From Heloderma charlesbogerti (taxonomy: Eukaryota; Chordata; Lepidosauria; Squamata; Helodermatidae): a stretch of 64,000 nt of DNA. Positions within the stretch are counted from its first letter, which is position 1; each line of letters starts with the position of its first letter. The translations under genes and the position numbers were made by a program. The notes beneath the pieces were generated by a model, which was given only the letters and a program-made list of their open reading frames with translations, made no database searches and was not told the DNA's origin. The stretch lies in the NCBI GenBank assembly GCA_026122225.1, contig JANEZZ010001513.1, forward strand, positions 868,001 through 932,000. The letters are read 5' to 3'. This document shows positions 1-64,000 of the stretch, piece after piece.

Positions 1-192
1 CATGTTTAGGGCGCCATCCTATGTATGTTTAGACAGAAAAAAGTCCTACAATCCTATGCATGTTTAGGGCGCCATCCTATGTATGTTTAGACAGAAAAAG
101 TCCTACAATTCCCAGCATGCCCCAGCCAGCATGGATGGCTGAGGCATGCTGGGAGTTGTAGGGCTTTTTTCTATCTAAACATGCATAGGATT
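1..192. mobile_element. Hairpin MITE with a tandemly duplicated left edge
   Basis: The sequence from about 74 to 192 folds on itself: ATCCTATGTATGTTTAG at the left pairs with CTAAACATGCATAGGAT at the right, and the arms continue inward through TCCTACAATTCCCAGCATG to a turn near 132. Positions 1-58 and 59-116 are near-identical direct copies, so the left arm has been tandemly duplicated. The arm sequence (CCCAGCATG, GGGAGTTGTAG) resembles the short palindromic hAT-like MITEs common in sauropsids. Non-coding. Confidence 0.6.
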
Positions 193-2127
193 GCATGCTA
201 AGTAACTGAATATATAGTGGTAGATTTAGTCATAAAAATTCATATATTGACATAAAACATAAGCAGTCATAAATAACTAATAAATAAATGATCATAACTA
301 ATCATAAATTAGCTTAGTAATAGAAGTAAGCATATGTAGCCCTATTTAAATAGCCATTAATAATAATAAATGGTGAAACATGATCATCTCTTCTTTTTAC
401 ATTGGTGAACATTCAAAAATGGCACCCTCCTGCATTTTGAAGTGGAATTGTCCATTCAATCAAAAAAGGATTCTCTCACCTCATTATCCTGCATGTAGAT
501 CAGGCTATAAAGTTGTTATTTTGCATTTCTTGGCTTTCTATTGTGCAGTTTTACCATCCAGGAAAAGTCTCTTGTTTCAGTACTCAATTCAGGTCAGAGA
601 TTATTTGGTATTGCTGCCTCCTGTTAAAAAGACAGCACAGAAAAAATGAAAGGCAGAACAGAATGAGCATTTGCCAGTCCCACATATACACAAAAGGCTA
701 AAAAAAAGTCCACACTTTTCTTTAGTGAAGGAAAGAAAACAGCTTTACTCACAAGTATTCTTGTACATACAAATGCAAGCACAGCATAGGGTTTCAAGAG
801 AGTTTGTTCAGTCCATTTTGTGTTCCTTTGCACAGGTAGGAGAGAGGAAACATGTCAATGGTAGAAAGTCGGAGGGGGGGAGGGGAGGAGCAGGAAACTG
901 TAAGCTATAGAGATCCCAAGTATAGCTATGCCCCAAATTCCCATGCATTAACTAGTTAACTGCAACACTGCCCCCTTCCTGTAACTTGCAGACAAGGTTG
1001 CAATATTCCCAACAGAGATGCATGGAAATCCTCCACCCCATGTTACTCTGGCTCCACCAATCTTCTAGTTTCATTTGGAAATGTCTAAAATTAATTTTTT
1101 GGAGCAAGTTTGTTGCACTTTTTAGTTCATGCCTTTTTCTCTCTCTTGCAGGTTACTGATATGCTTCAGCACATATGCACATTGATTTACATCACAAAGC
1201 ATAAAAGAATCATGATGTGATCACTTGATCACAGTGGGATTTCTGTTTCATTCTGTGAATTAATCAATGAGCACATCTACTGAAGCACATCAGAAACCTT
1301 CAAACAATACCACCCATACCAATCCTACTAATTCTCTGATCATCAGAGAGATTGGGGTCATCACAGAAAGGGGTTTGCCAGTACTGTGCGTAATGGATTA
1401 GCTTGCTTGACAGTTGAGAAATTCACCATCCTCTTTAACTCTTCTTGCCATCCAGTTGGCCTACATATATTAAATGATGCTTGCTTTTAACCAGGTTCTT
1501 CCTTATTTTCCTTACATTCCCTAGTCCACCTCTGAACAGAAATCTTGATCATCAGTAAGTTGATGGGTTTAAACTTACTTGTGTTGGAAGCAAGGGCAAA
1601 ACATACAAGTGAGAAGAGAGAGAATAATACAGTGGCCTGGTCTTTGCTTGAGATAGTTCAAGCCTAGCTGTAAGTATGTAGATATTGATGTGTGAAAGCT
1701 TGAAAATGGGAGACAAGGGAGTTTATTAGGTCTTGGCAGGGTGAGCAAAACTGCTGGAGTGTGGTTGGTGTGGGCTAATTTAACTTAATTTACATCAGAT
1801 TGTCCTGAATTTCCAGGCTTTTATCATAGACCAGAGTTGAAATGCTGCATCTGTTCAGCACTTAGATGGTTTCTCAAATGTTATCAGAATGAATCTGTGA
1901 AAAATTTGGAATTTAATATGAATTTTGGTTAGGTAAACAAACAAAAAATGCCTGATAGCATACAGGTGAAATATATGAAAAAAAAACCCAATGACTTCCT
2001 AAGTAAACATATTGATATTTTGATAAAGTTTTTCTGTAGATGTTTTGGTCCTGGGAATTATTCTTATAAAATTCAGAAACCATATTTAATTTTTAAATTC
2101 TGAAACACAGATGCACATATGCACACA
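193..2127. other. No gene recognised; AT-rich low-copy-looking DNA
   Basis: Only short ORFs without recognisable domains. A G-rich run lies near 875-890. No repeat family is recognised by eye. Confidence 0.4.
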
Positions 2128-2212
2128 TAGAATAGAATCACAGAATCACAGAATGGTAGGGTTGGAAGGGGCCCACAAGGCTGTTGAGTCCAACCCCCTG
2201 CTCAGTGCAGAG
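2128..2212 (-). mobile_element. CR1 LINE 3' end fragment
   Basis: On the minus strand this is the CR1 3' terminus: repeated TAGAATCACAGAATC-type octamer repeats followed by GGTTGGAAGGGGCCCAC and GTCCAACCCCCTGCTC, which are diagnostic of sauropsid CR1 3' ends. Severely 5'-truncated, as is usual for CR1. Confidence 0.8.
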
Positions 2213-2394
2213 GACGCGCATGCACACACGCATACCTTAATGCGCAAAATTCTCCAGGCTTGAGTTAAAATTAATTTTGCATGTTCGTAGGAGAATGACA
2301 TCATTGAGGATTCCAGGAGATAATATATTTTAAAATGGTACACACGGGTGCTAAGGTGTACATGGAAGTCAATATTTTGGTGTATACCTTAATG

Positions 2395-3615
2395 CAGAGC
2401 TTTCCAAACTTTTCATGTTGGTGACACACTTTTTAGACATGCATTATTTCGTGACACGGTAATTCAGCTTTACTAGCAAACTGGAGGTTAAACTAACCCG
2501 TTATAAGAGATACGGATGCATACATAAATTCTAATATTGAAATGTATGGGGATAGAACATATCTCATGAAAACCTTTCATTTATATTTTTTAAAACATAT
2601 GATTTGTAAGATAATAACATACATTGTTGTCATTTATGAGTAACAGTATGTAAATATGTGCAAGAAAATGTGAAAAATAAACAAAATTAACTGAAGTATT
2701 TACAATACATATTAGAATACATAGGCCCAGGTAGGAGCTCAGCTGCAAAAACACATGAAGTAGAGAAGCAAAAGTCCAACAAAAATGGTGTAAATATATA
2801 TGTCTCACTACAAGGCTATATTGCTGTAAATATTTGCAATGCCTATGTCCGGAGTCCAGTTCCAGCACTCTCCGGTGGTACACTGCCAGTGGGTGGTTAA
2901 TCCACAATTACAGCGGAGTAAAAATAAAAATAAATGGCAGAAATCAAATCATAAGTGCCACGTGGTGGGTGGCTTGCTGTTCGCCACATTGGGTTTGGGA
3001 GGGTGGCCTCCCTTCAGCCAGCAGCAGGTGGGTTGACTGGGTGACAGCCTGCAGCTGCGCTCGCCCAGGTGATTGGGAGCACGCTGATTCCGAGGCTTCT
3101 GGCCTCCACTGAGCTCCGTTCCGACTGGCCAAGATGGCGGACGGCCCGCTCGGTGCAGTCCCAGGCGGCGTTTCCACCCGCATGCTACTGTGGCCTGGCT
3201 GCGCAGGAGCGCAGTGCAGAAGTCCACGAAGGGCGCACTTGAAATCTCACAGGGCTGGTGGCCGCTGCCACTTCTCTGCGCCGGCGTTGGCCAAGCTCTG
3301 CTCCCAGGGTGGCACCTCCCCCCCTCTCTTCGCCCCGCGCCTCTACCTCGCCGTACCGCTCCAACACCGCCAATCATGTGCGTCCTACGTCAAGATGCCA
3401 CATGATCCTAAAGCAGCTAATGTTAAAGCAGCTAAGCCTTAGCTGCTTTAACGTTAGCTGCTTTAGGAAGTTCCGGGGGAGGGGCCAAGGGAAGCAAACG
3501 CGAATAAAGGAGCTCCGTGGTGCCTTTCCGCACAATTTTCTGCATTTCGCGCGACACACCTACACACTGCCGCCGACACACTAATGTGTCGCAGCACAGA
3601 GTTTGGAAAGCTCTG
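2395..3615. mobile_element. Non-autonomous hAT element with perfect 8-bp TSD
   Basis: The tips are inverted repeats: CAGAGCTTTCCAAACTTT at the left and AGTTTGGAAAGCTCTG at the right. They are flanked by the direct repeat CCTTAATG (2387-2394 and 3616-3623), the 8-bp duplication expected of a hAT transposon. The interior changes from AT-rich (2440-2830) to a CpG-rich block (about 3110-3380) and then a hairpin at 3406-3468. No transposase reading frame is visible. The empty target reads cleanly on both sides. Confidence 0.85.
3406..3468. repeat. Near-perfect 31-bp-arm hairpin inside the hAT element
   Basis: Arms 3406-3436 and 3438-3468 are reverse complements with one mismatch and a one-base turn. 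Each arm contains two AAAGCAGCTAA-like units, so the arm is itself a direct repeat. It could extrude as a cruciform or give a hairpin RNA; nothing more is shown. Confidence 0.85.
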
Positions 3616-3623
3616 CCTTAATG

Positions 3624-5962
3624 TATACATATTTATTTGATACGCTGAATAAATATATGGGGTGAAATCCAAGCTCCATTAATATAAAATCAATAGCAAG
3701 ACTCCTGCTGATTTAAGTGAAGGCAGGATTTCATTGGGTAAATGAATATTTCATCAGCATTCATTGACAAGTTCTATGATGTGACATTTTTAAATGCTTG
3801 CAAATTTAAGCCATCAATGTGGTTTGACTTGCTGTTGATCATAGAGTTCTATAAAGACTTCTTCTGCAGGCAATTTGCTTTTTCACTAATATTTAGGTAA
3901 AAGGGGACTGCTTAAGTCATAAGCCCAAACTTGAAAGGCTTTTTAAAAGTAATGCTTTGACAGTGTTCCTTTGACCTTCAGTAGCAAAGCTTATGCCTTG
4001 CAAATTGATTAATATAGATACAATATCAAATCATTTTTCATACCATTTTTTAATGTTTGTTAAATGCCCAAGCAGTATGTAAACAGAGTATTTGGCATTT
4101 TTATTAGGGTGCGGAACTCAGTCATTTCCTTTGCAACAACATCTCATAAACTATTTTGACAGTCTAATAAACTATAAAAAGCTGTGGTAAAAACTAGCTC
4201 TGAATGTTATAACCGTACAAAATGGAAAGAGCAAGAGAAAACATCTATCACTGAGATTATTATCACTGTTGCTATGGCAACTCCGTTGCAATGGCAATAT
4301 CTCCATGGTTCTGCTGTTTGTTATCATCTTTCTTGATTTTACATCATTGAAATTGTAGTAATTACACTCTGCCTGATGAAAAATGCATGCTGTCATGGCA
4401 ACTAAGTCAAATATTCTTAATCATTTCACCTCTTCAATCCAAAATGTAATTGTTTGTCAGTTAAATAGGTTATGCAGAAGGCTTCTATGGTCTTACAATC
4501 GTTTTAAGTGTTTTGCAAAAATTGTGCTTTTAGGCTGAAGACCTTAAGTTAAATTAATGGTCCACAATTGTAAACAATGACTCATTAGAGTAAGTGATCA
4601 GTGCTTATTAATTTTACAGTATCCATTTTTGTGAGATACATTGGAATATTCTGTAGTCTTTGGGAACTCGGGCACCAAGGGGGGGAAATTACAATATCGC
4701 AGGAGTCTCAAAGGTTTTGTGGTACAAGTTCCATGTTGATTGTATTAAGCTCTTGAAGACTCTGCATTTGAAATATTATGGCCCTAACAGAAATTCTCAT
4801 GTGCAGCTGTGGGCTGTATGTTACTGCACATAAGGACCTCCTTTGCCAGAACAGTTGATCAGTTCTATCAGCTTTGATAGCGCTCATCTCCTGTTAACAG
4901 GAGAATGGGAAGAGACAGCTGGAAGCAGCTCTCTACCCCAAAACCATGATCACTATGGTCAAAGTTAAGCATGCCTGCCATCTGCCAAAGGGTATGCACT
5001 TCAATTTGCTGGCTTCAACTTTTGTCCCCATACATCTAGTTTTGTATGTACGAGCCTGCCTCAGAGGAATAATGTGTATGCCAAGGAAGGTTCCTGCGCA
5101 GAGATTGTCCTTGCAGTATTGAGACAAAAGGCTACAACTTAATGGCCATTTTTACACTTGCCTTTCAACTAAACACATATTGCACCCCAAAGGGCGGCGG
5201 GGGGGGGGATGTTGTTGTTGTTCATATATGCCTTATAGCATTATTGTACATTTACCCTCATTACACATTCCCTTACCTATATTTTAGGTATGGATTTCCA
5301 GAAGAACAAAAGAAACATCAGGTGAAATACCCCTTGATAACATTTGGTAAACAATTATATTTCCCCCCCTGCTCCTTCTCTCAGATAACATATCCTTTGC
5401 CATTCAGTGATTGTATAGACCCAGCTGGGCCCTTTTCTCAGCATAGCAACCCCACTGTGAGACAAGCCATTTTTGAGTCCCTACACCCAACTTCAAAAAT
5501 CTCTTGGGGGCATGGTACTGTGAGGCTGCTGTGCCACAACCATTATATATTGAAAAAAGCCTTCCTGTGTGCATGAATCTGGCATGAGAACTCCTCTAGA
5601 TCAGACACATCTTCTATCAACCCTATTCAAATGCATCATTCCCCACACCCCACCCCGGCTGTAAAACAACATCTAATTATTCCTGAGAGTCCAACTAAAG
5701 CTGTGGGCATGTATCTAGTTGCTAGCATGCTTAGTTTTTATCAGCCAAGGACGCCATGAGTAGCTATTTACTACTGTGCTTTCTTGCCACTACTTCTCTT
5801 CCTGTGCTTATTTATCGTAGCTTCAAAATAATCTCACCCGTGTGTGTGTGTGTGAGATTGGAGATAGAAAGCCAGGAATGAAGGCTTTTTGCTGGGTTTA
5901 TGAGTTCTGCTATCTGTTGGATATTTCCACCCTCAGTAGCTCTGCGAAGGAGTTTATATCTC
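3624..5962. other. No gene recognised; possible conserved non-coding DNA
   Basis: No repeat family is recognised. AT-rich DNA with a poly-G run near 5194-5208 and a (GT)n run near 5838-5852. An RFX-type X-box lies at 4268-4281. The lack of transposon sequence over 2.3 kb contrasts with the next 8 kb. Confidence 0.4.
4268..4281. promoter_or_regulatory. RFX-type X-box match
   Basis: GTTGCTATGGCAAC is a perfect inverted-repeat match to the RFX-factor X-box consensus (GTNRCC/N-RGYAAC type). A weaker copy, GTTGCAATGGCAAT, follows at 4285-4298, and a half-site CATGGCAAC lies near 4394. Function is inference only. Confidence 0.4.
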
Positions 5963-6346
5963 TTAGGGCGCAATCCTATTGGGATAGGTGGCCGCCTCCA
6001 AACTCGGAGGCAACTGCCTATCCAATGCAAGGCAGGAGCAGCTCCCCTCCATGCTTCAGCTGCCCTGCACTCATGGGTAGACAGCCAATTTCGGCTGTCT
6101 AGCTGTGGGAAGTCAGAGCGGGGGGGGGGCAATGCACAGAAAGCGTCAGAAAGGCATTTCTGCCCTCCCCGCCCCAAGGAACGCCCCATTTTAGCTGCTC
6201 CGTGTTGCTCTTACGAGTGCGGAGCGGGGGGACGATCCATGCTGCCTACAAGGCAGCACAGGAGGGGGTGGAGTTCGGTTCTCAGGGAACTGACCTATCC
6301 TATGGTTGTCTAGCCACTGACTAGCGGCCATAGGATTGCACCCTAA
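5963..6346 (+). mobile_element. MITE with TTAGGGYGCAATCC inverted termini, copy 1
   Basis: The left end TTAGGGCGCAATCCTAT is the inverted repeat of the right end ATAGGATTGCACCCTAA. The interior has further short hairpins (around 5980-6022) and a GC-rich centre. A second copy in opposite orientation lies at 29881-30296 and shares interior sequence, which confirms it as an interspersed family. TA-type target duplication is likely but ambiguous because the tips themselves end in TA. Confidence 0.75.
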
Positions 6347-6422
6347 GATTTTTACAATTCATTGGACTCTATGCCCGCTTTTATATAAAGGGCTACACCC
6401 CACCCCAAAGTACTCTTCCCTG

Positions 6423-7265
6423 TAGGGATGGACGAAAGTCCCTTACCTGGTCCCCCAGCTTGCTTCACGGTGTGGGGGAGGTGCTCCGTTTCTCCCCCCG
6501 AAATTCTTGGTGGGTGGGGAGGTGCCCTGTCCCTCCCTGCCGAAATTCTGGCCAGGGGGGGAGCGCCCCGCCTCTCCGGCCGCGAAAGTTCTTCTGCTGG
6601 GAAGGTTAAAAAAAACAACAATGTGATAGGCTACGTAAATCTTTACGTAGCCTATCACGGCTGACTTTGAAAAAAAAAAAGCGCGTATGCAAATGGTGGC
6701 GCCCATGGGCGCCGCCATTTGCGTTCCTTATTTTGGCATGGGTAGTCTACGTAAAGATTTACGTAGACTATGGCGAAAATAAGGGCAACGCTATTTGCAT
6801 TGCCCTTATTTTCGCCGTAGTCTACGTAAATCTTTATGTAGACTACCCGTGCCAAAATAAGGAATGCAAATGGCAGCGCCCATGGGCGCCGCCATTTGCA
6901 TACGCGCTTTTTTTTTTTTCAAAGTCAGCCGTGATAGGCTACGTAAAGATTTACATAGCCTATCACGGTGTTTTTTGAAAATCTAGCCGTGATAGGCTAC
7001 GTAAATCTTTACGCAGCCTATCACTTTTTTTTTTTTTTTTTACTTGGAAATGGCAGCGACGGCAGCCGGTCGGAAGACCGGCCACCGCCGCACCGCCGCC
7101 GCACTGCCGCCGGGACCCGCCGCTGTGAGGGACATTCGCACGAGGTAAGTCCCATCCCGGGGGGTGCGGGGGGGTGTCAGAGAATTTCTCCACCAATTTC
7201 GGGGGGCCGAATGCGTTGGCATTCGGCCTCCCGGAGATTCGTGGAGAAATTCTCCGACATCCCTA
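6423..7265 (+). mobile_element. Palindromic hAT element, full length (843 bp)
   Basis: Tips TAGGGATGGACGAAAG (end A) and, reversed, TAGGGATGTCGGAGAAT (end B). Perfect 8-bp duplication CTTCCCTG at 6415-6422 and 7266-7273. Order of parts: A tip, C/G-rich units, R module 6623-6660, B module about 6690-6722, T module about 6748-6775, centre near 6796, then the mirror image of each, an extra R module 6987-7024, poly-T, a CpG-rich stretch, and the B-end hairpin 7172-7256. Outward splice-donor matches at 7143-7150 (AGGTAAGT) and, on the minus strand, 6441-6448 (AGGTAAGG). ORFs here are by-products of the repeats. Confidence 0.9.
6623..6968. repeat. 346-bp palindrome made of smaller palindromes
   Basis: Reading inward from both sides gives the same series with few mismatches: R (GTGATAGGCTACG...), CTGACTTTGAAAA, GCGCGTATGCAAATGG, GGCGCCCATGGGCGCC, CCATTTGC, CCTTATTTTGGCA, T (GTAGTCTACGTAAA), GCGAAAATAAGGGCAACG, and a 7-base centre TATTTGC. 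R, T and B are each palindromic in their own right, so the structure is self-similar at two scales. Confidence 0.9.
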
Positions 7266-7273
7266 CTTCCCTG

Positions 7274-7782
7274 TATGTTTTAATACAGCTAACCATATCC
7301 CACTGATTCTCTCAGGGTTTTGGTATGCCCACTATATTTTATGTCCTCTCTTAGCACCAAGCTCCACAATTTTGGCTTGGAGGCTTCATTTAGCATTTAG
7401 CATTTAAGGACTGCTATGTTACTGTATGTCCTTCTCTAAATGTCCTTTTCATATGCAATTTCTAAACATCTATCTTCCCCCCACCGTTTTTTTTTTTTTG
7501 GTATACTCATTCCCAAATGCCATACTAACCCCAGTTGGATGACCAAAAACATTTATGCAATCATAGTGAAAGCATGAGTTATCCCAAAGTGGATGCTTCA
7601 CAGGTCGTTTCTGCTTTGCCCCTAAAAGTCCATTGTAATGTGGTTCCATAACAGTTCAAGTGGGGCTTCTTTGTGTCTCTTTTAATAGGCTTAGCTTTTC
7701 TAAAAATGTTCCTTTATCATTAATAGTAGTAGCAGCATTCGTATTGTTTTCTAAGGTGTTACAAATGGACATGGTGCTTCAC
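7274..7782. other. No feature recognised
   Basis: AT-rich DNA with a poly-T run near 7489-7499. No gene or repeat family identified. Confidence 0.4.
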
Positions 7783-7875
7783 AAAGCAATCCTACACATG
7801 TCTACTCAGAGGTAAGCCCTGCTGGGTTCAGTGGGCCTTACTCCCAGAAATGTACGTAGGTTTGCAACCTCTAAG
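7783..7875. mobile_element. Short palindromic MITE (AAGTAAGTCCC family)
   Basis: CAATCCTACACATGTCTAC at the left, GGTAAGCCCTGCTGG / GGGCCTTACTCCCAG in the middle and ATGTACGTAGGTTTGCAAC at the right form an imperfect palindrome. Related copies lie near 11886-11945 (partial), 27496-27585, 60364-60472 and 62378-62485. Confidence 0.6.
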
Positions 7876-7911
7876 GGATCCACAGTGCCAAGCAAATCTA
7901 ACATTATAGTC

Positions 7912-8510
7912 TTTGTGTAAGTGTTTATATCCCACCTTTCTATGATAAAGCACACACAAGGGAAATTACAAAATAAAAATATAAAACAAATAAATTTAAA
8001 ATACAACCTAAAAAATAAAAACAACAATAGCTATGAAACATCATCAGAAAAATATTCCTCCAACAGCAAAATAAAAACATGTCTACAAAATGCCTGCTGG
8101 AATAAAATGGAGTTAGAAGCCCATTTAAAAGTGAGTAAACAAAGGGCCACATGAACCTCCCTTGGGAGGCTATTCCGTAGCTTAAGTGCCACAGCTGGAA
8201 AGGGCTTTCTGTCTTGTCCTGGTCAACCTCACTTCTGTTGCTGAAGGCTGAACACAGATCTCGAGCAGGTCTGTGTGGGAGGAGGCAGTTCCTGAGGTAC
8301 CCTGGTTCCAGGCCATTTAAGGTACTAAAGGCCAGACCCAGCACCTTGAATTCATCCTGGAAACAAGAGTAATCAATGAAACTGGTAAAAATTGGCACAA
8401 ATGGTCCATCCTGCTGGCCCTGGACAAACGTCTCACTGCAGCATCTACATACTGAGACTCCAGTGCTCTGCCCGTCTTGTTGGCCATACATATGGGTAGC
8501 ATTTCTGGAA
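7912..8510 (-). mobile_element. L2-like LINE 3' end
   Basis: The minus strand carries the 3' part of an L2-like LINE: a C-terminal stretch with CTTGAATTCATCCTGGAAAC and GTACCCTGGTTCCAGGCC on the plus strand (encoding the reverse of '...GLEPGYLRNCLLPH...'), ending in an A-rich 3' UTR with TTTATATCCCACCTTTC at 7925-7941. It is 5'-truncated and frameshifted. The palindromic hAT at 8513 begins immediately after. Confidence 0.65.
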
Positions 8511-8512
8511 AT

Positions 8513-8910
8513 TAGGGATGCTGGAAAAATTTGAGCCAGATTAAAATGATCTTGGATTTCTAAGAAACTGACCTGTGGATTCAGCTGCGGAGCACCCCCT
8601 CAGGCCATGTGAAGTCTGTGGACTTTCGGATGATTTTTTTACTTTCCCGAAATTTACGCATACAAATCCGTAGGAAAATATGTAAGTTTCTGCTGAGGAA
8701 ATGCTGAATGGAACGGGGGCAATACACTAAATGTTATGTACTGAGGTAAATTATGTAAATAATTGTGTAAATATTTACGTAATTATTTGCGTATTTTTCC
8801 ACATGACGAAAAAAATTCACATCAGTCTGTCGGCAGACGACGGAAGGAAAGATGACTGACAATCCATGAAACACAGACGGAGCGTATTTTACACAGTCCG
8901 TACATCCCTA
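8513..8910. mobile_element. Diverged TAGGGATG hAT element
   Basis: Tips TAGGGATGCTGG and, reversed, TAGGGATGTACGGAC. Flanks share AAATT rather than a clean 8-bp repeat (left ..GGAAAT, right AATTAAAG), so it is older or ambiguous. The interior has a palindrome-rich AT block with TTATGTAAATAATTG and TATTTACGTAATTATTTG (8749-8792) instead of R modules. It may be an ancestral or sister subfamily lacking the GATAGGCTACG module. Confidence 0.6.
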
Positions 8911-9037
8911 AATTAAAGGCTATCTTGCAGAGCCATAGTTATAAAAGGGCCTACCTGGGCACTGGCCCCGGATCTTTTTTGAGTTGTGCCCCAGATCTTT
9001 TGAGCTGTCCTAATTGCTTTTTTTTTTTTTTTTTTTT

Positions 9038-9618
9038 TAGGGATGGCGGCAAATTCCGCCATGGACTCCAGGGAGGCTGGATTCTTTGGAATCTGGCCCC
9101 CCGGAGTCCATGGCGGAACGGAGCAATCCCCCCCCACCCCATGAAGTCTGAGCAAACCGGATCCTACCTGCCTTCAGCGGGTCCAGATCCAGCCGCTGCT
9201 GGCTGCAGCCGTGAATGGCGTCCTGTGTAGCGGACACCATTGGCGTGCCTCCCTTTGGCCATGATAGGCTATGTAAAGATTTACGTAGCCCATCATGGCA
9301 AAAAGGGAGGCATGCAAATGGCATCAGCTATGCCATTTGCATGCCTCCCTTTTTGCTGTGATAGGCTACGTAAATCCTTACGTGGCCTATCATGGCAAAG
9401 CAGGGATGCAAATGGCATCCCCGACATGGGACGCCATTTGCGGCTGCAGCCCGGCCGCAGCCAGAAGTCAAGCTATGGCAGGCGGCCCCAGCCGGTGGCT
9501 CCGCGGACTTGCCGTGAAGTGGAGCCAGCCAGGGAGGATTCCAGGGGGGAGGAACAGATCACCTCCCCCCCGGCGGACCCCCCGCAGATGCAAGTAAGTG
9601 GGGTTTCGTACACCCCTA
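9038..9618 (-). mobile_element. Palindromic hAT element (581 bp)
   Basis: End B lies at the left (TAGGGATGGCGGCAAATTCC, then a hairpin to about 9118) and end A at the right (reversed: TAGGGGTGTACGAAACC). It sits in a poly-T tract, so the 8-bp duplication is only T-rich and uninformative. The centre is a palindrome 9259-9396 with two R modules around a B module, GCATGCAAATGGCATC / GCCATTTGCATGCC. Outward splice-donor-like matches lie at 9163-9169 (minus, AGGTAGG) and 9593-9599 (plus, AGTAAGT). Confidence 0.85.
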
Positions 9619-9696
9619 TTTTTTAAAAACGTTTTCCCATTGACTTGCATTGGAAAACAGAAATAGCCATAACTTTTTTAGTTTGTAGAATACATA

Positions 9697-10185
9697 CATG
9701 GAATTTGGAGGACTAGTAGCCCCCATGGAGTTGATTGAATCTACCAAATTTCAGGGAGTTAGGTCCAGTGGCTTTTGTGTTAGTCACAGGTACAATTTGC
9801 TATTTTCAGGAAAATCTGTCAAACCAAAGAGCTATATTTTCTGTGCTTCCACATACGTGCATGGAATTTGGGGACCTGGCAGCCCCTATAGAGATGACGG
9901 AGCCTGCCAAAGTCCAGACAGTTAGGTCCAGTGGCTTTTGTACTAGCCACAGGTAATTTGCTTTTCTTAAGAAAATCTGTCAAAGCAAAGAGCTAAAATT
10001 TTGTTGTGCTTCCACATCAGTGCATGAAATTTAGGGATCTAGCAGCCACTATGGATCTGACCGAACCTGCCAAATTTCAGGCAGTTAGGTCCAGTGGCTT
10101 TTGTGCTAGCCATGCGTGAAGTTTCCTTTTCTCAAAGACTAAAACAAAAAGTAAAAACTGTCAAACCATACAGGGGATTAGAGAT
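9697..10185. repeat. Three-copy tandem repeat, 163-bp period
   Basis: CATGGAATTTGGAGGACT (9697), CATGGAATTTGGGGACCT (9860) and CATGAAATTTAGGGATCT (10023) start successive units exactly 163 bases apart. Each unit contains GTTAGGTCCAGTGGCTTTTG and GAAAATCTGTCAAA. Copies differ by scattered substitutions. Non-coding; source unknown. Confidence 0.85.
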
Positions 10186-10648
10186 CCTGATCAGGTGTTT
10201 AAGGTGATCATTACGAGGCCACTATCCCTAATCTCTGGTGTAGGGTTGTTGTTGTTGAAGGTGTTGTTGTTGTTTTGAGGTGCAAAACCTCTCTTCCCTA
10301 CTTTTCTGCTTTTACATGCCCACTGTTGGGAGCTTGCTTGCAATGAAATTTTGAAGAGGGAGAAGGAAGCGAAGAGAGAGCTCCATGTGAAATACTGGTA
10401 TTTCGCACAGCATCTGATTTTACTGCCCCAAACTGGAACCTTTGGATTCTGCAGAAGTTTAGTAGCTTCAGTACAGCAAAGGATCCAATCAGTCTCCACA
10501 AACTTCTTTTTCCTCCTCCACTTTAATTTCTCCTAAATAGCTATAGGACTCAAATTATTCCAAAGGGAGGGTTAGGACTATGTGGCATCATGATCAAGGA
10601 ACTGCTGACACTTTTAAATAGGTTCTACAATTGTTAAAATGCTAAAAA
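10186..10648. other. No feature recognised
   Basis: Includes a (GTT)n-like stretch at 10248-10275. No gene or family identified. Confidence 0.4.
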
Positions 10649-11376
10649 TAGGGATGTCAGAGAATTCTGCCACAGATCTCGGTGAGGCTGAATGCCAGTG
10701 CATTCGGCCCCCCGAAATCCATGGCGGAACGAAGCCCCCTGCCTTCCCCCGTGAAAGGCGCACAAAATGGGACACCTACCTGCTGCTGTTCGCACTGACG
10801 TGTGAATGGTGGCCCCATCTGCTTCATCACTATAGCCGCGATAGGCTACATAAATACTTACATAGCCTTTCATGGCTAACACAGGGACACCATTTGTGTC
10901 CCTGCGGAAGCCGTGATAGGCTGCGTAAGTATTTACGTAGCCTATCACGGCAAAAAAAAAGGGAAAGCAAATGGCGGTGGTTACAGTGGCCGCCATTTGC
11001 GTTCCCTTTCTTTTTGGCCGTGATAGCCTACATAAATATTTACGTAGGCTATTATGGCAAAAGAGAGGGGCGCAAATGGCGTAGTGGCCACCATTTGCGT
11101 TTCATTTTTTTTTTGCCGTGATAGGCTATGTAAATATTTACATAGCCTATCACAGCAAAATACAGGGATGCAAATGGCGGCGGCTATGGCAGCCGCCATT
11201 TGCGTCCCTGCAGGCTGCCCAGCGGCCGGATGTCCAACTGTGGGCGGCCCCAGCCGGCGGCTCCGTAGAATCTCCGCGGAGCGGAGCTGGCTGGAGAGAA
11301 TTTCGGGGGGGGGGAGCGCCTCCCCCCACCGCGAATGCCGCCCTTCAAAAAGGTAAGTGATTTTCATATGTCCCTA
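10649..11376 (-). mobile_element. Palindromic hAT element (728 bp)
   Basis: Perfect 8-bp duplication GCTAAAAA at 10641-10648 and 11377-11384. End B at the left (TAGGGATGTCAGAGAATTC), end A at the right (reversed: TAGGGACATATGAAAATC). R modules at about 10850-10874 (decayed), 10914-10950, 11020-11057 and 11117-11154 alternate with B modules (GCAAATGGCGG / CCGCCATTTGCGT). Plus-strand splice-donor match AGGTAAGT at 11351-11358 reads out of end A. Confidence 0.9.
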
Positions 11377-11384
11377 GCTAAAAA

Positions 11385-11810
11385 AGCCCTCAGCTGCCTC
11401 ACCTCATAAAGTAAATGTAAGTACGTGCAATCCTTACAGACCCTCCACAACCTCCTAAATTCCTCTGAAGTACTACCTCTTTGAAAGGTGCCACTTGGCT
11501 TAGAGAATCCCTCCCCCCACACACACACACGCATTTCCAATCATCATTCTTCTTTTCTTCTTCCCTCCCCTCCCCTATCCTGTTCTTTCTTTCTCTTCTT
11601 TATTCTACCCAGAGCATATGTTGGGGAATTCTTAAAGAGAATTATCTTCGGTGGCAAGAGAAGTTGTGAACTGTATTTGACTTTATACAAACAGATAAGA
11701 GGGTTGGTTTTCTCCTTCTCACTCAAGTCTTTGGAAAAAGTGGGTTCACATGGTTGCAGAGAAACAAATCTGGGGCTGTTTTGTTTGTCAGTTGCCATTA
11801 TCCAGCATTA
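11385..11810. other. No gene; microsatellite-bearing stretch
   Basis: A (CA)n run lies at 11518-11531 and a pyrimidine-rich block at 11545-11600. Nothing else recognised. Confidence 0.4.
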
Positions 11811-11945
11811 GGAAGGGCTGTAGCTCAGCGGTAGAGCACATGCTTGGCCTGCAGAGTGTGCATAGAATTCTAGCACAAGTTACTTTTGCAGAGGGGTTTG
11901 CACCTTGATGTTGTGCATATTCACTCAGACGTAAGTCCTGCGTTG
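11811..11945 (+). mobile_element. tRNA-derived SINE head, followed by MITE piece
   Basis: GGGCTGTAGCTCAGCGG followed by TAGAGCACATGCTTGGC matches a tRNA-derived SINE head with an intact A box (TAGCTCAGCGG, 11821-11831). The B box is degenerate. The fragment from about 11886 (GTGCATATTCACTCAGACG) resembles the AAGTAAGTCCC MITE. This is not a functional tRNA gene. Confidence 0.6.
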
Positions 11946-12151
11946 TGAGTACTGCAAGCTTAATGCAGTGCCTCCCCAATTCCATGTAATGAATTGACTA
12001 CCCTTTCAGCTCAGTCCTATTCATGTTTTGTCATTTGTGGGTTTGGGTTTTTTTTTCATGAACTCTAGCTTCAGTGGTGAGGGAAAGGCACTTAGTGCAT
12101 GCTCAGAGTTTCTCCATAACTCAGCCCTAGTTTTGAAAACAGACTCATTGG

Positions 12152-13057
12152 TAGGGATGGGGGAGAATTTCTCCCCGAAACTTCAGGGGGCCGAGTGCCA
12201 ACGTATTCGGCCCCCCAAAGTAGTTTCGGGGAGAAATTCTCCACCCCCCTGCCCCCCGCCCCCCCCCGGGATGGGACTTACCTTTCCCGAATGTCCCTCC
12301 CGGCGGCGGGTCCCGGCGGTGGTTCGGCAGGTCTTCAACAGGGGCAGAGGCTGCAGCCGGTCTTTCGACCGGCTGCCGTCGCTGCCATTCCAATAAAAGT
12401 AAAAAAAAAAAAATGCCCCCGTGATAGGCTACGTGACGATTAACGTAGCCTATCACGGCTAGATTTGCAAAGTCAGCCGTGATAGGCTACGTAAATCGTC
12501 ACGTAGCCTATCACGGGTGACTTAAAAAAAAAAAAAAAGCGCTTACGGCTAATGGCGGCCCCCATAGGGAGCCGCCATTCGCGTTCCTTATTTGGTCGCT
12601 GTAGTCTACGTAAAGATTACGTAGACTACAGCGAAAATAAGGGCAACGCTATTTTCGTTGCCCTTATTTTTGCCGTAGTCTACGTAAAGATTTACGTAGA
12701 CTACAGCGACCAAATAAGGAACGTGAATGGCGGCTCCCTATGGGGGCTGCCATTAGCCGTAAGCGCTTTTTTTTTTTTTTGCGTACGCGCTTTTTTTTTT
12801 TTTAAGTCACCTGTGATAGGCTACGTGACGATTAACGTAGCCTATCACGGCTGACTTTGCAGATGTAGCCGTGATAGGCTACGTTAATCGTCACGTAGCC
12901 TATCACGGGGGCATTTTTTTAAAAACTTTTTATTTCGCGGCCGGGCGAGGCGAGGCACCTCCTCCCCGGCCTGAACTTCAGGGGGAGCAGCGAAGCGCCT
13001 CCCCCCCCACCGCGAAGCAAGCTGCGAGACCAGGTAAGTGGCTTTTGTGCACCCCTA
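12152..13057 (-). mobile_element. Palindromic hAT element (906 bp), largest foldback
   Basis: Perfect 8-bp duplication CTCATTGG at 12144-12151 and 13058-13065. End B at the left begins TAGGGATGGGGGAGAATTTC and has an ~85-bp hairpin 12160-12245. End A is at the right (reversed: TAGGGGTGCACAAAAGCC). The interior is a ~500-bp palindrome with four R modules (spacer version GTGACGATTAACG), two B modules and two T modules. Outward donors: AGGTAAGT at 13032-13039 (plus) and at 12276-12283 (minus). Confidence 0.92.
12405..12920. repeat. ~515-bp nested palindrome
   Basis: The arms meet near 12651 (AAGGGCAACG / CGTTGCCCTT around a short centre). The left arm runs AATGCCCCCGTGATAGG, R, GATTTGCAAAGTCAGCC, R, GTGACTTAAAA, GCGCTTACGG, B, T; the right arm mirrors it. 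The right arm is about 24 bases longer because a GCGC-plus-poly-T segment is duplicated at 12769-12804. Confidence 0.88.
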
Positions 13058-13288
13058 CTCATTGGCTGAATCCTGGTGAAGTCTTGGCACAAATGAAGTA
13101 ATGGGGAGATAAACACAATGACAGCTTGTGCATAACAAGGAGGAGGTAGAAGATTGCGGGAGGATGGTAGGATGAGGAGGGATGGTTGCATGGAGGGGGA
13201 CAGAATTGGCAGGGGGAGAATGTAAGTGCTCAGTGGTGAAAGAAAAGCATTCTGCATATGCTCAGAGGCACTCTATATTTAAGAACAT

Positions 13289-13440
13289 AAGAAGAGTCAT
13301 GCTGCATCAGACCAAGGTCCATCTAGGCCAGCATTCTGTTCACACAGTGGCCAACCAGATGCCCACAGAAAACCCACAAGCAGGGAATGAGTGAAATAGC
13401 ACTTTCCCACCCATGTTCCCCTGCTGGTAAAATTGGTGAA
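13289..13440 (-). mobile_element. CR1 LINE 3' fragment
   Basis: AAGAACATAAGAAGAGTCAT, CATCAGACCAAGGTCCATC and ACCCACAAGCAGGGAATGAG on the plus strand are the complement of a CR1 3' end. The same subfamily recurs at 18975 and 58139. Confidence 0.8.
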
Positions 13441-13469
13441 ATGTAAATAAATTCTAGTAATTCTAAATT

Positions 13470-13880
13470 TGCATGCATGTATATCCTTCAGAAACTTGGC
13501 AGGTTTCTTGCCTGGGGGACACCTCTAATGACCTGGGCATTTTCATACACATTTACCCAAAAACTATTGGAGAAGGGGTGAAGGGAAAGCAAAGCAAATC
13601 ACTCCCTCCCCCAAATTGGAGAACTCCCCTTCCACATGAACTGCTGCACCTATCCTTCTGAAACTTTGCTGGTTTCTTTGCTGTCTGTAATTTTCAGAAC
13701 AATGGTCCACAAAGGAAATAAGGAGATAGGGAGATAAGTGTGTCCTCTTTTGAAGACCTTAAAATGTCAAGGCCACCCTTGCACAAAACCTCCCGTGGCT
13801 ATCATTCTGAAATTTGGCAGACATGATCTCCTCTGATGGGGCAATGAATCCTGAAATTTTTATCCAGTCCTTCCAAGTAA
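13470..13880. repeat. Degenerate tandem-like repeat
   Basis: TATCCTTCAGAAACTTGGCA (13482), TATCCTTCTGAAACTTTGCT (13650) and TATCATTCTGAAATTTGGCA (13799) recur at roughly 150-170 bp spacing. The unit differs from the 163-bp array at 9697 but has a similar period. Confidence 0.5.
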
Positions 13881-13905
13881 TAAAAATGTTATTGGCAGTT
13901 CCCTT

Positions 13906-14262
13906 TAGGGGTGTATGAATCACTTACCTTGTTTCACTGGGGCCATCCGTGGTCGGGGGGAGGTGCTCCATCCCTCCCTCTGGAATCCTCCCCAGCTGGC
14001 TGCACTCCACTGTGACTTCATGGAGCCCCTGGCCGGGGCCAGCTGCAGCTGGACTTCCAGCCGCAGCCAGGCTGTGGCTGCAAATGGTGCAGCCACTACA
14101 CCAGCCGCCATTTGCGTTCCGGCCAAACCATGATAGGCTGCGTAAGTATCTACGTAGCCTATCACAGCAAAAGACAGGGACGCAAATGGCTGCCGCTATG
14201 CATAGATACTAACGTAGCCTATTACAGCAAAGAGTCTGTGATGGAATTCCCCAACATCCCTA
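13906..14262 (+). mobile_element. Palindromic hAT element, short form (357 bp)
   Basis: Perfect 8-bp duplication GTTCCCTT at 13898-13905 and 14263-14270. End A at the left (TAGGGGTGTATGAATCACTT), end B tip at the right (reversed: TAGGGATGTTGGGGAATTCC). One intact R module at 14129-14166, one B module, then the partial right half of an R module at 14203-14225. The right half of the palindrome and most of the B-end hairpin are missing, so it is an internal deletion derivative. Minus-strand donor match AGGTAAGT at 13922-13929. Confidence 0.9.
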
Positions 14263-14270
14263 GTTCCCTT

Positions 14271-15040
14271 TAAAAGAAAACCAAAATATAAAGGCTGCAA
14301 CTATTTTTCTGACATTGGGCAAGTGTAATCCCCTTCTAGGAAGCTACTATGCCTGAAATAATCATCCAGTTCTGACCAAGAGAAAAAAGTTACTTTTTTT
14401 TCTAATTTCCCATGGTAGTCAACAGGAAGCATAAAGACTCATTTTTCCAAACCTTGACTTAGTTTTGGTGCTGAGGTGAAGTGGTCTGACTACAAATTGA
14501 CTACGAAGCAGAAGCGGGGTGTTTTCCAAAATGCTAAATCAGAGTCTGAGTTGAAGATGGGTGTGGGGGGTCAGTGTACACTTTGTATGTATGTATGTAT
14601 GTAATCTATACACACACACAAGCACATCACATGCACACATTACACACACACACACACACATTAGACATGTGCTTAGACTTGATATATATAAGACTCGATA
14701 CATACATACAAATTTGTGTTATTTGTGTTATCCTGTGCCCCGGATCTTTTAAGAACCTAGCAATGCCCCAGCTACCTTGTAAATCCTGAACATCAACATC
14801 CCTTATAGCAACCTAATCCCCACACACACACCTCCCAAGACTATATTTCCCATTGTTCTTTCTGCCAACATGCACCATGACCAGCAACAGTTCCCCACAC
14901 TATTTACTGGGCTATCTTCATGGCCTCCAAAGGTCCGCAACCTTTGTTCCAGACAGATGGATCATGTGGTCAACACATCTGTCAGAAACCAATCTCTCTC
15001 TATACTGGGAAAATCTTAATCCTGGTAGAGGTGGGATTTG
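14271..15040. other. No gene; microsatellites
   Basis: (TGTA)n at 14586-14602 and (CA)n at 14610-14621 and 14641-14660. Nothing else recognised. Confidence 0.45.
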
Positions 15041-15330
15041 TTGTTCAGTCGTTCAGTCGTGTCCGACTCTTCGTGACCCCATGGACCATAGCACGCCAGG
15101 CCTTCCTGTCCTGAGCTCTCTCCCGGAGCGTGCTCAAGTCCATATTCATTGCATCAGTGATGCTATCTAGCCATCTCATCCTCTGCCGTCCCCTTCTCCT
15201 TGTGCCTTCAGTCTTTCCCAGCATCAGGGTCTTTTCCAGAGAGTTTTCTCTTTGCATTAGGTGGCCAAAATATTTGAGCTTCAGTATCTGTCCTTCCAAT
15301 GTACTGATATGTTTAACATACATGCCAGTT
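15041..15330 (-). mobile_element. RTE-BovB LINE 3' end, 5'-truncated
   Basis: The minus strand ends with the BovB 3' terminus (plus-strand reading TTGTTCAGTCGTTCAGTCG, GTCCGACTCTTCGTGACCCC). It is a typical severely 5'-truncated copy and belongs to the same family as the longer element at 46234-50295. Confidence 0.9.
15045..15323 (-). pseudogene. BovB ORF C-terminal fragment (~92 aa)
   Basis: An open frame encodes the last part of the BovB polyprotein, downstream of the reverse transcriptase domain. Recognisable motifs are LKYFGHLMQRENSLEKTLML, RRRGRQRMRWLD, and a C-terminal HGVTKSRTRLND. This RTE C-terminal region has no known separate enzymatic role. The frame is intact only because the fragment is short; endonuclease and RT are absent. 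Confidence 0.85.
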
Positions 15331-15365
15331 TCATTGTTCAGTCTCTACTGAAGGGTAGGCATAGG

Positions 15366-15478
15366 GTAATATCCAATGTTAGTACTACATAGAATAGACC
15401 CATTGAAATGAATGGAACTGAAGTAAGTCTAATTCATTTCAATGGGTCTACTTTATGTAGGACTAACATTGGTTACTA
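15366..15478. mobile_element. Short palindromic MITE
   Basis: TAATATCCAATGTTAGTACT at the left is the inverted repeat of AGGACTAACATTGGTTACTA at the right, and GACCCATTGAAATGAAT pairs with ATTCATTTCAATGGGTC around a centre near 15421. Non-coding. Confidence 0.75.
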
Positions 15479-15479
15479 C

Positions 15480-15985
15480 TCTTAGTGTACAGTCTGCTTA
15501 CACTATCAGTATATTTGGATATTTGGACTATCAGTATATTTGGATTTCCTCGATCTGGAAATAATCATAATATTTTGTATTAGATGGAATTCTCTCTCTC
15601 TCTCTCTCTCTCATTCGCACATACACACACACACAATTTTAGGGAGTGTGCCTGGTCATACAGAGTAATATTTATTATGATCAGGTATTTATATAATACT
15701 TTGCATGTTTAAACTGGTCTACAATAACCACTTATTTAATAACACTGCTACTGGAAATAGACATTGCAATTCAATCTGGCCTTTAAAAAAAAAAAAAGTG
15801 GGAGTCCTGTTTTATGGAGCTTTGCACTAATGAGGAGCAGAGCCAGATGGCATGCTGCATTTGTCAAGCATAAAATGCTGCTGCAGCTATGATGGCTCAA
15901 GCCATTCTGTATTCCTGTGACAGCTGTGGAACTCTGTGGGACTGGGTGCTAGCTGAAGACAGACAGACAACGCTGAGTTTCATTT
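15480..15985. other. No gene; (TC)n and (CA)n microsatellites
   Basis: (TC)n at 15591-15612 followed by (AC)n at 15620-15635, and a poly-A run near 15784-15797. Nothing else recognised. Confidence 0.45.
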
Positions 15986-15987
15986 GG

Positions 15988-16319
15988 CAGGGCTGGCCCT
16001 ACCATTAGGCGGAGTGAGGCAACTGCCTCAGGTATTAGGTGGGGGGCAGCAGTGGCAGCCCCATAATGCATTCTCCTTGAGCTCCCTTGGGTTTTCCCCT
16101 CCTTTGGAAGACAGAGATGTGTGTGTGCCACACAGCCTGTCCTAAGCCCCCTCTGCTAGCCTGCTGCCCTTAGGTTTGGTGGAGGACACAGCGCTGTTGC
16201 CAGTGTTATAGTAAGATTCAACTGCCAGTTCAGTTGACTTCCGTATATGGAATAGAGTGAGGTGGGCAGTGCCATCTAGTCCTTTGCCTCAGGCAGAAAA
16301 ATGTCTCGGGCCAGGCCTG
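15988..16319. mobile_element. hAT-type MITE (CAGGGCTGGCCCT)
   Basis: CAGGGCTGGCCCTACCATTA at the left and CTCGGGCCAGGCCTG at the right are inverted termini. GCAACTGCCTCAGG and CTTTGCCTCAGGCAG are matching subterminal sequences. The flanks share CATTT but no clean 8-bp duplication. This terminus type is widespread in sauropsid genomes. Confidence 0.6.
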
Positions 16320-16325
16320 CATTTC

Positions 16326-16740
16326 AGAGTCCTAGAATCATAGGAACATACAATTCAAGGGATCCTTAGAGGCCATCTAGCCAATCCCTCTGCTCCATGC
16401 CAGAAAGCAGGAGCTAGATTATCCCCAAAAGATGGCTATGTAGCCTCTGCTTGAACACCTCCAGAGGGAGAGCTCTGGCCCCCTAAATTCCATTGCTCTT
16501 AGATGTTAAGACGTTAAGAATTGTTGTTAAGACATTTCTCCCAATGTTCAACTACAATCTTCTCTCTTGTAACTTAAGGCCATTAGATCTAGTCCTTCCC
16601 TCTGGAGCAGCAGAGAACAAGTCTTTGCCTTCTTCTATGTGGCAGTCCTTCAGGTATTTCAAGAGTCTTGTCATATCCCCTCTCCCCACCTGGTCTTCCC
16701 TGCTCCAGGCTAAACATTCCCAGACCTTATGTGAGGAGAT
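16326..16740 (-). mobile_element. CR1 LINE 3' portion
   Basis: Complement of a CR1 3' region: CCTAGAATCATAGGAAC at the 3' terminus, then AATCCCTCTGCTCCATGCC, CTTGAACACCTCCAG, CATATCCCCTCTCC and CCAGGCTAAACATTCCCAG. Diverged, no open frame. 5'-truncated. Confidence 0.8.
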
Positions 16741-18150
16741 GGGTGGTATTGTCCCCAAGATCACATGGCGAAGAAACCAATTTATCTGCCATAAAGATGT
16801 GACCACCTTGTAAAAAATTATTATGACCATTCAAATTCTCAACTTTATTTGAATCGTTATGACTGAAGGAAATGTACATTTCTATACAGAGTTTCATAGA
16901 TCTTGGGGTCAGGTTCTAAAATAGTTTATATATTTTGGAATATGATACCCATTTATATAGCTGGTCTTTTGTTAGGCTGGAATTACTCCAGTGCTATTTC
17001 TGGTGTACTTTAATGTTCAGCTGCAATGTGGCTGCCTGAAATCAACTGATTTCTTTAAACTGCTCATTTTAGCAGCGATATCTTCGATTTTCATTTCTGT
17101 CAAGGTTAAATTGCCTGAATTTCTTCATTTCTCCTTTTAGGTTCCCCAGAATACTACAGCTGAATTTACCATCTCTCTTAATATACCAGGAGGCCATATA
17201 TTCATGACTGGAAACAACATAGTGAGAAGAAGTGTTGCTGTCATATTCAAGACAATTTGGGATAATGATTTTATTTTATTTTTAAACCAACTGTAGCCAT
17301 ACTGTGCCCACAAAATGGGAAAGAAAGGGACAATTCAATTATTTCCCTTTCACTGCATAGTTTGGATGACAATACTACTGAAGATGATGAAAAGTGTCTG
17401 GTGAACAGTATTCTGTAAGGGTTATAAGATGTTATAGTCTAATTGAGATAGATACACCAAATGCTAACACCATTCCCCCTAGTGTTTTCCAAAACAGGGT
17501 CTAGCAGAGTACAATGCAATCATTTTATAATTTTTGAAGGAGTAAGGTTTAACATTGTTATTGACTATACTTTTTAGAAGCATGTAAAACAAGTGTGTTT
17601 TTTTGGTAAATGAAAAGCTAGAGATTATTATTACTTTGCTTATAATGCTTGGCCACACAGTAATAAATCCTCCATCCTGTTAGGATCTGCTACCTCACAG
17701 AAGAGCATGATCATGTTATTCCTCTGTGCATTGTGAATGATTTGGATGCCCCATAACTGCCAGGATCCTGCAGTGCTAGAGAAATCTGCTTCTCAGATCA
17801 CTTGGTCTGACTCTGATGGTCTGACCTGACACCCACCCAGTTGATGACACCCCATTTTGTTTCTTGTTTACAATCAGTGAGTTGGTCTCTCTCAGTTTGT
17901 GCCTGGAGGCTATTATGAGCTTGATAGGGGCAAGCAAATCAAATCTAGATCCAGAATTATTTAGTATGCAGATCTAATGTGGGAGGGGATTGTTGGATTC
18001 TGTCAGTGGGATCAACAAGGCCATCTAATATTTCTTTCTTAAGTGTTTAGTTAAAGCTATCAATTATTTTAGAGCAGTTAAAACCCGTAGAATGCCACTG
18101 TTTATTCTCAAGGAACTGAGATGCTATCGTAATAAATATTATTTTTAAAA
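16741..18150. other. No gene recognised
   Basis: AT-rich low-copy-looking DNA without recognisable coding or repeat sequence. Confidence 0.4.
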
Positions 18151-18373
18151 GCCAGTGCAGTGCTGTGGTTAGAATGTTGGACTGGGACTCAGGAGATCTG
18201 GGTTCTAGTCTCATGAAACTCACTGGGTGACTTTGGGCCAGTCACCGACTCTCAGCCTAACCTACCTCACAGAAGTGTTGGAGAGGAGGAGGATCATGTA
18301 AGCCATCTTAGGTTCCTTGGAGGAAAAAAGGCAGGATATCAATGTAATAATAAATAAATAATAATTAATTAAA
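18151..18373 (+). mobile_element. tRNA-derived squamate SINE, full length
   Basis: tRNA-like head GTGGTTAGAATGTTGGACTG with a B-box-like GGTTCTAGTCTC, then body CACTGGGTGACTTTGGGCC, CTCAGCCTAACCTACCTCAC, CCTTGGAGGAAAAAAGGC and a (TAA/TAAA)n tail. The layout matches the Squam1-like class of squamate SINEs. Other pieces lie at 18872, 23221 and 41116. Confidence 0.8.
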
Positions 18374-18871
18374 CATGTATATAACCCTGAGAAAGCCCAC
18401 ATTATATGTCATGGTGCATTGCCTGCACTTAATGAAACTTCTGCCAGGTGAATTTCAGTTCTGTTGTGTACAACCTTCTCTGGGCTGCCCTTAGGCAGCA
18501 GTGAGTAGTATTGAAGACTATGCTTTGGTAATTCTAACCAAGAAAAGGAATATAACTAAAAGCATTTGTCAGGAGATATCTCAACCTTTTGCCCAGTTTT
18601 ATGAAAGTCTTGTTTCAAATCATGCAAAACTTTCAAAACTTGTGTTCATCTGAAACAGGTTTCCAGTAATAGGCATAGAAAGCAGCAATCTAAGTAGGGA
18701 ATATGTTTCTTGTGTACAGTTAGCTAGCTTTAAAGGCTACAGCAGGAGCTCCAGTAAAGAAAAAGGAAAGGAAAGGATGCGCTAAATATTAAACATTGGG
18801 GTAAACTGTCTTTGAAATAGCACATTTCTCTCTGTGTATTGCAATCGCTTTCTCATCAGAAAGCAATGATG
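18374..18871. other. No feature recognised
   Basis: No gene or repeat identified. Confidence 0.4.
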
Positions 18872-18974
18872 GTAAATAGTAAGTTAGTGGTTAGAGAGTT
18901 GGACTGGGAATTAGAAGACCTGGGTTCTAGTCCCCATGAAGCTCACTGCGTGACTTTGGACCAGTCACTAACTC
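18872..18974 (+). mobile_element. SINE, left half (split by CR1)
   Basis: TAGTGGTTAGAGAGTTGGAC, CCTGGGTTCTAGTCCCC, GAAGCTCACTGCGTGACTT and CCAGTCACTAACTCTTA match the head and middle of the SINE at 18151. It stops where CR1 begins, and the missing 3' half resumes 4.2 kb away at 23221. Confidence 0.75.
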
Positions 18975-19801
18975 TTAAGAACATAAGAAGAACCATGCTG
19001 CATCAGACAAAGGGTCCATCTAGTCCAGCATTCTGTTCACACACTGGCCAACCAGCTGTTAACCAGGAACCCACAAGCAGGGTGTGAGTGCAACAGCACC
19101 CTCCCGCCCATGTTCCCCAGCAACTGATGTACATAGGCTCACTGCCTCTGGTACTGGAGATAGCACATAGCCATCGCGACTAGTAGCCCTTGATAGCCTT
19201 TCCCCCATGAATTTGTCCAACATCCTTTTAAAGCCATCCAAATTGGTGGCCATCACTACATCCTGTGGTAGTGAATTCCATAGTTTAACTATGCACAGTG
19301 TGAAGAAGCACTTCCTTTTATCTGTCCTGAATCTCCGACCAATCAACTTCATAGGATGACCTCAGGTTCTAGTATTTTGACAGAGGGAGAAAGATGTCTC
19401 CCTATCCACGTTCTCCATACCATGCATAATTTTGTAGATCTCTATCATGTCTCCCCTTACCCCCCCTTTTCCAAACTAAACAAGCCAAACTGTTGAACCT
19501 CCTCTCATAGGGGAGATGCTCCAGCCCCTTACTCATTTTAGTTGCCCTTTTCTGCACTGTTCCCAGCTCTACAATATCTTTTTTTAGGTGTGGTGACAAG
19601 AACTGTGGCTGCACCATAGATTTGTATAGGGGCAGTATGATATTGTCAGTTTTATTCTCAATTCCTTTTCCATTTATGCCTAACATGGAGTTTGTCTTTT
19701 TTTTTTTTTTTACAGCAGCCTCACACTGGGTTGACATCTTCATTGAGCTGTCCACCACAACCCCAAGATCTCTTTCCTGGTTGGTCACCGCTAGCTCAGA
19801 T

Positions 19802-20156
19802 TAGGGTTGTCAGAGAATTCCGCCACGGACTCCAGTGAGGCTGGATTCTTTAATCTGTGGTGGAACGGCCTCCTGCCCCCTGCCACCCCGCAGAATCTCC
19901 CCAGGATGGAGCTTACCTGGGGTGGATGCGGTGGCGGTGGCAGCTGCAGCGGTGGCAGCTCCAGCGGCGGCGGCTCCAGCTGGTCTCCCATCGTAGCGGC
20001 CGCCATTTGCGTCCTTGCAGGCAGCCGTGATAGGCTATGTAAGTATTTACATAGCCTATCATGGCAAAGAGCAGGGGCGCAAATGGCGGCCACTATGCCT
20101 CCCCCCCACTGCAGATGCCCCGGTGCGGAGCCAGGTAGGTGTTTCATACATCCCTA
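19802..20156 (-). mobile_element. Palindromic hAT element, short form (355 bp)
   Basis: Perfect 8-bp duplication GCTCAGAT at 19794-19801 and 20157-20164, inside CR1. End B at the left (TAGGGTTGTCAGAGAATTCC), end A at the right (reversed: TAGGGATGTATGAAACACC). A single R module at 20025-20062 is flanked by B halves (GGCCGCCATTTGCGTCC and GCGCAAATGGCGGCC). Outward donor-like matches: minus AGGTAAGC at 19911-19918 and plus AGGTAGGT at 20133-20140. A (GGTGGC)-rich stretch lies at 19921-19985. Confidence 0.9.
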
Positions 20157-20334
20157 GCTCAGATCCCATCAGGCTATACTTGAAGTTGGGATTTTTTGCC
20201 CCAAGATGCATCACTTTACACTTGCTTATACTGAACTGCATTTGCCATTTAAATGCCCATTCTCCCAGCTGGAGAGACCCTTTTGGACCCTCTTCACAAT
20301 CCCTTTTTGTTTTAACTACCCTAAATAATTTGGT

Positions 20335-20987
20335 TAGGGGTGTACGAAACCCCACTTACCTGGATCCGCTGGGGTCCGCGGGTGGGGGGAGGCGATCCGT
20401 TCCTCCTCCCAGAATCCTCAACAGGGGGGGAGGTGATCTGGTCCTCCCCGCCGGAATCCTGCCCGGCTGGCTCTGCTCCTCGGCCAGTCTGTGGAGCCGC
20501 TGGCCAGGCCGATCCACAGCAGAGCCTCTATCCTGCGTAGGGGATGCCATTTGTGTCCCTACGCTAGCCCGTGATAGGCTACGTATATACTTATGCAGCC
20601 TATCACGGCTAAAGCAGGGACGCAAATGGCGTAGGGGACGCCATTTCCATCCCTGCTTTAGCCGTGATAGGCTACGTAAATATATATGTAGCCTATCAGA
20701 GGCTAGCATTGGGACACAAATGGCGGCCGCTACCACGGCCCCCATTTGATTTGCAGCCACAGTAGCCCAGCAGCAGCCAGAGCTGCTGCCGCTTCATCCG
20801 ATGACACATCCACCACCGCCGGCACATCCGCCGCTGTCACTGCATCCACCACCAGGTAGGTCTGCCCCGGGGGGATTTGGGGGGGGTGGCAGTGAGGGGG
20901 GAGGCCATTCCACCACAGACTCTGGGGGGCTGGATTCCAAAGAATCTGGCCTCACTGGAGTCCGTGGAGATTTCCCTAACATCTCTA
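20335..20987 (+). mobile_element. Palindromic hAT element (653 bp)
   Basis: Perfect 8-bp duplication AATTTGGT at 20327-20334 and 20988-20995, inside CR1. End A at the left (TAGGGGTGTACGAAACCCC), end B at the right with hairpin 20905-20975 (GGCTGGATTC / GAATCTGGC loop region). Two R modules at 20567-20606 and 20661-20697 flank a B palindrome. Donor matches: minus AGGTAAGT at 20354-20361, plus AGGTAGGT at 20853-20860. Confidence 0.9.
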
Positions 20988-21599
20988 AATTTGGTGTCAT
21001 CTGCAAACGTGGCCACTTTACTGCCTCACTCCTAATTCCAGATCATTTATGGACAGGTTGGAAAGCATTAGTCCTAATACAGATTCCTGTGGGACCACAC
21101 TATTTACTTCCCTCCATTAGGAGAATTTACCATTTATTCCTGCTCCCTGCTTTCTGTTCTTTAACCAGTTACTGATCCATAAGAGGACCTGTCCTTTTAT
21201 TCCATGACTGCAAAGTTTGCTCAGGAGTCTTTGGTGAGGGACTTTGCCAAAAGCCTTTTGGAAGTTCAAGTAAACAGTGTCTACCGGATCACCCCTATCT
21301 GCATGTTTATTGACACTCTCAAAGTGTCAAAAGTTCTTTGAGTTCTCAAAGAACTCTAAAAGGTTAGTGAGACAGGACTTACCTTTGCAGAAGCCATGTT
21401 GATTCTTTTTCAGCAGGGCTTGTCCTTCTATATGCTTACTAATTTTATCTTTAATAATGTCTTCAACCAATTTACCCGTAACAGATGTTTAGCTAACTGG
21501 CCTGTAATTTCCTGGATCCCCCCTGGATCCCTTTTTGAAAAATGGTGTTTGTTACATTGGCCATCTTACAGTCCTCCGGTATAGAGGCTGATCTTAGGG

Positions 21600-21905
21600 A
21601 CATGTTGCATTTTTTGGTTAGAAGATCAGCAGTTTCATATTTGAGTCTTTGGGAACTCTAGGATGGATATCATCTGGGCCCCGTGATTTGTTTGCTTTCA
21701 ATTTATCAATAAGGTTGAGAACTTCATCTTTTGTCACCACTATTTGCCTCAGTTCCTCAGACTCCCTTCCTGAAAACATCAATTCAGGCACAGGTATCTG
21801 TCCTATATCTTCTGCAGTGAAGACGAATGAAAAGATTTCATTCAGCTTCTCTGCAATCTCTTTATCCTCCTTCAGTAACCCTTTAACTCCATTGTCAACC
21901 AACAG
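21600..21905 (-). pseudogene. CR1 ORF2 remnant, start of RT domain
   Basis: The largest surviving frame (about 94 aa, 21618-21902) has EIAEKLNEIFSFVFT, VTKDEVLNLIDKLKANKS and GPDDIHPRVPKD, which correspond to the linker and first conserved block of CR1-type reverse transcriptase. Downstream RT blocks (21600 toward 20990) are present as DNA but broken by stops and frameshifts. Inactive. Confidence 0.75.
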
Positions 21906-22215
21906 TCCAACTGCCTCCCTAGCTGGTTTTCTGCTTCTGATATATTTAAAGAATTCTTTATTGTTGGCCTTGATGTTGTTAGCAATATGCTCTTCAAAAT
22001 GCTTTTTTGCATCTCTTATTGTCTGCTTGCATCACCTTTGTGCAGGCTTGTGGTCCCTTTTGTTTTCCTCGTTGGGCAACAATGCCTAACCTGTGATATA
22101 CATTTTAGCTGGGCTTCTATTATTGTGGTTTTGAGTAATCTCTAAGCATTCTGAAGGGATTTAATCCTTTTGACTCCCCTTTTTAATGTCCTTTTCACCA
22201 ATTCCCTCATTTTAG

Positions 22216-23188
22216 TAGGGATGTACGAAAGTTCCACCACAGATCTCGGAATCGGTGACGGAATGGCCCCCGAAATTGGTGATGGAATGGCCCCCCGCCC
22301 CCCCGGGACGGGACTTACCTTAGGCGGATCTTCCTGGCGGCGGCGGCTCTGGCGGCGGCTCCGGTGGCAGTGTGGCGGCGGCCGGTCTTCCGACCGGCTG
22401 CCGCCGCCGCCATTTCCAGGTAAAACAAACAAACAAAAAAAGTGATAGGCTACGTAAAGATTTACGTAGCCTATCACAGCTAGATTTTAAAAGAACACCG
22501 TGATAGGCTATGTAAATGTTTACGTAGCCTATCACGGCTGAGTTAAAAAACAAAAACAAAAACGTGCGTACGCAAATGGCGGCGCCCATGGGCACCACCA
22601 TTTGCGTTCCTTATTTTGGCACGTCTTAGTCTACATAAACATTTATGTAGACTAAGACAGCGAAAATAAGGGGAACGCAAATAGCGTAGCATCTACGCTA
22701 TTTGAGTTCCCCTTATTCTCGCTGTCTTAGTCTATGTAAATGTTTACGTAGACTAAGATGTGCCGAAATAAGGAACACAAATGGTGGCGCCCATGGGCGC
22801 CGCCATTTGCGTACGCACGTTTTTGTTTTTTAACTCAGCCGTGATAGGCTACGTTAAAAATCGCACGGTTTTTGTTTTTAATCAGCCGTGATAGGCTATG
22901 TAAACATTTACATAGCCTATTATGGCTGACTGCAGGGATGCAAACGGCGGCGGCTACAGCCGCCGCTGTTTGCATCCCTGCTAGCCAGCAGCTGGATGTC
23001 CAGCTGCTGGCGGAGCCGGCCAGCGGCTCCGCAGAATCCCTGTGGAGCGGAGCCGGCCGGCCAGGATTCCGGGGGGGGAAGAACGGAGCACCTCCCCCCC
23101 CAGCCAGGATTCCAGGGGGAGGGACGGAACGCCTCCCCCCAGCATCAGCATAATCCGCGGAAAGGTAAGTACCTTTCGTACATCCCTA
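22216..23188. mobile_element. Palindromic hAT element, longest copy (973 bp)
   Basis: Perfect 8-bp duplication CATTTTAG at 22208-22215 and 23189-23196. Both tips are A-like (TAGGGATGTACGAAAG at the left; CTTTCGTACATCCCTA at the right), although the left subterminal part (CCACCACAGATCTCGG) is B-like, so the left end looks chimeric. It contains R modules at 22441-22478, 22499-22537 and 22885-22924, a broken R near 22842, T modules near 22626 and 22728, and B modules. Donors: minus AGGTAAGT 22313-22320, plus AGGTAAGT 23163-23170. Confidence 0.9.
22442..22925. repeat. ~480-bp nested palindrome with a broken R module
   Basis: Centre near 22690 (GCGTAGC / CTACGC region inside GGGGAACGCAAATA and TATTTGAGTTCCCC). 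The right arm has a collapsed R module at 22840-22860 that switches after GGCTACGTTAA into a repeat of the GCACGGTTTTTGTTTT spacer, a template-switch-like scar. Confidence 0.8.
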
Positions 23189-23220
23189 CATTTTAGAGAA
23201 GTTTCCTCTTTTGAAGTCAA

Positions 23221-23322
23221 GCCTAGCCTACTTCATAGGACTGCTGTGAAGATTAAATGGAGGGGAGGAACATGTAGGCTCTTTGGAGGAAAGGTGAGAT
23301 ATAAATGAAACAAACAAACAAA
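23221..23322 (+). mobile_element. SINE, right half (split by CR1)
   Basis: GCCTAGCCTACTTCATAGG, GTGAAGATTAAATGG and CTTTGGAGGAAAGGTGAGAT with an (AAAC)n tail complete the SINE whose 5' half is at 18872-18974. Confidence 0.7.
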
Positions 23323-23785
23323 GCAGCTGTTTTTGCTTGAGGTTTACCAGGCTGTGGGACCTTCTGGTAGGTGGCCATGTCTCCTACTTTACAGACCTCT
23401 GTTTGAAGGGCTGTTCAGTCCAAGTCTGGTTTAAAGATAAAGAACCCTAAGATGGGAGAGCAGTTGTCCATCAACAGTTAGCACCTGGATAGCAGACTGA
23501 ACAGGCACACAGGTCACCTGGCCACAGCCATTCCCAACATGGAGAGATGTATTGTATTTCTATGTAAATTATAGTAATTATTTCTAAATTTGCATCTATA
23601 CATGTAGCATATGCAAATTTTATGCAAATCTCTTTCCTATTTTGTCCTGGTTTGGGTGGTGCATTTCCTCTTTTTTTGACAATGCATAAGTGGCCACCCT
23701 GCCTTCTAAGAAGCATACTGGAGAATTGTAGAAGCAACAGAATAGTACCAGAGAATATCCTTCTTTAAACTCTGACAAGATCGTG
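23323..23785. other. No feature recognised
   Basis: No gene or repeat family identified. Confidence 0.4.
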
Positions 23786-23789
23786 ATAG

Positions 23790-24145
23790 TGTAGCATAGT
23801 GGCTAAGAACAGCTGTGAACCAAGAAGTCTTTGGATCAATTTTTCCCGGGTTCTTTAGATGATGTTGTGACCCTACAGTTTTGCTTCTGGGTCTAACCAG
23901 CACTTTCAGTGAGTTTTTCTTAAAGTAGGGAAAATGCGGCATTTAATTGTGAAAGCAAAAGAAATGCAATTTCCTTTTGTGTATTTGTTCTATTCCACTA
24001 TACCACAGTGCCACCTAGAGGTTATGCAGCAGGAAAGCAGGAAAGGAAATGCTCCTTGTGTAGTGCTCCGATCTCAATTCTGCAACGAAACTAAAAGTAG
24101 ATACTGCCGATTAACAGCCTCATGTAGAAAAGCTCTATATCTGCC
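23790..24145. mobile_element. CTACACAAGGC-family interspersed repeat, copy 1
   Basis: Shares GGGTTCTTTAGATGATGTTG, GGAAAGCAGGAAAGGAAATG, ATTCTGCAACGAAAC and an end ACAGCCTCATGTAGAAAAG with the copy at 53690-54175. A tRNA-SINE-like start (ATAGTGTAGCATAGTGGC) precedes the left part near 23788. The left terminus seen in copies 2 and 3 is absent here. Confidence 0.6.
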
Positions 24146-24149
24146 ATGT

Positions 24150-24300
24150 GCTTATTAGTCGCCCCTAAGCAAGTTACTATATTATAGCTTCAGCACCCTT
24201 TCTATAATATGGAGTTAGACCTGGCCTACCTTACAGAGTTGAGATAAGATTTACTGAGCAATGGAACACCGAGGAAAGCTATATAAATGTTGTTGTTTCC
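24150..24300 (+). mobile_element. MIR-like SINE fragment (ancient)
   Basis: Pattern CCCCTAAGCAAGTTACTAT, GACCTGGCCTACCTTACAGA, GAGATAAGATTTACTGAGC and CTATATAAATGTTGTTGTT follows the core and 3' region of MIR/CORE-type SINEs. Highly diverged, so the assignment is tentative. Confidence 0.4.
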
Positions 24301-25400
24301 CTCCACTGAGCAATCCTGATTGGTAAAATAGAATAAGAGTGGATAGTTATGAATTACTTTCTTTCTAATACCAATTATTATTCATTAGCTATTATTTAAC
24401 ATTCAGTGCTTTAAGAAATAGAACACCTATGAGTTCACATCTGTTAAAAAATATCCTTGGTTTGTGTCCTGTTGCGCACATATTTCTGTAGTATTTGAAC
24501 ATTTCTCTCAAGCCTTGGAGTGAAAGAAGACACTGTGTCAACGGAGATGATGGTATACATTTATCTAAAGTTTCCATGGGTCTGAGAAACAGAGCTGTGC
24601 AATAAAAAACAACTCTGATGGGATGTCTGCAGGGCTCTGGGCTCAAAAACCTGTAAAGGTCACTCTGAAAAATAAAGCATACTGTGCTCTTTTGGCTGTA
24701 GCTGTATTCTTATCAGTTACTTATCTATACTTTAACCTTGCTTCAAAAGCAGCTATGGAGTCTGAGTTTTAAAGGGCCAGATCTAGTTGAGATAGCTGTG
24801 GGCCCACTGGAGTTGGAGAACAGTCATATTGTGAATATATTTTAACTTTCATTTATCCCAAGTTTAGGTACCCAAAGTTCATAATTACCCAAATTCACTG
24901 TCTATCCCTCCATGCAGACCTCTGCCACTGTAACAATGTAAACACCACTATTATTTATCTGGAAATCTGATTATATTAATATATTGTATGTGTTGTGAAA
25001 CAATTCAAATAAATGAAATGGTGGTTCTTGTGTACAGAGTCCTTTGCTTCTGTGTAGTACAATGCTGCCCATTATTTCTTTTGTTCTTGTAGTTGTAACC
25101 ATTTGCCCACTGTAGTAATTAATATTGGTATACCAACAGTAATTACTATGGTGTCTTTGTCTATATGACCATATAACACTAGTGCTGTATTAACTGAGAG
25201 ATCATGCATGCAGTCTTTCTTTCTTTTTTTAAGTATCCTACGACAAACAGCAAGAGCCCATTGCCATCAGAAAGCATACCATTTTAGTAAAATCACAGAT
25301 GATCTGTCTCCCTGGGCCATTTTATATCAAAGGGTTTTTATTTTGTATTAGTATTACTATTATTATTATAGAGCCACTGGAGCAGATCTCGGCTTAAGTC
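24301..25400. other. No gene recognised
   Basis: AT-rich low-copy-looking DNA. No family identified. Confidence 0.4.
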
Positions 25401-25980
25401 AGCTTTCCCAAACCTGGTGCCTTTGTCATGCCCCCTCTGGAGGAATCATCCTCAGATGATGATCTGGAGCCTTCTGAGCCAAATGTCCCTGGGGAACGAG
25501 ATGCTTCAGGGGATCTGGGGCTGATCAAAAAGGTCCTGAGCCCTCAGGAGAGAGGATTCAGGCTGCTCCCCTCGAAAGGTAGAAAGTTCTGCTCCTGAGT
25601 CAGAGTGGGTTGCTAAGCCAGCCTGCAGCCCCCGAGAACGCCGTGCATGAAAGTACAAGCTCAGAGCATGACCAGGCGAAGGAGTACCTGCTTGCAAAAA
25701 AAAAGGACTCCTCAGGAGAAAGTGACTTCTCATGAGTAGGGCTCTGGCCAGAGAGTCCTAATGTACTGCTTGCTGAGGGCTTAACAAGCTCTAGTGACAA
25801 AAGTCTTCAGTGTCTGCCTAGCCAGTGCTGGAAGTGATGTCTCATCAGCTCTTACTGCCATGTATCCTCTTTTCCTGACCTTGCCTTATGACTGAACCTC
25901 TGTGCGACTGACCTTGGACTACATATGAGTAGTCATGTATAGGACTAAGCCGAAAGTAATCTAGGATCTGCTGGTATTGC
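25401..25980. mobile_element. MITE edge then possible LTR fragment
   Basis: GCTTTCCCAAACCTGGTGCC at 25403-25422 matches the start of the MITE at 51924. From about 25428 (TGTCATGCCCCCTCTGG) the sequence looks like a retroviral/Gypsy-type LTR start (TG at the tip, acidic-coding purine-rich stretch), but no matching end or duplication was found. Low confidence. Confidence 0.3.
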
Positions 25981-26710
25981 AAATTAATCCATGTCTATGT
26001 GAGGATTTATGAACTTTGCTGTTAGTTGCACTGTAAACGGTAGGTCTGAAGTGGAAAGCCAGTGGGAGAAGGAAAAGGAATATCATTGTACTGTATGGGT
26101 TGGATGCAATACATTCCATCAAGTTGCAGCAGAGGGAGATGGGAAGTGGGGCCATTCCATCAGCCCCGCTGAAAGACCAGCTCCATCAGGCTTCTCCCTC
26201 AACCGTCACCAGGCAGCAGCTATTCCATATATGTTCTGTTCTTAATTCATAGACATAAATCACATTCTAGAACAGATTCTATTTGTGTACTTCCCCAACC
26301 TTTTGAGCAAAGTTAGCAGCACTGAGGAAAGGAAATAGGTTGTATTGGAAACTTGAATCATGCTCCACTCGATATGATGTGGGTAGCTGATCACCCACAA
26401 AAATGTAAATGTGACATTTAAACTTTTACTCCAGATAATGCTATTAAGGGGGAAGTTGCACAGGAGACTGAAGGTTATTTTCAGAATAATTTCTCTACTT
26501 TTACCATATTGGATGTAGTCACATAATTAGGTGTTCTTTTATTGGTGCAGTCTCAAATAAGTATAAAAAAATAAAGAGAGGGCAGAAAGATATTTGTAAA
26601 GCAGAAAATGGAACTTGGAAAAAAAACATTTTTTGCATTATTAAGAGAATATTTTATGCAAGAAGCCAGATTTATTAGATAATTTCAAAGCTGAAAGATC
26701 TTTGGCTTAT
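25981..26710. other. No gene recognised
   Basis: No gene or repeat identified. Confidence 0.4.
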
Positions 26711-26850
26711 GTCTAGGCCATATGAGGGCATGTGAAGATGCATCTACCTAAATCTGGTCAGTGCTTAGATGGGAGACTGCCTTGGAACTCCATGTACACT
26801 GCCTTGAGTTCCACAATGGAAGAAAGGTGGGATATGTGTTCTAAGTCAGT
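26711..26850 (+). mobile_element. 5S-rRNA-derived SINE
   Basis: GTCTAGGCCATAT at the left resembles the 5' end of 5S rRNA (GTCTACGGCCATAC), and CTGGTCAGTGCTTAGATGGG AGACTGCCTTGG resembles the 3' half (CTGGTTAGTACTTGGATGGG AGACCGCC). The middle of the 5S part is shortened. It is followed by a SINE body and AGAAAGGTGGGATATG, the common squamate SINE 3' motif. Not a functional 5S gene. Confidence 0.65.
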
Positions 26851-27495
26851 AAACAGATTCTGAAAAGGAAGCAACATCAAATAAATTGCTGGCCTTTCCA
26901 TCAAAAAAATCCTATCACGCATGCTATGAAAAAAAATTCTTTCTTACATTTTTAGACTGCCCGATAACCAAAATTCTTTGGATTTCATGGCCAAGGATTT
27001 GGGAGAAATAAAGAAGTGCTTGTTTTATACATAGTTTCACCAGGCTTTTCAAAATAGTGTCTAAGATTGCTGCCTAACAGAGCAATTCTGTGGTGGTGAT
27101 TCTGCAGTGGAGTAACTGCCACATCCAAAACCGTATCAGCATCCTTCTCTATTTTGTTTTTCTTCTATTTTATCTTTTCTCCCAACTCCCATTGACTCCA
27201 GTGGGAGGGAAAGAACTATACCAGCTCCAGGACTGCCATAGTTGGAGGCCTTTGGGGGATTTGTCAGGCGAACAAAGGGACATAGGATCCTGCAATCCTT
27301 GGTTTCCCGGGCATGCTTCCAAAAGGACCCATTTGGCCCCTAACACTGGCTTTCCATGGATGTACCAAGGGGCCTCCATCAGTGTAACGGCTGCCCTTCT
27401 AGCAGGCCTCCCTTCCTCTCCATTAGCAGACCAGAGCTTATGCTGTACCAGTGGCTCCTCAGCTGGCCTTTGGCTGGCTTTAGTATTTCACCCTA
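26851..27495. other. No supported gene
   Basis: A 144-codon frame at 27090-27524 has no recognisable domain and runs into a MITE, so it is not called as a gene. Confidence 0.45.
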
Positions 27496-27585
27496 AAATC
27501 CTATGTATGTTCACCTGGGAGTAAGTCAAACAAACTCATCAGGACTTATTTCTGAGTGGATATGCATAGGATTGCACTTCTAATG
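27496..27585. mobile_element. Short palindromic MITE (AAGTAAGTCCC family)
   Basis: AATCCTATGTATGTTCACCT at the left pairs with GGATATGCATAGGATTGCA at the right. GGGAGTAAGTC and GACTTATTTCTGAGT form the inner arms. Confidence 0.65.
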
Positions 27586-28004
27586 GCCTGTTTTCTGTGC
27601 AGGAAGTAATACATCAGTTAGATGCTTTAAAACTAAATGAAACTCCTGGATTTTATGTTTGAATTTTTAACTACATCATGTTTTGTTGATATTTTTAACT
27701 ATTGCATTATTCACAAAGTTATTCTGAAGTCACAGAATGAAACTAAAATCCTTAAAGTTCTGAAAAAAGGAAAAGATCTTACAAATACTGAAATGTATCG
27801 ATTATTTTAAAGTCAATTTGGATTATATAAAGTCAATTTGACTGCTAATCTAGAAAAGAAAAGAATACTATTATAGAGGAATGTATTAGTGCCTAACCAA
27901 CTGATGTTATAGAAGAATAAGAATGACTAATGTAAAAAAATAGAGTTAATGTTAACAATGTAAACATTCCCACTCCCCCCCACCCCCCCCAAAACCAACC
28001 TTCA
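27586..28004. other. No feature recognised
   Basis: A C-rich run lies at 27974-27990. Nothing identified. Confidence 0.4.
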
Positions 28005-28480
28005 CTGTGGCTTCAGTTTTTTGATGCTGCCAAAGCATTTGACTGGATAGACTAGCCGTATTTATTTCAGGATAATGACAGCATTTCATATATTTGGAAA
28101 TTTCAATACATAGATAAATATATTTTATTTTATAACAACTGCAAAACTCTGGATTAATACTGAATTGACTGTTCCAATGATTTTAACCCGAGCAACAAAG
28201 CAAGGACACCCTTTATCACATTTGCTTTTTGCACTAGTAGAAGGTACTCTTTGCTATCACAGATAGAACCAGCCTTCTGTAATTCAGTGCAGTTATGGCA
28301 TTACAGAATTGAGTTAAGATCTCATTTTATGTGCCTGACATAATGGAAAATCCATTAGAAACCTTAGGTTTTAAACATTAGTAGGGAAATATAGTGCAAT
28401 ATCTGGATATAAAGTTAGAAAAGAACAATATATAGTATTAGCTTTAAATGTATCATTGTTAGAAGAATATCTTTGGATAT
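28005..28480 (+). pseudogene. L1-clade reverse transcriptase fragment
   Basis: Frameshifted conceptual translation gives FDAAKAFDWID (the first catalytic aspartate block of L1-type RT), then TRATKQGHPLSHLLFAL, matching the L1 'RQGCPLSPLLFAL' block, and an SGYKVRKEQYI stretch like L1 'SGYKIN'. The YADD block is not preserved. Isolated fragment with several stops. Confidence 0.65.
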
Positions 28481-28502
28481 ATATCTGAGTCAGTCTTGAC
28501 TA

Positions 28503-28706
28503 GTTTATTTATTTTTGACACTTATATGCTGCCCTATAATAACAATTTTTCAAGATAGTTCACACAACGAAACAGGTTTAAAAACAGGTTAAATACAATC
28601 ATAAGAAATGCAAAAAATGATTTAAAGTGCTCAGAAAATAAAATAATAAAATAAATCTAAAATCTACAGATAGACTGCCCTAACGGCGAGGCAGGGGATT
28701 GGACAC
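28503..28706 (-). mobile_element. LINE 3' UTR tail fragment
   Basis: Plus-strand TTTATTTATTTTTGACACTT then TATATGCTGCCCTATAATAA and an AAAACAGGTTAAATACAAT stretch is the complement of an L2/CR1-like 3' UTR with its short tail repeat. Confidence 0.5.
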
Positions 28707-29880
28707 CGCTGTTTAAAGTACAATAAATTAATTTAAGATATAAAAATGGAATTACAGAGGTGGAGTCAGATAAAAAAAATATTTTGTTCAGTTAGAAGAG
28801 CTTTCATTTAAATGGGGGCACTACCTTAATGTTTGTTTTTATTTATGGCCTATACTATTATTGGTTGGATTTTGGGAGGTGCAGCTGAGAGAAAATCTTA
28901 TAGATCTTTGGTTTTGCAGTCCCAGAAGCAACAGTTGGAAATGTTCTTTCTGGTACGAAATGGGGAAGCAAGCTCCCAGCAGCAGCAGCTTTTCTGGTGG
29001 ATGGAGCCATGATGTTTCTCCTGTGAAACAGGAGGTGCAGCTACAGTGGCATTTGGTACCATGACCAATAGTAGAGGCCAGAGTGTGCTTCATATTTGGA
29101 GAGGCTCTGTCTATTCTGAGCAGCAATAATTCTTTGGGATGATATATATAATTATCCCAGTTTTGATTAATATTTTTATGGTAAAGATACAATTATACAA
29201 ATTTGCTCATGAACAGTCCCACTGATCTTACCTATTCCATCCAGAAGAAGTGTCTCCCAGGTGCTGTCCATATAAAGATGTAATTATTGGGTCACTCAAG
29301 GGCCAATTCATAAATCGCAAGGGGATTTCTCACTGGCCTGAGCCCCAACCCAGAAAATCCAGGAACCAATTTTGACTAGGTAATTTGCCATACCGCTCAC
29401 ACATTGGGTCTATAATATAAACAATATATTTATTTCAAACATTAAGCAAAAGAAAACAACATCAGAATGATGTTCCAGACTGTATATTTCTTGTAGGTGC
29501 TGCAATCCAGGTGGTAGCTCAGATGCCTCAATGCTTTTCCCTTATGAATACTAGGTCAGCCCATCTGGAAGGTACATGAGAGTTAGGGGTTACATTCTGG
29601 ACCTTTAAAAACTACCTCAGAGCTGAGATTTCATCTTGCTCTTCAATAGTTTAGCAAATAGACAGTTCCATTTGAGTTATCCTGCCTTTGCCTTCACTCT
29701 GCAAGTATATTTCCCAACCTTTTCTGGTGGCACCTGAAAAATGGGTGGTCAGTTTGTTGAGTCTTTCCTGAAGGGTGATATGCTTTCCAACCTAGCGATT
29801 TTTCCTTGTCTTCAGTATCAGTAGCCACTTTGAGCACCATTTTTTGCATAAAGGCAGGATATAAATTTAATAAATGAATA
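28707..29880. other. No gene recognised
   Basis: No gene or repeat family identified. TTGCATAAAGGCAGGATATAAATTTAATAAATG at about 29846-29880 looks like a LINE or SINE 3' end remnant. Confidence 0.4.
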
Positions 29881-30296
29881 TAAGGGTGCAATCCTATGGC
29901 CACTAGTCAGCAGCTAGATGGCCATAGGATAGGTCGGTTCCCTGAGAACCAACCTCCACCCCCTCCTGCGCTGCCTCATAGGCAGTGCGGAATGGCCCAG
30001 CGCTCTGCACTCAGAAGAGGAGCATGGAGTGGTGAAAACGGGGCATTCCTGGGGGTGTGCCGGGGCAGGATGGCAGAAGTGACGTTCTGATGCTTCCTAT
30101 GCGTCATCTGGCGTCTCCCCCCACACACTCCAACTTGCTGCGGCTAGACAGCTGAAATTGGCTGTCTAGCCACAAATGCATGGTGGCTGAAGTGTGGAGG
30201 GGATGATCCCCTTTGCACTGCTCCTGCCCTGCACTGGATAGGTTGTTGCCTCTGAGTTTGGAGGCAGCCGTCTATCCCAGTAGGATTGTGCCCTTA
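29881..30296 (-). mobile_element. MITE with TTAGGGYGCAATCC termini, copy 2
   Basis: Inverted orientation relative to 5963-6346. Left end TAAGGGTGCAATCCTATGG, right end TAGGATTGTGCCCTTA. Interior landmarks shared with copy 1 are GACTAGTGGCCATAGG-like ends, CCCTCCTGCGCTGCC and the subterminal GCTGTCTAGCC. Divergence from copy 1 is moderate. Confidence 0.75.
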
Positions 30297-30400
30297 ATAA
30301 ATAATTTAGCTAGCAATCAAGAAGACGCCCTCAGCCCCTCTAAAGTTTCCAGTAACACCCCCTTTACCCCCAGGCTTGATTTAATAATGTCATGAGGAGG

Positions 30401-30822
30401 TAGGGATGGGGCAGAAATTAGCTGAGTTTGCATTTTAATGCAAGTGTACCCATTTTTTCACTTTTGAACAAATACATGAATTGAAACACAGTCATCTTTC
30501 AAAATTCACACCTCTTCGAATTTTGATGCAGTTTGTCAATCAAAAAATGGTACAAAAATGTATATATTAGAACATTTGTGCAAAAATATGTATGAAAATA
30601 ATATACAAAAATGTACGAAAATGATGTACAAAAATGCTTTATATTAGGCAAAATTACACACACACACATGTGTATATTATGAGAAATGCTCATAAAAATG
30701 GGTATGACTTTTCATGCTAACTTGTTTTAAAAATTCTCAGAGCGATCTGGAAATGGGACAAACCAATCTTAAGACTGGAAAAAAGGGAAACTGAGAGAAA
30801 CCGAAATTGATATCAGTCCCTA
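30401..30822. mobile_element. Diverged TAGGGATG hAT element
   Basis: Tips TAGGGATGGGGCAG and, reversed, TAGGGACTGATATC. The flanks TGAGGAGG and CAAGGAGG match at 6 of 8 positions, consistent with an old duplication. The interior is AT-rich with repeated ACAAAAATGTA-like units (30555-30640) and lacks the R module. Confidence 0.6.
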
Positions 30823-31464
30823 CAAGGAGGTAGGGCAGACCTTTCTCAAAGCTGAGCCACATTCCAAATATCCCTAACACAGTTTTCTAAAGAAAACAGT
30901 TCAACAAACTCTTAAGCAGGCAGCTTATGGCTCCCCAATCCAACTTGCATGGTTCATTGGTCTTCTCTCCCAATCTTTCTTTGAAAACTGGATCGCATTC
31001 AGTAATAGTGCTGCTTGTCCCTCTAGATAGCTGCTGCTACTCAGACTGCTTCTTTCGCCAAATGCTTGACACTAGGGCAGCCATCTTTTTCCCACACAGT
31101 GCCCTGGTAATGGCACTACATCGTCACATAGTGATGTTCCCAAGGGTTTTAGCAGCCCAATTTCCTGAATGTTGCCAAGCTTCAGTTTTATTTTAAATGT
31201 AAAGAAACAGCAGAAGAAAATAAAGATGCCAGACCTTGGACACCCTCATAAGGTAAGTAACCCCCACCTAACCTCTGCCCCCTCCCCAGAATGTGTTGGA
31301 ATTTCTCTCCCCACCTTAATTTCTGTTCAGAAATATGGCCAATATGAAGGAAGCCATTGGGCAACTCTACTTTACAAATTCTACCTCCAATATGCAGCTT
31401 GTAACAGGTAGCAGCATGTTTTTGCATGACTTTCCTTCACTCCAAAGGGGGAATAAAATAACAG
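30823..31464. other. No gene recognised
   Basis: Nothing identified. It contains a splice-donor-like AGGTAAGT at 31251-31258 outside any hAT element. Confidence 0.4.
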
Positions 31465-31742
31465 TAGGGATGTCGGAGAAATGTGCAACAGAACCAAATG
31501 AGTTTGGATTTTCATGACCATGACCCACAGACCAGGTTTTTCCCTGTCAGGCAGATCTGCGGACTTGCAGACCATTTTTCTAACTTTCCTGAATTTTGTG
31601 CCAATTTCATCATAGAAAAATATGTAAAATAAGAAAAACCTGACCAAAAATGCACATTTCCCCTACAGGCTAAAATGTGAAAATGTGCATTTTGGAGAAA
31701 TTTGCACATTTTTGCCCGTGCAAATTTGTGCACATTCAGAAA
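31465..31742. mobile_element. TAGGGATG hAT element, right end missing
   Basis: Left tip TAGGGATGTCGGAGAAATG, followed by palindrome-rich AT sequence (AATGTGCATTTTGGAG, GTGCAAATTTGTGCAC at 31716-31732). No matching right tip; it stops at a CR1 piece. Confidence 0.5.
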
Positions 31743-31815
31743 CAAAAGGAAGTCCTTCTTTACACAGCACATAATTAATTATGGAATTTGCTACTGCAAG
31801 ATTGGGTGATGGCCA
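31743..31815 (+). mobile_element. CR1 fragment
   Basis: AGGAAGTCCTTCTTTACACA, AATTATGGAATTTGCTACTG and GGTGATGGCCACTG match the plus-sense of the CR1 region seen in reverse at 19250-19320. Confidence 0.65.
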
Positions 31816-34800
31816 CTGTTATGTATCTTGGGGGCAGCGGGGGTGGAGGTACTGTGGCTTAGTTGTTGTTTGGAACCTTGGCAGCTCCTACAGAGCTGGC
31901 AGTAGCTACAGTGGGTGGAGCTTCTGCTAAGTGGTTCTGTGTATGCCTTATTAAAGAACAGTTGTGCTTGAGGCCTGCTGATTCTGCAGTCATTCCTTCT
32001 ACCTGTACAAGGGGTATGTAGAAGGAAGGGGAAAACAGGGTAGTGCTTTGAGAAGTGTCATATGGTATGAGAGTTTGGAGTAATGAATGATATTGACAGT
32101 GGAGCTCTGCACAGAGGTGAAATTTGTTTCTAATAAGAGGATGGTCATGACAAGCATAGAAGGCTTAAGAAACTTGATGCCATTGCCATCACTATTCTCT
32201 GCTTGACCTCTAGAGGCTGATGTCTTGAGCAAAAGGGCTCAGACCATAGCCCATAAATGATGGGGACTATACAGTAAAACACAGGAGTAAAGATTTTTAT
32301 CCCTGCTGTATACACACCTGGTATGAATTTATGTGTAGTCTAAGAAATGCTACAACCTTTCTTTCTTTCTTTCTCTCTCTCTCTCTCTCTGTCTTTCAAT
32401 ATCTGCTTATTGTGAAACTGAGTGTGACCACTGCTGTGCTGTGAAGTGTAGGCAAGTCCTCTTCTGATCACTTCTAGGAGGAGGGATATACATGCGAGCT
32501 CTTATGAAACTTTTGACAGAAGAGAATGGGGCCCAGCTAGGAAGATGAACTATGCAAATCTGGGTGGCTTAGATCTGTTAGGTGAACATGTAATGCTTGG
32601 GATTATTATTTTGCTTTGTGAAATACATGGACCATGTAGGAATTATTTGTAGTGATAGGCAGATGCACCTCCCCTGGTTCTCCTCTGATCAGCTTTGAAT
32701 ATGCCAAGCTATTTCACAAAACATCAGGAAATAACTCCGGTTATTCCAGTTTCAGTCAGACGCCATTGTGCTCATGATTTGGGATTGTGATGCTCACTCA
32801 TTCCATCTGACTCACTTGGAAATAATACTCTAAGGAACAGATTACTTACCTGCTATCCCTTGACACCTTGGGGCATGGAGGGGCTCTGAGCCTTGGCTCA
32901 AAATATTTACTTGCTTGTGTAGGGTAGACCCCAGTGAAGTAATTGGTGGTCTAAATGAACTTGACTGAGCATTTACCTGAGTTTGTCTGGTGTTTTCATT
33001 TTCAAGATGGAGGATGAAGGGTTCAATGTACCCCTCCCCTAGAGGGTGTGAGTGCCTGACTCCTGAAAATCTTCAGCCTGGTGGGCCCCCCAATACCTTA
33101 TTTTTATATTATCTTAATTTTCATGGGAATCACAGTGTCAGAATGGAAACTAAGTATGCCAAAGCTGCTCCTGCCATTCAGGCAACTTGAGTCATATAGG
33201 GAGAAATTGTAGTGTGTTTTTTCATTTTTTTTTCTTTTTTTATACTAGTGACTGAACTGTGAATCAATGCCAAAGCTCTCATCTCAGGAATAAAGGAATG
33301 ATCACAATGTGTGGTATTTATGCAAAGGTGCTTCATTTGTACAAGCGATTACTCTTACCACTTATTTTCAGTTCCAGAGTACCACCCTGGAAAGTACAAA
33401 GCACTACTAGGAGAAAGTGCCCTTGAGCATATGCCAAGTACATTTCCTTCCCCATTAATTCACTGAAGGAGAGTTTTCATACATTAAGGGTTGGGGAAGA
33501 GGTATTTCAAATCAGAGGGGATTGTTTTCAGACAAACTTGGCCCTGGATTTCCCCCCTTCTTTTTGAGAAATTAAGCAGTAAGCACTGCCCCAGAGCACT
33601 GTTTTATTGAGTTGCTCTATGCAGCTTTCTTTCTTTTTCAGTTGTGCTCATTGCCTGATCGATTAGCACCAGTTTTAATTAAAAAAAAAAGCAAGATATG
33701 AATAATTTCTTTTCCATGATAGAAGCAGAGTTTTATTTTGAAATGACATTCAGTAATCATCAGTATTTCATTTCATGAATTCTACTTTTCCCAGAATATG
33801 GAAGAATATTATTCTGTAGGCTGATATGGTTTCACTTAATGCACCAATGATGAACAATAGTTCTAGTAGCTCTAGTTTTATTTAATAGTGAATAGGTGTA
33901 GAGGCAGGATTGAAGTATTATCTTAATCAGTAAAGTTAAAATGGAAATGTTCCCAGAGGACTCACAATCATGCTATTAAATGAAAAGATACAAGAGCAGT
34001 TGCTGAAAAGTCAAATATATACAGAGGGAACTTGAGAGAGAAGAAACAGCAAATAATAATAATAATAATACCCAGCTGCAAAACAGGAAAGTAAGACACA
34101 AAAATAAATGTTTCAGTGCACTCAGTCACACTTGATAATAGCAACTGAATAAAAAGATGAGTACACTTAATACCTGATGACTCAATACTAGATGGAAATC
34201 TTTAATCATTAAATGGGCTCTATTGACTTTTGAGTAGTCGCATTGAGGTCTGCTTATGAGTAGTACAATACAGATCAGCCTTTAAAACCTTCAAAAAATT
34301 TTATGCCAAAATAATATTTTGCTAATGGAATACAGGTCTGGTCATGCACACCCTATTCAAATTCAATTCCCTTTTCATGTTTATTTCCAATTTCCAGTAA
34401 AGATCACTATTACCCAATGTCCAATAAAGTCAAAATTCCGTGTCCAAAATTTTCATCGACTTTAGTAGGAGTTAAGTGTGCATAACTGCATGGAGGTGTG
34501 CAGCCTGGCATGCCAGTCTTAACAACGCTCTTGGCACATAACAGCCATAGAATGGTTAACGCCAATGCAGCTACAGCATTATCTTCCATTCTGTTGCATT
34601 GACCCGACTTATAACAAGCCAGTACTGCATATGAGGGTCAAAATTCCTTGAGGATGGTGCATTGTGGCGTTATTTTCAGTCTTGCTCCCTTGCTGCCTTC
34701 ACTGTGAACCACTTTTGATCAGTCTATGGGTCCTGTTCTGGCATTATGCCCGAACAAGAAATCTCAAGACATATAGTGAGAATGGGGCTATGCACTACCT

Positions 34801-36386
34801 CCAACATCCCTATCCCCATTACTTCTGACCTTCCTCCCATTAAGCCAAAAAGTCTGAAGGGCTTCTAATTGCATTTGTTTGAATGCAAATCTCTTGACAT
34901 GATCAGGAATCCTGATTTATGAAGGCTTCTGACTGGGTGGAGGGTTCAACTTGCATTCAAACAAACTTGAGTAGAAGCTGCCTTCAGACCTTCCTAGTTA
35001 ATGCAGGGAAGGACAGGAACAATAGGGGTGGGGCTGATGTGTATGGAAATTTGGGGGGGCAGGACCAGCACACACAGACCCATGCTCCTTGCTTGAGTTG
35101 GTATTTCCTGTTCAGGCATAACACCTGAACATGTCTGGCTTTGTGTGGTGTTCCAACCCAGTGGTGCTGGCCAGTCTTACAAAAGCTGGTACAATGTAAA
35201 ATGGTCAAGATACAGTATTGTACTGGTGCAATAATTTTTGGTGTCCTGTCCTAAAATGTTATTTGCTGGCACAGGGTAGACAGGGAGGGAAAAGGACAGT
35301 CAATACTGAAGTATAAGAAGCCCCAAAGGCAGTTGAATGTGTGGGAGGTGAGACCTCAAAATGATGTTTGGAATAAAAAACATTATCTATCTCCGTCCAT
35401 AATTTACACTATAGCAAAGGTGGAGAATCTGTGGCCCTCCAGATCTTCTTGGACTGAAACTGCCATCATCCCTGGGCATTGGCTAGCCTCAGCCAGCATG
35501 GCCAATGGTGGGGGATGATGAGCGTTTCAGTCCAAGAATAGCGGGGGAGGGCAGAGGTTCACCACCCCCTTGCAATATATAGCATGCCCAATGAATTTTG
35601 GAAGACAGTCTTCTTCAGGGACACAAGGATCTCATTTCACTTAACGGCAACGCATGAACTGTTACCTGAAGTAGAATGAGAATTTTGAATCCCTGAAATG
35701 TCTCCCAAATTAGTTGGGCATACAATATTGTAATATAGCGTATTTACTTCAAGTATCATTTTCAGGCCTCATCTCCCTCCTTTTCTGGCTTCAGGCAAAG
35801 GATTAGGCTTTTGGTGGCTCTTTGCTTCTTGATGAGTTACAGGGTTTTAGTTAGTGCTGGGCTGCAGCATTCTAGCTGAATTCTGTTGGTTGTGGGATGG
35901 GACAAAATCTTTGGGAGCTGGGCTAATTTAAAGACATTGCAGCTTATCTTTTAAATGAGGTGGCTGAGCATGGTTTTGCTTTTTAAAAAAATCCTTTTTA
36001 GAATTATTATCATTACCCCGCCCCAATACCTAGCTGCCATGTTCCTGAACAGAACATCCTAGGAACAACACTATGTCATGAAGTAGCATCATTCCCCGTG
36101 GCATTCTGTTCAGGAACTCAGCACAGCTAGAACCACCAAACTACCCCTTAAGGCAGTGGTAAGTCTTTGTTGTTTTGCTGTTCTTTCTTAAAAAAGAATC
36201 TTTTTTAAAAGGAAAACTGCGGCCATCTCATATTTAAAAGGTAAATTGAATTTTCTTTACATTAGCCCACCCCCTGAAATTCATTCAATATCCCCTCCCA
36301 CTTTTGTGAGGAATGAATTGTCCCACAAAAATGAGCAAGGGATATTCAGCAGACCTTGAGATTTAGGCCCTGTTTAGAAAGACAAG
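31816..36386. other. Long stretch without recognised genes
   Basis: Contains a TTTC/(CT)n microsatellite at 32360-32391, an (AAT)n run at 34052-34070, a short hAT-type MITE at 35414-35571, and a GTTC-rich inverted repeat (CATGTTCCTGAACAGAA at 36039, TTCTGTTCAGGAACTC at 36104). The 33200-34200 part has few signs of repeats and could be conserved non-coding DNA. A TTATTAAAGAACAG motif near 31950 could be part of a solo LTR, not demonstrated. Confidence 0.4.
35414..35571. mobile_element. Hairpin hAT-type MITE
   Basis: GGTGGAGAATCTGTGGCCC and TCTTCTTGGACTGAAACTGC at the left pair with the complementary right arm (GTTTCAGTCCAAGAATAG, AGAGGTTCACCACCCC). The centre CCTCAGCCAGCATGGCC is shared with the hairpins at 1-192 and 51924-52052. 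Confidence 0.75.
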
Positions 36387-36677
36387 AGCCTTGTGTGGCG
36401 CAGAGGCAGCAGTATTGCAACCAAACTCTCCCCATGACCTGAGTTTGATCCCAGCACAAGCTGGGTCTTGGGTAGCCGGCTCAGGTCGACTCAGCCCTCC
36501 ATCCTCCCGAGGTCAGTAAAATGAGTGCCCAGTTTGCTGGGGGAATGGTAGTCACGACTGGGGAAGGCAATGGCAAACCACCCCGTTACAGTCTGCCATG
36601 AAAACGCCAGCGCAAGTGGCATCCCTCTAGGGGTCAGCAATGACCCGGTGCTTGCACAGGAGGAACCTTTCCTTAGA
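36387..36677 (+). mobile_element. tRNA-derived SINE with ACCTTT-like tail (Sauria-like)
   Basis: Head TTGTGTGGCGCAGAGGCAGC with a B-box-like GAGTTTGATCCCAGC, body GGCTCAGGTCGACTCAGCC, CCGAGGTCAGTAAAATGAG, GGGGAAGGCAATGGCAAACC and the end GCAATGACCCGGTGCTTGC AACCTTTCCTT. This architecture and tail match squamate SINEs mobilised by BovB-type LINEs. Confidence 0.75.
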
Positions 36678-39600
36678 AAGACATCTTGCAGTCTCCTTGT
36701 GGGAAGACAAGTGAAAGCCCGTGAAGAAGGACTAACAATTCTGAAATGCGTTGGGCATAATAATTTTTTAGCACTTTGAGAGCTTTTTCTGTCCTGCTTT
36801 TGTGTGACATCCAGTGTGCCTTTTCCTTGTATTGGCTTGCATTTTAGGTCCATGGGGGAGCTCCCAAGCACACGCAGAACCATGTGGAAGCCCTGATTTC
36901 TTCTACAACTCAAGGAGTGTTCCATGTGTGCATCATTCCAACTTCAGAATTCCCCAACATTGAGCTATCCTTGATTGCACATCATGGGCTCTAAAATGCT
37001 TTGCATTGTGCCTTTCATCTTTCTGCTCTATAGTCAATTAATTAATTGACAAACTGTGCTGATTAATCAGTGAGAGCACTCCAGCCCACCATCTGCAGAT
37101 TCCCTTTTTACTGTAATATGTAAACTGATGTAGCACAACTAATTACGACAACATAAGGCATGGAAGGATTTTCTGAATGGATCTTATGCATATTGAGACA
37201 AAAAATAAACTTAAAACAGGAAAAAGGACCAAATCATCTGTTGCTTCCATGTCCCAAGTTCTGGCAAGTTAACATAACAAAACATTAGCTGCAGGATTGG
37301 ATTCAGAATAGTGCTTAGTGAAGTTTCGTTTGCATGAGAGAAAGGGGTCCGGGAGGCCATCTCGACAATCCTTCCTTCCTCTAGGAGCCCCCACTGCTTC
37401 CTGAAAAGCTGTTCTGGAGGGCTGGGAGACCCTCTGGCGTATCATCACAGGCAATGAAGGGAGTGGCAGGGGGAAGGGGGTACCAGCAATGATCACCTCC
37501 CTGACCCCTTCCTCCAGCAGGGAGCTTCCACTGCATCCCAGAGCTTTCTGTGAACAGAACAGCCAATCTGGATCCAACTCATATCTCTGTTATATTCATT
37601 TCTACATCATTGTTGTTGTCTTCTGCCTTGATGGTTATATTTCATGATTTTTTTGGAAGTCTTTTATTTTGGTGCTTGGCTGTTGCATTTTGTTGTCTTG
37701 GAACTTTATCTATCTGCCTCTTTTTCTTCTCACTTTTCTGGAGTGTGTCAGACGTCATCCCAGTAACAGGTGCTGTCGGATCCCTCAGTCCAGAATGTGT
37801 AGTTTTGCCAGTCAATTTCCACAGTTTCTGAGACAATCCTTTCAAAATCAGCAGTGCCATCCACTCAGGAATGCCGAGCAACTTCCATTCTACCAGATTA
37901 TTTTGGCCTTTCCAAAACCCAAATAGGATATTTTGAAGCAGGTCTTCCTTTTGCCCTTCTGTCTTGACAGCAGTCTGACTCTGAATTAATCACAGGAACC
38001 AATGACACCAATCGTGGGAACAAAGAACTCAGCCAACTCAGTGCTAAGACTGGAATATTTCTTGTTAACAACCAGAGTAATATATAATCGGGGGGGGGGG
38101 GGATGCTGTGACCAGTCTTTTATCATGCTTTTTCCAGATAGTACATTTTCACTTAGCCCTTAGGCTATCCTTGGGCCAAACTAAGTTAAATGGGCTAACA
38201 CAGAGAAAGCTAGATGTCATTATAGCTCTATGCAAGCTTTCTGTGATAGGCATGCTAGTTGCAGGTTTGTATGTGACCCTAAAATGTAAGCCAATTTTAC
38301 ACTGATAGATCTACCTTGGCGACAGAAAGTAAGCAAGACAATCATCATTACAGTATTGATTGTGTGTGTGTGTGTGTGTGTGTTAGGGGAAGAAACATGT
38401 ATAAATATTACTTTTTCTCCCCACACATTTTGTCTTTACAGTGCGGTTTCACATTTCATTTAATGCTAAATGGTTCATTACACCGAGTAGCAACTTACTT
38501 CTCTTATTATGGTGTTATCGTTCACTTTGTCAAAATATGTCTACTTGATAAGAAATCTGACAGAAGTTGCTTATGATGGGATCACTAGCAACCATCAGTT
38601 TCTCTCTAGCAAATGAAACTGTAACCATGGAAACAAGCCTTTTTTTGCCAGAATGAAAATGAGACAGCACTCTGCTGCAGCCATTAGTAGAATACACAAA
38701 TGTCCCTCAAGGCAAACATCTAAAGCAAATGGACTGCAAAGTAAGGAGCACTAATTTCTATTTATTTAGGATTTGTAAACCTAGCAGAGCAAGATATTAA
38801 CAAAGGAACAAACAAAAGAAGGTTAAAAAAAGATGTTTGTGTTTTTCCCCTTCCATTTACAAAACTCCTTTTAAATGTGCATGTTTAAATGTGTATGTTC
38901 TGTGATCTGGCTATCTATCTATCTATAGTCTGGAATCTGGTTTTTATAAGGTGAAGTTTAAAGAATATCTACAGTCCTCATAGCACTGATATTTAGAAGT
39001 ATTTATACCAGACATGGAAGAAGATATATTACAGTGGAGCAGATTACAATCCAGATTGTTAAAATGTCCTTTTTGGTGAAAAAGAAAGAAAATATTCTAA
39101 TTTTCCAAGTGTTCTGTCTGTACCAATAAGGAAAAACTTGTCTGCGGAATAGATATTATCAGCAATCAGCTACATGGTCTGTCAGAGGCCTTTCAAGTGT
39201 CAGATTCTCCTTACTGTCTTTTTTACTCACAACTACATACTACTTAATAATTGCCTAGATTGTTCAGAGTGACAAGGATTATGGATTAGGCGGAGGAGTT
39301 TTAAATGTTCTCTGATGTAGCTCTATAAGGTAAAACTTGACTTGTCTGGATTTTCCTCTGCTGGTTAGTTCATTACTTCGGAATGCACAAGAGTGTCACT
39401 GATTTTCTAGTTCAGCAAAAAACCAAAATGTAACGTTTTTCAGTGGGATCATTTGTTTGGTTCAAATTGGTCAGAGAGCTTTGCTGTGGGTTTGTATATA
39501 AACTGAATGAATAAAAAAAAAGATTATTGGAATTACTGACCAAGTTATTTCATATGCAAGTTATTTTATATACCTTGATGTACTGGAAATCTGCATGTTC

Positions 39601-40084
39601 CTAAAAATATTTCCACACATGAGCACATAATCTAAAGGCTGGGCTGGCACTGTATACCCTGATAGAGAAAGGAAAACATGCAAGGCTTTAAATATAAAAA
39701 CAATTCTACATAAAACACACTGAACTTGAAATCTGCTTTTTCCTAATGAAAATGTATCCAGCTCTTGAATCACACACTTTCAACCCTGCATTGCCTGGGT
39801 AACATGTCATTTATTTAAAACAGTTCTCCAGCTACACACAGCTGCAATTTCTAGGGGTGGGTGGGAAGAGACTGTCAAGACATGAATTGTTTTGTATAAA
39901 CATTGGCACGGGGGGGGGGGGAGTGAGAGGAAATTATTTAGGGTTTCCAGAGCATCCACTGGGATCCAGAAGTGATCTCTGCTTGTATTCCATTTTCCTT
40001 GTTACAAGGGGCAATGCTACCAGAGGCTGTACTTCCTGCAGCATCTCATCTGCTTTTCCTTCTTCCATGTACATGGGCATGATG
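36678..40084. other. No gene recognised; microsatellite and X-box
   Basis: Low-copy-looking, AT-rich. A (GT)n lies at 38359-38381, poly-G runs at 38090-38102 and 39909-39921, and (CTAT)n near 38910-38927. An RFX-type motif is at 38622-38635. Confidence 0.4.
38622..38635. promoter_or_regulatory. RFX-type X-box match
   Basis: GTAACCATGGAAAC is a close match to the RFX X-box inverted repeat. Single site, function inferred from the motif only. Confidence 0.3.
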
Positions 40085-40605
40085 TTATATCAGTATACCC
40101 ATGCAATTGGTCCCCTGCTGCCTATTCACTACGGGGCCAGATTTAAGGTTTTAGCACTAGTGTACAAAGCCCTAAACAACTTGGGACCAGGATACCTGAG
40201 AGAGCACCTTCTCCCTTACCAACCTGCCTGGTCACTGAGGTCATTGGAGGGCATATTCCTGGTGGTTCTACATGGACCTATGGCCCAGTTGGAGTCCACC
40301 AGGAGAAGAGGCTTCAGCGTGGCGGCCCCCTTTCTTTGGAATTCCCTGTCCCTGGAGGTCAGGCAGGCACCGACACTGTGCCCTTTCCAGCACCTCCTGA
40401 AAACAGCACAGGTCCAGGAGGCATTCCTTAACTGACCAGTCACTGTTTGTATTGGTATTCTGTTTTTTAAAATAGCATATTTGTAATCTGGTGTTTTAAT
40501 CTTTTTATCCTCTTACTGTTTTACCTTTTGTGTTCACCACTCCCAAACCTGTTCTAGATATGGAGCGGTATACAAATAATGTAAATAAATAAATAAATGA
40601 GTGAA
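40085..40605 (+). mobile_element. L2-like LINE 3' end
   Basis: A frame from 39857-40435 contains the recognisable L2 C-terminal stretch FKVLALVYKALNNLGPGYLR followed by EHLLPYQPAWSLRS, then RGFSVAAPFLWNSLSLEVRQ. The 3' UTR ends in GGAGCGGTATACAAATAATG and (AAAT)n. The N-terminal part and RT are missing. Its coding part is the sense version of the antisense copy at 7912-8510. Confidence 0.8.
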
Positions 40606-41512
40606 TAAATTGCATAATTTAAATGTTAAACCAGCAGTGTGAGAGATATTCAAGGAAAGCAGCTCCCGCACAGCTAGGACAATATTTAAGGGCTTGTGGA
40701 ACCCAGGTTTCTCTCTCTCTTTCACTCAGTCATACTGTTCTTGTGGGTGCCAAAGCCAACTACAGTCCCTTTGAGTGAATCACACTTACATAAAAGCATC
40801 TGTAAACTGTGGGAAGTATCCAACTGTGGGGTCATTCCACACACTCAAACAGCACTTGCGGAGGTCTGCAAAATCTTTCCATTGTGCAGGTGGTTGCACA
40901 ATGCCTTGTACAGTGGGTTTCACAAATGGAGTGTGCAACAGGTTGCACAGGAGCATAATGCACAACTGGTTGAGCAACCGCACTTGTGCAAACATAACTT
41001 TAGTTGGATTCTCCTCTTACACATTGTTCTGAACCTACTTTCCGCTAGCACAATATCATTTGTGCTAATGGAATGACACAGTTGGATATTGCCCTGTATT
41101 ATTGTTATAATATAAGCCTCTTTGGGTTACTTGGAGGAAAAAGGTGGGATATAAATGCAATCAATCAATCAATCAATCAATCATAGTCCTGACGTTATTG
41201 TGCGTCAGCAACCCAGTTCTTCACGATAAAGGAAGAATTCTTTTTAAAGGTTATTTTAAAACCTATCTATTTGATTTCTAGCCTGCCTTTCAATTGAGAA
41301 GGACTCATAAAGTAGCTTATATCATAAATTATTATGCAATTCCTTTGGAGCTGCTTCAACCCCTCCAACATGCGGCATTGTTCTGAGGTAGCATATCCTT
41401 CCTCCCTCCAAAGCCACTTCTCATTAGGTTATTGTGGCTGTTCCCATCAACTTTCAGTTCCTCCATCTGCTTGGACAGTATGGAGTCCATTGCCTGGTGA
41501 CATCATTTACTT
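40606..41512. other. No gene; SINE tail
   Basis: Contains a repeated GGTTGCACA/GTGCAA motif cluster (40880-41000) and, at 41116-41186, a SINE 3' end (TTACTTGGAGGAAAAAGGTG, GGATATAAATG) with a (TCAA)n tail. Confidence 0.45.
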
Positions 41513-41858
41513 CAGGGGTGTGTAACCTTTTCACCTGAGGGCCGAATTCCATTTCTGAGAAGCTCTCTGAGGCTATATTCCAGTGGTGGGAGGGGCCAAA
41601 GGCAAAATGGGCAAGGCCAAAATACCAAAAATGCCAGCATATTTCAGGTTAAAACTCTTGCTGCCACTAACGGAGCCTCCGGAGAGGTATTTCAACTTTT
41701 TAGAATGGGAAAAATGGCACAAAAAGCACCAAATGATCAGTGGGTGGGGATAGGGGGGCAGGAGAAGGGTGTGTGGCCTTCTGGGGAACCCTGGAGGGCC
41801 GCATTGAGACCCCAGGCAGGCCAGATTTGGCCAAGGGGCCAGGGGTTCTGCACCCCTG
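41513..41858. mobile_element. hAT-type MITE (CAGGGGTGTGTAACC)
   Basis: Tips CAGGGGTGTGTAACC and GGTTCTGCACCCCTG are inverted repeats. Flanks ATTTACTT and CTTTACTC match at 6 of 8 positions, an aged hAT duplication. GAGGGCCGAATTCC and GGCCAGATTTGGCC are typical Charlie-like subterminal sequences. Confidence 0.75.
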
Positions 41859-42072
41859 CTTTACTCCCTTCCATTAAGGACTGTAGATCTTTTCACTGTC
41901 CAAGGGGAGAGAGGGAAAGGCCAGGTGCAGCATCTGTGCCTACCTGAGTTGGTGACTAAAGGCCGTTGGGTGTTCTGTAGCCTAGACTTTCAGTTGCTTT
42001 GCTCTGTGTCCTTACTCCCTTCCATCCAGAACAGCAGGTCTTTTCACTGTCCAAGGGGCAAGGAGGGAAATT
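41859..42072. repeat. Two-copy direct repeat, interspersed
   Basis: TTACTCCCTTCCATTAAGG...CTTTTCACTGTCCAAGGGG at 41861-41905 recurs as TTACTCCCTTCCATCCAG...CTTTTCACTGTCCAAGGGG at 42011-42060. Spacing is about 150 bp. The hAT at 41513 inserted at the left edge of copy 1. Confidence 0.7.
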
Positions 42073-42308
42073 AGTGGAGAATCCCATGGATTTCTTACAC
42101 CCCACTCTGCCCATGTGGATATTCCTATCCATAATTTATCCAAAAGGATTTGCCTGTCCCTAACATGTACCAAAAAGAGTTTTCCCTAAAGTTTGCTCTA
42201 ATACATCAGAACACATTCCAATGTATATTACTTTACCACATGCAAATCAAGTGGAAATAAGGTTTTAGGGAAGTTCAGGCTAAATATGTTGCTCAAGAAA
42301 GTTGTCTC

Positions 42309-42938
42309 AACTTATGATATGCTGTATTTAAATATATTGTTTGAGGGTGTTTTGTGCACACTCATTTATATATCTAGTATAAAATATATTACTGACTGTT
42401 GTGAGGTTGCTTTCAAGCTTTATTATTATATAACATTATAATTTCATTTCTTTTTTTGCTGTTATTATTATTATTACTACTATTATTATCATTACTATAA
42501 GACTACTAAGTAAGATTTTTGGTTGAATAAACTGTTAAGCTTTATTATTACTATTATATTCTAACTTAAGGGCAATATATAGTTGCTGGAAATGAACTGT
42601 AGGCCTGCTTCCTTGCTATAAGACTGATGAGATGATATTGAAATGTAAGGTTGATTATTAAATTGTAATATTGCTAATGTTATAGGTATAGTTTCTAAAT
42701 TAGAATGGGATCAGAAGCCTGTGTGTATTGGAGTTTAAATTTAACCCTTTAAAAAAGAAGGGGGGAATCTTTTTTTCTTTTTTTCTTTTTCCTTTCTCCC
42801 CCCCCCTTCCTTCTTCTTTTTCGTATTGCTGTGTCCTCCTAAGAATATTGTACTGTTAGGAAATTGTAGTTATTGATCGGGTTGTTGGTATTGTTTATTT
42901 CATTTATAAAGACAAAAATAAATAAAAAGTATTCTCAA
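42309..42938 (+). mobile_element. LINE-mobilised insertion, 14-bp TSD (L1-type 3' end)
   Basis: AAGAAAGTTGTCTC occurs at 42295-42308 and 42939-42952, a perfect 14-bp target duplication. The 3' end is A-rich (GACAAAAATAAATAAAAAG) after a T/C-rich 3' UTR (GGGGGAATC then CTTTTTCC), as in 5'-truncated L1 elements. No coding sequence remains. Confidence 0.75.
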
Positions 42939-43165
42939 AAGAAAGTTGTCTCGACCACCACCAAGTGCACACTGATATGAGCAAACAATCAGTGATGTCA
43001 TGCCACTGCTGGAAGACCCCTCTTCAAAGGAGGAGCTAGATCTCCCAGAGACAAACAGCACTGAGGAGCATCCCATGTCAGAAGACCAGGAGGTGGACTA
43101 GGAGGAACCTTGCTTTTTATTTGGACTGATTTCTTTTGCTGGTGATCCTTGAACTTCTGAAAAGA

Positions 43166-43541
43166 CATGGGCGCCGCCATTTGCGTACGCGCGGTTTATT
43201 GTGTTTTTTTTACTCAGCCGTGATAGGCTACGTAAACATTTACGTAGCCTGTCACGGTGCTTTTTAAAATTTAGCCGTGATAGGCTACGTAAATCTTTAC
43301 GTAGCCTATCACTTTTTTTTTGTTTTGTTTTTTAAACTTGGAAATGGCGGTGGTGGTGGCCGGTCGGAAGACCGGCCGCCGCTGCCGAACCGCCGCCGGA
43401 GCCGCTGCCGCCAGGAGGATTCGCCCAAGGTAAGTCCTGTCCCGGGGCGGGGGCAGACCGTTTCGCCACTAATTTCGGGGGGCCGAATGCACTGGCATTC
43501 GGCCTCCCCGAGATTCGTGGCGAAATTCTCTGACATCCCTA
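43166..43541 (+). mobile_element. Right half of a palindromic hAT, cut at a palindrome centre
   Basis: Begins abruptly at CATGGGCGCCGCC, the dyad centre of a B module, then GTACGCGCGG, two R modules (43218-43256, 43275-43312), poly-T, the CpG-rich region and the B-end hairpin with tip (reversed) TAGGGATGTCAGAGAATTTC. The A end and left arm are absent. Outward donor AGGTAAGT at 43428-43435. Sequence is closest to the right half of 6423-7265. Confidence 0.85.
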
Positions 43542-44460
43542 ATAACCCATTCTCTGAGATCATGGAAGTTGGTATTGACTAATAACCATGGTTCAGGCAT
43601 GACTAATGCTCAGGGATAGCTTATACAGGTCATGTGACTAACATTTTTGTAGTGGGCTCAACAATTCTAGAATTTCTAGATTCCATAATTATCAAGCTTC
43701 TTCCGAGGCTTTGCATCTTCAGCTATTTGGGGATGAGCAGTAGAAGAAGCCTTTCTAGAAGAAAGGACTTGGTGGGCTGGATGTGGCTTACTGGTTTGAC
43801 CCTTGCTTCTGCCATGAATTTCACTAAGTGGCCTTAGGCAAATGATACACCGTCAGTGTTGAACTATATGTTATGTGTAATTCTATTATTCTTGTATCTT
43901 TTTACTTCTTAACGAGTGACACAGGAGGGTGGGGGCTGCAGTTTTAAGTAAATAAACCTCTGGGACAGAAAGCATGAAATATATCAACCCCCTGCTCCTC
44001 CCACTGCCTCTTGGGCCAGATCTACACAGGGGATTTACTCTGGTGCTACTGCACCTCACACATGGGTGTGACAGACATCATAACCCTCAAACTGCATCAA
44101 TCCCAGGTTTTCAGGCTGTATTAAACACATTTTTGCAAAGTCGTTTTGTGACATTTTCTCTTTACGGTAGTGTCCCTGTGTTTTGAAACTCAGTGTGTCA
44201 TAAGCTTGCAGTACTGGAAGAGGTGTGGCTTCAGTGCTGGCTGGGGGAGTGGTGCTGCAAGGAGGAACAGAAAGCTGTGTTCAGCAAAGGGAGGAGTTAA
44301 CGCCTTCTTCATTGGGTCCACTCTCTGCAGTAAAACAGCAGCAACTTTGCACAGTGAACCGAAGAATAAATGCAAAGCTGCTGCCTTTGGGAAAAAAAAC
44401 CCAAGCCTTCCCAGTTCTCTCCTTCATCTTTATTATTTCCTTGCCTCAAGAACGAACTGA
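43542..44460. other. No gene recognised
   Basis: No gene or repeat family identified. Confidence 0.4.
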
Positions 44461-45045
44461 AAATGTTGGATAAACATGTCTACTTGGAAGTACATCACAT
44501 TGTCTTCAGTTGCACTTACTCAGAACAGGAGTCAGGAGAGAGAGGTGGGGAGTTGGGAATAGCTTTTGGGATGACATTTTTAAAAAATCTCTGCTTATTC
44601 CCTGAATTACATGTTCAGATGTGTGAATAATACACACATCTCACATGGCTCACATGTCTACTCATATGTAAATCACTTGTCTTCAGTTGCACTGGCGAGA
44701 ATGTTGGGGAATTGCTTTTCTGGTCATTCGCCGCATTGCGCATGACGATGCGTGAATAACACACACTTCTCACATGGCTCTGCTAAGCTGAATAAGCTGA
44801 AAATGCCAGATAAGCATGTCTCCTCAGAAGTAAATCACATTGTCTTCAATTGCACTGGAGAGAGGGGTGGGAAATTGGGAACTACTTTTTCATTGGCTGC
44901 ATCGTACCTGTGGGGTGGAAGTATGATTCTGTGAATAACACACACATCTTGCTCTTCTCAGCATGGATAGCCTCTGTAAGACACATCTACTTGGAAGTAA
45001 ATCACATTGTCTTTAATTGCACTTACTCCCCTTCCCTTCCCAGTT
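44461..45045. repeat. Degenerate four-copy tandem repeat, ~161-176 bp
   Basis: ACATGTCTACTTGGAAGTA (44475), ACATGTCTACTCATATGTAA (44651), GCATGTCTCCTCAGAAGTAA (44812) and ACACATCTACTTGGAAGTAA (44978) each precede ATCACATTGTCTTCAGTTGC or a variant. A second landmark, GTGAATAACACACACATCT, also recurs once per unit. Spacings are 176, 161 and 166. Confidence 0.75.
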
Positions 45046-45351
45046 CTTCTCATTTGGATACTTCTTGATGACGTGTTGTTTGGTCATGGGACTCTGCCCA
45101 CATATGCAGAAAGTAATGTGATCTCTCCTGCTGATGTTTGCCCACCGACAGCAGTTTTTCCCTAGGTATACACCGCATTAGCTGGCAATGTGTGCCACAG
45201 GAGGAGCAGATCCAAAATGATGAAAATCTGGTTTTAAACTGGATTGCCTTACAAAGCATCTCTGTGTAGATGGGGCTTGTCTTTCATTGAACTTAAAGCC
45301 ATTTGCAGCTACTTATGATAATTAAAAACAGATTTCAGGAATGTGTAGTTC

Positions 45352-45520
45352 TACCTTCACACACAATCTTGTGTGCCTGCAATATGGGTATAATAATACT
45401 AATAACCTACAGTGTTGTTGTAAGGCTTACAACAAGATAATATGTCTGAAACAGTCTCTACACTCTTATGAGCTATACAGATGCTAAGTATCATCATCAT
45501 CATCGTTGTTATTTCTTTGG
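45352..45520 (+). mobile_element. MIR-like SINE fragment
   Basis: CAATATGGGTATAATAATAC, TAACCTACAGTGTTGTTGTA and GAGCTATACAGATGCTAAGT with ATCATCATC follow MIR's 3' half. Tentative because diverged. Confidence 0.45.
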
Positions 45521-45980
45521 ATGTTGCTCACATCCAGTGATCAATCTGCAAATTTAAAAACAACTCTATTTGCAATGTGCTGATCATTAGAGAGGCCTCA
45601 AAGGGCATTTTGAAGTGAGTTATATGCACTGAGAAATGCCATTTTTTGGAGTTGCTGCTCCTTCTCCAACCCAGAAGAGCCATATCTTGGGGAAGAGGAG
45701 GGGATAGCAGGCAGCAGGAGGCACCTAGGTATGCTTGAGGAATTTGATATTTGAGAATTCTGATGTTAACTGAGCTGCTCCACAACCCCCAGTCAGATGT
45801 GTGGATAAGCATGTAATTACCCTTCAGGTTTTGAACTTCTCCAAATTATTCAGTGCACTTCGCAGCTCAAAAGTGTACCAAAATGCATGTAATTGTGTTA
45901 TATGTATGTAAATTGTACAATTTACAATTTAGAAATTGTATTTTAAGATAAAATGCATTTAAATATGTATGTTGTGAGAA
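45521..45980. other. No feature recognised
   Basis: No gene or repeat identified. Confidence 0.4.
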
Positions 45981-46233
45981 AATACAGAGGATCATAGAGC
46001 TGAAAAGGGCCAATTGAGCCCAACCCCCTGCTCAGTGCAAGAATCCAATTTAAAGCATGTGGCTGTCCAGACTCTGCTTGAATACCACCAGTGATGGAAA
46101 GCCCACTACCTCCCTGGGCAATTGGTTCCATTGTCTCACTGCTCTGATGGTTAGGAAGTTTTCCCTGATGTTCAGCCTAAATCTGTCTTCCTGCAACTTA
46201 AGCCCGTTATTTTATGTCCTATAGTCTTGGATG
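45981..46233 (-). mobile_element. CR1 LINE, 3' portion (split by BovB)
   Basis: Complement of CR1 3' end: AGGATCATAGAGCTGAAAAG, AACCCCCTGCTCAGTGCAAG, TTGGTTCCATTGTCTCACTG. It continues at 50307-50430 (AGAGGGAACAGGTTGCAGCC, CCTCCCCTCAGTCTTC), with BovB between. Confidence 0.85.
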
Positions 46234-47968
46234 CTTCAGCAAAGGAGATTGTTACCTTGTCGTGGTGCTGGAGCTTGAGCACTTCAATGACGCCATGAGC
46301 TAAACCATGAAGAGACACCCAAGACAGGAAGGTCATGGCAGAGAGGTCAGACTAAATACGATCCCTGAGGAAGGTAACGGCAACCCACCCCGGTATTCTT
46401 GCCGTGAAAACTAAATGGATCAGTACAACCAGAGATATGTCGGTATACCATCGGAAGATGGGACTCCCAGGTCGGAAGATGGTCAAAATGCTACTGGTGA
46501 GGAACAGAGGATAAATTCAACTAGCCCCAAATGTGATGACGCAGCTAGCTCAAAGCCGAAAGGACGACTAGCAGCCAACAGTGCTGGTGGTGAACGACGA
46601 ATCCAATGTTCTAAAGATCAACACACCATAGGAAGCTGGAATGTAAGATCTATGAGCCAGGGCAAATTGGATATGGTTATTGGGGAGATGTCAAGATTAA
46701 ATATAGACATTTTGGATGTCAGTGAACTGGAATGGACTGGAATGGGCCACTTCACATCAAATGGCCACCAGATCTACTACTGTGGACAAAAGGACCACAG
46801 ACGAAATGGAGTAGCCTTCATAATTATTAATAAAGTGGCTAAAGCAGTGCTTGGATACAATCCAAAAAATGACAGAATGATCTCAATTTGAATTCAGGGT
46901 AAGCCATTTAACATCACAGTGATCCAAATATACGTCCCAACTACAGATGCTGAAGAAGCAGAAGTAGATCAGTTCTATGAGGATCTGCAGCACCTACTGG
47001 ATAGTACGCCCCCAAAAGATGTTATTTTCATTACAGGAGACTGGAATGCTAAGGTGGGTAGTCAAACGACACCTGGAACTACAGGCAAGCATGGTCTGGG
47101 AGAACAAAATGAAGCAGGACATAGGCTGATAGAATTTTGCCAAGACAACTCACTGTGCATAACAAACATTCTTCCAATAACCTAAAAGATGACTTTATAC
47201 ACGGACTTCACCAGATGGTTGACAATGAAATCAGATTGACTACATCCTTTGTAGCCAAAGATGGTGGACATCTATGCAGTCGGTAAAAACAAGACCTGAA
47301 GCTGACTGTAGCTTAGATCATGAACTTCTTATTGCACAATTTAGAATCAAACTAAAGAGAATAGGGAAGATCCACAGATCAGTTAGATATGAGCTCACTA
47401 ATATTCCTAATGAATATGCAGTGGAGGTGAAGAATAGATTTAAGGGACCAGATTTAGTAGATAGGGTCCCGGAAGAACTATGGACAGAAGTTTGCAACAT
47501 TATTCAGGAGGTGGCAACAAAAAATGTCCCAAAGAAAAAGAAAACCAAGAAGGCAAGATGGCTGTCTGCTGAGACACTGGAAGTAGCCCAAGAAAGAAGG
47601 AAAGCAAAAGGCAACAGTGATAGGGAGAGATATGCCCAATTAAATGCAAAATTCCAGAGGTTAACCAGAAGAGATCAGGAATTATTTTTAAACAAGCAAT
47701 GCGCGGAAGTGGAAGAAGATAATAGAATAGGAAGAACAAGAGACCTCTTCCAGAAAATTAGAAACATCGGAGGTAAATTCCAGGCAAAAGTGGGTGTGAT
47801 CAAAGACAAAGATGGCAAAGACCTAACAGAAGCAGAAGAGATCAAGAAAAGGTGGCAAGAATATACAGAAGATCTGTTTAGGAAGGTTAATAATATCGGG
47901 GATAGATTTGACGGTGTGGTCAGTGAGGTAGAGCCAGACATCCTGAAGAGTGAGGTTGAATGGGCCTT

Positions 47969-47972
47969 ATAT

Positions 47973-48003
<31 letters not shown>

Positions 48004-48032
48004 TTTCTATACCGCCCAATAGCCGAAGCTCT
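47969..48032 (-). mobile_element. Very short L2-like LINE tail in BovB
   Basis: (TTTA)n then TCTATACCGCCCAATAGCC GAAGCTCT is the complement of the L2-like 3' end seen at 57840-57910. Removing it rejoins the BovB frame (..EWAL / RSIANNK). Confidence 0.8.
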
Positions 48033-48628
48033 TAAGAAGCATTGCTAATAACAAGGCAGCAGGAGATGACGGTATCCCAGCTGAACTGTTTAAAATCTTG
48101 CAAGATGATGCTGTCAAGGTGATACATGCCATATGCCAGCAAATTTGGAAAACACAAGAATGGCCAACAGATTGGAAAAAATCAACTTATATCCCCATAC
48201 CAAAAAAGGGAAACATTAAAGAATGTTCAAACTATCGAACAGTGGCACTTATTTCACATGCCAGTAAGGTAATGCTCAAGATCTTGCAAGGTAGACTCCA
48301 GCAATTCATGGAACGAGAATTGCCAGATGTACAAGTTGGGTTTAGAAAAGGCAGAGGAACTAGAGACCAAATTGCCAACATCTGCTGGATAATGGAGAAA
48401 GCCAGGGTGTTTCAGGAAAACATCTATTCCTGTTTTATTGATTATTCTAAAGCCTTTGACTGTGTGGATCATAACAAATTGTGGCAAGTTATGGTGGTAT
48501 GGGGATACCAAGTCATCTTGTCTGCCTCCTGAGGAATCTGTATAACAACCAAGTAGCAACGGTAAGAACAGACCATGGAACAACAGACTGGTTTAAGATT
48601 GGGAAAGGAGTACGGCAGGGTTGTATAC

Positions 48629-49169
48629 TGTCAGGGTGGAAACTGAGTCCAGACAGCCCCAGAGCAGTTCTGATTCTGAGGAGGAACAGCCATCTGTGTG
48701 AGTGGAGCCAGCTCATCCCTCACAGGCTCAGCACCTGGCAGAGATTCCTCCTGCCAGCATTCCAGATATAGTTAGTGACCCAGGGAGTGAGGGAGTGCGG
48801 GAGGGGGGCTTCTTAGACGCTCAACGCAGATGCAAAGAGCGACGAGCAATGGAGGGCGCGGAAAGGAAGGGTAGCGCCCATTTGGCGCGCAAGCAACGAC
48901 CGCCTCCCTTGGACCCAAGGGAAAGAGGGAGGATATCTCCCTAGCCAATAAGTTCTGGGTCTTCAAGTGACTCTCTTTCAAACGGGGATCAACTGCCTGC
49001 CTGAAGCGTAGTCCACGCTGCTGTTCTTTGCCTTAGCCGCTGGTGATTAGCATCTGAAAGAGTCATTAAGCTGTAATGGGATTAAAGCTTTGAAAAGAAT
49101 TCCCTTTTGTCTGTGTCTTGAGTTGGCTGTTGGAATCTACTGAGAGAGGCCGCCAAGTCGTTCCTGACA
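48629..49169. mobile_element. Solo LTR with 5-bp TSD in BovB
   Basis: Tips TGTCAGG and CCTGACA (TG...CA) flanked by TATAC at 48624-48628 and 49170-49174, the 5-bp duplication expected of Gypsy-type or some retroviral elements. 541 bp, with GGGATTAAAGCTTTGAAAAG near 49079 (possible polyadenylation region). No internal coding region; formed by LTR-LTR recombination. Superfamily not settled. Confidence 0.8.
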
Positions 49170-49279
49170 TATACTCTCACCCTACCTATTCAACCTGTAC
49201 GCAGAACACATCATGCGACGTGCTGGGCTTGATGAATCCAAGGCTGGAGTTAAAATTGCTGGAAGAAACATTAACAATC

Positions 49280-49898
49280 TAGGGATGTATGAAATCCCTA
49301 CCTGGCTCCGTGCTGGTCAATCCGCAGTGGTGGGGAGGCGCTTCGTCCCTCCCCATGGAATCCTCCCTGGCCGGCTCCACTCCGTGGTGGCTCCAGCCAC
49401 AGCCGGAGTTCCGGCCACTGCCGGGCTGCTGCAGCCACAAACGGTGGCCGTCATAGCGGCCGCCATTTGCGTCCTTGCGGTAAGCCATGATCGGCTACGT
49501 ACGTAAGTATTTATGTAGCCTATCACGGCAAAAGGCAGCCACACAAATGGTGTCTGCTACACCATTTGCATGGCTGCCTTTTGCCGTGGTAGGCTACGTA
49601 AATACTTACGTAGCCTATCACGGCTTACTGCAAGGATGCAAATGGCATAGTGGCTGCCATTTGCACCCCTGCTCTTTGCCGTGATAGGCTACATTAGTAT
49701 TTATGGCCGCAGCAGCCTGCCAGTGGCCAGGAGACCAGCTGGAGCCGTGGACGCCTCCACATCCACCACCGCCACCGGAGCCGTACGATCCGCCACCAGG
49801 TATGTTCCATCCCAGGGGGATTCCGTGGGGGGTGAGGGAGGCCATTCTGCCACGGATTCTGGGGGGGGCGGATTCTAAAGAATTCTCTGACATCCCTA
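49280..49898 (+). mobile_element. Palindromic hAT element (619 bp) in BovB RT
   Basis: Perfect 8-bp duplication TAACAATC (49272-49279, 49899-49906). It splits the BovB YADD motif codons. End A at the left (TAGGGATGTATGAAATCCC), end B at the right. R modules at 49482-49526 (with an extra ACGT, GGCTACGTACGTAAGT), 49580-49621 and a half module at 49680. Donor-like sites AGGTAGGG (minus, 49298) and AGGTATGT (plus, 49797). Confidence 0.92.
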
Positions 49899-50306
49899 TA
49901 ACAATCTCAGATATGCAGATGATACCACTTTGATGGCTGAAAGCGAGGAGGAGCTGAGGAACTTTATGACAAAGGTGAAAGAATAAAGTGCAAAAGCTGG
50001 GTTGCAGTTAAACCTCAAAAAAAACAAAATTATGGCAACCAGCTTGATTGATAACTGGCAAATTGAGGGAGAAAACGTGGTGGCAGTGACAGACTGTATT
50101 TCTAGGATTATTAAAGATTACTGCAGACGCTGACTGCAGCCAGGAAATCAGGAAATCATGGATGAATGATATTCTGGAGGTGACGGACTCGCCCTTCGGG
50201 GAGCTGGGGGTGGCGACGGCTGACAGGAAGCTCTGGCATGGGCTGGTCCATGAAGTCACAAAGAGTCGGAAGCGACTGAGCGAATAAACAACAACAGTCT
50301 TGGATG

Positions 50307-50430
50307 AGAGGGAACAGGTTGCAGCCCTCCTTTGTGAGACAACCTGTTAGGTACTTGAAAAGTGCTATCCTGCCTCCCCTCAGTCTTCTCTTTTCAAAGC
50401 CAAACATACCCAATACCCTAAACATTCAAA
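50307..50430 (-). mobile_element. CR1 LINE, continuation beyond BovB
   Basis: Continues 45981-46233 without a gap when the BovB is removed: GTCCTATAGTCTTGGATG joins AGAGGGAACAGG. Confidence 0.85.
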
Positions 50431-51923
50431 ATATGTATTTAAAAATATGCATTTAAAATTCCATATTAATGCAGAAATGGGAAGGAATGGACTTATGAAT
50501 GTGAAAATGACACAGAATGGAAACAGATTGATCTGTCCATCTCTATCTTTAACGCAGAAGAGGCCTCACAGGGACGTGTAGTGTATCTTTTCCTGCCGGG
50601 GATCATGCGGTCTCATAATCCAAAGCAGGAAGTAATGTTCTCTGAATCAAGAAAGGCATTTGCGGTTTCTTCTAAAGATCCCCTGAGCACTGGAAACAGC
50701 CAGCCTGGCAGCCCAAGGCTGCAGTTGAAAAGAGAGCCTCAGAGGTCCCATGGCACATGTGGAAACTGCAGCTTGGCTTTTGGATCCCAATATATGTCTG
50801 TGCATCCCTCGTGGCTGAAGTTGGATCCCAGTGCCTTTTACTGTGATGTTTTGTTGATGGTTTTTACTCTAACAAGGTGGCTGCCATCAACTCTTCATTT
50901 TGTTCAGCCACCTAAGGGCTATCTTATAATACTTAAATCCATATCAAAGTACAGATTTGGGTTAGTTTTCCCTCTTTCATACTCCAATTTTTTTTAAAAA
51001 AAATTGCAGCTGAATATTAAGCATGTGTTTGATTATTTCTGCATTAAAGAAAAATTGTAGAAATATCAATACATTCAATAACTGCAGATGGAATTCATGT
51101 GTGAGTCAGCAAAAAGCTGTCACAGAGTTCCAAAGGGCTTCCATTTTAGAAGTGGTGCTAAAAATAAATGAACTGTAGAAATGGTGGGAAAGCTTTGAGC
51201 ACATTCCACTGAAATAGTCTCCTGCACAACTCCCATTAAAACCAATAGGAGCTGAGCTAGACCCTGGTTTGTGCAGGAGAACATTGGGTGGATTTTCAGT
51301 AAAATTGGCTTTCATCAGTCGATCACACTGATATGAAAGCTACATCTAAATTTCCTACACTGTCCAGCCATATAGCTGCATGAATAATACATGGACACAC
51401 ACATAAATGTACTATTTAAAAATGGTTGGCAAATGCTTCAGGCAAAATGGTGCCCACTACATGCTCAGGCAAATAAGAGCACAATTCAGCCAAAGGCAGG
51501 ACACTGACTGAATGAAATACCTCAGGACACCTCCTAGCTCACCAGGACAGCACCTGCTTTCCTCTGCCATAAAATAAAACAAATAACCCAACTTTAGGGT
51601 TTTACTTCAGACCCATATCTGATCCATATTTTACCTCACACACACACCTGATCCAAAATACAAAGCAGCGGAATAGTAAAAACAACAACAACAACACCCC
51701 ATCATCACTTGGCACACATTTCAGATGACTAGCATATGAAGTTATTACCCGCTATGGTAAATTATTGCTTAATAAGTTTACCTGTGTTTATTTTATTATT
51801 TATTTATTTCCAATATTTAAATACTGGTCCACATCAAAAGATTTTGGAGAGGTGAACAGCAAGAGAAAAGAATAAAACACCAGGTTGAAACAGTTAAAAG
51901 ATAAATTCCAATTTATTCTAGGT
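50431..51923. other. No supported gene
   Basis: A 138-codon frame at 50581-50997 has no recognisable domain. (AAC)n at 51681-51698. Nothing else identified. Confidence 0.4.
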
Positions 51924-52052
51924 CAGCAGTTCCCAAACTGGTGCCCTCCAAATGTGTGATTATATTTCCCATTGTCCCCAGCCAGCATGTTGGCTGGAAG
52001 TGATGGAGGTGTAGTCCACCAGATTTGGAGGGCACCGGGTTGGGGAAGTCTA
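51924..52052. mobile_element. Hairpin hAT-type MITE with near-perfect TSD
   Basis: CAGCAGTTCCCAAACTGGTG and CCCTCCAAATGTGTG at the left pair with GATTTGGAGGGCACCGGG at the right. Flanks TTCTAGGT and CTCTAGGT match at 7 of 8 bases. The centre has CCCCAGCCAGCATG. Confidence 0.8.
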
Positions 52053-52060
52053 CTCTAGGT

Positions 52061-53685
52061 GATCAGGCATTCAAGAAATCTGCGCTTGAAGTGTTGGATT
52101 ATATGATCATCCACTAAGTAATAGCTCCTTCCATTAGATTATTTAAGAGTAACTTATTTGTGAAATAATTACTTTATCCAAAGCAAGAAGGACATTTCAT
52201 ATCCCTCCACCCACCTTATCTCCTTAAGTGGGGATATTTGAGCTAACTAGAAAAACAAGAGAAAATCTAAAGCTTAGTATCATTGACAAAATGCTTAAGT
52301 TTGCAGTGCTATTTGTCTCATCAGTATCTGTCTTTGCCATACACCTGCTTCAATACTTATAGAAGAAAAAAGATTCTAGAACAGTATAATGAGAGAAAAT
52401 TAAAATAACTTTTTTTAAAAAAAGAAAAAAGAATAGAGTACATAGTATCTTTGTGACTCCTTTGTCAAAGGTGTGACTAGCATACAAGTTGTTCATTTAG
52501 TTGCATTTATTGGATGAACTGTTCTACATTCTGTGAACTCTTCAAACTGGTACGGAGAACATGTAGCAAGAACAACTTGTTTAGATCAGCTCCAGTGCCT
52601 GGCACATCCCACAAAGAGATTGTCAAAACCACACATCATAATTGTAATCATGGTTACTTGGTAGTTCCACTGGTTTCAATAGAATTTACTTTCAGGGAAG
52701 TCTGCAGCATAAACCTCAAAAGGTACATTCCCTACCCTAAAATCATTAAATCCTATACAATTAAATGTTTTTTATACTTCTTCACAAACAATGCATCATA
52801 AGTAAGCTACACTATGTGCTGGATAAGACCAACACACACACACACACACACTACCAGACTCATTTATTTTTCAAGATGTCATACAAATCTGGCTAGAAAA
52901 TTAACCTACATAAGCAAGCAAAGCCATTAGATCTGGCAATAGAAGACTGTTAGTATGAAAGAACTTTTCCTTTTTAGGGAACTAAAGAAAAGAGCCTAAG
53001 CTGTTTATATGCATTTTCACGGCTCCTCTTGGCACTCTGACTGATGCTATTCCACATAATTTTCTAGGATAATGTGCTTCATGAGATGTGGCTGACATGG
53101 AAGCTTGAGGAGTGAAAGGATGAGAAAAGCTGCATCTGGGAACATGGATGGTTCTGTAGCCTTCAGCAATTTGTTTAAAGAAATGAATGTTCTTTCAGCA
53201 ATCTAAGTCCACATTGTGACTAAGTGCAGTGCCCTTGAGAAATTGATCAAACAGTCATATTGATTCAGGGTGTGCCCCATTTGTCCTCTGAAAGATTCCA
53301 TTGCTTTTGGACTTAAGGGAAAGTTAACACTAGATGTTCAATCGCTGTGAATCCAGACAGGTTCTGCTCAACTTTCACTTTTGCTTTTCCTCAAGTAAGA
53401 GCTTCAAGTCCTGTGCCAAATTAGGGTGGTGATGTGCCCTGCTTCATTCCTTCCAGTGGATGAATACTAGCTTGCACATCCCGGGGGAAAAATGATTATG
53501 GAAAGAAAACCCAAACATGTGAACAGGAGTTTGCAAATGCCATGATAAAAGCCGTTTGTGTGAATCCTTAGCAGCTGCACTGCTATCTTGACTGACGTCT
53601 ATAGTACTGGCTCTCTTGGATTTAATGTTCAACAGTCATTTTAGCCACACGACAACCAAGTAAGGAGGGCTAGGCTGAGAGGCAG
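52061..53685. other. No gene recognised
   Basis: (AC)n at 52831-52851. Otherwise low-copy-looking. Confidence 0.4.
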
Positions 53686-54180
53686 TGAGCTTTCCTACAC
53701 AAGGCATTTATTGTGCACTCATCATTCCCTACTCACAGTTGTTTATGGGTTCTTTAGATGACATTGTGACCCTCCAGTTTCGCTTCTGTTTTTAGCTGTT
53801 TAAATTGTTTTTAAGTTTGTATATTTAAATTTTTATGGTATATTTTATTTTTTGAATTGTTGTGAACTGCCCAGAGAACTTTTGGCCATTGGGCAGTATA
53901 GAAATGAAAATACAACAACAACAAGAACAACAACAACAAGCACTGTCTGTGAGGTTTTTTTAGAGCAGGGAAAATGGGGTATTATTTCTGAAAGTGAAAA
54001 AAAAGCTGTCTCCATTTGTGTATTTGGGCTATTCTGATATATTACAGCGCCACCCAGTGGTTATGTAGTGAAAAGCAGGAAAGGAAATGCTCCACCTGTG
54101 GTGCTCAGATCTTAATTCTGCAACGAAAACAAAAGTAGATGCAGCGGATTTACAGCCTTGTGTAGAAAAATCCAGTAAGT
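53686..54180. mobile_element. CTACACAAGGC-family repeat, copy 2, with L2-like tail insert
   Basis: Left end TTTCCTACACAAGGC and right end GCCTTGTGTAGAAAAA are inverted termini. Between 53785 and 53938 an L2-like 3' UTR (TGTGAACTGCCCAGAGAAC with (AAC)n tail) interrupts the GTGACCCTCCAGTTTCGCTT region. Body landmarks match copy 1 (23790) and copy 3 (60594). Confidence 0.75.
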
Positions 54181-54620
54181 GGTCCAGGACTTGACAGTGA
54201 CCTGCTGCATAGGCGTAATTAAGCAAAGTTTTGAACCAGGATTTTCCAAAAATAAGCTCTGCCCTCCAACCACACCATTAGAGAGGCTCTAGGCATACAT
54301 GTTGAACTGTGGGCATTTCTGTGACCACCATTCTTGTGTGGGTGACTCATGTACTGCTTTCATGTGTTACATTTGTGATGTAACACATTCCCCCCTGCCC
54401 TGGAACTCCTTCCCTAGGCAAGCTTCCCATGTTAAGAATACTCCACAGCACATTAAAAAATATCTGTCATCTGTAAGAATACCCCACATCTGTAAGGCTT
54501 CTGAGATCCACTGTTATGTTTCTGTTATGTCTCTTCCATCCTACATGTGAAACCTGGCCACAGTTCATAAAGGCCACATCCAATTTGTAAATTTTCGCAA
54601 AGTAGGGAAGACTACCTATT
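54181..54620. other. No feature recognised
   Basis: No gene or repeat identified. Confidence 0.4.
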
Positions 54621-55018
54621 AGGGATGGGGGGATTCCCTACCTGTCGTTCTGGCTGGGAATCCGCCCTTACAGGGAGGCGATCCATCCCTCCCCTCGGAA
54701 TCCTAGCCAGCTGGCTCCGCTCCATGGCAATTCCACGGAGCCACCAGCTGGCTCTGGAGCACCAGCGATACGGCCACCATTGCCATTTTGCTGGCTGAGG
54801 CTGACTGTCTCCGGACACAAATGGCATCCGCTACGCCATTTGCGGCCGTAAAGTTCTTAGATTAAGCTAAATGCAGCTGAAAATGGCTGCATTTAGCTTA
54901 AACTAAGGGCTTTACGGATGCAAATGGAGTCTGCTATGCCATTTGCGTCTGGTTTTTCATGCGATAGGCTAGCTGTGGACTCCACTGGGGTCCATGGAGG
55001 AATTCTCCGCCATCCCTA
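54621..55018 (+). mobile_element. Palindromic hAT element, variant module (398 bp)
   Basis: Tips TAGGGATGGGGGGATTCCC and, reversed, TAGGGATGGCGGAGAATTCC. Flanks CTACCTAT and CCACCAAT match at 6 of 8. The R module is replaced by another palindrome at 54849-54916 (AGCTAAATGCAGCTG / GGCTGCATTTAGCTT), flanked by B modules (CAAATGGCATCCGC, GCTACGCCATTTGCG). A last half R (ATGCGATAGGCTAG) lies at 54959. Confidence 0.8.
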
Positions 55019-55026
55019 CCACCAAT

Positions 55027-55560
55027 AGCTATTGCTGCCCCATCACATAATTAGGAAACAACCACCAACTGAAGGTTTTTTTGTTCTAAAATTGGTAAAA
55101 CGAGACTTTTGACTTTGCAGCTATGTTTACAGGCTGAGATGTTGAACCCCATTTGGGTGATGGTTGGGGAAGCATGAATTTTGCCCACTGCGCTGTGTGA
55201 AACCCCTCATGGACTACATTTTTTCAGTGGCTGTTTGGTGACACCATAAGACAGGAAAAAGACATCCCATTGCCTAGGTAACTTGAGGAGGCCTCTGTCT
55301 TCCTACATTGTTCTATGCAGACAGAGAAGCATTCCCAATGTTGCCTAGGAAACTGGGCAACTTCCTGATTATTTTGGCCCTGGTGCTATCTCTAAAAAAT
55401 TGAAACAGTCACTGAAGAAATGAAGTAAAGATGGTGGGTCACAGACTACAATGGCTGCATTTTGTGCCCCCTCCTCAAACCTGAACATAAATTGGGATAT
55501 TATCCAGGATAAAATTGTCCAGGATAAAATCTCTTGCATCTGCTGGGACTTAAGACACTA
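55027..55560. other. No feature recognised
   Basis: No gene or repeat identified. Confidence 0.4.
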
Positions 55561-55599
55561 GTCTTACAGCAGGTGAATCTGGCGAGGTGTTCAGAGCAC

Positions 55600-56705
55600 A
55601 GCCTTGTCCAGTTTTCTTGGATGAATTTCAGTTGGTACAGCTCGGGGATGTTGACAAGGTGCTTGGACTGGTTCATGCAGCCACTTCTGTACTGGATCCT
55701 TGCCCTCCTTGGCTTATAAAAACTGGCAGGGAAGGAACAGCTGGCTGGGCCAGGGAGGTGATAAATGCCTTCTTGTGAGAGGGAGTGGTACCGGGCTGCC
55801 TCAAAGAGGTGGTGGTGAGACCATTCCTAAAGAAACCCTCCCTGGATCCAGAAAATATAAGTAATTTTAGGCCAGTGGCAAATGTTCCTTTCCTGGGCAA
55901 GGTTCCAGAGCAGCTGGTTGCCAACCAGCTTCAGATACTCTTTGGTGAGACTGATTATATAGATCCATTTCAGTTGGGGTTCAGGCTGAATTTTGGCATG
56001 GAAACAGCCTTGGTCACCCTGTATGATGACCTATGTCGGGAGAGAGACAAGGGTAGTGTGACCTTGTTGATCTCCTTGATTTCTTGGTGGCTTTCGATAC
56101 CATCAGCCATGGTATCCTTCTGGGGCAATTGTCTGAGTTGGGAGTGGGAGGCACTGCATTGCAGTGGTTTCGCTACTACTTGGATGGTTGGCTAGAGAAG
56201 GTGGTACTTGGGGAATATTACTTGGCCCCGTGGACTCTCCAGTATGGGGTTCTGCAGGGGTCGGTTTTGTCCCCCATGTTATTCAACATCTACATGAAAC
56301 CGTTGAGTGTGATCATCCAGAGTTTGGGGGTGAATTGTCATCTGTATGCTGATGACATGCAGCTCTATTTCTCCTTTTCATTTTCTTCAGCTGAGGCTGT
56401 GAAAGGGCTAAATCAGTGGCTGGCTGCAAAAATGGACTAGATGAGGGCTGATAAGCTGAAACTCAGTCCAGACAAGACTGAGATGCTGTTAGTGGATGGT
56501 TCTGCTGACTGGATGGAGGGTGCTCAACCTGTTCTGGATGGGGTTGCACGCCTGCTGGAGGAGCAGGTTCATAGCTTGGTGGTCCTCCTGGAGCCATCTT
56601 TGTCACTTGAGGCTCAAGTAGCCTCAGTGGCATGGAGTGACTTCTACCAGCTTTGGTTGGTGGCCCAGCTACGCACCTATCTGGACAGGGATAACCTATC
56701 TGGAC
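55600..56705 (+). pseudogene. L2-like reverse transcriptase, broken
   Basis: RT blocks in order: FLKKPSLDPENISNFRPVAN (55823), VANQLQILFGETDYIDPFQ (55915), then after a frameshift near 56075 VAFDTISHG (56087), QGSVLSPMLFNIYMKPL (56256) and HLYADDMQLYF (56338, catalytic YADD intact). An in-frame stop at 56438 lies where relatives have Trp (KMD-stop-MRADKLKLSPDKTEML). No endonuclease. The fragment cannot make a functional protein. Confidence 0.88.
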
Positions 56706-56716
56706 AATGATAATGG

Positions 56717-57311
56717 TAGGGATGTACGAAAGTCACTTACCTGTGACGAAATTTGATTCACGGTGGAGGGGAGGCGCTCCGTCCCTCCCCCCAAAGTTCT
56801 GGCTGGGGGGGAGGCGTCCCGTCCCTCCCCCCCCAAAATTCTGGCTGGGGGGGGAGGTGCCCTGTCCCTCCCCCCCGAAATTCTGGCTGGGGGGGAGGCG
56901 CCCCGTCCCTCCCGCCGCGAATCCTGTCCTGCTGGGTCTGCAAATGGCAGCGGCCATAGCCGCCGCCGTTTGCATCCCTGCAGTCAGCCGTGATAGGCTA
57001 CGTAAATGTTTACGTCGCCTATCATGGCTGAGTGAAAAAAAAAACCCGCGCGTACGCAAATGGCGGCACCCATGGGCGCTGCCATTTGCGTTCCTTATTT
57101 TGGCACGTCTAGTCTACGTAAATATTTATGTAGACTATGGCGAAAATAAGGGGAACGCAAATAGCGTAGACCCGCTGCCGCCAGGGAGATTCGCCCAAGG
57201 TAAGTCCCGTCCCAGGGGGGGGGCAGACCGTTTTGCCACCGATTTCGGGGGGCCGAATGCGCTGGCATTCGGCCTTCCTGCGATTCGTGGTGAAATTCTC
57301 TGACATCCCTA
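56717..57311 (+). mobile_element. Palindromic hAT element with deleted right arm (595 bp)
   Basis: Perfect 8-bp duplication GATAATGG (56709-56716, 57312-57319). End A with a four-unit C/G-rich tandem (56771-56935), one R module (56988-57026), a B module, a T module (57112-57139), then at the palindrome centre (about 57168) the sequence jumps to CCCGCTGCCGCCAGG of the right CpG-rich flank. The whole right arm is missing. Donors: minus AGGTAAGT 56735-56742, plus AGGTAAGT 57198-57205. Confidence 0.92.
56771..56935. repeat. Four-unit C/G-rich tandem in hAT end A (~41 bp period)
   Basis: Units start at 56771, 56811, 56854 and 56895 with GAGGCG/GAGGTG and contain CCGTCCCTCCCC then TTCTGGCTGGGGGG. 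Other copies have one to three units (6480-6595, 20385-20460, 23065-23140). Overlapping long frames here arise from the repeats. Confidence 0.85.
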
Positions 57312-58405
57312 GATAATGGGGACCAGAAGGTCTGAACATATAAGACCGATTCTGGCCTGCTTGCACTGGCTGCCTATATGCTTCTGAACCCAGGTCAAAG
57401 TGCTGGTTTTGACCTATAAAGGCCTACACAGCTTGGGACCACACAGTACCTGACAGAACGCCTCTCCTGGCAGGAACTGACCTGTACACTACACTCTGCA
57501 TCTAAGGCCCTCCTCTGGGAGCCTCCTCCAAGGGAGGCTAGGAGGGCGGCAACAAAGGAGAGGGCCTTCTCGGTGGTAACTCCCCATTTATGGGATAAGC
57601 TCCCTGACGAGGCTCGCCTGGCGCCAACAGTGTCATCTTTTCAGCACCAGGTTAAAACTGCCCTCTTCTCTCAGGCATTTGGCAGTTTATGAGTCTCTTG
57701 ATTGTCTCTGGCTGATAGTTTTAAATTGTTTTAAATATATGTTGTTGTTTTCTTGTTGTTATTCATTCTATGTCATTACGCGAATTGTTTTATATTTTAT
57801 ATAATGTATTTTGATGGTTTTTAATTTTTGTGAACCGCCCACAGAGCTTCGGCTATGGGGCAGTATAGAAATATAATGAATGAATGAATGAATGAATGAA
57901 TGAATGAATGAATGCATTTTGCACCCCACAAACCCTCAATTTTCCTTCCAAAACCACTGCTGAGTGATACATTGGATGAGTCTTAATTTTAATGGCATTG
58001 CTCTGGTCCCTTCACAGTTCCTATTTAAATTGCTTTAGGGATCCTAAATCTTTAACTTAAAAGTACCTTACCTAGGACTGCACTCCACCATAAAAACAGT
58101 ATATTAAAGCAGTAATCCAATTAAATGCCAAAACTGTCCATAAGAACATAAGATGAACCAGCTGCCTCTGGGAAACCCACAAGCAGGACATGAGTGCAAC
58201 AGTACCATCCCATTCATGTTCCCGAGCAACTGGTATTGTGAGGCATATGGCATCTGATACTGGAGGTAGCATATAGCCATCAGGACTAGTAGCTGTTGTT
58301 ACTAGTAGCCTTATCTTTAATTTGTCTAATTCCATTCTAAAGCTATCCAAGATGGTGGCTGTGACATAATCTAGGGGGTCCCCGCTAAGACCCTGGCCCC
58401 TAGTG

Positions 58406-58829
58406 CAGGGGTCCCCAACCCCCGGGCCATGGACCGGTACCAGTCTGTGGCCTGTTAGGAACCGGGCCGTACAGCAGGAGGTGAGTGGTGGGCGAGCGTC
58501 CCTGTTCTTCAAGTAATAGGCTACATAGACCTTTACGTAGCCTATTACTGCAAAGAACAGGGACGCAAATGGCGTAGCGGGAATAGTGGGCCATTTGTGT
58601 CCGCAGTCCGGGCGCAGCTGGTGGACAGCAGCAGACGGACTTGGACCAGCCACCGCCAGGTAGCTTCCATCCCGGGGGGATTTCGGGGGGTGGCGGGGGG
58701 TAGTAATAATAATAGAAATAAAGTACAGAATAAATGTAATGCACTTACATTTAACCATCCCCCCCGGTCCGTGGAAAAATTGTCTTCCATGAAACCAGTC
58801 CCTGGTGCCAAAAAGGTTGGGGACTGCTG
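58406..58829. mobile_element. Charlie-type hAT (MER1/OC1-like termini) enclosing foreign palindromic-hAT DNA
   Basis: Tips CAGGGGTCCCCAACC and (reversed) CAGCAGTCCCCAACC with CCCTAGTG / CCCTAGAG flanks (7 of 8). Subterminal GGCCATGGACCGGTACC and GGTCCGTGGAAAAATTGTC are characteristic of the Charlie group that includes MER1 and the OposCharlie elements. The inner segment 58498-58705 is instead an R module, B half and CpG-rich flank of the palindromic family. Confidence 0.8.
58498..58705. repeat. Palindromic-hAT fragment inside the Charlie-type element
   Basis: GTCCCTGTTCTTCAAGTAAT then an R module (AATAGGCTACATAGACC / TTTACGTAGCCTATT), GGGACGCAAATGGCG, GCCATTTGTGTCCG and CCGCCAGGTAGCTTCC. Neither TAGGGATG tip is present, so it did not arrive as a complete transposon, or it lost both ends. 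Confidence 0.75.
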
Positions 58830-59890
58830 CCCTAGAGGAAACTGACTCCAGACTTTTCCCATGACCCCCCAAAATACCAGCTGCCACCACCTACTGATTT
58901 ATAGAGACCAGACTCTCCTGTTCTATCCTTAGCAAGTGGGGTGCGATATGACAGTCTTCAAATCCACCCAGAACATAGGTATTTAAAAGCATAAACTTCT
59001 TTTGTTTAACAGGTTAACATTCAGAACAAACAATGACATTATCACCATCATTAAAAAAAAAAAATGGTTCTAAACCTAATGCTACTTCTCTGCTTTCAGT
59101 CATTTCTCTCCATTTCTTCTTATTCACAACTCACTGACTAACATAACTAACACTGGCCCCTAATTACTCTCACTGTTCCTCTCATAAGGAATGATGGTTT
59201 GTCCTCCTTCTAACTGACTTTCTCCAACTGCCATTAACTCCACCCAACATTCAGTTCTGATCCCAGTTGTCAATAATTCCTCCATTCACTCTTCCATTAC
59301 AGAGGCCATCATCACCATATTTTACGGAAGAGTTTGACTCTGCACTGTGTGAAGAAGTACTTCCTTTCAGGACAGATAAATCTCCCACCATTCAGCCGCA
59401 CTGGATGAACCTGGGCTTATCCACTTTCTCCACACCATGCATAATTTTATAGGCCTCTATCAGCTCATCCATCTTTTGTTTGTTTGTTTGTAAGCTAACC
59501 CCCCATCCCACAACATTGTAATATTTCTTAGGGCTCCAGCCCCCTGATCATTTTTGTTGCTCTTTTCTGTACCTTCTCCGGCTCTCCAAATCCTTTTCGG
59601 AGTGCAGTCACCTTAACTGTATAAAGTTTTCAAAGGGTGGTCATACAGGCAGTATAAAGGCATTATGATATTGGCAGTTTTATTTTTGATTCCTTTCCTA
59701 ATGATCTCCAACATGGCATTTGCGTTTTTCACAGTGGCCACAGACTGGATCAACATTTCCGCTGAGCTATTCACCACAACCCCAAGAGCCCTTTCCGGGC
59801 CAGTCACTGCCTTTTCAGTCCCCATCAGCACCTGTGTGAAGTTAGGATTTTTCCCCCCCCCCAATGTGCAAAGTGTCGATGCATCCTAGA

Positions 59891-60246
59891 ACCATGAAAA
59901 TATTTGATATTCTATTCACCATTTTCTTCCCTGTCAATGTATCTGCAGGGATCTGATCATGATAGCTCTTTTTTTCCCTTGCGGTTCAGATCAAGTCTAG
60001 CTTTACTATACACAGTTGTTGAATAGCTTTTCTCTATAAGAAAAGTCAAAGGCCATGCCAGCACAGCAGGTTATCTCATTTCTGTCAAAAGTAAAGGTTG
60101 GACTGTACTGCTCACATTTTTTGTGAATTTCATTGCCTCCTCCTTCCAGTGCTTCCATATTAAAAACAAAACAAAACAAAAACCTATTCTGTGCAGCAGA
60201 GACTAGTAAGATCCATCTAATGAGCTGTTGAGGTTTCACAGCTAGG
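59891..60246. other. No feature recognised
   Basis: (AAAAC)n at 60160-60182. Nothing else identified. Confidence 0.4.
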
Positions 60247-60598
60247 GAGGGGCTGTCACTCAGGGCAGAGCACAAGTTTTGCACAGGGAAGGTTCCAGGG
60301 TCAGTCCCTGGCATCTGCAGCTAAAATAATGCTTGGAAGTGGAGCTATGAAGGACCTCTCAGGCTGCAGTCCTAAATTCACACTTACCTGGGAGTAAGTC
60401 CCATTGAACTCAGTGGGACTTACTTCTCAGTAGATGTGTATAGCATGCACTGTAAGGCTGCAACCCAAACATATTTCCTAGAGGAGTGAGAATGCTTAAG
60501 ATCATACTGCATGGCTCTGAAGAGCTGTTGTTAGAGTGAATGGTATCGGGCTAGATGGACCAAGCATGTGGCTCAGTATAAGGTATCTTAGAGCATTT
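60247..60598 (+). mobile_element. tRNA-derived SINE interrupted by a palindromic MITE
   Basis: Head AGGGGCTGTCACTCAGGGCA (A-box-like) and GGTTCCAGGGTCAGTCCCTG (B-box-like) at 60247-60310. The SINE resumes at about 60500-60598 (GGGCTAGATGGACCAAGC, TGGCTCAGTATAAGGTATC). Between lies the MITE 60364-60472. Confidence 0.7.
60364..60472. mobile_element. Palindromic MITE (AAGTAAGTCCC family) in SINE
   Basis: GCTGCAGTCCTAAATTCACA with GGGAGTAAGTCCCATTGAAC at the left is mirrored by GTGGGACTTACTTCTCAG and GTGTATAGCATGCACTG ... GGCTGCAACC at the right. Confidence 0.75.
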
Positions 60599-60910
60599 CT
60601 ACACAAGGCTTTTATTGTGTGCTTGCGATTGTTCATGCACGATAGTTTGCAGGTCCTTTAGACAATGACATAATCTCCCAGGGCATTTCCTGCTCTTGCA
60701 ACCATTATTGTGGTTTTTTTCATAATGAAGAAAGTCTGTTATTTTCTCATCCTGCCATAGAAGCCACATGCAAAAGCTCAATTCCAGTATACCACAATGC
60801 CATCTAGTGGTTGAATAATGAATATAGAGAGCAGAGAGAGAGAAAATTCCTGGAAAAAGGAACGTGTAAAGGAGCCAAGCTTAATCCTGCAAAGAATCCA
60901 GAAGCAGAAG
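60594..60910. mobile_element. CTACACAAGGC-family repeat, copy 3
   Basis: Left end TTTCTACACAAGGCTTTTAT, then GCAGGTCCTTTAGACAATG and CCACAATGCCATCTAGTGG. The right terminus seen in copies 1 and 2 is not evident. Confidence 0.6.
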
Positions 60911-61163
60911 CCGTGATAAGGCTGTGGGATAAAAGCCTGCAGAGTATAAACAAGGAAAGAACTCCCCTGCACACCTCACTTTTCAACCAGGGCAGCTGAA
61001 GTAGAGATCTCGGGACCACGGGAGGTAACAAGCATGAGGCAAGCTGTTTTCAGCTTACACACAGTTTTGAAGCACCGTAAACTGAAAACTCGCCTCTCTT
61101 CAGGACAGTATAACCATGTTGATGTATAACCATGTTGCACCCATGCACCAAGTGTAGGTAATG

Positions 61164-61408
61164 ATGGGCTCAAGTTACAGGAAGCCAGATTCCGGCTGGA
61201 CAAACTTCCTGACTGTAAGAGCAATACGACAATGGAACCAATGACCTAGGGAGGTGGTGGGCTCTCCCACACTGGAGGCGTTCAAGACGAGGCTGGACAG
61301 CCATCTGTCAGGGATGCTCTGACTTGGATTCCAGCATTGAGCAGGGGGTTGGACTCGATGGCCTTGTTGGCCCCTTCCAACCCTACTTTTCTATGATTCT
61401 ATGAAGAT
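61164..61408 (+). mobile_element. CR1 LINE 3' end
   Basis: Sense CR1 3' region: CAAGTTACAGGAAGCCAGAT, GAGGTGGTGGGCTCTCCC, CAGGGGGTTGGACTCGATGG and CTATGATTCTATG at the 3' tip. 5'-truncated. Confidence 0.85.
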
Positions 61409-61806
61409 TGTTGCTGTTCATAAAGTTTTCTGGGCATGGATTTTAAAATTACACAACTTTGCAGTCTAAATGCAATCAGAGGCACTGCCAGATTTCAGCC
61501 CCCCTCCTCAGCAAGATTCTTCCTGGCTTCCCCAGGCTCCACCAGCCTCTCTCTGCCACTCTGTTAGCCAGCCCAGCCCTGTTTTTTTACCTGGGCAGCA
61601 ACTCCTCCTCCTAGGCTATCACCCTGCTGAAGTGAAGCTCTGCAGCAGCAGCTGGTCAAGAAGTCAGCCCTGTGCACACCCTTTGAAATTACACTATTTG
61701 TCTTTACTAACTTTGATTAGCAGCATGCTGAACCAATAAGATGCTGCATTTGTGGGGCAGTCATCTCACCTCTCCAGTGCCCTCATTGTCTGCACCCCTC
61801 TCGGTG
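61409..61806. other. No feature recognised
   Basis: No gene or repeat identified. Confidence 0.4.
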
Positions 61807-61933
61807 TTCAGTCATGCCGGCCACATGACCACGGAAGCATCTTCGGACAGCGCTGGCTCTTCGGCTTAGAAACGGGGATGAGCACCGCACCCTAGAGTCG
61901 GACACGACTGGTTGGGGACACCTTTACCTTTAA
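61807..61933 (+). mobile_element. Sauria SINE, 3' part
   Basis: TTCAGTCATGCCGGCCACAT, TCTTCGGCTTAGAAACGGGG, GAGTCGGACACGACTGG and the tail ACACCTTTACCTTT match the 3' half of the squamate-specific Sauria SINE, whose 3' end is shared with BovB-type LINEs. The tRNA head is missing. Confidence 0.85.
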
Positions 61934-64000
61934 TCAAAGTCAGTAACGAAAAATAACTGAACATGATGTGCCCTGGGGCTGTAGCCTTGCCTGGCTGACC
62001 ACATGCTGCTTTCCTGTGGTGGTACAACATGGTGGGAGGAGGAGGAGCCACTGCCCACAGCCATCTGTCAAGGCCGTTTGGTGGCCTGGACCGGCACTTC
62101 ATGGTCCACCCGTAGTGGTGTCTCTATAAAGACAAAATGCATGTCAAATACATTTCAGATCCAGAGTTGGTCTTCTAACTTGGAAGTTACCTTTGTGTGA
62201 GTGGAAAGTGGCACTCTCAAAACACTGTCGTACAGAAGCTTGGGATCGTATCCTATATGGGCTGTCACATGCCGAGTGGTTCTGGAGTTTCCCTGTAAAG
62301 TCAAGGAACCAGCCATGGGCTATGTAAGCACAGACCTCCAGAAAGACAGATGATTGATCAAGTCAATACAATATACAGGAGGTTGGATCCTGGTTCAACT
62401 GTATTTAGAGTAGATCTGTTGAAATCAGTGGGACTTAATTTCAATGGCTCTGCTTTAAGTATGTCTAAATCTGTATCCAATTCAGGGTCTCTATCCAGAG
62501 ATGCCACCAAAATCTGGGATTCCCTGGATTCCCTCTGTGGATTTGGAGTTTACCTCTCAATCCAATTTAATTCAGATCTTCCACTTTCTGAAATCAATCC
62601 TGAGATGAACATGGATCTGAATCAGATCTAGGTCTTTTCTAAAGTAGATGCTGATATGCACCAATTATATGACTGAGGCCTGAATGGGCCCAGAAGCACC
62701 CAAACAGTCTCTGTCCCACATGGTGGGGCTCAAGCTAAAGGGGCCAGATGCAAAAGAGGTCAGGCCTCCTGCACCTTAGAACAGGGACAAGCCACACCTG
62801 CTGGAATTCCCTCTTCCACACTGACATTAACAATGAAATATTCAGGAGCCCTGTCCTCATTTGCATCTGGCCACCATAGTTCAGACAGTCATTGCCACCC
62901 CCTTACCTTGCAAGGTTATATGGACTGGCGAGGAAGAGTCCAGCCCATTCAGGGTACAGCTCACCTTCTGAGGCTCTCATTTCCCCTTGATACATTGGAA
63001 GTACATTTCCTCTGAGGCTGAAACGCCTGCGCATGCCAATAGCATGCAGGTATCTGAGCAGGCTACAATCTGCACAGCTGTCTAATGGGTGTGAGAATAA
63101 AGAGAGCTGAAAGAAAGAGACATATGTAACCAATTAAGATGGAGATTTGCTCAGTTCCCTCTTGCTTCCTCCCCATTTCTTTTCTTGGGTTTTTGCCCTT
63201 CCACAGCTCTCCAATTTGGATGGGTCTCTATTTTTCTTTTCCTTCTCTCTTTTCCTCCCTAACTTTCCCAGTTTTGTTGACGATTTCCTTCACCTTCCAT
63301 CCATATTTTATATTACATTTTCATATAAATAACAGAAAATAACAAGACTGTGGATCAAATTCTGGTATGTGTGATTGGGCTCCCCTCTAGTGAATTCTGC
63401 TTATTTATTCTGGGAAGTAATTTGTTCTGTCAAATAAATGCTCATATGGAATCCAAGGGAAACTAGAGCAAAAAAATAAAATAAAATACTTCCAACACAG
63501 TGCTTCTCTCCCACTGATTAATGAATCCTTAAAAAAAAAAAGTATTAATATGGTATCTAGAATCTTGATGTGTTTGCAATGATTAAAATGTTAATGTTTT
63601 TTAAACGAAAACCGAGATTCTGAAATTACTTCCTCATATCACTAATAACCTGTTAGGGTGCAGTTTGTCCTAATGTGAGTAACAGTAATGCTAAATTACA
63701 TTATCCTTATGTAAGAATTCTAAAAAATACCATGCAACTGGATAGCATTTTCAGCCTTTTGAGGCTGTTCCCCTACCACCACCAATCCGGTCAGATAATG
63801 TCATGGTCATGGGACTGAGTTTTCATATGTACTAGAGGTGCAAGTATATAATCAAAATAAGTTTTGAAGACTCTTCTTCATTTTACATTTTGATAAAACC
63901 AGCAGTCTAGTTCTATCAGAAGGTTCTTGGGAGAATTTGAACATATTTTGGGGTCATGTTAGTTGCCTACACTTCATAAAGATGTGGACATGAAGAAATG
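61934..64000. other. No gene recognised; one MITE
   Basis: A palindromic MITE lies at about 62378-62485 (TTGGATCCTGGTTCAACTG / AATCTGTATCCAATTC). From 63100 onward AT-rich and low-copy-looking. Confidence 0.4.

What the first reader, a model, noticed from the sequence alone, without database searches (positions are those of the whole stretch)
6423..57311. A burst family of hAT transposons with self-similar palindromes
Sixteen elements or pieces share TAGGGATG tips. Nine carry perfect 8-bp target duplications: CTTCCCTG, GCTAAAAA, CTCATTGG, GTTCCCTT, GCTCAGAT, AATTTGGT, CATTTTAG, TAACAATC and GATAATGG. Perfect 8-bp duplications and the tip type place them in the hAT superfamily. Interiors are alternating palindromic modules (R: GTGATAGGCTACGTAAA with its complement across a 2-base spacer; T: TAGTCTACGTAAA; B: GCAAATGGCGGC with its complement) arranged as a palindrome of palindromes. 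I know of foldback elements and of hAT MITEs, but not of this two-scale design. That it is undescribed is inference from memory.
Basis: partly seen in the sequence, partly recalled or inferred. Interest (0 to 1): 0.92.

Follow-up and report, generated by a model that had tools for sequence, protein, structure and literature searches.

The report
Jumping genes built from nested palindromes
These are short parasitic DNA elements, probably of a lizard or other squamate, that lost their own gene; many carry mirror-image copies of one end of a larger hAT transposon found in the same genome, which shows how a mobile element can be rebuilt out of part of itself.

Summary
All nine claimed perfect 8-bp target duplications are there, and the palindromic modules are real and far beyond chance. 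The own genome (2.30 Gb) holds 160,794 exact R half-sites and 35,780 exact R dyads. R halves are nearly always 2 bp apart: 131 of 134 scanned units, and all 50 dyads listed from the genome.

The elements are non-autonomous hAT transposons, and I found a likely parent. It is 9,387 bp (G000:C235:52195-61581), flanked by a perfect 8-bp duplication, with the same two unlike ends. It carries an 879-aa frame with BED and hAT-dimerisation domains and, on the other strand, a Myb/SANT exon. The ~387 bp at its type-1 end hold one copy of the module array (T-B-R-R; T-C-T-B-R-R in four other copies). Short elements of the T-centred kind keep the tips and that array, lack the 8.6-kb interior, and often carry the array again inverted: that is the outer palindrome, centred on a hairpin the parent already has. 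R-B elements match the parent only weakly.

Inferred, not shown: snap-back copying, and R as a protein-binding site. Repbase/Dfam could not be searched. New variant of a known kind.

The parts
6423..7265 (.). E1, complete element, TSD CTTCCCTG; modules R-B-T-C-T-B-R-R; palindrome 6670-6918
8513..8910 (.). E2, diverged TAGGGATG-tipped element, no R units, no matching TSD
9038..9618 (.). E3, B-R-B-R type, TSD 6/8 in a poly-T tract
10649..11376 (.). E4, R-B alternating type, TSD GCTAAAAA
12152..13057 (.). E5, full double-arm type R-R-B-T-C-T-B-R-R, TSD CTCATTGG; closest in the window to the parent's right end
13906..14262 (.). E6, short R-B element, TSD GTTCCCTT
19802..20156 (.). E7, short element inside a LINE frame, TSD GCTCAGAT; empty site restores the local frame
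20335..20987 (.). E8, R-B type inside the same LINE, TSD AATTTGGT; empty site restores the local frame
22216..23188 (.). E9, double-arm type, TSD CATTTTAG, palindrome 22552-22830
43168..43541 (.). E10, half element: starts within 2 nt of a B-palindrome centre (by eye), keeps R-R and the type-2 end
49280..49898 (.). E11, R-B type inside a LINE reverse transcriptase, TSD TAACAATC; empty site reads NINNLRYADDTTLM
54620..55018 (.). E12, B-containing element with a different centre, TSD 6/8
56717..57311 (.). E13, single-arm form (B-R-B-T and half of C), TSD GATAATGG
58490..58720 (.). E14, fragment with one R dyad; ends approximate
6623..6658 (.). example of a perfect R dyad GTGATAGGCTACGTAAA-TC-TTTACGTAGCCTATCAC (32 R/T units in the window)

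Best explanation
The elements are non-autonomous members of a hAT family whose larger, coding form is in the same genome. SHOWN: a 9,387-bp element with 8-bp TSDs (C235:52195-61581) has the same two unlike ends, a BED + hAT-dimerisation frame and, at its type-1 end, one copy of the array T-B-R-R (T-C-T-B-R-R in four other copies). T-centred short elements keep the tips plus this array and lack the interior; many carry the array again in inverted orientation, giving the outer palindrome. The inner palindromes (R, T, B, C) are already in the parent. INFERRED: transposase from parents moves the short elements in trans by cut and paste. They arose when gap repair or replication, copying inward from the type-1 end, reached the parent's T-C-T hairpin, folded back, copied the arm outward a second time and then joined the type-2 end, deleting the gene. 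R dyads (fixed 2-bp spacer, conserved core) are protein-binding sites in the subterminal array, by analogy with hAT subterminal repeats; which protein binds them is unknown. R-B alternating elements are taken to come from a related parent that I did not find.
For: Parent: TSD CACAACAC on both sides, left end TAGGGATGTCAGAGAAATTC, right end CTTTCATCCACCCCAA; Pfam Dimer_Tnp_hAT 1.3e-16 and zf-BED 6.8e-5; Hermes in PDB 3.6e-15. Its unique right-interior segment has at least 40 copies (40 of 200 candidates scored), 27 of the 40 at >=95%; 29 of the 40 lie 3.4-4.6 kb downstream of, and on the same strand as, one of the 150 listed hAT-domain hits. Array: T-B-R-R in C235, T-C-T-B-R-R in 4 of 5 right ends read. 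The parent's right 387 bp aligns nearly end to end to E5 (79%) and F13 (80%), and its inner 255 and 275 bp align again inverted (89% and 74%); paired matches in both orientations also in F6, F3, E1, F11, E9, F9; the parent interior has no match in any of 26 elements. By coverage, 18 of 26 hold >=150 bp of the array in both orientations, a figure inflated because modules are themselves palindromic. Arms agree within elements: 8 double-arm elements, 28 non-independent pairs, 312 sites shared within an element versus 15 same-arm and 20 cross. Spacer 2 bp in 131 of 134 units, core TGATAGGCTA 95-100% per position.
Against: Only one parent copy has a demonstrated TSD; C1330 has no matching TSD and its left tip lies 2 bp from another element's tip. 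Left ends match the parent only over about 30 bp by eye: the parent's left 406 bp gave no blast hit at 1e-5. F3 and F5 arms are not alike (13% and 18% non-CpG), so arms do not always agree. Rearrangement ends are not enriched at palindrome axes: 7 of 314 within 2 nt, expected 20.9. R-B elements (E4, F4, F8 and others) match the parent array mostly at 62-70%; E6 and E12 show no match. R has no significant likeness to the tip.
Confidence: 0.8

Rival explanations
1. The two arms are kept alike after formation by arm-to-arm conversion (template switching between hairpin arms), so the double-arm form is old and continuously corrected, rather than born repeatedly from single-arm parents.
For: Within-element non-CpG divergence 0-5.3% in 6 of 8 double-arm elements against a between-element mean of 12.9%. 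By eye in the alignment, E5 has one flank of T rewritten as the complement of the other. B hairpin arms co-vary: 24 both-side cells versus 12.6 in shuffles, reached in 1 of 500, though related sequences can exceed such shuffles. F3 carries one E5-like arm, so arms do exchange.
Against: The parent already has the T-C-T centre, so a shared centre no longer proves one double-arm ancestor; repeated births from different parent variants give the same pattern. The two halves of R change mostly one at a time.
Confidence: 0.35
2. The palindromes are selected for single-strand hairpin formation, helping amplification during replication, as has been proposed for other short inverted-repeat elements (recalled, not from a call).
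For: Very strong folding in the three elements folded, z -19 to -49; B stems co-vary.
Against: Changes in R are mostly on one arm without compensation and its core is kept as sequence; the parent keeps the array without the full outer palindrome.
Confidence: 0.12
3. The elements belong to another superfamily with about 8-bp duplications (P, or Mutator-like foldbacks).
For: P-superfamily Galileo has 7-8-bp TSDs and Tetris 8-10 bp (passages).
Against: A larger element with the same ends encodes a hAT transposase.
Confidence: 0.03

Closest known systems
Hermes and Tol2 (hAT) ends
   Same: Unlike ends with subterminal repeats; a BED-domain transposase; a short quasi-palindrome beside the tip. Hermes BED binds AAGT repeats and Tol2 has AAGTACTT after its TIR (PMC10368747, passages). 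Here AAGTCACTT stands beside the type-1 tip in 5 of 25 elements (by eye) and in 4 of 5 parent right ends (by eye).
   Different: The array here extends ~387 bp inward as ~40-bp dyads with a fixed 2-bp spacer, is duplicated in inverted orientation in many short forms, and the parent carries a Myb/SANT exon. The R consensus has no AAGT.
Mar, hAT MITE of Drosophila
   Same: Short, non-coding, short TIRs, 8-bp TSDs, derived from a larger hAT (PMC3517528, passages).
   Different: Described there as arising by internal deletion; the words palindrome, hairpin, secondary structure and foldback do not occur in that text. No nnnTAnnn TSD consensus here (19 TSDs).
Galileo, Tetris (foldback-like elements)
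   Same: Long inverted repeats, modular; in two of three complete Tetris copies the repeats group together within the copy (PMC4079207, PMC4168063, passages).
   Different: There the long inverted repeats are terminal; here they are internal, the two termini differ, and the superfamily is hAT.

Membership tests
hAT superfamily | 8-bp target site duplication | tested here: met
   9 of 9 named ones in the window; 15 further elements in 13 of 20 R-selected loci, 9 at 8/8 and 6 at 7/8 (a 16th hit, in L020, dropped because its tips do not match); the other 7 loci gave none
hAT superfamily | short TIR of YAGGG type | tested here: met
   TAGGG(A/G)TG tips, about 8-10 bp shared between the two ends; that this type marks hAT is recalled
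hAT superfamily | hAT transposase with dimerisation domain in an element with the same ends | tested here: met
   C235 parent: Pfam PF05699 and PF02892, ends and TSD
hAT superfamily | mobilisation of these ends by that transposase | not testable with these tools
   needs an excision assay
hAT Buster or Ac subgroup | TSD consensus nnnTAnnn (Buster) or nTnnnnAn (Ac, recalled) | tested here: inconclusive
   19 TSDs: T at position 4 in 4, A at position 5 in 8; T at position 2 in 10, A at position 7 in 5
MITE / non-autonomous element | no coding capacity, derived from a larger element | tested here: met
   parent interior: 0 hits in 26 elements; no transposase domain in 10 window frames searched (the rest of the 81 were not searched)
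Foldback element | long terminal inverted repeats reaching the tips | tested here: not met
   ends are of two types and the long inverted repeats are internal

The most novel reading that the evidence does not exclude
A two-protein hAT system (BED transposase plus Myb/SANT accessory protein) reads an array of rigid 2-bp-spaced dyads at one end. Its non-autonomous derivatives win by snapping back and doubling that array, so element shape is driven by competition for the binding protein. The result seeded tens of thousands of identical dyads in one vertebrate genome.
Probability: 0.25. Interest if true: 0.8.

Novelty: new variant of a known kind. Interest (0 to 1): 0.62.

Why it matters
How short non-autonomous transposons acquire interiors unlike their parents is an old question. 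Here a parent, a single-arm form (E13) and double-arm forms sit in one genome, and the parent already holds the hairpin on which the duplication is centred, so the route can be tested copy by copy. 35,780 exact dyads in one genome also means a very large supply of one dimer-type site.

Tried and rejected
R as a copy of the tip: local alignment p 0.198 in shuffles, rejected.

Breakpoints at palindrome centres: suggested by E10, E13 and E9 by eye, but in aggregate 7 of 314 HSP-end clusters lie within 2 nt of an axis against 20.9 expected. HSP ends mostly mark module edges, so the measure is crude, but it does not support the idea.

I first read the arm agreement as proof of arm-to-arm conversion, because E1 and E5 share a centre. 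The parent's own T-C-T centre removed that argument; conversion is now a rival.

CATCCCTA 337 bp after the hAT domain looked like the parent's end; homology runs on beyond it, so it was rejected.

R patterns in viral contigs and genome contigs: 0 matches. C1 is poor in the family: the R hits listed span its first 5.26 Mb at about 19 per Mb, against about 70 per Mb genome-wide. So I give no genome fraction. The genome-wide count for the exact 2-bp spacer and the left-end search never got an answer.

Papers: ten searches, each showing only its top listing; none of the papers listed is about this family by title and abstract start. Module strings occur in 5 papers, none about transposons by title. 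Only four papers were opened, all by passages. Absence in this library is not absence in Repbase/Dfam.
Full report
WHAT IS THERE. A scan of 89 tip pairs gave 8 at 8/8 and 4 at 6/8 where shifted controls gave 0.02 (8/8) and 0.59 (>=6). blastn finds 14 family stretches and one weak one. E7, E8 and E11 lie inside LINE coding frames; taking out the element with one copy of the duplication rejoins the local frame, for E11 across ...NINNLRYADDTTLM... (RVT_1 in frames near E11 and E13). So boundaries and duplications are exact.

THE MODULES. R/T units are dyads of TAG(G/T)CTACGTAAA with a 2-nt spacer: 31 of 32 in the window, 0 in shuffles. Over the window and 20 further loci, 131 of 134 units have 2 nt, 2 have 1 and 1 has 6. 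The spacer letters vary while its length does not. In the 100 R units with that spacer, TGATAGGCTA is kept at 95-100% per position. Part of that string was the search pattern, but TGA was not; positions -12 to -7 outside run 31-69%. The CpG letters fall to 84-90%. Within the conserved half-site, changes sit mostly on one arm, which argues for a kept sequence rather than a kept stem. B hairpins do co-vary: 24 both-side cells against 12.6 shuffled. Hairpins cover up to 54% of an element, against about 1% of background.

THE ENDS. By eye, of 12 complete window elements 10 have one type-1 end (TAGGGATGTACGAAAG..CTTACC and variants) and one type-2 end (TAGGGATGTCAGAGAATT.., often a terminal hairpin); E9 is a hybrid and E2 diverged. 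Of 14 further elements, 13 have one of each (F9 with an odd type-1 end) and F14 is a hybrid. ACTTACC lies in the first 34 nt of the type-1 end in 13 of 25.

GENOME SCALE. The own genome answered after several busy calls: GTGATAGGCTACGTAAA occurs 80,660 + 80,134 times, the backward-read control 0 and 1. The dyad with a 0-8-nt gap occurs exactly at 35,780 places, control 0, and all 50 distinct places listed, all on contig C1, have a 2-nt gap. Of 20 loci picked because they hold R hits, 13 gave 15 elements with >=7/8 duplications; in L027 one is nested in another. Across 25 elements the layouts are R-R-B-T-C-T-B-R-R or parts of it, or alternating B-R.

THE PARENT. PF05699 gives at least 150 hits in G000, several in open frames of about 880 aa. 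Two were read outward. C235:52195-61581 is 9,387 bp between CACAACAC duplications; the left end is type-2, the right end type-1 with its first letters changed (TTGGGG). The 879-aa frame has zf-BED and Dimer_Tnp_hAT; all four PDB sequences matched are transposases, two of them named Hermes. Its best protein relatives are squamate (Sceloporus, Phrynocephalus, Paroedura, Eublepharis, Sphaerodactylus; 36-42%), the only call-based pointer to the host. On the other strand lies a Myb/SANT exon (PF13837, 2.4e-9). C1330 is a second copy, 99.3% identical over 6,965 bp, with both ends but no matching duplication. The unique right-interior segment has at least 40 copies; 29 of these 40 lie 3.4-4.6 kb downstream of a listed hAT hit on the same strand.

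HOW THE SHORT ELEMENTS RELATE. The parent's type-1 end carries, going outward, T-C-T-B-R-R (4 of 5 right ends; C235 has one T fewer), then AGGTAAGTGACTTTC and the tip (one letter differs in C2157). This 387-bp end aligns nearly end to end with E5 and F13, and its inner part aligns again inverted, as the outer palindrome requires; the interior is absent from all 26 elements compared. Loose coverage in both orientations is 18 of 26, inflated by the modules' own symmetry. E13 keeps one arm. R-B elements match only at about 62-70%, and E6 and E12 not at all, so for them this parent is not shown. For the T-centred kind the series is: parent with one array, single-arm short form, double-arm short forms.

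ARMS. In the first three double-arm elements, sites separating two elements are shared by both arms of each 19:0, 13:0 (one cross) and 17:0; 4 of the 19 are at the alignment edge and may be chance. Differences between arms are mostly CpG changes in E1 and E5 (9 of 11, 5 of 8) and about half in E9 (10 of 19). With eight elements the totals are 312: 15: 20 over 28 non-independent pairs. F3 and F5 have unlike arms, and F3 has one E5-like arm, so arms are also swapped. The centre loop lies in either orientation, as expected if stems can flip. Because the parent holds the centre, I prefer repeated birth by fold-back copying over one old, corrected palindrome, at perhaps two to one.

FUNCTION. Subterminal repeats bound by BED domains, some as quasi-palindromes, are described for Hermes and pointed out for Tol2 (PMC10368747, passages). 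The type-1 end shows the same AAGT/ACTT arrangement beside the tip in some elements. That R is a binding site is inference from its place in the parent, its fixed spacing and its kept core; the Myb/SANT protein is as good a candidate as BED.

STANDING. A member of the hAT superfamily by every test run except subgroup, which is open. It works like a MITE but differs from those compared in having a doubled subterminal array of rigid dyads and a parent with a Myb/SANT exon. Not a foldback element in the strict sense. Novelty relative to Repbase/Dfam is untested.

Noticed in passing
proteins P0001, P0003, P0004: Squamate proteins related to the parent transposase carry SCAN and, in two of these three, KRAB domains together with BED and hAT-dimerisation domains, which suggests host-transposase fusion genes.
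   Followed up: no
C235 about 60200-60560, minus (end of L064 and start of L067): A Myb/SANT-like exon inside the parent hAT on the opposite strand, with an acidic frame further along: an unusual second gene for a hAT, as far as I recall.
   Followed up: partly
window 46415-50000, 19059-22031, 55779-57700: Remains of three LINEs (RTE-like, CR1-like, L2/CR1-like; names recalled); E11, then E7 and E8, then E13 are inserted in them.
   Followed up: partly
window 30401-30822: TAGGGATG-tipped element with a 6/8 duplication and no R units, possibly another branch of the family.
   Followed up: no
L027 1622-3718: A family member (2321-3146) nested in another one, each with its own duplication (8/8 and 7/8).
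   Followed up: partly
L064 1-420 (C235 about 53.0-53.4 kb): Tandem repeat of about 97 bp near the parent's left end.
   Followed up: no
window 58382-58490: Piece of another repeat containing GTGCAGGGGTCCCCAACCC, beside fragment E14; looks like a different hAT-type element from memory.
   Followed up: no
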